Positions 1 to 29,069 of a DNA stretch of 29,069 bases are shown piece by piece (the first letter of the stretch is position 1; each line of letters opens with the position of its first letter). Under the pieces are notes generated by a model. It did no database searches. It saw nothing but the letters and a program-made list of their open reading frames with translations, and was not told the origin of the DNA. Made by a program: the position numbers and the translations under genes. The DNA comes from a virus, in IMG/VR virus record IMGVR_UViG_3300044655_000673, positions 1-29,069 of that record, one strand, 5' to 3'.

Positions 1-1
1 C

Positions 2-850
2 AACGGAATCCCTAACATTTTTAGAAATACAGAAGTTCCCGAGTCACAACAAAGAGATTACACACAAACTGAAGCAGGAGCTGTACGTAGAGTAGAAGAC
101 GGTAGTAGCGATATCATACTAGGTAAAACTTTCAAAGAGAAATCAAACATTAAACCCTTACGTAAATTTGAAGGTGATTTTGTACTTGAAGGAAGATTAG
201 GTAACTCTATTAGGTTTGGTTCTACGATACTCTTGAACGATAAACCTATAACACCTTGGTCGACTGGAAGTAACAGTGGAGACCCTATTATACTAATTAG
301 AAACGGGCAAGGAGATAAAGGATCTGTTGGCTACTTACCGACTGTCGAAGATATTAATTTAGACCCATCTTCAATTTACTTAACATCAACTCAGAATATA
401 CCCTTAGTAGCATCAAGCACCACCTACTTTAGTTACAAGACAGATCCCCCAACTAACCCAAATCAATACACAGGAAAACAAATACTTGTAAATTCAGGTA
501 GGTTAGTATTCAACACAACAGAAGATCACCTACTACTAAGCTCTGTAAAAAGTATTAGTCTAAGCTCTTTATTAAGTGTAAATCTAGACGCATCAGAAGT
601 TATAATGCAAACTGGAAAAATATACCTAGGATCTAAAAACGCAAACGAACAGTTAGTTTTAGGTAATACTGCTGTAGCTCAACTAGAAGAAATAGTAGAC
701 ATACTTAAAACATTGCTTAATGCCTGTAAACTCGCTGCAAACAGTGGAGGACCTGTAGCATCATTAAAAGGTGTTGCTGATACTTTAACGACAAGATTAA
801 ATTCAATAAATTTAAAAGCAATGCTCTCTAACTCTAACTATACTGTATAA
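2..850 (+). CDS. Baseplate central-spike-like protein, C-terminal part (5' end outside window)
   Basis: The frame is open from base 2 to the TAA at 848-850, giving 282 visible residues. The first internal start codon in this frame (TTG at 233) is not the true start, because the peptide before it reads as normal protein ('FEGDFVLEGRLGNSIRFGST'). The middle has short alternating beta repeats ('RLVFNTTEDHLLLSSVKSIS', 'SVNLDASEVIMQTGKIYLGS') of the kind that form the beta-helical needle of gp5/VgrG/gpV-type spikes. The last 60 residues are helical. Position beside gp25 and gp6 fits a baseplate hub or spike component that punctures the outer membrane. The N-terminal OB-fold or lysozyme part, if any, is not visible, so the assignment rests on repeats and context. 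It overlaps the next gene by one base (TAATG). Confidence 0.6.
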   Translation, partial: NGIPNIFRNTEVPESQQRDYTQTEAGAVRRVEDGSSDIILGKTFKEKSNIKPLRKFEGDFVLEGRLGNSIRFGSTILLNDKPITPWSTGSNSGDPIILIRNGQGDKGSVGYLPTVEDINLDPSSIYLTSTQNIPLVASSTTYFSYKTDPPTNPNQYTGKQILVNSGRLVFNTTEDHLLLSSVKSISLSSLLSVNLDASEVIMQTGKIYLGSKNANEQLVLGNTAVAQLEEIVDILKTLLNACKLAANSGGPVASLKGVADTLTTRLNSINLKAMLSNSNYTV

Positions 851-1794
851 TGACACCACAAGAACTAGAAAACCAAAGAGAGCAGGAGAGACAGGATAGG
901 AAAAAGTTACAGAGGAGACTCGCTCTGCAAAAAGTGGCGACAACAGCAATCATAACAGCAGCAACACAGACCACCGCCCTTGACAGACTTAATGAAAGTA
1001 TAAACTCAAAAGTAGCTATTGTACGAGATAAAGCAATCACCCAATTAACAAACCTAGCAGCAGATTTAGGAATCGAAGGATTAGAAACAGGAAACCCTCA
1101 GTTACCCGACCTATGCCCCTCCCAACCTATTTTAGAAAAAGCAACAACTATCCGTAACGCTCTACTTACCGATCTAGAGAATACAGCCAAGTATGTTAAT
1201 ATAATAAATCAATCCTTACTAGTGGTTAACAGTCTATTAAAAGGAAGTATCAACGCAGTAACCGCTATCAACCTTATAAAAACCGCATCTGCAATAGGCG
1301 TTAAAGCAGCTCCAACTGTCCCTGGATTTGTAACTTCCCTTCTTGCAGACCTAGACGATATAAGAACATTATTGACTTTCGATAAAGAAGGTAATCCTAA
1401 ATTAGTTAGGTTAAAACAAGTTGTAGAGAACGGAACCACTTACGTATCGACTGCTGCAAATGTAATAAACATACTATTAGGACTACTATTAGTAATTGAT
1501 AGGGTTCTCGAAAAATGTGGCAAGAGACCAAACCCAGTTGGGGATGATATTAAGAACCTAGCATCAGTAGTAGTTACAGCAGAGAATAGTAATACTGATA
1601 CTATCTACAAAGGATTCACTTTTGAGATCGTAGACAAATACTTTAGCCCAACTCTAAACCAAAAGATAGGGCAAGCTAAAAATAAACAAGGAATCGTTTT
1701 ACTTCAGACCGAACCTTCATTCACCCAAAACCCCCAAGTACTAATTGAGGAGTTGAAACTGATTATTGATAGAGACAATCTAAAAGCCGATTAA
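850..1794 (+). CDS. Conserved helical virion-associated protein of unknown function
   Basis: 314 residues, start ATG at 850 sharing its A with the preceding stop. The N-terminus is a charged helix ('ENQREQERQDRKKLQRRLAL'). The rest is mostly Ala/Ile/Leu-rich helix with a strongly hydrophobic stretch near residues 200-215 ('INILLGLLLVIDRVLEKCGK'). There is no signal peptide. It resembles, from memory, proteins that accompany spike and gp25 genes in uncultivated marine T4-like phages, but no function is known to me. Its place between spike and gp25 suggests a baseplate or tail-tip role. The hydrophobic helix could pack inside the hub or touch host membrane; this is speculation. Confidence 0.6.
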   Translation: MTPQELENQREQERQDRKKLQRRLALQKVATTAIITAATQTTALDRLNESINSKVAIVRDKAITQLTNLAADLGIEGLETGNPQLPDLCPSQPILEKATTIRNALLTDLENTAKYVNIINQSLLVVNSLLKGSINAVTAINLIKTASAIGVKAAPTVPGFVTSLLADLDDIRTLLTFDKEGNPKLVRLKQVVENGTTYVSTAANVINILLGLLLVIDRVLEKCGKRPNPVGDDIKNLASVVVTAENSNTDTIYKGFTFEIVDKYFSPTLNQKIGQAKNKQGIVLLQTEPSFTQNPQVLIEELKLIIDRDNLKAD

Positions 1795-1798
1795 GAAA

Positions 1799-1807
1799 TA
1801 TTTATAA
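1799..1807 (+). promoter_or_regulatory. Late-type promoter motif TATTTATAA (site A1)
   Basis: TATTTATAA fills most of the 16-base gap before the gene at 1811, with only 3 bases between motif and ATG. It is one of nine copies of [C/A]TATTTATA(A/C/T) sitting just upstream of + strand genes. No TTG or TTGACA-like box lies at -33/-35. With T4 late spacing, transcription would start at about 1812, on the ATG. Confidence 0.5.
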
Positions 1808-1810
1808 AAG

Positions 1811-2191
1811 ATGGATACCAAATTATTTAAAAAACTTATTAAAGAAGCCGTAAAGGAAGCTATCCAGGAAGAAATCAAAGACATCCTGTTAGAAGCAGTA
1901 CGTGCTCCTAAGACAGTTATTCAAGAAAGTTATGCCCCACCAGTTCAAACATTAACAAGCACACCAACCGTACCTACTGTTAATGCAAGAGGCAAATACA
2001 GAGAGCTACTAGGTGAAATGATGGAATCGAGAAATGGAAATATTTCAATGACCTCAAACGATGCTGTAAGCTTCGGTCAACAACCTGGATATAGACCACC
2101 TGTAAGTGCAAACACAACTGGAGAAGGATCTTCATTACCTCCCGGAGAGGTTAACTTAGACCAAATTATGGGTCTTATGAGTAAGAAATAA
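1811..2191 (+). CDS. Small conserved phage protein with charged N-terminal helix
   Basis: 126 residues. The first 30 form a highly charged amphipathic helix ('FKKLIKEAVKEAIQEEIKDI'); the remainder is Pro/Thr/Asn/Gly-rich and probably disordered, ending in a short Met-rich tail ('LDQIMGLMSKK'). There is no recognisable catalytic motif. It is the first gene after a late-type motif and its stop overlaps the gp25 start (TAATG), so it is probably co-expressed with the baseplate wedge genes. It could be a small structural or assembly factor; I do not recognise a family. Confidence 0.55.
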   Translation: MDTKLFKKLIKEAVKEAIQEEIKDILLEAVRAPKTVIQESYAPPVQTLTSTPTVPTVNARGKYRELLGEMMESRNGNISMTSNDAVSFGQQPGYRPPVSANTTGEGSSLPPGEVNLDQIMGLMSKK

Positions 2192-2601
2192 TGGCATACG
2201 GCGCTAGAAGAATATACCCTATTGATTTAGCTACTAGTAAAGCAGTAGGTGTGTCGCTGCCGTTTAACGGTAACGCCGTCTTCAAGCCCACCTATACTAC
2301 TAAAGAAGCAATAAAGACAAACCTCATTAATTTCCTATTAACAGGTCAAGGTGAGAGAGTTTTTAACCCTGGCTTCGGAGCAGGTTTACGGAAATTCGTA
2401 TTTCAACAAATTAGTACCCAAGGAGTATCAGAAATTGAAAATTATATTTTATCTGTTATAGAAAAATACTTTCCAAACATTCAAGGTGTAGTACAAATAC
2501 AGTCGACACCAGACCGGAATACAATTCTAATAACAATTACATATAGTATAGTAAATACTGGTATAAACGATACTGCACAAATAAATCTAAGCAATGGCTG
2601 A
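2191..2601 (+). CDS. 25: Baseplate wedge subunit, gp25/GPW family
   Basis: 136 residues, close to T4 gp25 (132). Gp25-like proteins join wedge subunits to the hub and initiate the tail sheath at the baseplate. The family core is visible: 'TKEAIKTNLINFLLTGQGER' followed by 'VFNPGFGAGLRKFVF' (the conserved ER...P.FG..L segment, about residues 47-72), then a helix/strand C-terminal half ending in 'TILITITYSIVNTGINDTAQ'. The start ATG shares its A with the preceding stop, and the end overlaps the gp6-like gene by 8 bases. The gp25-gp6 order is the usual one in T4-like phages. Confidence 0.88.
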   Translation: MAYGARRIYPIDLATSKAVGVSLPFNGNAVFKPTYTTKEAIKTNLINFLLTGQGERVFNPGFGAGLRKFVFQQISTQGVSEIENYILSVIEKYFPNIQGVVQIQSTPDRNTILITITYSIVNTGINDTAQINLSNG

Positions 2602-4453
2602 AAATAAAGATATAAAATATTTTAATAGGGATTTTGCAGGGTTGAGGAACCTCCTTGTTGATTTTTCCAAAACCTACTTCCCTAACACCTATAACGACTT
2701 CTCTCCATCATCTCCCGGGATGATGTTTATGGAAATGTCTGCGTATGTAGGTGATGTATTATCATTTTACCTAGATAACCAAATACAAGAAACCTACCTA
2801 CAGTATGCAAAGCAATCTACAAGTCTTTATACACTAGCTTATATGTTAGGGTATAGACCTAAAGTAACCAAAGCTGCAACTGTTGATATTGATTTCTACC
2901 AACAAGTACCCTCTAAGCTATCCGGAAGTGTATACATTCCAGATTTAGATTACGCATTACTATTTGCTCAAAATACTCAACTTAAATCATCAACAGGAGA
3001 TAATTATTTCCTAGTTCAAGATCCAATTGATTTTTCTTCTTCAAGCTCTTTCGACCCTACTGAAACAACAGTTTATCAAATTTCTGCAGGAGCACCACAG
3101 TACTACCTTCTTAAGAAATCAAGAAAGGGTATTTCCGGGCAAATTCAAACAACTACATATAATTTTGCAGCACCTGAAGCATTTGCAACAGTTACTCTTC
3201 AAAATACAGACATTATTCAAATTCTAGATATAACTGACTCAGACGGCAATGTATGGTACGAGGTACCTTATTTAGGGCAAGAGATGGTTTATGTTCCGAT
3301 TAGGAATACAAATACTAATGATCCTAACTACTACAGTGACAGTGATGCTCCATACTTAATGCAGTTAGAAAAAATACAAAGAAGATTTACTACTAGATTT
3401 ACATCAGAAAACACTTTAGAGATTCAATTCGGATCAGGCACTACCAACGATGTAGATGAAGTTATAACACCAAATCCGAACAACGTAGGTTTAGGATTAC
3501 CTTACGAGCAATCTAAGCTAACAACTGCATTCGACCCCACTAACTTCTTATATACAGATACTTACGGTATTGCCCCTGCAAATACAACTTTGACAGTTAG
3601 GTACTTAGTAGGCGGCGGTATTGCTGCAAACGTAGAAGCAAGCACACTGACTAGTTTTGTTAATACAACGAACATTAATTTTATTAACAACAATTTAAAT
3701 ACAACTACCGCAAATTATATCTTTAGTACTCTTGCTGTGAATAACCCTAGAGCTGCTTCCGGCGGAGGTGATGGAGACACTCTAGAAGAGATTAGACAAA
3801 ATACTCTAGTTGCCTACCAATCACAATTGAGAAACGTAACTCCCAACGACTATCTGATTAGAGCGTTATCAATGCCTTCAAATTACGGATCCGTAGCGAA
3901 AGCCTTTGTTCAGCCAGTTAAAGCTTCTGAAACTACCCTACCCGGTCAGATCCCAACAACATTAAACCTGTATGTGCTAGGCTACAACGCAAACGGATAC
4001 CTAACCCAGGTTTCCCATACAGTAAAGCAAAACCTAAGTACTTATCTTTCAGAGTATAGAATAGCAGGAGACACTGTAACTATCAAAGATGGATATGTAA
4101 TCAATATCGGATGTGATTTTGAAATCGTAGTTAGACCGAACTTTATTAGTAGCGAAGTGTTACTAAGTTGCCTGTCGGAGTTAAAAAGCTTCTTTAAGAC
4201 TGAGAATTGGCAATTTAACCAGCCAATCATACTAAAAGATCTTTTTATTCTTCTCGATAAAGTCTCCGGAGTGCAGACAGTAAAATCTGTTACAATCTCA
4301 AATAAAACAGGGATTAGTCAAGGATATTCTGAGTTTGCATACGATACTACTATCGCCACACAGGGGAATGTTATCTATCCTTCTATTGATCCTATGATCT
4401 TCGAAGTTAAATATCCAGACACAGATATTAAAGGTAGAGTAGTTTCTCTATAA
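2594..4453 (+). CDS. 6: Baseplate wedge protein, gp6/baseplate J-like
   Basis: 619 residues; T4 gp6 has 660. Gp6 homologues form the ring of dimers that links wedges around the hub and changes shape when the tail contracts. Visible hallmarks are the N-terminal segment 'YFNRDFAGLRNLLVDFSKTY', then 'FSPSSPGMMFMEMSAYVGDV' and 'LSFYLDNQIQETYLQYAKQS' (residues 10-75), typical of T4-like gp6, and the J-like region around residues 385-430 ('AASGGGDGDTLEEIRQNTLV', then 'TPNDYLIRALSMPSNYGSVA'). The C-terminal third has the usual alpha/beta module ('NIGCDFEIVVRPNFISSEVL'). It starts inside the gp25 gene (8-base overlap), consistent with translational coupling. Confidence 0.88.
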   Translation: MAENKDIKYFNRDFAGLRNLLVDFSKTYFPNTYNDFSPSSPGMMFMEMSAYVGDVLSFYLDNQIQETYLQYAKQSTSLYTLAYMLGYRPKVTKAATVDIDFYQQVPSKLSGSVYIPDLDYALLFAQNTQLKSSTGDNYFLVQDPIDFSSSSSFDPTETTVYQISAGAPQYYLLKKSRKGISGQIQTTTYNFAAPEAFATVTLQNTDIIQILDITDSDGNVWYEVPYLGQEMVYVPIRNTNTNDPNYYSDSDAPYLMQLEKIQRRFTTRFTSENTLEIQFGSGTTNDVDEVITPNPNNVGLGLPYEQSKLTTAFDPTNFLYTDTYGIAPANTTLTVRYLVGGGIAANVEASTLTSFVNTTNINFINNNLNTTTANYIFSTLAVNNPRAASGGGDGDTLEEIRQNTLVAYQSQLRNVTPNDYLIRALSMPSNYGSVAKAFVQPVKASETTLPGQIPTTLNLYVLGYNANGYLTQVSHTVKQNLSTYLSEYRIAGDTVTIKDGYVINIGCDFEIVVRPNFISSEVLLSCLSELKSFFKTENWQFNQPIILKDLFILLDKVSGVQTVKSVTISNKTGISQGYSEFAYDTTIATQGNVIYPSIDPMIFEVKYPDTDIKGRVVSL

Positions 4454-4457
4454 TTCA

Positions 4458-4466
4458 TATTTATAA
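4458..4466 (+). promoter_or_regulatory. Late-type promoter motif TATTTATAA (site A2)
   Basis: The 16-base gap between 4454 and 4469 contains ATATTTATAA ending 3 bases before the ATG at 4470, the same geometry as sites A1, A6 and A9. T4-like spacing predicts transcription start at about 4471. Confidence 0.5.
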
Positions 4467-4469
4467 CAA

Positions 4470-5573
4470 ATGGCTGTTTACAAACTCTTCCCAGAGAAAG
4501 ACGCTACCCTGTATAGCGAATACCCGGCAATGAATACCGGGATAGATGAAATTATAGAAGCAACCACCGCTGTGGCTGTAGACGGCTCTCCCGCTGTAAG
4601 TAGATTTTTAGTACAGTTCAATCAGAGTCAAATTCAAGATGTCCTTCAAAATAGAGTTAGCGGTTCTTTAGCCGTATACTTTAGAACCTCAATGGCGAAG
4701 GTGACAGGGTTAGCAGAAGAGGTAACTTTATATAATTACGCAGTATCTGGATCTTGGCAAAACGGAACAGGTAAGTACTTAGACTCACCTCAGACTCAAA
4801 ATGGAGTTAGTTGGAAATACAAAACAAGCTCTGGTTCAGGAGCCTGGGCACTTTCAAGTTTCGGAGCAACAGGTGCTACCGCATCATATACCGCCGGGTA
4901 TGAAGGAGGAGGAAACTGGTACACTAGCTCTACTTATATTCAAACTGCTTCTTTACAGTATAGAAGTGATTTTGACCTATCATTTAACGTAACAAATACA
5001 GTTCTAGCTTGGTACAGCGGTTCAATCGTCAATAATGGATTTATCATTAAACAGTCTGACTCTGACGAATTTAACGTAGATAAAACAGCTGAACTAAAAT
5101 ATTTCTCAGTAGATACAAATACAATCTACCCTCCACAGTTAGAATTTAGATGGGCCGACTACACTTTTAATACCGGATCATCAACACAGACATTTGTAAC
5201 ATCTTCCGACGTCGTAGTTACACTACCTAACAACACACAACAGTATCTCCCCCAAGCAATTCAAAGATTTAGAGTAAATGCTAGACCTCAATTTCCACCT
5301 AGAATATTTACAACCTCTTCTTTCTATACAACAAACTGCTACCTACCCACAGCTTCATACTGGGCTTTAAAAGATTTAGATACTGACGAAATCGTTATTG
5401 ATTTTGATACTGAGTATACAAAGATTAGCGCAGATTCAGACAGCAACTACTTTGATGTATATATGGATGGGTTAGAACCTGAGAGATATTACAAGATCCT
5501 TATAAAAACCCTTATCGGGGGAACTACTCAAGTATTGGATAATAGCTACTACTTCAAAGTTGTAAATGGATAA
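4470..5573 (+). CDS. Beta-rich virion structural protein with DNRLRE-like N-terminal domain
   Basis: 367 residues, no signal peptide. The N-terminus 'MAVYKLFPEKDATLYSEYPA' plus 'NTGIDEIIEA' and 'SRFLVQFNQSQI' matches the pattern of DNRLRE-type beta-sandwich modules (aspartate, 'N.G', a repeated L.rF strand). The middle is rich in Ser/Thr/Gly/Tyr/Trp, like phage fibre or wedge proteins. The C-terminal 100 residues look like an Ig/Fn3-like sandwich ('YFDVYMDGLEPERYYKILIK'). Immediately downstream of gp6, and first gene of a motif-led unit with the two following genes (TAATG junctions), it is probably a peripheral baseplate or fibre-attachment protein. The DNRLRE link is pattern-based. Confidence 0.6.
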   Translation: MAVYKLFPEKDATLYSEYPAMNTGIDEIIEATTAVAVDGSPAVSRFLVQFNQSQIQDVLQNRVSGSLAVYFRTSMAKVTGLAEEVTLYNYAVSGSWQNGTGKYLDSPQTQNGVSWKYKTSSGSGAWALSSFGATGATASYTAGYEGGGNWYTSSTYIQTASLQYRSDFDLSFNVTNTVLAWYSGSIVNNGFIIKQSDSDEFNVDKTAELKYFSVDTNTIYPPQLEFRWADYTFNTGSSTQTFVTSSDVVVTLPNNTQQYLPQAIQRFRVNARPQFPPRIFTTSSFYTTNCYLPTASYWALKDLDTDEIVIDFDTEYTKISADSDSNYFDVYMDGLEPERYYKILIKTLIGGTTQVLDNSYYFKVVNG

Positions 5574-5923
5574 TGGTCGAAACAATTAACATAGAGGTCC
5601 TAAAGTATAATAAAGCAGAGCTAACAAGAACTGTCAATACTCAATTTACACAATTTGGAGTTACTGCCTCTGCCGACCAACCACCAGTAGCAGACACAAT
5701 CACTATTCCAGAATTCTTCTCAGCTTATCAAAACTTATTTTACACCATCCCTAAATACGGAGAAACCAACTCACACGAGTACCTAGTGAAAACTAGTGGA
5801 GATTATATTGGAGGTGAAGCGGTCAACGAGGAGGTACAGGCGTTGCAGCAAGAAATTACACAATTAAGACAAGAGAATTTGGATTTACAACAATCATTAC
5901 TTAACTTACAAACACCGCAATAA
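5573..5923 (+). CDS. Small tail protein with C-terminal coiled coil
   Basis: 116 residues, start ATG overlapping the previous stop (TAATG). The N-terminal 75 residues form a compact alpha/beta domain. The last 30 ('EEVQALQQEITQLRQENLDL', then 'QQSLLNLQ') show a clear leucine heptad pattern, so the protein probably trimerises or dimerises, or binds a coiled-coil partner. Flanked by beta-rich tail proteins with one-base overlaps on both sides, it is most simply an adaptor or chaperone for the large tail protein that follows. No family recognised. Confidence 0.6.
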   Translation: MVETINIEVLKYNKAELTRTVNTQFTQFGVTASADQPPVADTITIPEFFSAYQNLFYTIPKYGETNSHEYLVKTSGDYIGGEAVNEEVQALQQEITQLRQENLDLQQSLLNLQTPQ

Positions 5924-8900
5924 TGTCTACTCCTTCAGTACTTCCTATTATCCCATTAAATACTCAAGGTCAGGAATTAACTCCTGTAGATGAAGTCAGT
6001 GTATCTAGTATTAGCGTAACCAGTAAATACAATGTAGACACTGATTATATCAAAGCGTACCTGTATGACATAAACGACAACCTAATAGGCGGGCTAACAA
6101 CCAACTACTCTATTACTAGCGGTAAAATATCCGGAAGTACCTCCACACAGATAAATCTAGATCCAGCACAAGATCTTGCCTCAAACAACTACACTCAAGG
6201 AACCTATAAGGTTAATTACAACTTCCTTAGTAGTCTAATCTCAGGAGCTCCCTCTTTTAATATTACTGAGACCTCTTCAGATAGAACTGAGTTACGAGTT
6301 TCCAATTCAAGCTTAAGCTCTAGCGAGTTACAAGCAGTCGCCACCACACTAACTAACTTTTTAAATAGCACAGAAACTTTCCAAGGTTTTGATTTAGATT
6401 TTGGTAACGACATTATACTACTTGTAACTAACGTAGGTTTTGACGGAACAGCAATCCTAATTAAGCTATATCAACCACTCCCAACCAATCTAGGACTAAG
6501 ATCTTCTTTCTTTTTTGTTGAAAAAAAATCAGAACCCGTTGCATTTATATTAGAGTATCCACAAGAAGAATTAGAAGCTCCTGAGCAGATCTTCCTAAAA
6601 GGTCCTAATCTCAACATTCAACTACAGCAAGAGAGTAATACCTCGACAGGGTTTCAAACACTAGATTCAATTTACAGTAGTTCGGATATAGACCTTACCA
6701 ATCAACTAAACAGTATATTAGTAGAGAGAAGAGCAGAGTTAAATACAGACTATTCCGATTTTATAAACTTTATATTTTTCAGTTCAGCAGAACAGCGGCT
6801 AATAAACTTCTACGATAAAGCATCTTTAATTGAGAATTACAACAATCAAATTGCAAGCTTAAACACTATTGCAAATACTACAGAAGCATCTTCAAGTAAG
6901 GCAATATATCAAACTAAAATTAACGATCTAATCACTAACTTTGACGGTTATGATTATTATTTATATTTCGATTCATCATCTCAAAGCTGGCCAAAATCAA
7001 ACTCAACCCCACCTTATACCCTGTATTCTACCGGATCAACCGAAGTATTAACCTGGTACTCCGAACTACTAGATAGTGGCTCTCTATACGACGAACGTAA
7101 TCCAAACTACATCTACAACATCTACCCACAGTACATAACTGAAGATATCGATAACGATCAATTCAAGCTATTTAATGAAATGGTAGCTCAGATGTTTGAT
7201 CAGATCTGGCTATACACCCAAGCAATTGAAAATAGACAAGACGGAGATAATAGACTTTCAGAAGGTATTTCAATTGATCTAGCAGCCGATGCTCTTAGAT
7301 CTTACGGTATAACTCTATACGAAAGTAATTTAAGTAATAACGATCTTTACACTACCTACCTAGGAATTAATCCAGCGGGCGGTACCCTACCTCCAACTGG
7401 TAGTGAATTAATAACAAACTACGTTACTGCATCTGCAGAAACAACTCCATTTAACGACGCTCAAAAATTAGTTTATAAAAGATTGTATCACAACTTACCT
7501 TACTTATTAAAGAAAAAAGGTACGGTTGCAGGATTACAATTACTTATTGACTGCTTTGGAGTACCTGATACAATCCTAAGAATTAACGAATTTGGAGGAA
7601 AAGATAAGAACCCAAGAACATGGGACCAGTGGCAGAATTCTTTTGACTACAGTTTCTATGCAACAGGATCAACTTTTGTATCATCATCTTGGGCATTAAA
7701 CACACTTTGGAACTCCTTAGATGATGTACCGCAGGCAGTTGAGTTTAGATTCAAGACTGACAGCCTTCCTACAAATACAGCTACCATTGCTTCTCAAAGT
7801 TTATGGACTACCGACACAGGTGTAGGAACAGGAGTCGGAGTTGCTTTACGTTATAACGGATCTGGATACACTAGCGGATCATATTCAGGGTCAGTAGTTA
7901 ATCCCTATCAAAAATACGGATACTTAGATTTCTACCCTAATATTGCAGATAGTTCAACTACCTGTAGTGTGTACCTACCGTTCTTTGACGGAGGTTGGTG
8001 GTCTGTAATGGTAAATAAAGATAACGGAGGAAGTTCAACAACCTTCCAATTAATTGCCAAAAATAACATCTACACCGGTGCTGATAGTAATATTCTAGGC
8101 TTCCAAGCTTCTGCCTCGGTAGTAGGTAATGATGGTGATTGGAATTCAACTCAACAATCTTACTTGGCAACTTCATCACTTGCAGGACCTGCATTCACAG
8201 GTTCACTACAGGAGTGGAGGTACTACGCAACACAGTCCACTCAAGATACTTTTGATGCTTATGTAATGAATCCAGCCTCCATTGAGCAGAGCCAATACCT
8301 AGCATTTAGAGCAACTCTAGGAGGAGAACTATATACCGGATCATCATCAGTACATCCGAAAGTTTCTGGTGTTCAAGCAGCAACATCTTCTTTTGCATCA
8401 ACAAGTAACTTCTACTATAAAGGTACACCTCTATTTGTTCCTAACAATGAAGTCGTCTTTTACGACCAAGTATTAGGGGGTATTAAAAATATAGTATCCA
8501 ACAAAGTTAAATTAGGAGAGTCTACTGTTTACGGAAAAGTATTATCAGGACTAGCTTCACTACAGCAAAACTATCCTGCATCTCAAAGCTATACCAGCGA
8601 TGTTAACTATATGGAGGTTGGTTTCTCACCAGCTAACGAAATTAACGAAGATATAAACTCTCAGTTTGGATACATTAATATCGGAGAGTATATTGGAGAT
8701 CCTAGATTTATTTCTCAATCTTCTTATACTTACCCTGAATTAAATACATTAAGCTTTGATTACTTTAAGAAATATGGAAGTTCTTATGACCTACAAGATT
8801 ACTTTAGGTTAATAAAATACTTCGATAATTCACTATTTAAAATGATTAAAGACTTCGTACCTGCTAGAGCTTCTGTAGCAACCGGTGCGATCGTTAAGCA

Positions 8901-10401
8901 GCATTTACTAGAGAGAAACAGACAAAGACCTGCTCAAATTGACTACACTCAACCGGAATACACAGGATCAGTTACATCTTTAGCAAGAGACTATCAAACA
9001 GGGTCTATAGAGGTTTTCACAGGCGGTGCTGGAGGATCTGTTAACGTCTTAACCAACATATCACAATCATGGACTTCGTCTATCTTGACTAAGGCCGGAT
9101 TAGTAACTGGAGTAGAGTCTTCACAATACGAATTCTTCAATGGTGAGTATTCTGGATCAAACATTCCCTGTCATTTATCCTATTCTTTAAATACAACTCC
9201 GTTACTAAATAACGTATCTGCAAATAGGACATCAACATTTTATGAAGATGTAGATTACGGAAGCAACGCATTTAACCCAGTTAACTTAATATACATACAG
9301 TCTGGATCTGCCTCATTAGCAGCAGTTCAAGATTCAAACTATGCAATAACTAGTTCTTGGTCTCAACTAAGATATGAAGGATCTGCTAACGTAGGTAATT
9401 ACAACACCACAATTAACTTTGCATCTCAATCACAAGCACCCGGTTACCCGATCGATAAATTTACCAACTACTTTGCAAGATTCTCTTATGATGCCTCTTC
9501 CGACCCTGAATACCCAGGAGGAGGAGTATTTAAATTAGTTGAGTTAATTAATATTGATGGAACTAGAATCCCGCTAATAGGAGATAATAAATACTTATCT
9601 TTTGTATCAGAGATTTTTAAAGCAGGTAAGACGGTAACAGCTTACGGAAGAAACGTCAGCGTAATTAAAACTATAACAGACTTAACAGTAGTAGAAGGTG
9701 GTGGATACTACCAAACCATGTTACTAAGATCTGGAAGTTCACCTATAGGTCTTAACATAGGATGGAGTAGTGGTACAAGCACCGGAGCTACCGGAAACTT
9801 TGTTAGTTCGAATATCACGATCTTAACGGATAGTGCTAGTATTGGAAATACAGGTTTTATATACACTCTTCAAAATAGCAGCTCTGCAACATACGGTACT
9901 ATGGTTTATATGTACCCACAATCCGGAATTCAAGTCTATAACAAAGCTACCGATAGTTATGCAATAGAAGGAGGAGCAGGTAACAGCTGGAACGTAGCTT
10001 ATAAAGATACACTGTTTCCGCTGAAATATGGAGATTTTATACGTTTTGGAAATACAGGATCTTACTCTTTTGCTAACACAGGCTCACTAGACGATACTTT
10101 CACCGGAGCCGGTCTTTATTATATTAGTAGAATAGTAACAGGTTCTGATATTGCTAATTCTGGAAGTATTATAATATCACCAGCTCTTCAAGGAGAATCT
10201 ACTAATTTAGTAGTACCTTCTGCAATAAATAATCAAAACTATAGGCTAATTAGAAGAGTTGAAAGTGAAACTTGGGTAACAACTAAGATCTACGCTGACA
10301 TGAATGTTGATCCAGCAGTCGGAGGTTTACTAATACCAAACGATTTTAACCCAGCATACGATCCAATCGTTGTTGCTCGTCAAGCAGGAATAGAACTTTA
10401 A
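5923..10401 (+). CDS. Giant tail/baseplate structural protein (tail-protein-I-like segment plus lectin-like domain)
   Basis: 1,492 residues, the largest gene here. Residues about 1-120 look like a beta-rich anchoring domain. About 410-570 is helical and ends in 'YLLKKKGTVAGLQLLIDCFG' then 'VPDTILRINEFGG', a segment that resembles P2 gpI/tail-protein-I-type proteins and recurs in marine T4-like phages. About 600-810 resembles a concanavalin/LamG-like sandwich ('AVEFRFKTDSLPTNTATIAS', 'GGWWSVMVNK', 'GSLQEWRYYATQ'). A conserved helical element follows near 940-1000 ('FKMIKDFVPARASVATGAIV'), then a long Ser/Gly/Thr-rich beta region. In position it replaces T4 gp7/gp8. I infer a baseplate wedge or fibre-bearing protein with a possible carbohydrate-binding domain; no catalytic residues are evident. 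Confidence 0.65.
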   Translation: MSTPSVLPIIPLNTQGQELTPVDEVSVSSISVTSKYNVDTDYIKAYLYDINDNLIGGLTTNYSITSGKISGSTSTQINLDPAQDLASNNYTQGTYKVNYNFLSSLISGAPSFNITETSSDRTELRVSNSSLSSSELQAVATTLTNFLNSTETFQGFDLDFGNDIILLVTNVGFDGTAILIKLYQPLPTNLGLRSSFFFVEKKSEPVAFILEYPQEELEAPEQIFLKGPNLNIQLQQESNTSTGFQTLDSIYSSSDIDLTNQLNSILVERRAELNTDYSDFINFIFFSSAEQRLINFYDKASLIENYNNQIASLNTIANTTEASSSKAIYQTKINDLITNFDGYDYYLYFDSSSQSWPKSNSTPPYTLYSTGSTEVLTWYSELLDSGSLYDERNPNYIYNIYPQYITEDIDNDQFKLFNEMVAQMFDQIWLYTQAIENRQDGDNRLSEGISIDLAADALRSYGITLYESNLSNNDLYTTYLGINPAGGTLPPTGSELITNYVTASAETTPFNDAQKLVYKRLYHNLPYLLKKKGTVAGLQLLIDCFGVPDTILRINEFGGKDKNPRTWDQWQNSFDYSFYATGSTFVSSSWALNTLWNSLDDVPQAVEFRFKTDSLPTNTATIASQSLWTTDTGVGTGVGVALRYNGSGYTSGSYSGSVVNPYQKYGYLDFYPNIADSSTTCSVYLPFFDGGWWSVMVNKDNGGSSTTFQLIAKNNIYTGADSNILGFQASASVVGNDGDWNSTQQSYLATSSLAGPAFTGSLQEWRYYATQSTQDTFDAYVMNPASIEQSQYLAFRATLGGELYTGSSSVHPKVSGVQAATSSFASTSNFYYKGTPLFVPNNEVVFYDQVLGGIKNIVSNKVKLGESTVYGKVLSGLASLQQNYPASQSYTSDVNYMEVGFSPANEINEDINSQFGYINIGEYIGDPRFISQSSYTYPELNTLSFDYFKKYGSSYDLQDYFRLIKYFDNSLFKMIKDFVPARASVATGAIVKQHLLERNRQRPAQIDYTQPEYTGSVTSLARDYQTGSIEVFTGGAGGSVNVLTNISQSWTSSILTKAGLVTGVESSQYEFFNGEYSGSNIPCHLSYSLNTTPLLNNVSANRTSTFYEDVDYGSNAFNPVNLIYIQSGSASLAAVQDSNYAITSSWSQLRYEGSANVGNYNTTINFASQSQAPGYPIDKFTNYFARFSYDASSDPEYPGGGVFKLVELINIDGTRIPLIGDNKYLSFVSEIFKAGKTVTAYGRNVSVIKTITDLTVVEGGGYYQTMLLRSGSSPIGLNIGWSSGTSTGATGNFVSSNITILTDSASIGNTGFIYTLQNSSSATYGTMVYMYPQSGIQVYNKATDSYAIEGGAGNSWNVAYKDTLFPLKYGDFIRFGNTGSYSFANTGSLDDTFTGAGLYYISRIVTGSDIANSGSIIISPALQGESTNLVVPSAINNQNYRLIRRVESETWVTTKIYADMNVDPAVGGLLIPNDFNPAYDPIVVARQAGIEL

Positions 10402-10408
10402 AATTACA

Positions 10409-10417
10409 TATTTATAA
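10409..10417 (+). promoter_or_regulatory. Late-type promoter motif TATTTATAA (site A3)
   Basis: ATATTTATAA in the 22-base gap before the gene at 10424, ending 6 bases before the ATG. T4-like spacing puts transcription start at about 10422, a leader of about 2 bases. No -35-like box upstream. Confidence 0.48.
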
Positions 10418-10423
10418 TAAATC

Positions 10424-11080
10424 ATGGGATACTTAAATAATACCGCAGTCACAGTTGATGCAATCCTAACCGCGAAAGGGAGAGAATTACTTGCCCGCGG
10501 TGACGGTTCTTTTAGAATTACACAATTTGCATTGTCAGACGACGAAATCGATTACACTCTGTACAATCCAAACCAACCATCAGGTTCAGCTTTCTACGGG
10601 GAAGCTATTGAAAATATGCCACTACTAGAAGCATTTCCTGATGAAACTCAAATTATGAAGTATAAGCTCGTAACTCTTCCTAGAGGTACAGCTAGAATGC
10701 CAGTATTGGATATTGGATACTCTTCAATCACTATTAAGCAGGGTGCAAGTTTAGCAATCACTCCTCAGACTTTGAATTACCTTTCTCAAACAGCTTTGTT
10801 TGAATCATCTGGGTATACATTTACAATTTCTGACGTTAGATTATTTAACAGCTTTACAGGTATCGGTATCAACACTCCTGATGTTCAAGCATTGAATCAA
10901 TCAACAACGATTGGAACTAACGTATCTAAAACAGTAGTAGGAACTACTCTAAACCTAAGCGCAACAACAGTAAATACACTATTTGGACCTAACACCGCTC
11001 TTACTGCAACCCTACAAGTAATAGGACGAGATTCAGGAGCAAGACTTCAAATCCCAGTAACCGTTACTAAAAATAACTAA
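10424..11080 (+). CDS. Conserved virion structural protein
   Basis: 218 residues. The N-terminal 100 residues contain 'TVDAILTAKGRELLARGDGS' and 'FRITQFALSDDEIDYTLYNP', a pattern I recall from uncharacterised structural proteins of marine and lake T4-like phages; the C-terminal half is a Thr/Ala/Gly-rich beta domain. The DDEIDY acidic stretch could bind metal but no enzyme motif is present. It heads a run of three beta-rich genes (10424-13067) after a late-type motif, so it is likely a tail or fibre component made late. It is not clearly homologous to the two genes that follow. Confidence 0.6.
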   Translation: MGYLNNTAVTVDAILTAKGRELLARGDGSFRITQFALSDDEIDYTLYNPNQPSGSAFYGEAIENMPLLEAFPDETQIMKYKLVTLPRGTARMPVLDIGYSSITIKQGASLAITPQTLNYLSQTALFESSGYTFTISDVRLFNSFTGIGINTPDVQALNQSTTIGTNVSKTVVGTTLNLSATTVNTLFGPNTALTATLQVIGRDSGARLQIPVTVTKNN

Positions 11081-11088
11081 TAAGCAAA

Positions 11089-12087
11089 ATGTCATTTAAA
11101 AGATTAGATCCCGAAGATTTTTTAGTAAGTGTTGATTCAATCACCGCTACCGCATGGTCAACCAATAGCCCGACCTTAACTACATTTTTTACTTCCTCAG
11201 TAACCTCATCAAACGATAGCTACTACAAAAACATTTACCAAACAGCCTCTACATTAAGTAATGCTGCAGTACAGTTTGCAATTACCTACGGAAACCAGAA
11301 CGGCTCAGGAAGTGCTAACTTCAACGACCTAGTACCCGGTGTATCTCCAACAAGAACAATTTACGGACAGTACCGTAATTTAATTTACGGAAGTGAAAAT
11401 GCAGCGTTTATCTTTACAACCGTAACAGCTTCCGATTTCTGGGCTATCTCTGTTGATAGGGCTAGATACAAAGAACACCTACTAAAAGGTACCTTTAACA
11501 TACAAGTTAAAAACGGAAGTAGTACAATCAACTTAACAGATAATTCTGGAATGGTATCAACCGATACTTACTTAGATTGCGGTAGAGTTTACCAGATTAT
11601 TTCCGGTTCAAACGGAGTTGCTAACACAAGTGTAAACGCTAACGGATACTCTTTATCTTCAGGATCCTATGGTTTATTCCTACCAGATATTGCAACTATT
11701 ATTCTTAACCCCCTAGCTTTATCACAATCTATTAATTTAGAACCTTCTAGATCTTCTGATTCAGACGGACTAAACATCGGTAGATTATTTACAGCCATTT
11801 CAGGAGCTGCTTCTTTCCAAGTTAACAGCGAAGAAACAGTAACTTCTGACTTCGTATTTGTTAGAGCTAGAAACAGCGAATTTAACTACTCGGAAAATCC
11901 TTCATTTATTTCAGGATCAACAGGAGATGTTATCTTTAGTAATTTTATTAATTCACCACAAACCTATATGACAACTGTGGGATTTTATAACGATTCTAGT
12001 GAACTACTTGCTGTAGCAAAATTGTCTAAACCCCTAACTAAAGACTTTACAAAAGAAGCCTTACTTAGAGTTAAGCTTGATTTCTAA
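11089..12087 (+). CDS. Virion structural protein, paralogue 1
   Basis: 332 residues, 8 bases after the previous gene; AGCAAA precedes the ATG and there is no Shine-Dalgarno. Ser/Thr/Asn-rich and beta-predicted throughout. The last 75 residues share a pattern with the next gene: 'EFNYSENPSFISGSTGD', then 'YMTTVGFYNDSSELLAVAKL' followed by SKPL. This common C-terminal module and similar lengths (332 and 324) indicate an old duplication. The N-terminus 'MSFKRLDPEDFLVSVDSITA' recurs, as far as I recall, in uncultivated T4-like phages next to the previous gene. Function unknown; probably part of the tail or its fibres. Confidence 0.62.
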   Translation: MSFKRLDPEDFLVSVDSITATAWSTNSPTLTTFFTSSVTSSNDSYYKNIYQTASTLSNAAVQFAITYGNQNGSGSANFNDLVPGVSPTRTIYGQYRNLIYGSENAAFIFTTVTASDFWAISVDRARYKEHLLKGTFNIQVKNGSSTINLTDNSGMVSTDTYLDCGRVYQIISGSNGVANTSVNANGYSLSSGSYGLFLPDIATIILNPLALSQSINLEPSRSSDSDGLNIGRLFTAISGAASFQVNSEETVTSDFVFVRARNSEFNYSENPSFISGSTGDVIFSNFINSPQTYMTTVGFYNDSSELLAVAKLSKPLTKDFTKEALLRVKLDF

Positions 12088-12092
12088 AATGA

Positions 12093-13067
12093 ATGACTGC
12101 GTTCAAACAACTACTAGCATCCGACATAATAGTCACTCCATTTGAAGTGAACAAAGCCTTCCGGTTTACCGGAGCGGCTGAACTTACCGGATCTACTGTT
12201 GGCATTGATAGATTCTTAGGACAAAACATACAAGGTCTATTTAGCTTAAATGAAGCTACTACAGGTCAAATCACTACCGAGTATAAAAGGTTAATCTATA
12301 ACTCTGCTAAAGAATTATACTACTCTAACTACCTAAGCTCAAGCTACGGAGACCCTGTATCGGTTCCATTTACAATACCCGGTTCAGATCCAAGCGGCAA
12401 CGCTTTGGTGGGGCCAACAAGCTCTGCGGGCAGGTACGAAAATTACTTAGAAACTACTTTAGCATTTGAAAGATACTTCCCAACATCTTCTAGTGCTATT
12501 ATTGGAGTAATTTCAATTCCTTCTAAGCTATACGGAGATACAATGCAACCAGGCTCTTTTATTATAACTGCTGAATCTGGAAGTATCACAGATGACGGGA
12601 ACGGCAATTTATATTTTTCTTTAGATGGAGAGTACTGCGGTAATATCGTTTACCAACACGGTTTAGCGATACTAACTAAAGATAATGAATCTAGCGGACC
12701 TTACTACGGAAGTGCAGTTTACGGAACAGATGTTTATGGAGCAAGTGCTAACCCATTTATACAGAACATAATCCTATCTCCTAATGTAACCTGTTCATTT
12801 AGCAGTTCATTTACATTATTTGAAACACAGTATAAATGTACATTCACTCCTTCAGAATTTAACTTTTCACTAAACCCTTCGTTAATCTCAGGATCAACAG
12901 ACGGAACGGTTTATGATTTTGCAACAGAACCCTACTTTAATCCTTATGTTACTACTGTAGGATTGTATAATGAAAATCAAGACTTGATTGCAGTGGGTAA
13001 ATTAGCTAAAGCATTACCGAGCAATAATACAACAGACACAACAATACTAATCAACATCGATAGATAA
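12093..13067 (+). CDS. Virion structural protein, paralogue 2
   Basis: 324 residues. I chose the ATG at 12093 over the one at 12089 because only the former is in the long frame. The C-terminal module matches the preceding gene ('EFNFSLNPSLISGSTDG', 'YVTTVGLYNENQDLIAVGKL', then AKAL). The N-terminal part is different ('FKQLLASDIIVTPFEVNKAF', 'TGSTVGIDRFLGQNIQGL') and includes a tandem-like 'YYGSAVYGTDVYGASANP' stretch near residue 210. A shared C-terminal domain with divergent N-terminal parts would suit two proteins that occupy equivalent positions, or form a heteromer, in the tail. No enzymatic motif. Confidence 0.62.
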   Translation: MTAFKQLLASDIIVTPFEVNKAFRFTGAAELTGSTVGIDRFLGQNIQGLFSLNEATTGQITTEYKRLIYNSAKELYYSNYLSSSYGDPVSVPFTIPGSDPSGNALVGPTSSAGRYENYLETTLAFERYFPTSSSAIIGVISIPSKLYGDTMQPGSFIITAESGSITDDGNGNLYFSLDGEYCGNIVYQHGLAILTKDNESSGPYYGSAVYGTDVYGASANPFIQNIILSPNVTCSFSSSFTLFETQYKCTFTPSEFNFSLNPSLISGSTDGTVYDFATEPYFNPYVTTVGLYNENQDLIAVGKLAKALPSNNTTDTTILINIDR

Positions 13068-13072
13068 AATTT

Positions 13073-13522
13073 ATGCCTAATTGGTTTTACGAAAATAAAG
13101 AAGTTACAGAAGAATATCAATTTGAAGACAAAGCAGTCGGATTTGTATATATGATAACAAATATTGAGACTGGTAAGTTTTACATTGGTAGAAAAGTGTT
13201 TACTAACACCTTAACTAAAAAACTCACAAAGAAAGAAATTTCTGAACAATCCGGCCCTGGAAGGAAGCCTACTAAAAAGAAAGTGAGTAAGGAATCTAAT
13301 TGGAGAGAGTATTGGGGTTCATGTAGACCACTACTTGCAGAAGTTAAGGAGGTTGGTGAAGATAAATTTAAAAGGGAGATTTTAAAGTTGTGTTTTACAA
13401 AAAAACAACTAACTTATTATGAAATCGCTTACCAGTGTAAATACGATGTACTTGAAACAAATTCATACAACGACAACATTATGTCCAGAATTTTCCGAAA
13501 AGACTTGCACCTACCCGATTAA
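13073..13522 (+). CDS. GIY-YIG nuclease-like phage protein
   Basis: 149 residues. 'FVYMITN' (24-30) and 'KFYIGRK' (35-41) form a variant GIY-YIG core, with a probable catalytic glutamate at E117 in 'YYEIAY' and a basic middle (residues 46-75). The insert and 'W..Y.GSC' segment (77-84) match a GIY-YIG-like family that is widespread in large myoviruses and is usually not a free-standing homing endonuclease. It may act in DNA processing or recombination or on host DNA; the substrate is unknown. It is 5 bases downstream of a structural gene and just upstream of the primase, so it may be transcribed with the tail genes. The first motif tyrosine is kept (VYM), supporting activity. Confidence 0.7.
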   Translation: MPNWFYENKEVTEEYQFEDKAVGFVYMITNIETGKFYIGRKVFTNTLTKKLTKKEISEQSGPGRKPTKKKVSKESNWREYWGSCRPLLAEVKEVGEDKFKREILKLCFTKKQLTYYEIAYQCKYDVLETNSYNDNIMSRIFRKDLHLPD

Positions 13523-13535
13523 GTTCGTATATTCG
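13505..13535 (+). promoter_or_regulatory. Bacteroidota-type promoter, TTG-N20-TATATTCG (site B1)
   Basis: TTG at 13505-13507, a 20-base spacer, then TATATTCG at 13528-13535, 4 bases before the primase ATG. TATATTCG matches the Bacteroidota -7 consensus TAnnTTTG at all but one fixed position, and the spacer suits the known -33 TTG. Transcription would begin on or beside the ATG. The -33 part lies inside the 3' end of the preceding gene. Confidence 0.5.
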
Positions 13536-13539
13536 GTTA

Positions 13540-14466
13540 ATGGTCAATCACCTATTAGTTAACCTGGTAAATAGTGTAATCGGAACTGGAAAGCCAACCT
13601 CTGGAGATAACTTCTCCTATACTTGTCCTTTCTGTAATCACTATAAGCCAAAACTGGAAATTAACCTAAAAGAAAACGAAGAGGGTATTCACCACTGGCA
13701 TTGTTGGGTTTGCAATAAGAAAGGAAAGAAGTTAGTAAGCCTCTTCAAAGCTGTTTCAGCTCCTGATCATAAAGTTCAGGAACTTAAAAACTACGTCAAA
13801 ATTTCCTATCAGGAAGAGCATGGAGTTAAAATTGAAGCTCTAGCTTTGCCTAAAGAATACAAACCCCTGTTTGAAGCAAGTACTTCAGAAGTTACAGTAC
13901 GTCAGGCATTACGTTATTTGAAAGAGAGAGGGATCAACTCAACAGATATTAAGAGATACAGTCTAGGATACTGTGAATCGGGTCGATACAAGGATATGAT
14001 TATCATTCCGAGTTATGACGAGAACGGAAGCTTAAACTACTTTGTAGGACGTAATTTTGGTCCTGGAGATATAAAATACAAGAATCCTCAAGCATCAAAA
14101 AACATTATTGGATTTGACCTACTAATCAATTGGGACAGTCCAATCGTGTTATGTGAAGGTACCTTTGATGCAATGGCAATCAAGCGTAATGCTATTCCAC
14201 TACTCGGTAAGATACTACCAGAGAAGCTTATGAAGAAGATCGTATCTTCTAGTGTTAAACAAGTCTTTATTGCTCTAGATAATGACGCATTAAAGCAAGC
14301 ATTAGAGTACTGCCAGACCTTGTTAAACCATGGAAAAGAAGTATTTTTAGTGGACCTTAACCAAAAAGATCCTTCTGAACTCGGCTTTGCAGAGTTTACC
14401 AAGTTATTACATACAAGCACCCCGTTAACCTTTAGAACGTTAATGGAGAAGAAATTTCAATTATGA
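13540..14466 (+). CDS. DNA primase with zinc ribbon and TOPRIM domain (gp61-like)
   Basis: 308 residues, near the size of T4 gp61 (342). An N-terminal zinc ribbon is visible: C29-x2-C32 and C55-x2-C58, with H34 and H54 nearby. A TOPRIM fold follows, with the catalytic glutamate E206 in 'VLCEGTFDAMAIKR' and the DxD pair D247/D249 in 'IALDNDALKQA'; the usual glycine of DGDxAG is absent, as is common in phage primases. It would make RNA primers for lagging-strand synthesis with a replicative helicase that is not in this window. A TAnnTTTG-type promoter rather than the late motif precedes it, fitting early or middle expression. It overlaps the next gene by ATGA. Confidence 0.85.
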   Translation: MVNHLLVNLVNSVIGTGKPTSGDNFSYTCPFCNHYKPKLEINLKENEEGIHHWHCWVCNKKGKKLVSLFKAVSAPDHKVQELKNYVKISYQEEHGVKIEALALPKEYKPLFEASTSEVTVRQALRYLKERGINSTDIKRYSLGYCESGRYKDMIIIPSYDENGSLNYFVGRNFGPGDIKYKNPQASKNIIGFDLLINWDSPIVLCEGTFDAMAIKRNAIPLLGKILPEKLMKKIVSSSVKQVFIALDNDALKQALEYCQTLLNHGKEVFLVDLNQKDPSELGFAEFTKLLHTSTPLTFRTLMEKKFQL

Positions 14467-15257
14467 TAGAAAAAAACAACAACATTAAGAAGGATAAACG
14501 AATAAATCGTATTGTTCAAGCCGACCCGACATCAAGACAGATTACAATCTTAGACTCCCGATACTATCAGAGAAGTGAAGATGTATACTACCCCTCAGTA
14601 ACTTACGTACTTTCTTACTTCCCTAAAGATAGATTCTTTGAAAGCTGGATTAAAGATGTAGGACACAACTCTGATATTATTATGCGTAGAGCTGGAGACG
14701 AAGGCACCCAGGTCCACAACGCTATCGAAGATTATTTGAAAGGTGAAGAGATCGTATGGATCGATGATAATGGAAATACAAAATACAACTTAGAGGTTTG
14801 GAAAATGATTCTTAAATTTGCAGACTTCTGGGAAACTCACAAACCAGAACTAATCGAATCAGAAGTACATTTATTCTCAGATGAATTAAAAATTGCAGGG
14901 ACAGGAGACTTAATCGTTAAAATTGCAGATGAATTATGGTTATTAGATATTAAAACCTCTAATTCACTTCATGATACTTATGACCTGCAGCTTGCCTGCT
15001 ATAGGAAGGCTTGGTCTGAATTATTTGATACTCCGGTACAGCGAACTGGTATTTTATGGTTGAAAGCAGCAACTAGAAGTGCAGATAAAACAGGAAAGAA
15101 AATACAAGGCAAAGGATGGCAGTTAAAAGAAACAGATTCAGATTACGAAGAGAACTTACAGACATTCAAGCACCTCTACGAGATTTTTAAATTTAAGAAC
15201 CCGGACCTCAAACCATACTCAGAGCTACTACCTACATCTATTAAGTTACAGGGGTAA
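14463..15257 (+). CDS. PD-(D/E)XK nuclease, RecB/Cas4-like
   Basis: 264 residues, ATGA overlap with the primase. The fold's motifs are all present: H85 in 'EGTQVHNAIEDYL', D149 in 'AGTGDLIVKI', D162-x-K164 in 'LLDIKTS', and the downstream 'DLQLACYRKAW' (QxxxY). This set is typical of RecB-type and Cas4-type exonucleases. There are no clustered cysteines for an Fe-S cluster, so it is not a canonical Cas4. Coupled translation with a primase points to replication, recombination or host-DNA degradation. Catalytic residues look intact, so it is probably active on DNA ends; direction and cofactor cannot be read from the sequence. Confidence 0.83.
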   Translation: MIEKNNNIKKDKRINRIVQADPTSRQITILDSRYYQRSEDVYYPSVTYVLSYFPKDRFFESWIKDVGHNSDIIMRRAGDEGTQVHNAIEDYLKGEEIVWIDDNGNTKYNLEVWKMILKFADFWETHKPELIESEVHLFSDELKIAGTGDLIVKIADELWLLDIKTSNSLHDTYDLQLACYRKAWSELFDTPVQRTGILWLKAATRSADKTGKKIQGKGWQLKETDSDYEENLQTFKHLYEIFKFKNPDLKPYSELLPTSIKLQG

Positions 15258-15258
15258 C

Positions 15259-15267
15259 TATTTATAA
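15259..15267 (+). promoter_or_regulatory. Late-type promoter motif TATTTATAA (site A4)
   Basis: CTATTTATAA in the 20-base gap after the nuclease gene, 10 bases before the ATG at 15278. T4-like spacing gives transcription start at about 15272 and a leader of about 6 bases. A second partial TATTATAA follows at 15270-15277. Confidence 0.48.
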
Positions 15268-15277
15268 AATATTATAA

Positions 15278-15967
15278 ATGGAACTCGATAACTTTACATA
15301 CGGACTTATAAAAGACCTTCTTCCAGACAATTCCCCAATACATGAAGCGTATAAAGGGAAGAGAACAAACGACGGAGCACCAGGTACTTTTAAAGCTAAA
15401 ATTACTAAAGCTTACGGAGGTGATGTTACTATTGAAAAAGCTAAGAAGTTTAAAGAAAGAGAAAACGCTACTCCACATGACAAACGTCAAGCAAATTGGT
15501 TTATAAATTTTCACTCTAAGAACGAAAATCTAGATCCATCTGATCTTGAGAATACTGGAAAAGCAGCACCGTACGGGTCTGAATATAGCCTAGTAGAAGA
15601 AGCAGTAATGCCTTACATTCAGGAGTTGACCGAATATATGGGACAAAACGGATTAAATATAGAACCACTACCTTCTGTAGAGTTTAAATATGATCCTGAG
15701 AACGCTATACAGCCTTTAGGGCATACAGCATACTATAATCCCAACGATAAGATTATTGTATTATACACAGCAGATAGACATCCTAAAGACATTCTGAGAT
15801 CTTTTGCTCATGAAATGATCCACCACAACCAAAACCTAGAGGGTAGGTTAGGGAACATTACAACAACCAACGTTAATGAAGATGAAGCATTGCAGGAAAT
15901 AGAAAAGGAAGCGTATACAGAAGGAAATATGTATTTTAGAAGTTGGGAAAACAGTAAGAAAAATTAA
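15278..15967 (+). CDS. HEXXH zinc metalloprotease-like protein with conserved N-terminal phage module
   Basis: 229 residues. The C-terminal half has 'LRSFAHEMIHHNQ', an HEXXH site (H178, E179, H182), followed 25-29 residues later by 'EIEKEAY' (E207 or E211 as third ligand), the arrangement of small gluzincins. The N-terminal part (about 35-90) carries 'FKAKITKAYGGDVTIEKAKK' and 'TPHDKRQANWFINFHSKNE', a basic module I recall from other large phages. There is no signal peptide, so it acts in the host cytoplasm or is packaged. A prohead-type protease is unlikely, since the T4 gp21 enzyme is a serine protease. Possible roles are cleavage of a host or virion protein; the target is unknown. A late-type motif precedes it. 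Confidence 0.7.
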   Translation: MELDNFTYGLIKDLLPDNSPIHEAYKGKRTNDGAPGTFKAKITKAYGGDVTIEKAKKFKERENATPHDKRQANWFINFHSKNENLDPSDLENTGKAAPYGSEYSLVEEAVMPYIQELTEYMGQNGLNIEPLPSVEFKYDPENAIQPLGHTAYYNPNDKIIVLYTADRHPKDILRSFAHEMIHHNQNLEGRLGNITTTNVNEDEALQEIEKEAYTEGNMYFRSWENSKKN

Positions 15968-15977
15968 AATAAATTCA

Positions 15978-15985
15978 TATCTTTA
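15978..15985 (+). promoter_or_regulatory. Weak TAnnTTTG-type -7 element, TATCTTTA (site B3)
   Basis: TATCTTTA (then G) in the 24-base gap, 6 bases before the ATG at 15992. It matches TAnnTTTG except for the last base. No TTG is found 19-21 bases upstream, so this site is weaker than those at 13528 and 19456. The equal distance to the ATG is the main support. Confidence 0.3.
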
Positions 15986-15991
15986 GCAAGC

Positions 15992-16597
15992 ATGATAACA
16001 TATAAGAGCCTTTACGAAGAAGAAGACAGTCAAGATTTTTACCTACTGCAGGATAGAGACCTAATTGTAACGATTAAACAACCACACACTGCTGAAGAAG
16101 CAGACAAAGCTTTGAATACCAAAGATAATTACGGAAGATATATTAGCACTATGAGAAGCTCTAAAGTATCAGATAAAGACGTAGAGAATTATTTTGGACC
16201 TAGAAGCCTGAACGTTAAAAATAAAAATCAGGAAAAACGTTTTGAGAAATTCAAAGAAGCAAATCCAGAATCGCAAATGGACTATGATGAATGGCTAATA
16301 AAAGGGCCTGTAGGGACTGATATGGGACCTTATCCAGCTAGAACAAAAGATAACTACGATGCTTTTATAAATCCATCAATAACTAAACCGAACCTACTTA
16401 GTTGGGGTATTAAAGGTAATACTTTAGTTTTTCCTAAAGAGTTTAACCCGGGAAGAAATGAAATCAAATCAATCGTTACTACAGTTTTAACAAATGCTGG
16501 ATTCGGTGAAAAAACTTTTACTTTTAAAACAGACGTATCCGAAGCGAAGATAAAAGCAATGATCAGAGAAGAAATCAGAAGAACACTAAGATCTTAA
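15992..16597 (+). CDS. Uncharacterised phage protein
   Basis: 201 residues, ATG 24 bases after the metalloprotease gene. The N-terminus 'MITYKSLYEEEDSQ' loosely resembles the capsid-targeting leader of T4 internal proteins (MKTYQEFI.E) and has an L-x-E site (LYE). The middle is charged and Asn/Lys/Asp-rich ('KVSDKDVENYFGPRSLNVKN'). The C-terminus is an amphipathic basic helix ('SEAKIKAMIREEIRRTLRS'), a type of tail shared with several proteins in this window. No catalytic motif or membrane segment. Function unknown. Confidence 0.55.
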   Translation: MITYKSLYEEEDSQDFYLLQDRDLIVTIKQPHTAEEADKALNTKDNYGRYISTMRSSKVSDKDVENYFGPRSLNVKNKNQEKRFEKFKEANPESQMDYDEWLIKGPVGTDMGPYPARTKDNYDAFINPSITKPNLLSWGIKGNTLVFPKEFNPGRNEIKSIVTTVLTNAGFGEKTFTFKTDVSEAKIKAMIREEIRRTLRS

Positions 16598-16598
16598 T

Positions 16599-17168
16599 AT
16601 GTCAGAATCGGTTTTAAAGAAAGAATTTAGAGGAGCAGATCTTCAAAGGTTACGTAACTTAGTTCAAGGAAAAATGGGAGAAAAAACTTCTGTTTCTTCC
16701 GGATACGTCAAGGATCATATCGATCGTAAAGAAGGAGATATTTGGGAAGAAGATGGACGTCAGTGGACCATCAAGAATGGAGTTAAACAAACTATCTCAA
16801 AACTACAAGCAGTAAGAGATGTTGCTTTGACCCCACTATTCTGCCCGGATTGTAAGACCTTAATGAAACATCGATACGACAATCAGTTTTATAAGATACA
16901 CCGTCACTGCTTTGATTGTCACGTTAAGTTTGAAACAGAATTAAAGAGAACAGGTAAGTGGGATGAATACCAGAAACAAGTTGAAAACTCAGAAATCGAC
17001 GGAATGATTAACAACTACGAAATTTGGGTTGATGATTTATTAAATGAAAGTAACGACGGATTTGTAACAGAAATCGGAGAAGTAGAGAGCTGGTCTAAAG
17101 TTAATAGGGATAAAATCCTGAAACAGAAGGAAGAAGCTATAGAGTACTTGAAAAAGTTAAAGAAATAA
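16599..17168 (+). CDS. Conserved zinc-ribbon phage protein
   Basis: 189 residues, ATG one base after the preceding stop. A four-cysteine zinc ribbon is clear: C82-x2-C85 ('LFCPDCKTLMKHR') and C104-x2-C107 ('HRHCFDCHVKFE'), with extra histidines H101, H103 and H108. Before it, 'GDIWEEDGRQWTIKNGVKQT' (46-65) forms a conserved strand-turn element; after it comes 'ELKRTGKWDEYQ' and a helical C-terminus. I recall close relatives in many uncultivated marine phages, without known function. A nucleic-acid-binding or transcription-related role would suit the ribbon but is not shown. Confidence 0.65.
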   Translation: MSESVLKKEFRGADLQRLRNLVQGKMGEKTSVSSGYVKDHIDRKEGDIWEEDGRQWTIKNGVKQTISKLQAVRDVALTPLFCPDCKTLMKHRYDNQFYKIHRHCFDCHVKFETELKRTGKWDEYQKQVENSEIDGMINNYEIWVDDLLNESNDGFVTEIGEVESWSKVNRDKILKQKEEAIEYLKKLKK

Positions 17169-17171
17169 AGC

Positions 17172-17180
17172 TATTTATCA
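17172..17180 (+). promoter_or_regulatory. Late-type promoter motif variant TATTTATCA (site A5)
   Basis: CTATTTATCA in the 14-base gap before the gene at 17183; the octamer TATTTATC differs from the majority in its last base. It ends 2 bases before the ATG, so T4-like spacing places transcription start about 2 bases inside the codon region (17185). Confidence 0.42.
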
Positions 17181-17182
17181 AT

Positions 17183-17827
17183 ATGACGAACTCTTTCAAC
17201 ATGTCAAACTGGAGACGTAAGTACGTTCTTGTAGCAGAGAATGGAAACGATCCTAAAGCTGAAACTGCATATAGCCCAGAAATTCACGGCAAAATTACTA
17301 GTTTTGAAAAAGCAACTTTTGAACCAGCAGAAGCTCCAGCAGAAACTCCAACAGAAGTTGTATTTGCAGTAGCTACCGAAAAAGATTTAGAAAATGCAAA
17401 AGAATTAAAAGTATCTTTTGAAAAGTTTGCACAATGGGCAAACGAAGAAGGTTTAGATCTAGAAAGAGATGAAGATGCTGATATGGCAGCTAAAAAATAC
17501 TTTGAACAGTACTACTCTGAACACCTAAGCGACGAAGGTAAAAAATCTTTGAGAGCTCAAATGTTTGAAGCAGAAGATAGCATGGAAAGCAAAAAAGAAA
17601 ATCCCGTTGATATCGTTAGCATGGACGTACCTTTGTTTATCAGAATGCTTGAGTTTGCAAGAGAAGATGCCTCTACAGATATGGACCTTCATGACTTAGC
17701 TCAAAAAGCAATTAAGATGAGTAGCGAAGGTGAGCCGTTAACTATGATGCATTACGATGAACTAGTATCTAAAGGAGCTCCTGTATCAGATGCAATGAGC
17801 TTATACGAAAAATACTTTAACGCTTAA
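17183..17827 (+). CDS. Acidic conserved phage protein
   Basis: 214 residues, strongly acidic. It has a Glu/Ala/Pro-rich linker near residues 50-62 ('EPAEAPAETPTEVVF') and a C-terminal helical module: 'VSMDVPLFIRMLEFAREDAS' then 'TDMDLHDLAQKAIKMSSEGE' and 'LTMMHYDELV' (about 150-200). That module recurs at protein ends in other large phages as far as I recall; function unknown. Acidic Ala/Pro/Glu linkers also occur in scaffolding-type proteins, but gene position does not prove that. It follows a late-type motif and is followed 4 bases later by the next gene. Confidence 0.55.
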   Translation: MTNSFNMSNWRRKYVLVAENGNDPKAETAYSPEIHGKITSFEKATFEPAEAPAETPTEVVFAVATEKDLENAKELKVSFEKFAQWANEEGLDLERDEDADMAAKKYFEQYYSEHLSDEGKKSLRAQMFEAEDSMESKKENPVDIVSMDVPLFIRMLEFAREDASTDMDLHDLAQKAIKMSSEGEPLTMMHYDELVSKGAPVSDAMSLYEKYFNA

Positions 17828-17831
17828 CACA

Positions 17832-18923
17832 ATGCTTAACCAAGATTTTTTCAACAACCTATACAGTGATTTACATCAGGCGCCAAACGGTCAAAAGTTT
17901 CTAGAGAAATACGGAATCATTGATGCTAATGACTTAATGATTAAATTTACTACCTATAAGAGTAGGAAAGAAATGTATATGGACCTGAAAAACAATTATG
18001 CTTTACACCAAATGCACAAACAGAAACTAGATAAGTTTTTTGAAATACCCGGGACAGCCAGTACAGTTACTGAAAAGAAAGGCACCTTATGCGGCAGATG
18101 CGGACATACTCACGTTAAAGGAACCCCATGCCCTAGACCTTTTAAAGAAGGGTCTGAAATGACTGATATGTATGACGACGCTCCGGAATTAAAGGGAGGT
18201 CAAAAGAAACTTCCTGATATGTTACAGAAAGCAATCATCGATAAAGTAATAGGAAAGATTAAAGAAGGTACCGCAGTAACTATAGATTACAAAGATCCAT
18301 CTAAAGAAGACGACGTACTAAACGTAAAAACCCCAGCCGATGCTGTCACAGCTGCAAACACATTAAGAACCTCAACCTTCAGAGGAATTATGAAAGCTGA
18401 TGGTAAGAAGTTAGTACAAAAAGAATCGCTTTCTGAGGGTATGCATGCCGACTATGAAGGTAAAATGGCTAAAGCTCAATTACTTTCTATTGCTAAGAAT
18501 GCCCGTGATCTATATATGTCTATAGACGACAACACTCAACTAAAAGCATGGATCCAATCTAAGCTAAGTAAAGCAGAAGACTATATCAGTTCAGTAAGAA
18601 CCTACTTAGACAGCGAATCATTATCAACAACCACCCCTTTAGTTCATAATGGAGAGGCAGTCAAGGATGATCAAGGTGCTGCTATAAACATTGGTGATGT
18701 AGTAAAAGCCGCTGACGGTAAAATATACCAAGTAGTATTCTCTTATTCAGAAGGCAAGCCTTTCTTAACTCCTTTTGATTTAAAAAGAAGAAAGCCTATG
18801 AACCTAAGAGAAAGACACTATTTTGAGAATGTTGCAGAAGGTAGTCGAGAAGACATGCCGCTTGCTATAAAGACCTCAAAAGTAATGGATGCAAGTGCTA
18901 CCAAGGGTGGCTTTATGAATTAA
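17832..18923 (+). CDS. Uncharacterised protein with zinc knuckle and helical phage module
   Basis: 363 residues. Residues 87-100 hold a knuckle-like 'CGRCGHTHVKGTPC' (C87, C90, H92 or H94, C100). Residues about 200-260 carry 'EGMHADYEGKMAKAQLLSIA', 'KNARDLYMSI' and 'LKAWIQSKLSKAEDYISSVR', a long helical module that appears, with a W.Q.K..KA.DY core, in diverse proteins of T4-like phages. A small beta domain follows ('INIGDVVKAADGKIYQVVFS'), then a basic C-terminus. Probably a multi-domain virion or assembly protein; no enzyme signature. Gap of 4 bases on each side. Confidence 0.55.
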   Translation: MLNQDFFNNLYSDLHQAPNGQKFLEKYGIIDANDLMIKFTTYKSRKEMYMDLKNNYALHQMHKQKLDKFFEIPGTASTVTEKKGTLCGRCGHTHVKGTPCPRPFKEGSEMTDMYDDAPELKGGQKKLPDMLQKAIIDKVIGKIKEGTAVTIDYKDPSKEDDVLNVKTPADAVTAANTLRTSTFRGIMKADGKKLVQKESLSEGMHADYEGKMAKAQLLSIAKNARDLYMSIDDNTQLKAWIQSKLSKAEDYISSVRTYLDSESLSTTTPLVHNGEAVKDDQGAAINIGDVVKAADGKIYQVVFSYSEGKPFLTPFDLKRRKPMNLRERHYFENVAEGSREDMPLAIKTSKVMDASATKGGFMN

Positions 18924-18927
18924 GATA

Positions 18928-19428
18928 ATGAATAAACATCAACTTAGGTCTTTAGTAAAAAAAACCATTGTAGGAAAACTACAACGGCAAGGTATTAATA
19001 AGTACAAAGAGTATAAGGTTTTAAATCACGTACCTGATTTGATATCTATATTAACAGATCTAATGTCTGCTAACTTTCACCTTTTTGTAAGAGATATTGA
19101 ATGGGTAGCACCAAAACCACCTACCTTTAGAGTTGTTCTTGAGAATGACCAGTACTACTATTTGTATGATCTAGGAAGATCTTGGGTAGCAGAGGTTGAG
19201 GGCAAAAAATATTACCTCTTGAATCTTGGCGAAGAAGAAATGGCAATGTCAAGAATTGCTAACATTTTACGTTACGGTAAAAGACAACAAGCAGATATCG
19301 GAGAGGCGACAGGGTTTGAATCTATAACAGGTTCTGATATGGAATCTAAGTTAGATGAGCCAGGACCAGGTCAAGAAGAAGCTCCGGCAGAAAATAGACC
19401 GGAGGGAGTTCCTGACGAATTACTATAA
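18928..19428 (+). CDS. Conserved phage protein of unknown function
   Basis: 166 residues. A basic N-terminal helix ('HQLRSLVKKTIVGKLQRQGI') precedes a compact beta-rich domain with 'VRDIEWVAPKPPTFRVVLEN' and 'KKYYLLNLGEEEMAMSRIAN' (about 55-130), which I recall from several uncultivated phages. The last 35 residues are acidic, Pro/Glu/Gly-rich and probably disordered. No metal site or membrane segment. It follows the zinc-knuckle gene by 4 bases and ends the run before the phosphoesterase promoter. Confidence 0.55.
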   Translation: MNKHQLRSLVKKTIVGKLQRQGINKYKEYKVLNHVPDLISILTDLMSANFHLFVRDIEWVAPKPPTFRVVLENDQYYYLYDLGRSWVAEVEGKKYYLLNLGEEEMAMSRIANILRYGKRQQADIGEATGFESITGSDMESKLDEPGPGQEEAPAENRPEGVPDELL

Positions 19429-19432
19429 TAAG

Positions 19433-19463
19433 TTGCTATTTTAAAAAAAAGTTTTTATATTTA
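19433..19463 (+). promoter_or_regulatory. Bacteroidota-type promoter, TTG-N20-TATATTTA (site B2)
   Basis: TTG at 19433-19435, exactly 20 bases, then TATATTTA at 19456-19463, within the largest intergenic gap of the window (41 bases), ending 6 bases before the phosphoesterase ATG. Spacer length is identical to the site before the primase. The spacer includes a run of eight A residues. The match to TAnnTTTG lacks only the final G. Transcription would start close to the ATG. Confidence 0.52.
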
Positions 19464-19469
19464 CTATAC

Positions 19470-20564
19470 ATGGATACTGAAAAAGTTATAACCTCTGAAG
19501 TAACCGACCGTGTTGTTACTATTGAGAAGTTATTAGAAATCTACAATATTGACTTAGAGGTTTGGGAAATTGAAAAAAAGGTAGTCAATACTTGGGAGGT
19601 AGGAGCGAAAGACCCTAGCGGAACAATTGTAACTACTCCATTATTCCAAGTTAAACTTTGGTTAAAGAAGAAACAAGTCGCTTACGACTTAAATGTATTA
19701 AGGACACAGTTTCTAGAAGATCTTAAAAAATTATCTCCGTTAGTTAAAGAATACAAAAGAGTTCCTTCCTTGGAATCTCCTAAATTGTTAGAGATTAATA
19801 TTTTCGATCTACACTTCGGCAAAGTAGCGTGGGATCAGGAGGTTGGCGAAAACTACAGCATAGATATTGCTACTCAACGTTTTAACACCTGTATCGAATA
19901 CTTTATTGATACATACAGAAATCATAACATTGAAAAGATACTATTACCAATCGGAAACGATTTTTTTAATTCTGATAGGTCTCACCCATTCAATTCAACA
20001 ACTAGTGGCACTCCTCAAGAAGAAGATGCTCGTTGGCAAAACACTTTCAGAAAAGGGAGAGAACTAATTATTAACAACGTACAGAAGCTTACACAACTAG
20101 CACCCGTCGAAATTAAAATCATACCAGGTAACCACGATTACGAAAGAACGTTCTACTTAGGAGATTCGTTAGAGGGATGGTTCTCAAACAATGAAAACGT
20201 TACTGTTGATAACAGTCCGAACCCACGTAAGTACTTTATGTTCGGTAAATGTTTGATTGGATATACTCATGGTAATAATGAAAAGGTAGCAGACCTACCG
20301 ATGATTATGGCTCAAGAGAACCCTGTACAATGGGCTAAGACTTTCTACCGTGAATTTCACTTAGGGCATTTGCACCATAAGAAAGAAACACAGCTTAAAT
20401 CAACTAACGAATACCAGGGAGTAATCGTAAGATTTATGAACTCTTTATCAGGAACTGATAGTTGGCATCATAAGAAAGGATACATCGGAGCTAGAAAGTC
20501 TGCTGAAGCTTTTTTGTGGGATAGCGAAAAAGGTTTGCAAAACCAGACCTACTTCAATATTTAA
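19470..20564 (+). CDS. Calcineurin-like metallophosphoesterase
   Basis: 364 residues. All metal-site motifs are visible in order: D113-x-H115 ('FDLHFGK'), 'GNDFFNSD' (N163/D164, replacing the usual GD), 'GNHDYER' (N221, H222), 'GYTHG' (H267) and 'GHLHH' (H300, H302). The N-terminal 70 residues ('VTIEKLLEIYNIDLEVWEIE') look like a small helix-turn-helix or DNA-contact domain often fused to phage phosphoesterases. Such enzymes cleave phosphodiesters or phosphomonoesters with two metals; relatives include Mre11/SbcD-type nucleases, but no SbcC partner is near. A host-type promoter rather than the late motif precedes it, fitting early or middle expression. Confidence 0.82.
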   Translation: MDTEKVITSEVTDRVVTIEKLLEIYNIDLEVWEIEKKVVNTWEVGAKDPSGTIVTTPLFQVKLWLKKKQVAYDLNVLRTQFLEDLKKLSPLVKEYKRVPSLESPKLLEINIFDLHFGKVAWDQEVGENYSIDIATQRFNTCIEYFIDTYRNHNIEKILLPIGNDFFNSDRSHPFNSTTSGTPQEEDARWQNTFRKGRELIINNVQKLTQLAPVEIKIIPGNHDYERTFYLGDSLEGWFSNNENVTVDNSPNPRKYFMFGKCLIGYTHGNNEKVADLPMIMAQENPVQWAKTFYREFHLGHLHHKKETQLKSTNEYQGVIVRFMNSLSGTDSWHHKKGYIGARKSAEAFLWDSEKGLQNQTYFNI

Positions 20565-20569
20565 TATTG

Positions 20570-21196
20570 ATGGAAGGTGTACTTTTAGAAGACTATATCA
20601 ACAACTTATACAGAATGGTCCAAGAGGCGGATGAACAGCAACCTGCTGATCAACTGCCGGATCAACCTGAAGAGACACAGCCTGAGAAGCCAGAACCTGA
20701 AGTACTTCCAGGTATTAAAACTCTAAATAGAGAGCAGTTAAAATACATTCTTAAGAATAGTAAAGGTAAAATAATGACCATTGCTTACCGTAAGAAAGAT
20801 GGTAGCTTAAGAACTATTAATACCAGAACAGGAGTTAAAAAAGACATTACAGGTAAAGGACTAACATACAATCCAGATGAATATGGATATGTTATTTTAT
20901 GGGACTTAAATAAAAAAGCCTATAGAACAGTTAATGTTAATACAGTAACGACCCTAAAAGGCGGTGGAGAAATCTATAAAATACAAGAAAATCTTGGAAA
21001 AAAACCTTTAGTTTTTCAAAACGGAGGTATTCACTTAACTGGAGAAGCTGCTTGGAACAAGTGGAAAAGATGGGCAGATATTAATAGAAGAGATGATTAC
21101 GTCTATAAAGTACTAGAAACCATTAAAGGACGAGGCTATACAGCAACACCAAAACAGCAGATGGTTTTAATAAACTGGTTTAACCGGAAGAGATAA
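20570..21196 (+). CDS. SH3-like beta-barrel phage protein
   Basis: 208 residues from the ATG at 20570; a TTG at 20567 is in frame but ATG is preferred. The N-terminus (about 1-45) is acidic and Pro/Gln/Glu-rich. Residues about 60-125 contain 'KGKIMTIAYRKKDGSLRTIN', 'TRTGVKKDITGKG' and 'DLNKKAYRTVNVNTVTTLKG', a strand pattern I recognise from small SH3-fold proteins common in phages of Bacteroidota and marine hosts. A basic helical C-terminus follows. The function of the family is unknown; nucleic-acid or protein binding is likely. It begins 5 bases after the phosphoesterase and is probably co-transcribed with it. Confidence 0.58.
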   Translation: MEGVLLEDYINNLYRMVQEADEQQPADQLPDQPEETQPEKPEPEVLPGIKTLNREQLKYILKNSKGKIMTIAYRKKDGSLRTINTRTGVKKDITGKGLTYNPDEYGYVILWDLNKKAYRTVNVNTVTTLKGGGEIYKIQENLGKKPLVFQNGGIHLTGEAAWNKWKRWADINRRDDYVYKVLETIKGRGYTATPKQQMVLINWFNRKR

Positions 21197-21197
21197 C

Positions 21198-21206
21198 TAT
21201 TTATAA
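21198..21206 (+). promoter_or_regulatory. Late-type promoter motif TATTTATAA (site A6)
   Basis: CTATTTATAA starts 2 bases after the preceding stop codon and ends 3 bases before the ATG at 21210, filling a 13-base gap almost entirely. Same motif-to-ATG distance as A1, A2 and A9. Confidence 0.5.
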
Positions 21207-21209
21207 CAT

Positions 21210-22205
21210 ATGAGTACCGAGACTAAATCTTGCTCTTGCGGATGCAATTCTTGCGGAAACAAAGCACCTCTGCTGACAGAAGGGATAACCTTCCAGCAGC
21301 CTATCTCAGAAAATTTACTTTACCACATTAATAATAAAAAACCCTTAACAGAAAACACTTTTAGATACGGTTCAACTGCTTTCATTAATTTATGGAAAGA
21401 AGCAAGAACATTATACTCTAGAGATATTTTAAGTGTTGGTGATGATGATGAGCATATTCTACTAGAGACTCACTTGGGGGAATATGGAATGTTTGAAGGA
21501 GAAAGAGTTCCTTTGGACCTACCACTGCTTGAAGAAGGAACTTTTGATTCCGATGATAATATTGCTATTTACGGAGATGAGATAGGCAACATGGCAAAAA
21601 TTTATAAAAGAGAAAGTGGATACTATGTTGATGCTGATGACTATGATTTTTTTGCTGATAGCCTAGAAGATTTGCAGCAGAAGTTAATGAAGTATAACTT
21701 CAACTACAATATTGCCGGACAGCTAAAAGAAATTAATATTAAGTCGAGCAATGTTAAGGATATGGTTAGGAGATTATACAACGACCCTAAACTTATTGAA
21801 TTTCTACAGTTCAAAGATTTTAGAAATGCTTTGAGATTTATTAAGAATGCATCTTTAGATGAGTGGTACGAGTTAGTAGGAGACGTTAATAACTACGAGA
21901 GTACTTTAACAGAAGCTAAATACCAAGGTGAAGAGGTAGCTTTAGGAAAACCTAAAAGAGGTGGAGCTAAAAAGTTCTACGTTTATGTAATGAATCCTAA
22001 AACTAAGAAAGTAAAGAAAGTTTCTTTCGGTGATACTTCAGGATTATCTGCTAAGATCAATAACCCTAAAGCAAGAAAAGCTTTTGCAGATCGTCACGAC
22101 TGTAAGAATAAAAAAGATAAAACTAAAGCTGGATATTGGTCTTGTAGATTACCAAGATATGCTTCTCTACTTGGCTTAAAAGGTTCTTACTCAGGATTCT
22201 GGTAA
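21210..22205 (+). CDS. Uncharacterised protein with Cys-rich N-terminus and conserved basic C-terminal module
   Basis: 331 residues. The N-terminus has four cysteines within residues 8-16 ('CSCGCNSCG'), possibly a metal site. The middle is acidic and globular ('IAIYGDEIGNMAKIYKRESG'). The C-terminal 80 residues are basic, with 'GGAKKFYVYVMNPKTKKVKK' and 'ARKAFADRHDCKNKKDKTKA' then 'GYWSCRLPRYASLL'. That C-terminal module, with its RH.C...YWSC pattern, recurs in many large-phage proteins (I believe a DUF family, number not certain). It looks like a nucleic-acid- or capsid-binding appendage. Several (L/I)xE sites sit near the N-terminus (LTE twice). Function unknown. Confidence 0.55.
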   Translation: MSTETKSCSCGCNSCGNKAPLLTEGITFQQPISENLLYHINNKKPLTENTFRYGSTAFINLWKEARTLYSRDILSVGDDDEHILLETHLGEYGMFEGERVPLDLPLLEEGTFDSDDNIAIYGDEIGNMAKIYKRESGYYVDADDYDFFADSLEDLQQKLMKYNFNYNIAGQLKEINIKSSNVKDMVRRLYNDPKLIEFLQFKDFRNALRFIKNASLDEWYELVGDVNNYESTLTEAKYQGEEVALGKPKRGGAKKFYVYVMNPKTKKVKKVSFGDTSGLSAKINNPKARKAFADRHDCKNKKDKTKAGYWSCRLPRYASLLGLKGSYSGFW

Positions 22206-22206
22206 T

Positions 22207-22647
22207 ATGGAAAACCTAGAACTTCTTATAAGGAAAGTCTTAGAAGAGCGCAGTCTTAGAGACTGGGTCAAAGAGAAGTGGGTACGTATTGATTCCGACG
22301 GTGATATTGCCGGTGCTTGTGGAACTTCAAAGAATAAACAGAGACCGGACAGATGCTTACCTCAATCTAAAGCACAATCACTATCTAAATCTGAGAGAGC
22401 AGCTACTGCACAGAAAAAGAAAAAAGCTTCCGGGCAATTCGTTTCAAATACTAAAAAAGCAAGAGTAACTGAGATTCTACAGATACTAGAATCAGAATAC
22501 ACACCAACTAATAAAAAATTATGGTCTAGAGCTAAGTCTGCTGCTAGAGCAAAGTTTGATAAATATCCATCAGCCCTCGCTAACTTATGGGCCTCTAAAT
22601 GGTATAAGGAAAAAGGCGGAAGCTGGAAAAAAAAGAAAAAGAAATGA
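22207..22647 (+). CDS. Small basic protein with two conserved phage modules
   Basis: 146 residues, very Lys/Arg/Ser-rich, ATG one base after the previous stop. Module 1 (about 17-70): 'LRDWVKEKWVRIDSDGDIAG', 'ACGTSKNKQRPDRCLPQSKA', with paired cysteines C37 and C49. Module 2 (about 104-146): 'KLWSRAKSAARAKFDKYPSA' followed by 'LANLWASKWYKEKGGSWKKK'. Both are patterns I recall as stand-alone or fused domains in T4-like and jumbo phages. The C-terminus is a poly-Lys tail. High basicity suggests DNA binding or an internal head protein. It overlaps the next gene by ATGA. Confidence 0.58.
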   Translation: MENLELLIRKVLEERSLRDWVKEKWVRIDSDGDIAGACGTSKNKQRPDRCLPQSKAQSLSKSERAATAQKKKKASGQFVSNTKKARVTEILQILESEYTPTNKKLWSRAKSAARAKFDKYPSALANLWASKWYKEKGGSWKKKKKK

Positions 22648-23078
22648 TTAACCTATTAGACATACTAAGCGAAGCAGAGATAGCAAAATGTCCTGCACCA
22701 ACTCAAAACATTGAGCTTAACCTTGAGAATAGGCAGAAGGCAATTAACGAGTACGGATACGGTCCATTAAATCCTAATGAACCTAATGAAAAATTCTGGC
22801 AAGCTAAGGTCGATATGTGGAAATTAGATTCTGCAGAAGAAGCTAAGAAGTCACTTTGTGGTAATTGTGCTGCATTTGACATTACAGAAAAAACTTTAGA
22901 CTGTATTGCTAAGGGTATAGGTGATGATGAAGGTTCTGAAGATCCTTTTGATGTTATTGAAGCCGGTCATTTAGGTTATTGCAGATTCTTAAAGTTTAAA
23001 TGTGCAGCTGCTAGAACTTGTGATGCTTGGGTTGTTGGTGGTCCAATAACAGACGAAAAAAATGATAAACAACCTTAA
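22644..23078 (+). CDS. Six-cysteine cluster protein, possibly Fe-S or zinc binding
   Basis: 144 residues, ATGA overlap with the previous gene. Six cysteines are spaced C72-x2-C75, C87, C113, C120 and C126 in 'LCGNCAAFDITEKTLDCIAK', 'GHLGYCRFLKFKCAAARTCD' and 'AWVVGGP'. The CGNC...GYC...C...C.AW arrangement recalls high-potential iron-sulfur (HiPIP-like) proteins, and I recall very similar proteins in other uncultivated marine phages. The N-terminus 'MINLLDILSEAEIAKC' contains an L-S-E site. No transmembrane or signal segment, so if it binds a cluster it does so in the cytoplasm or inside the virion. Cofactor identity is uncertain. Confidence 0.58.
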   Translation: MINLLDILSEAEIAKCPAPTQNIELNLENRQKAINEYGYGPLNPNEPNEKFWQAKVDMWKLDSAEEAKKSLCGNCAAFDITEKTLDCIAKGIGDDEGSEDPFDVIEAGHLGYCRFLKFKCAAARTCDAWVVGGPITDEKNDKQP

Positions 23079-23544
23079 AGAATGGTTTAGCCATTTAACT
23101 ATACCGAGACAGGAACTAAGTAACATGCCTATCTGCCCTTTCGCTAAGGCAGCTATTACTAATCAAGAATACACTGTCGAAGAAACAAACCTAGACGACA
23201 TAGCATTTCAGATAAGTAATGCTAACGTTCAAGTTTATAAAGTTTGTATCTTCTACCTACCTAATTACGAAATTTACGAAGTTGAAGCATTAGAGGCAAA
23301 AACTAAAATGCTCAATCGGAACTTTGTACATAACAACAAAGTAGTTTTAGACAGTGATCCAAGAAACCCTTTTACAATTAACGGAGTAACAACCACCTTT
23401 CCGGACTGCTATATTTGGATAGTTCAAGACCTAGCTGATTTGGTTTCTAAGTCAAACGGTCTTAAATTTACTGATTATTACAGTTACTGGACAAAAGAGC
23501 AATTAGACGAAGTTGTAACATGGAGAACCCCTACAGAGATTTAG
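23062..23544 (+). CDS. Uncharacterised phage protein with CPFA motif
   Basis: 160 residues, beginning 17 bases before the end of the preceding gene in another frame. 'MPICPFAKAAI' (residues 22-32) is a short cysteine motif followed by an alpha/beta domain with 'VYKVCIFYLPNYEIYEVEAL' and a C-terminal 'FPDCYIWIVQDLADL'. The 'P.CPFA..A' pattern occurs in small phage proteins next to Cys-cluster genes in my memory, with no assigned function. No membrane segment. It overlaps the following gene by 25 bases, so translation of the series is probably coupled. Confidence 0.5.
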   Translation: MINNLKEWFSHLTIPRQELSNMPICPFAKAAITNQEYTVEETNLDDIAFQISNANVQVYKVCIFYLPNYEIYEVEALEAKTKMLNRNFVHNNKVVLDSDPRNPFTINGVTTTFPDCYIWIVQDLADLVSKSNGLKFTDYYSYWTKEQLDEVVTWRTPTEI

Positions 23545-23783
23545 AAGTTACTAATGAGTATATCATTCGTGAGTTCGACGAAAATATTGATCCAATAGAA
23601 CTATTATGGCATCGAGATGATGAAGATAGAACCGTGGAGATACTTGGAGAAACAGATTGGCAAATACAGTTAGATAATAAGTTGCCATCTTCCTTAAATG
23701 AGTCTATATTTATAAAAAGACATGAGTGGCACCGAGTTATAAAAGGAACCGGAACACTTAAGTTAAAAATACACAAGTCATGA
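23520..23783 (+). CDS. Small cupin-like protein
   Basis: 87 residues. 'LLWHRDDEDRTVEIL', 'DWQIQLDNKLPSSL' and 'FIKRHEWHRVIKGTGTLKLK' give the two-histidine-motif pattern of a minimal cupin (WHRD...WHR). Small proteins of this pattern are frequent in T4-like phages and their role is unknown; a metal site may be formed by H31, the acidic run after it, H68 and H71. The start lies 25 bases inside the preceding gene and the end overlaps the next (ATGA). A TATTTATAA sequence occurs within the coding region at 23707-23715. Confidence 0.58.
   Translation: MENPYRDLEVTNEYIIREFDENIDPIELLWHRDDEDRTVEILGETDWQIQLDNKLPSSLNESIFIKRHEWHRVIKGTGTLKLKIHKS
23707..23715 (+). promoter_or_regulatory. Internal copy of the late-type motif TATTTATAA (inside the cupin-like gene)
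   Basis: An exact TATTTATAA lies within the 87-codon gene, 64 bases before the spanin-like gene at 23780. It differs from the other copies in being intragenic and farther from a start. It could drive the lysis and terminase genes, or be chance in A/T-rich coding sequence. Confidence 0.25.
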
Positions 23784-24118
23784 AACAAGCTATAATTTGG
23801 ATTATTGTCCTGGTTTTTGGTGGAGGGATTGTATACAGTCGCTTTTTTAAACCGACGGAGAAACTACCCGATGTTTCCATTTACGAAAGGAGAATCGATT
23901 CGCTAAACAACGAAATCAAAGCAAACAACATTAAAGTACAGCAATTAGACTCTATGGTCGATATCCAGAAGAGTAAAATTAATAAGCTAGAAAATAAGTT
24001 AAGTAAAACCGCAGCAGAAGCTGCTAGAGAACAAAAAGAACATGAAGAAGATCTTAAGCGTATTAGTGCTATGTCTAATAGCGATGTCGCCGCTTTATTC
24101 TCAGAAAGCTTCAAGTGA
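23780..24118 (+). CDS. Inner-membrane spanin-like protein (i-spanin candidate)
   Basis: 112 residues. One N-terminal membrane segment (about 4-21, 'AIIWIIVLVFGGGIVYSRFF') is followed by an almost continuous charged coiled coil (about 35-100, 'RIDSLNNEIKANNIKVQQLD', 'KSKINKLENKLSKTAAEAAR'), so the body lies in the periplasm. This N-in, single-pass, coiled-coil layout is that of Rz-type i-spanins, which with an outer-membrane partner fuse inner and outer membranes during lysis. The following gene begins inside its 3' end in another frame, the classic overlapped spanin arrangement. Sequence alone cannot exclude another membrane-anchored coiled-coil protein. Confidence 0.6.
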   Translation: MKQAIIWIIVLVFGGGIVYSRFFKPTEKLPDVSIYERRIDSLNNEIKANNIKVQQLDSMVDIQKSKINKLENKLSKTAAEAAREQKEHEEDLKRISAMSNSDVAALFSESFK

Positions 24119-24446
24119 TACCTGCTGTGTACCTTGTGCTACTCTGAAGAAAGCCTTAGTGGTTAAACAAGAGAGAATTTACTGCGGAACTCAATTAGGG
24201 TTTGCCCGTGATTCTATTTCTAACCTACAGGAAATTATCTTATCTAAAGATACCATTATCTTGCATAGAGATAGTGCAATCGTTCTTTTTAAAGATAACG
24301 AAAAGAAATATAAAGAGGTTATTGACAATAAAGACTCAATCATAACAACTTACGGTAAAGAAATCGGTAAGCTGAAAGCAGCAAAGACTGGAGCTTATAT
24401 AGTTACAGGATTAACTATCTTACTAACTATCTTCTTCGGCCTATGA
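24042..24446 (+). CDS. Secreted, C-terminally membrane-anchored protein; candidate spanin partner
   Basis: 134 residues, starting within the i-spanin-like gene (77-base overlap, +1 frame). A signal peptide occupies residues 1-20 ('MKKILSVLVLCLIAMSPLYS') with likely cleavage before Q21, a common Bacteroidota pattern. There is no good lipobox, although C28, C29 and C32 ('TCCVPC') lie close to the mature N-terminus. The middle is helical with repeated Asp/Ser/Lys ('NDKDSII'-like elements), and residues 116-134 form a C-terminal membrane helix. It could be a partner for the preceding protein, or a unimolecular-type spanin lacking a standard lipobox. It ends with an ATGA overlap into the terminase gene. 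Confidence 0.58.
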   Translation: MKKILSVLVLCLIAMSPLYSQKASSDTCCVPCATLKKALVVKQERIYCGTQLGFARDSISNLQEIILSKDTIILHRDSAIVLFKDNEKKYKEVIDNKDSIITTYGKEIGKLKAAKTGAYIVTGLTILLTIFFGL

Positions 24447-26020
24447 GTCAACCAGATTTAAAAGCAGTTATAAGGCAGGAGTATGTAAAGTGCGTGGTAG
24501 ATCCCGTACACTTTATGAAGAAATACTGCTACATTCAACATCCACTGAGGGGTAGGATCTTATTTCACTTATATCCTTTTCAGGAAAAAGTACTGACTCA
24601 CTTCCAAGATAACCCGTATTCTATCATTTTAAAGTCAAGACAGTTAGGTATTTCGACTTTAGGAGCAGGATATGCACTATGGTTAATGCTTTTTCATAAG
24701 GATAAAAACGTTCTAACCCTTGCAACAACACAGGCAACTGCACGTAACTTGGTATCAAAAGTACAATTTATGTACGATAACTTACCTTCTTGGTTAAGAA
24801 TCGATGCACAAGAGAAGAATAAACTAAGTTTACGGCTGTCAAACGGGTCAAAAATCACAGCTAAATCATCAAATTCAGATGCTGCTCGTTCAGAAGCTGT
24901 ATCACTACTATTGATCGACGAGGCGGCGTTCATTGATAACATTGCCGAAACATGGGCATCAGCTCAACAGACGTTAGCAACAGGTGGTGGTGCGATTGTA
25001 CTATCAACTCCCTACGGAACTGGTAACTGGTTTCACCAAACCTGGGTTAGAGCTGAAGCAAAAGAGAATGAATTCCTACCAATTAAGTTACCTTGGTATG
25101 TTCACCCGGAAAGAAACCAGGTCTGGAGAGATGCTCAAGATAATCTACTAGGAGATCCACGACTTGCAGCACAGGAGTGTGATTGTGACTTTGCTACTTC
25201 TGGAGATACTGTTTTCTACGGAGAGTATTTAGAGTTCTACCAACAGACTTACATGAAAGATCCCATGGAAAGACGGGGTGCTGATATGAATTTATGGATA
25301 TGGGAGCCTGTTGACTACTCAAGAAGCTACATGGTAGTAGCGGACGTAGCAAGAGGTGATGGAAAAGACTATTCAACCTTTCATATCTTAGATATTGAAA
25401 ACAACACTCAGGTTGGAGAGTATAAAGGACAGTTAGGAACTAAGGAATTTGGTCATTTGCTAGTAGGTATAGCATCAGAATACAATCAAGCACTACTAGT
25501 AATTGAGAATGCATCGATAGGGTGGTCAACTATTCAGACCGTAATCGAGAGAGGTTATGATAACCTATATTATTCACCCAAGGGAGGTAACGTAACTGCC
25601 GATTCATACTTCGACCAATACGATCACAATTCGAATATGGTTGCAGGATTCTCTATGAATTCAAGAACTAGGCCTTTAGTAGTAGGTAAGTTCCAAGAAT
25701 ATGTTAATGAGAAAGCAGTTACTATTCAATCAAAACGTTTGATAGAGGAGATGAAAGTCTTTATTTGGAAGAATGGGAAAGCAGAAGCACAGGGTGGGTA
25801 TAACGATGACTTAGTAATGGCTTTTGGTATCGCTATGTACATTAGGGATACTGCTTTGAAATTTAGACAGCAAGGATTAGACTTAACACGAAACGCCTTA
25901 AATAATATCACAGTAACTAAACCATCCTACCAAGGGGTATACCTACCTTCTCACGTAGCTAATCCCTATGAGATCGACAATGGTAAAGGAGGAAAAGAAG
26001 ATATAAGCTGGATTTATTAA
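24443..26020 (+). CDS. 17: Large terminase subunit (gp17-like packaging ATPase/nuclease)
   Basis: 525 residues; T4 gp17 has 610. The ATPase domain shows a Walker A-like 'LKSRQLGIST' (about 63-72), Walker B 'LLLIDEAAF' with catalytic E160, and the coupling motif 'LSTPYG' (187-192). The RNase H-type nuclease domain has D301 ('VVADVARGDGKD'), E355 ('LLVIENASIGW') and the acidic pair D455/D456 ('GGYNDDLVMAFGIAM'). It cuts concatemeric DNA and drives it into the prohead through the portal encoded next. The start overlaps the preceding gene by ATGA. No small terminase gene is recognisable immediately upstream. Confidence 0.93.
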   Translation: MSQPDLKAVIRQEYVKCVVDPVHFMKKYCYIQHPLRGRILFHLYPFQEKVLTHFQDNPYSIILKSRQLGISTLGAGYALWLMLFHKDKNVLTLATTQATARNLVSKVQFMYDNLPSWLRIDAQEKNKLSLRLSNGSKITAKSSNSDAARSEAVSLLLIDEAAFIDNIAETWASAQQTLATGGGAIVLSTPYGTGNWFHQTWVRAEAKENEFLPIKLPWYVHPERNQVWRDAQDNLLGDPRLAAQECDCDFATSGDTVFYGEYLEFYQQTYMKDPMERRGADMNLWIWEPVDYSRSYMVVADVARGDGKDYSTFHILDIENNTQVGEYKGQLGTKEFGHLLVGIASEYNQALLVIENASIGWSTIQTVIERGYDNLYYSPKGGNVTADSYFDQYDHNSNMVAGFSMNSRTRPLVVGKFQEYVNEKAVTIQSKRLIEEMKVFIWKNGKAEAQGGYNDDLVMAFGIAMYIRDTALKFRQQGLDLTRNALNNITVTKPSYQGVYLPSHVANPYEIDNGKGGKEDISWIY

Positions 26021-26021
26021 C

Positions 26022-26030
26022 TATTTATAC
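26022..26030 (+). promoter_or_regulatory. Late-type promoter motif TATTTATAC (site A7)
   Basis: CTATTTATAC begins right after the terminase stop codon, 18 bases before the portal ATG at 26049. T4-like spacing would start transcription at about 26035, giving a leader of about 14 bases, the longest of the set. Confidence 0.45.
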
Positions 26031-26048
26031 TTATATTAACACTACACA

Positions 26049-27935
26049 ATGGCTGATACCAGTATATTTTCGAGATTACGTAGATTATTTTCTACAGATG
26101 TTATTATCCGGAACGTCGGTGGGGATCAGTTAAAAGTAGCTGATACTAACCAAATTCAGATGTCGGGAGAGTTAGAAAATAACTCTTTGATGGCTAGATA
26201 CAATAGAATCTACACAACATCACCTACATCTCTTTACGGATACCAATCTTCTTTTAACTATCAAACACTAAGAACCCAGTTATATTCTGAATATGATGCA
26301 ATGGATACAGATGCAATTATTGCTTCTGCCCTTGATATTCTTTCAGAAGAATCTACTCTTAAGAATGATATGGGAGAAGTTCTTCACATCAGATCAAACG
26401 ATGAGAATATTCAAAAAATTCTCTACAACTTATTCTACGATGTATTGAACGTTGAGTTTAACTTGAGTTGGTGGATTAGAAACATGTGTAAGTATGGAGA
26501 CTTCTTTTTGAAATTAGAAGCTTCAGAAAAATACGGTGTTTATAATGTAATTCCTTTCGCTGCATTTAACATTGAAAGACAAGAGCATTATGATCCAGAA
26601 AATCCAACTGCTGTTAGATTTAGATACGATCCTGATGGACTAGCTGCTGATACTTATGGATATTTTAAGACTCCAAATCAGAATGATGCCAAGTCAATCT
26701 ACTTTGATAACTACGAAGTAGCTCACTTCCGTCTACTAACAGATGTTAACTTCCTTCCATATGGCCGTTCATACATCGAACCTGCTCGGAAACTATTCAA
26801 GCAATACACCTTGATGGAAGATGCGATGTTGGTTCACAGAATTGTAAGAGCTCCTGAGAAGCGTATTTTCTATATGAACGTAGGTGGTATTCCTCCTGCA
26901 GAAGTAGAGAACTTTATGCAGAAGGCTATCTCTAAAATGAAGCGTACTCCTTATATTGACCAAACTACTGGTGAATACAATTTAAAGTACAACATGCAAA
27001 ACTTAATGGAGGATTTCTATATCCCCATGAGAGGTAATGACACATCAACTAAGATTGAGACTTTAGGAGGATTACAGTATGACGGTATCACAGACGTAAA
27101 TTACCTAAGAGATAAGTTATTTGCTGCATTAAGAATCCCTAAAGCATTCCTCGGCTATGATGAAAAGCTACAAGGTAAAGCAACTCTTGCTGCCGAAGAT
27201 ATTCGCTTTGGTAGAACGGTTGAAAAAATCCAAAGGATTATGGTTTCTGAACTGTATAAGATTGCTTTTGTTCACTTATACATTCAGGGCTACAGAGACG
27301 AATCACTAACTAACTTCGAATTGTCATTAACAACTCCTTCTATCATTTACGATCAGGAAAGAGTAATGTTATTAAAAGAAAAGATGGAGCTAGCTCAAAC
27401 AATGATGGATTCTCAATTAATTTCTTCTGATTGGATCTACGATAACATCTTCCACTTGAGCTCTGATGAATATGAAGAGATGAGAGAGTTGGTTAAAGAA
27501 GATGCTAAACGTAAATTTAGGTTATCTCAGATTGAAAACGAAGGAAACGATCCTTTAGAAACCGGAGAGACTTACGGTACTCCTCACGACATCGCTACAT
27601 CGTACGGTAAAGGTAGAGTTTACGATAGACCAGGTGCAGTACCTGCTGGATACGACAGAGACCAGCCTGTTATAGGACGCCCAGAAGAAAAAGCTTCAAA
27701 CATTAACACCACTAACGATCCTTTAGGGTTAGATAGGTTAGGTAGAAAAGCAATGAAGACCGATGACCAACAGGGTTACGGAAGAGACAATACATCACCG
27801 TTTGCATTAGAATCAACTAAAAAAGAATTTACGAAACACAAAAAAATTCTTGATAGCTTGACACCGAAAAGAATGATTTTTGAATCAGAAAGAAAAGCAA
27901 ATGGTTTATTAGACGAGAGTCAAATTAGGGAATAA
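26049..27935 (+). CDS. 20: Portal protein (gp20-like)
   Basis: 628 residues; T4 gp20 has 524. Homologues form the dodecameric ring at the special vertex through which DNA is packaged and ejected. The conserved core is evident: 'EYDAMDTDAIIASALDILSE' (about 83-102), 'NLSWWIRNMCKYGDFFLKLE' (about 139-158), 'GRSYIEPARKLFKQYTLMED' then 'AMLVHRIVRAPEKRIFYMNV' and 'PKAFLGYDEKLQGKATLAAE' (about 361-380), typical of T4-type portals. The extra length is a C-terminal tail of about 110 residues, polar and Gly/Asp/Arg-rich, probably flexible. It follows the terminase with a 28-base gap, the order usual for this group. Confidence 0.92.
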   Translation: MADTSIFSRLRRLFSTDVIIRNVGGDQLKVADTNQIQMSGELENNSLMARYNRIYTTSPTSLYGYQSSFNYQTLRTQLYSEYDAMDTDAIIASALDILSEESTLKNDMGEVLHIRSNDENIQKILYNLFYDVLNVEFNLSWWIRNMCKYGDFFLKLEASEKYGVYNVIPFAAFNIERQEHYDPENPTAVRFRYDPDGLAADTYGYFKTPNQNDAKSIYFDNYEVAHFRLLTDVNFLPYGRSYIEPARKLFKQYTLMEDAMLVHRIVRAPEKRIFYMNVGGIPPAEVENFMQKAISKMKRTPYIDQTTGEYNLKYNMQNLMEDFYIPMRGNDTSTKIETLGGLQYDGITDVNYLRDKLFAALRIPKAFLGYDEKLQGKATLAAEDIRFGRTVEKIQRIMVSELYKIAFVHLYIQGYRDESLTNFELSLTTPSIIYDQERVMLLKEKMELAQTMMDSQLISSDWIYDNIFHLSSDEYEEMRELVKEDAKRKFRLSQIENEGNDPLETGETYGTPHDIATSYGKGRVYDRPGAVPAGYDRDQPVIGRPEEKASNINTTNDPLGLDRLGRKAMKTDDQQGYGRDNTSPFALESTKKEFTKHKKILDSLTPKRMIFESERKANGLLDESQIRE

Positions 27936-27947
27936 ACTTTTAACATA

Positions 27948-27956
27948 TATTTATTA
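27948..27956 (+). promoter_or_regulatory. Late-type promoter motif TATTTATTA (site A8)
   Basis: ATATTTATTA within the 36-base gap after the portal gene, 15 bases before the ATG at 27972. The octamer TATTTATT differs from the majority in its last base. Predicted leader about 11 bases. Confidence 0.42.
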
Positions 27957-27971
27957 AAAAACCATCGATAG

Positions 27972-28805
27972 ATGTCAATAAAACATTCAAAATTTAGAAA
28001 TACAGGACTTCTTTTTGAACTTCTGGTAAGACAGATCACCTCTGATACGTTAGAAGGTAAGAATTCTGCCGCTATCAATATTCTTAAAAAGTATTTCGTT
28101 AACACTGAATTAGGGAAGGAATATAAACTTTACGAGCAAGTTACAGCTTATAAAAATCTAAGCGAAGGCAAAGCTGAAATGGTTGTTAACACTCTAGTAG
28201 AAGCATCTACCAAGTTAAAAAGATCTGAGATCAGAAAGCAAAAATATAACTTAGTTAAAGAAATTAAAGATAACTACAGTGTAGAAAAATTCTTTAAAGC
28301 TAAAGTTACTAATTACAAAGTATTTGCAGCTCTAAACAACCTAATCGAAAATCAATCTTCAGAAAAAGTAGCTCCTGAGACGGTAATTAATAATAAACTT
28401 ACAATCCTTGAACACTTAACGAAAACTCCTGTAGCAGCTCCTGCTGATGAATTAATGGAGGAATATAAAGGGTATGGAAAAGATATTAGAATCTTAACAT
28501 ACAAAATGCTTCTTGAAAAATTTAATGAGAAGTATGATCACTTGACAGTGAAACAGAAAGAGGTTTTAAGAGAGGTAATTACCTCAGTAGATAATACAGA
28601 CAAGTTAAAAGAGTATTATAATACAAGAATCGTCGAAGTACAACAACTACTCCAGGAAAAAACCAGTGAGATTAGTGACGAAGTACTTAAGATTAAAATC
28701 ACAGAAGTTCTTAAGTATGTAACACCTCTAGAGAAAACAGAAAAAGTTACCAACGATGCAATCATTAACTTGTTACAGTACTACGAACTTGTTAATGAAT
28801 TATAA
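27972..28805 (+). CDS. Conserved helical protein downstream of portal
   Basis: 277 residues, Lys/Glu-rich and nearly all helical ('RNTGLLFELLVRQITSDTLE', 'KAEMVVNTLVEASTKLKRSE', 'FKAKVTNYKVFAALNNLIEN'). The 'FRNTGLLFELLVRQ' start is one I recall from uncultivated T4-like phages in the same place, between portal and the prohead protease/scaffold genes, with no assigned function. Position and helicity suggest a scaffold, core or head-assembly factor; this is inference. It ends with a TAATG junction into the next small gene, so the two are probably translated together. Confidence 0.6.
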   Translation: MSIKHSKFRNTGLLFELLVRQITSDTLEGKNSAAINILKKYFVNTELGKEYKLYEQVTAYKNLSEGKAEMVVNTLVEASTKLKRSEIRKQKYNLVKEIKDNYSVEKFFKAKVTNYKVFAALNNLIENQSSEKVAPETVINNKLTILEHLTKTPVAAPADELMEEYKGYGKDIRILTYKMLLEKFNEKYDHLTVKQKEVLREVITSVDNTDKLKEYYNTRIVEVQQLLQEKTSEISDEVLKIKITEVLKYVTPLEKTEKVTNDAIINLLQYYELVNEL

Positions 28806-29029
28806 TGGCCACCAGACAGCAGCTAAAAGACGAGCTTAGGAAGCAACTCAAAGAGGTATCAACCTCTGCAGCAGCTGGCGGCTACAATACCCTCCCTGCT
28901 TTTAATCCAAACAAGAATGCCCAAGGTACTTCACGTAATTACTACTTGAAGATGGGCTGGAAATTAGTTAATAAAGCTAAAACCAGGAAAGCAGCTAAAG
29001 GTATGGAGTATAAAGATCTTTGGAAATAA
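28805..29029 (+). CDS. Small basic conserved phage protein
   Basis: 74 residues, Lys/Arg-rich. 'ATRQQLKDELRKQLKEVSTS' is a charged helix; 'FNPNKNAQGTSRNYYLKMGW' and 'KLVNKAKTRKAAKGMEYKDL' form a conserved basic tail, which I recall as a small stand-alone protein beside head genes in large phages. No cysteines, no membrane segment. It may be an internal head or core protein like those near T4 genes 67/68, judged by location only. The start shares its A with the previous stop. Confidence 0.55.
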   Translation: MATRQQLKDELRKQLKEVSTSAAAGGYNTLPAFNPNKNAQGTSRNYYLKMGWKLVNKAKTRKAAKGMEYKDLWK

Positions 29030-29037
29030 ACAATACC

Positions 29038-29046
29038 TATTTATAA
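29038..29046 (+). promoter_or_regulatory. Late-type promoter motif TATTTATAA (site A9)
   Basis: CTATTTATAACATATG at 29037-29052: the motif ends 3 bases before the ATG at 29050. The 16 bases of motif plus spacer plus ATG are identical to those at site A6 (21197-21212), although the two genes are unrelated. Confidence 0.5.
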
Positions 29047-29049
29047 CAT

Positions 29050-29069
29050 ATGAAAAGCCTACAAAATCA
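29050..29069 (+). CDS. Start of next head-region gene, cut by window end
   Basis: ATG at 29050 followed by six open codons (MKSLQN) to the window end. The evidence for a real start is the late-type motif 3 bases upstream in exactly the geometry of other starts here. By synteny with T4-like genomes a prohead core or protease gene might follow, but seven residues cannot show this. Confidence 0.45.

Follow-up and report, generated by a model that had tools for sequence, protein, structure and literature searches.

The stretch of DNA analysed here (the window) is a viral record of 29,069 bases, in which all 32 called genes lie on the plus strand; genes were called with a simple, untrained script that takes the longest ATG-initiated open reading frame. 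PHROGs names were found for a baseplate wedge protein (at 2594), a primase (13540), two exonucleases (14463 and 19470), the terminase (24443) and the portal (26049), and a Pfam search of eight window proteins gave no match. Among the isolates of the phage collection, Flavobacterium phage immuto (160 kb) is nearest, with 63% identity in the terminase and 59% in the portal, and one IMG/VR contig (loci L009 and L162) is 98-99% identical to the window over the compared stretches. No Shine-Dalgarno sequence was apparent, by eye and uncounted, upstream of the window starts that were inspected.

An octamer, TATTTATA, marks the gaps between these genes (Table 1), which confirms the observation made in an earlier note on this DNA. 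All nine coordinates given there are correct, seven of them being exact copies and two (17172 and 27948) variants, and A or C precedes the octamer at each of the nine sites. TATTTATA occurs nine times on the forward strand (seven copies in gaps and two inside genes) and never in reverse; its reverse complement TATAAATA, which is the T4 late box in its sense orientation, is absent from the plus strand. The window has 12 gaps of at least 13 bases, of which seven hold the exact octamer, two a one-base variant and three a TAnnTT element (before 13540, 15992 and 19470), so the claim that every such gap carries one or the other holds in 12 of 12 cases. Gap inspection also showed that window genes which overlap or touch their neighbour lack the motif. 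In the relatives the every-gap rule fails for the exact octamer, which is found in 25 of 102 gaps of this size in immuto and in 33 of 105 and 28 of 66 in the related genomes G001 and G002. The two exact copies inside genes (6958 and 23707) had gone unmentioned.

Table 1. Copies of the octamer and TAnnTT-type elements in the window.
Feature	Positions	Strand	Remarks
TATTTATA box	1799..1806	+	exact; 4 nt before ATG 1811
TATTTATA box	4458..4465	+	exact; 4 nt before ATG 4470
TATTTATA box	10409..10416	+	exact; 7 nt before ATG 10424
TATTTATA box	15259..15266	+	exact; 11 nt before ATG 15278
Variant box TATTTATC	17172..17179	+	one base changed; 3 nt before ATG 17183
TATTTATA box	21198..21205	+	exact; 4 nt before ATG 21210
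TATTTATA box	26022..26029	+	exact; 19 nt before portal ATG 26049
Variant box TATTTATT	27948..27955	+	one base changed; 16 nt before ATG 27972
TATTTATA box	29038..29045	+	exact; 4 nt before ATG 29050 (frame open at window end)
Exact TATTTATA inside gene	6958..6965	+	probably coding, not promoter
Exact TATTTATA inside gene	23707..23714	+	also in G001 (129275) and G002 (72980); probably coding constraint
TTG-N20-TATATTCG, putative host-type element	13505..13535	+	before primase ATG 13540; read from sequence
TATCTTTA(G) element	15978..15985	+	before ATG 15992; no TTG in -33 position
TTG-N20-TATATTTA, putative host-type element	19433..19463	+	before exonuclease (repair) ATG 19470; read from sequence

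We compared the gaps of four genomes (the window, immuto, G001 and G002) with 300 approximate dinucleotide shuffles of the same gaps, a count on both strands against a shuffled background having been proposed in the earlier note. Exact gap copies exceeded every shuffle in all four: 6 in the called gaps of the window, with the final open gap omitted (shuffled mean 0.2, maximum 2), 26 in immuto (2.1 and 7), 34 in G001 (1.4 and 6) and 30 in G002 (0.9 and 4). Ranked by gap copies among the 56 octamers of the same composition, TATTTATA comes second in immuto and first in the other three genomes. On the strength of the shuffles and this ranking, we reject chance and base composition as the main explanation. 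Over the whole window, matches with one mismatch showed no excess (75 found, 86.4 expected), and the signal thus resides in position and strand. Totals on the two strands were 30 and 15 in immuto, 45 and 6 in G001, 36 and 8 in G002, 4 and 25 in G003, and 0 and 21 in G004. The portal gene of G003 and of G004 lies on the reverse strand of its contig.

A wider set was made up of 156 of 160 fetched loci, four being left out because they lie inside G001 or G002. It holds 238 distinct TATTTATA sites in gaps within 60 nt upstream of starts, against 43 that are oriented the opposite way and 66 that lie in coding sequence, with gaps amounting to 85,257 of about 1.4 million bases and coding sequence to about 94%. 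Among the opposite-orientation noncoding copies in further loci (those that read TATAAATA in sense), 34 of 46 overlap or abut a sense TATTTATA. At least one upstream gap copy was present in 116 of the 156 loci and none in the other 40, and in two of six hand-picked further loci (L083 and L073) the count did not rise above the largest shuffle. We also collected sequences upstream of the portal gene from 80 loci, 79 of which were used (a partial one was omitted), leaving 61 distinct upstreams once short and duplicate ones had been removed. The exact box was present in 42 of the 61 and a one-mismatch version in 4 more, while 15 lacked it even at one mismatch. In the 46 box-bearing upstreams the distance from box to ATG ranges from 3 to 27 nt, and the flanks vary too.

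We analysed the surroundings of the box at the 96 gap sites of the four genomes. The base before it is A or C in 98% of these and the base five after it is A in 88%, with no strong conserved column further upstream; the extended box is [A/C]TATTTATA-WNWW-A. The ATG follows at exactly 4 nt in 27 of the 96 sites and at 7-36 nt in 56, with none at 2, 3, 5 or 6 nt (sites without a downstream start having been removed beforehand). At distances other than 4, the +5 base is A in 50 of the 57 sites up to 40 nt from the start, one of which lies at distance 1, and in 7 of the 12 further away; among in-gene copies of TATTTATA it is A in 5 of 23. In the wider set the distances are broader (45 of 238 at 4 nt, 11 at 3, 8 at 5 and 4 at 6) and the +5 base is less strict: among the 193 sites with a distance other than 4, 138 have A there and 48 have T. 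A TTG in the -33 position was found at 5 of 85 sites in the four-genome analysis and at 20 of 238 in the further loci, in line with the earlier statement that no -35/-33 box accompanies the motif.

With its variable spacing to the ATG, the A or C ahead of it, the usual A at +5 and the rarity of TTG at -33, TATTTATA looks like a promoter box rather than a ribosome site. On the simplest reading, which is also the most likely one, transcription begins at or close to the A that stands five bases after the box. The box would then occupy -12 to -5, which fits the register of the host -7 box (TAHHTTTG in Flavobacterium, spanning -12 to -5; PMC6847099) and not that of the T4 late box, which starts at -13 (PMC2988020). 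Since the ATG falls on the +5 A in 27 of the 96 sites, leaderless late mRNAs are predicted. In Flavobacterium psychrophilum, 5.5% of the mapped mRNAs are leaderless (PMC9723704), and 87% of predicted transcripts in F. johnsoniae have leaders of more than 10 nt (PMC6847099).

The TAnnTTyr gaps of the window look like members of a second, host-type class, TTG-N20-TAHHTTTA, and not like weak copies of TATTTATA, two of the three having the TTG. In the four-genome analysis, 53 of 60 sites of this second class (TAHHTTTAG) have a TTG lying 22-24 bases ahead of the box, compared with 5 of 85 TATTTATA sites (Fisher p 8e-26). The contrast between the two classes is weaker in the wider set, where a TTG accompanies 9 of 28 second-class sites and 20 of 238 TATTTATA sites. 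Immuto, G001 and G002 each have a cluster of second-class sites (at about 60-76, 88-96 and 34-40 kb, respectively), and some further sites lie elsewhere. The two classes also tend to precede different genes in immuto, where we hand-picked 24 structural or lysis genes and 29 metabolic genes by their annotation names (genes within an operon being non-independent) and defined the second class more widely, as 37 sites, of which 3 coincide with TATTTATA two bases on. The nearest upstream element was TATTTATA for 23 of the 24 structural or lysis genes and the second class for 1, in agreement with the earlier claim that the motif lies ahead of structural genes; for the metabolic genes it was TATTTATA in 12, the second class in 16 and neither in 1. 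TATTTATA lies within 70 nt of the start in 8 of the 24 structural or lysis genes and in 0 of the 29 metabolic genes.

The relatives also share a sigma-like protein of about 240-250 residues, represented in immuto by gp118. Its gene is syntenic in immuto, G001 and G002, where it lies ahead of the baseplate cluster with TATTTATA directly after it; in the 98-99% identical contig it ends 662 bases before the position of the window's first base, and TATTTATA follows. Relatives of the protein are encoded in 403 of 410 candidate IMG/VR stretches. Only six records of the annotated phage collection encode one, four of them belonging to immuto and the other two being Mel-JY01 and LR756508; it is annotated as hypothetical in immuto and Mel-JY01. 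A profile of the protein matched 8 of 11 records, with no match in G003, G004 and G007, which are possible fragments.

The similarity of this protein to sigma region 2 of gp55, the T4 late sigma (for its structure see PMC7892883), is weak but consistent. In six records (immuto, Mel-JY01 and G001 to G004), the gp55 family profile phrog_234 matched two, G002 (E 6.8e-5) and immuto (E 0.008), and missed G001, and at E up to 10 it also matched in 7 of 14 control genomes; phrog_12791 gave no match in the six. Pfam Sigma70_r2 picked out the same gene in G002 (26 bits) and G001 (23.5, the cut-off being 24) and nothing in immuto. Of 19 family members, phrog_234 and Sigma70_r2 each matched 18 with E no higher than 1, the best values being 1.4e-4 and 2.8e-5 and the latter profile lying near its cut-off. 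Alignment of the family with nine gp55 proteins by hhalign gave E 6.8e-5 at a probability of 63%, and in a family-profile search 6 of these nine passed the inclusion threshold, with E from 1.9e-6 to 0.005, while T4 gp55 itself came out at 0.019. A profile search of solved structures returned a single match, to an anti-CRISPR protein (E 0.07), which we take as chance.

The full-length structural model is weak (mean pLDDT 65). With it, VIA-align placed the solved gp55 (7d7c_F) second, at Z 9.6 over 109 residues and 4.6 A, a score that, by the tool's own caveat, can be common among helical folds; the best 50 matches were sigma-factor entries throughout, judging by their titles. A Foldseek search of the PDB with the same model gave nothing at E below 0.001, and nearly all of the best 50 matches listed were again sigma-factor entries; against viral models two matches fell under this limit, a Bacillus phage sigma and an unnamed protein. 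The C-terminus of the family is conserved, and the C-terminal domain, modelled at pLDDT 86, has no clear match (best VIA Z 5.5, to non-sigma entries).

Two more distant phages encode homologues. In Rhodothermus phage RM378, the family profile finds Rm378p020, annotated as hypothetical, among the reading frames (E 6.3e-15), which the gp55 profile does not (E 0.8); phrog_234 missed both RM378 and LR756508. Within the 124,650 of 129,908 bases of RM378 examined, no TATTTATA lies in gaps before starts. A related box is present, in that 32 of 57 occurrences of TATTTAA lie within 60 nt upstream of a start on the same strand, in a genome with about 5% noncoding sequence and genes on both strands; the longer TATTTAAA is sense-upstream of starts in 21 of 33 cases and its reverse complement in 10 of 33. 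The RM378 box resembles that of the immuto relatives in its TATTTA core, its sense orientation and its nearness to the ATG, and it too goes with a homologue of the sigma-like protein; it differs in reading TTATTTAA(A) and in its commonest spacing, which puts the first T 13 bases before the ATG and not 12. LR756508 encodes a homologue with 35.7% identity, but gaps in the 41.6 kb of it that were examined contain no TATTTATA, which speaks against a simple pairing of protein and box.

We consider it probable that TATTTATA is the single box of late-type promoters in the T4-like phages related to immuto, most likely read by the gp55-like sigma, a pairing that draws on their co-occurrence and on analogy with T4. 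The sigma (gp118 and its relatives) would bring the core of the host RNA polymerase to the box without a -33 contact, and RNA would begin at the A five bases after it. At sites with exactly 4 nt between box and ATG, the initiating A would be the A of the ATG and the message leaderless, whereas other distances would give leaders of a few to about 30 nt. Early-module genes would use the different, host-type class TTG-N20-TAHHTTTA, and the structural genes would be expressed late.

It is also possible, though unlikely, that the primary sigma of the host reads the box as a variant -7 element, with the help of a phage activator or a modified polymerase, and that the sigma-like protein serves other promoters. 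The box shares TAHHT and one further T with the Flavobacterium -7 element and, in the register proposed above, would occupy the same positions (PMC6847099); LR756508, which has the protein without the box, also fits such a division. Against this, the -33 TTG that a host-type promoter has accompanies few TATTTATA sites and most of the second class, which carries both host-like elements, and the two classes are distributed separately, over early and structural genes. The Bacteroidota primary-sigma promoter (TTTG at -33 and TAHHTTTG at -7; PMC6847099) does resemble TATTTATA in the 5' TA and the proposed register of -12 to -5, but TATTTATA has A and not T at -7, A and not G at -5, and no -33 element; TTG-N20-TAHHTTTAG of the phage second class is the closer match.

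Two readings that do without a sense promoter have features of the box in their favour and are rejected as main explanations. The preference for a spacing of exactly 4 nt to the ATG (27 of 96 sites) could mean an A/T-rich translation-initiation signal, of a non-Shine-Dalgarno kind, at a fixed distance from the start codon; the absence of visible Shine-Dalgarno sequences at the inspected window starts agrees with this, and upstream A residues do aid initiation in Flavobacterium (PMC6847099). Yet the distance is a different one in 69 of the 96 sites, falling between 7 and 36 nt in 56 of these, genes that overlap or touch their neighbour have no box, and upstream of the portal the box sequence is kept while its distance to the ATG drifts, which makes a translation element as the main cause very improbable. 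That TATTTATA is the exact reverse complement of TATAAATA raises the alternative that a genuine T4 late promoter faces the other way and produces antisense transcripts, and some T4 sites are indeed transcribed on both strands (PMC2988020). The position of the box is, however, tied to the sense ATG and to a sense-strand A, nearly all called genes lie on one strand, and in RM378, with genes on both, TATTTAAA stands sense-upstream of starts in 21 cases against 10 for its reverse complement; we regard this alternative as extremely improbable.

The proposed late-type promoter read by a gp55-like sigma is like the T4 late system (gp55, gp33 and gp45) in its single start-proximal box, the lack of a -35 element, the structural genes served and the presence of a gp55-like protein with sigma region 2. 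It is not identical to it, and the earlier description of the motif as a diverged T4-type late promoter is supported in these respects and is not supported as regards the box, the register and the clamp. The octamer had been said to differ from the T4 box at positions 4-5 only; that it is the exact reverse complement of the T4 box TATAAATA had been missed. The register proposed here is one base nearer the start than that of T4, and the protein exceeds T4 gp55 by about 60 residues and has a conserved C-terminal domain that lacks a clear match.

Activation by the sliding clamp is a hallmark of T4 late transcription. The earlier note had suggested looking for a set of T4-type factors that includes gp55 and gp45: a gp55-like protein with sigma region 2 is there, but a gp45 clamp (phrog_223) was matched in just one of the six related records (G003), and gp44 in two (G003 and Mel-JY01). 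Immuto, whose genome is complete, G001 and G002 gave no match to phrog_223 or to T4 gp44, from which a very divergent clamp could escape, and all three carry full family-A polymerases. With gp45 in one of six records and neither gp45 nor gp44 in these three genomes, clamp activation may be absent in part of the group. T4-like cyanophages offer a further comparison, having a late box (NATAAATA) recognized in silico before T4-type late genes and a gp55 homologue (PMC2984593); the cyanophage core, TAAATA, has the opposite sense to the TATTTA found here. Among the matches listed from titles and abstracts of open-licence literature on phage late promoters, gp55 in Bacteroid hosts and RM378, there was no report of the TATTTATA box.

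The above results describe a real and functionally sensible late-type box, for which a dedicated sigma is plausible. More tentatively, the T4-like phages of Bacteroidota and Rhodothermus (the immuto group and RM378) might share an old late system of their own. Its features would be a long gp55-like sigma that carries a distinct C-terminal domain, a box with a TATTTA core in the register of the host -7 element, the lack of a T4 clamp in those members whose polymerase is of family A, and frequent leaderless late mRNAs although the hosts have few. For a common and poorly annotated group of phages, the box provides a readable signal of late genes together with a candidate late sigma, and it helps to separate early from late transcription units in raw contigs. 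Leaderless late mRNAs are predicted for the immuto group, and a testable question is raised: whether gp55-type late transcription can operate without the T4 clamp, on a different host polymerase.

The last 96 residues of the gp55-like sigma-like protein (gp118 of Flavobacterium phage immuto and its relatives), the candidate reader of TATTTATA, the proposed late-type promoter box, form a very conserved C-terminal domain in the family alignment. The predicted structure of this domain is confident (pLDDT 86), and comparison of the model with solved structures gave no clear match. The protein is also encoded by Mel-JY01 (PP395634), whose gaps hold 7 copies of the box versus 0.7 expected (39 kb). 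The record names Mel-JY01 a Microcystis phage, yet it groups with immuto-type phages.

A copy of TATTTATA inside a gene of the window recurs in the corresponding gene of the related records G001 and G002, which probably reflects coding constraint. For the window gene at 13073-13522, the top PHROG match is named NAD synthetase and the lower-scoring matches are homing endonucleases; the NAD synthetase label may be misleading. The replication gene sets differ between the related records: G003 carries T4-type gp44 and gp45, whereas a full family-A polymerase is found in immuto, G001 and G002.

Putative promoter and sigma features in the window and related phages
Feature	Window	immuto	G001	G002
Second-class promoters		60-76 kb (L090)	88-96 kb	34-40 kb
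Second sigma factor gene, ECF-like			87367-87903	35690-36247
In-gene TATTTATA	23707-23714		129275	72980

The ECF-like gene was not detected in immuto. The second, host-type promoter class, TTG-N20-TAHHTTTAGG, recurs ahead of many small genes in immuto, G001 and G002. In G001 and G002 an ATG often lies 3 nt past the box of this class, a spacing absent in immuto; mRNAs from promoters so arranged are possibly leaderless.
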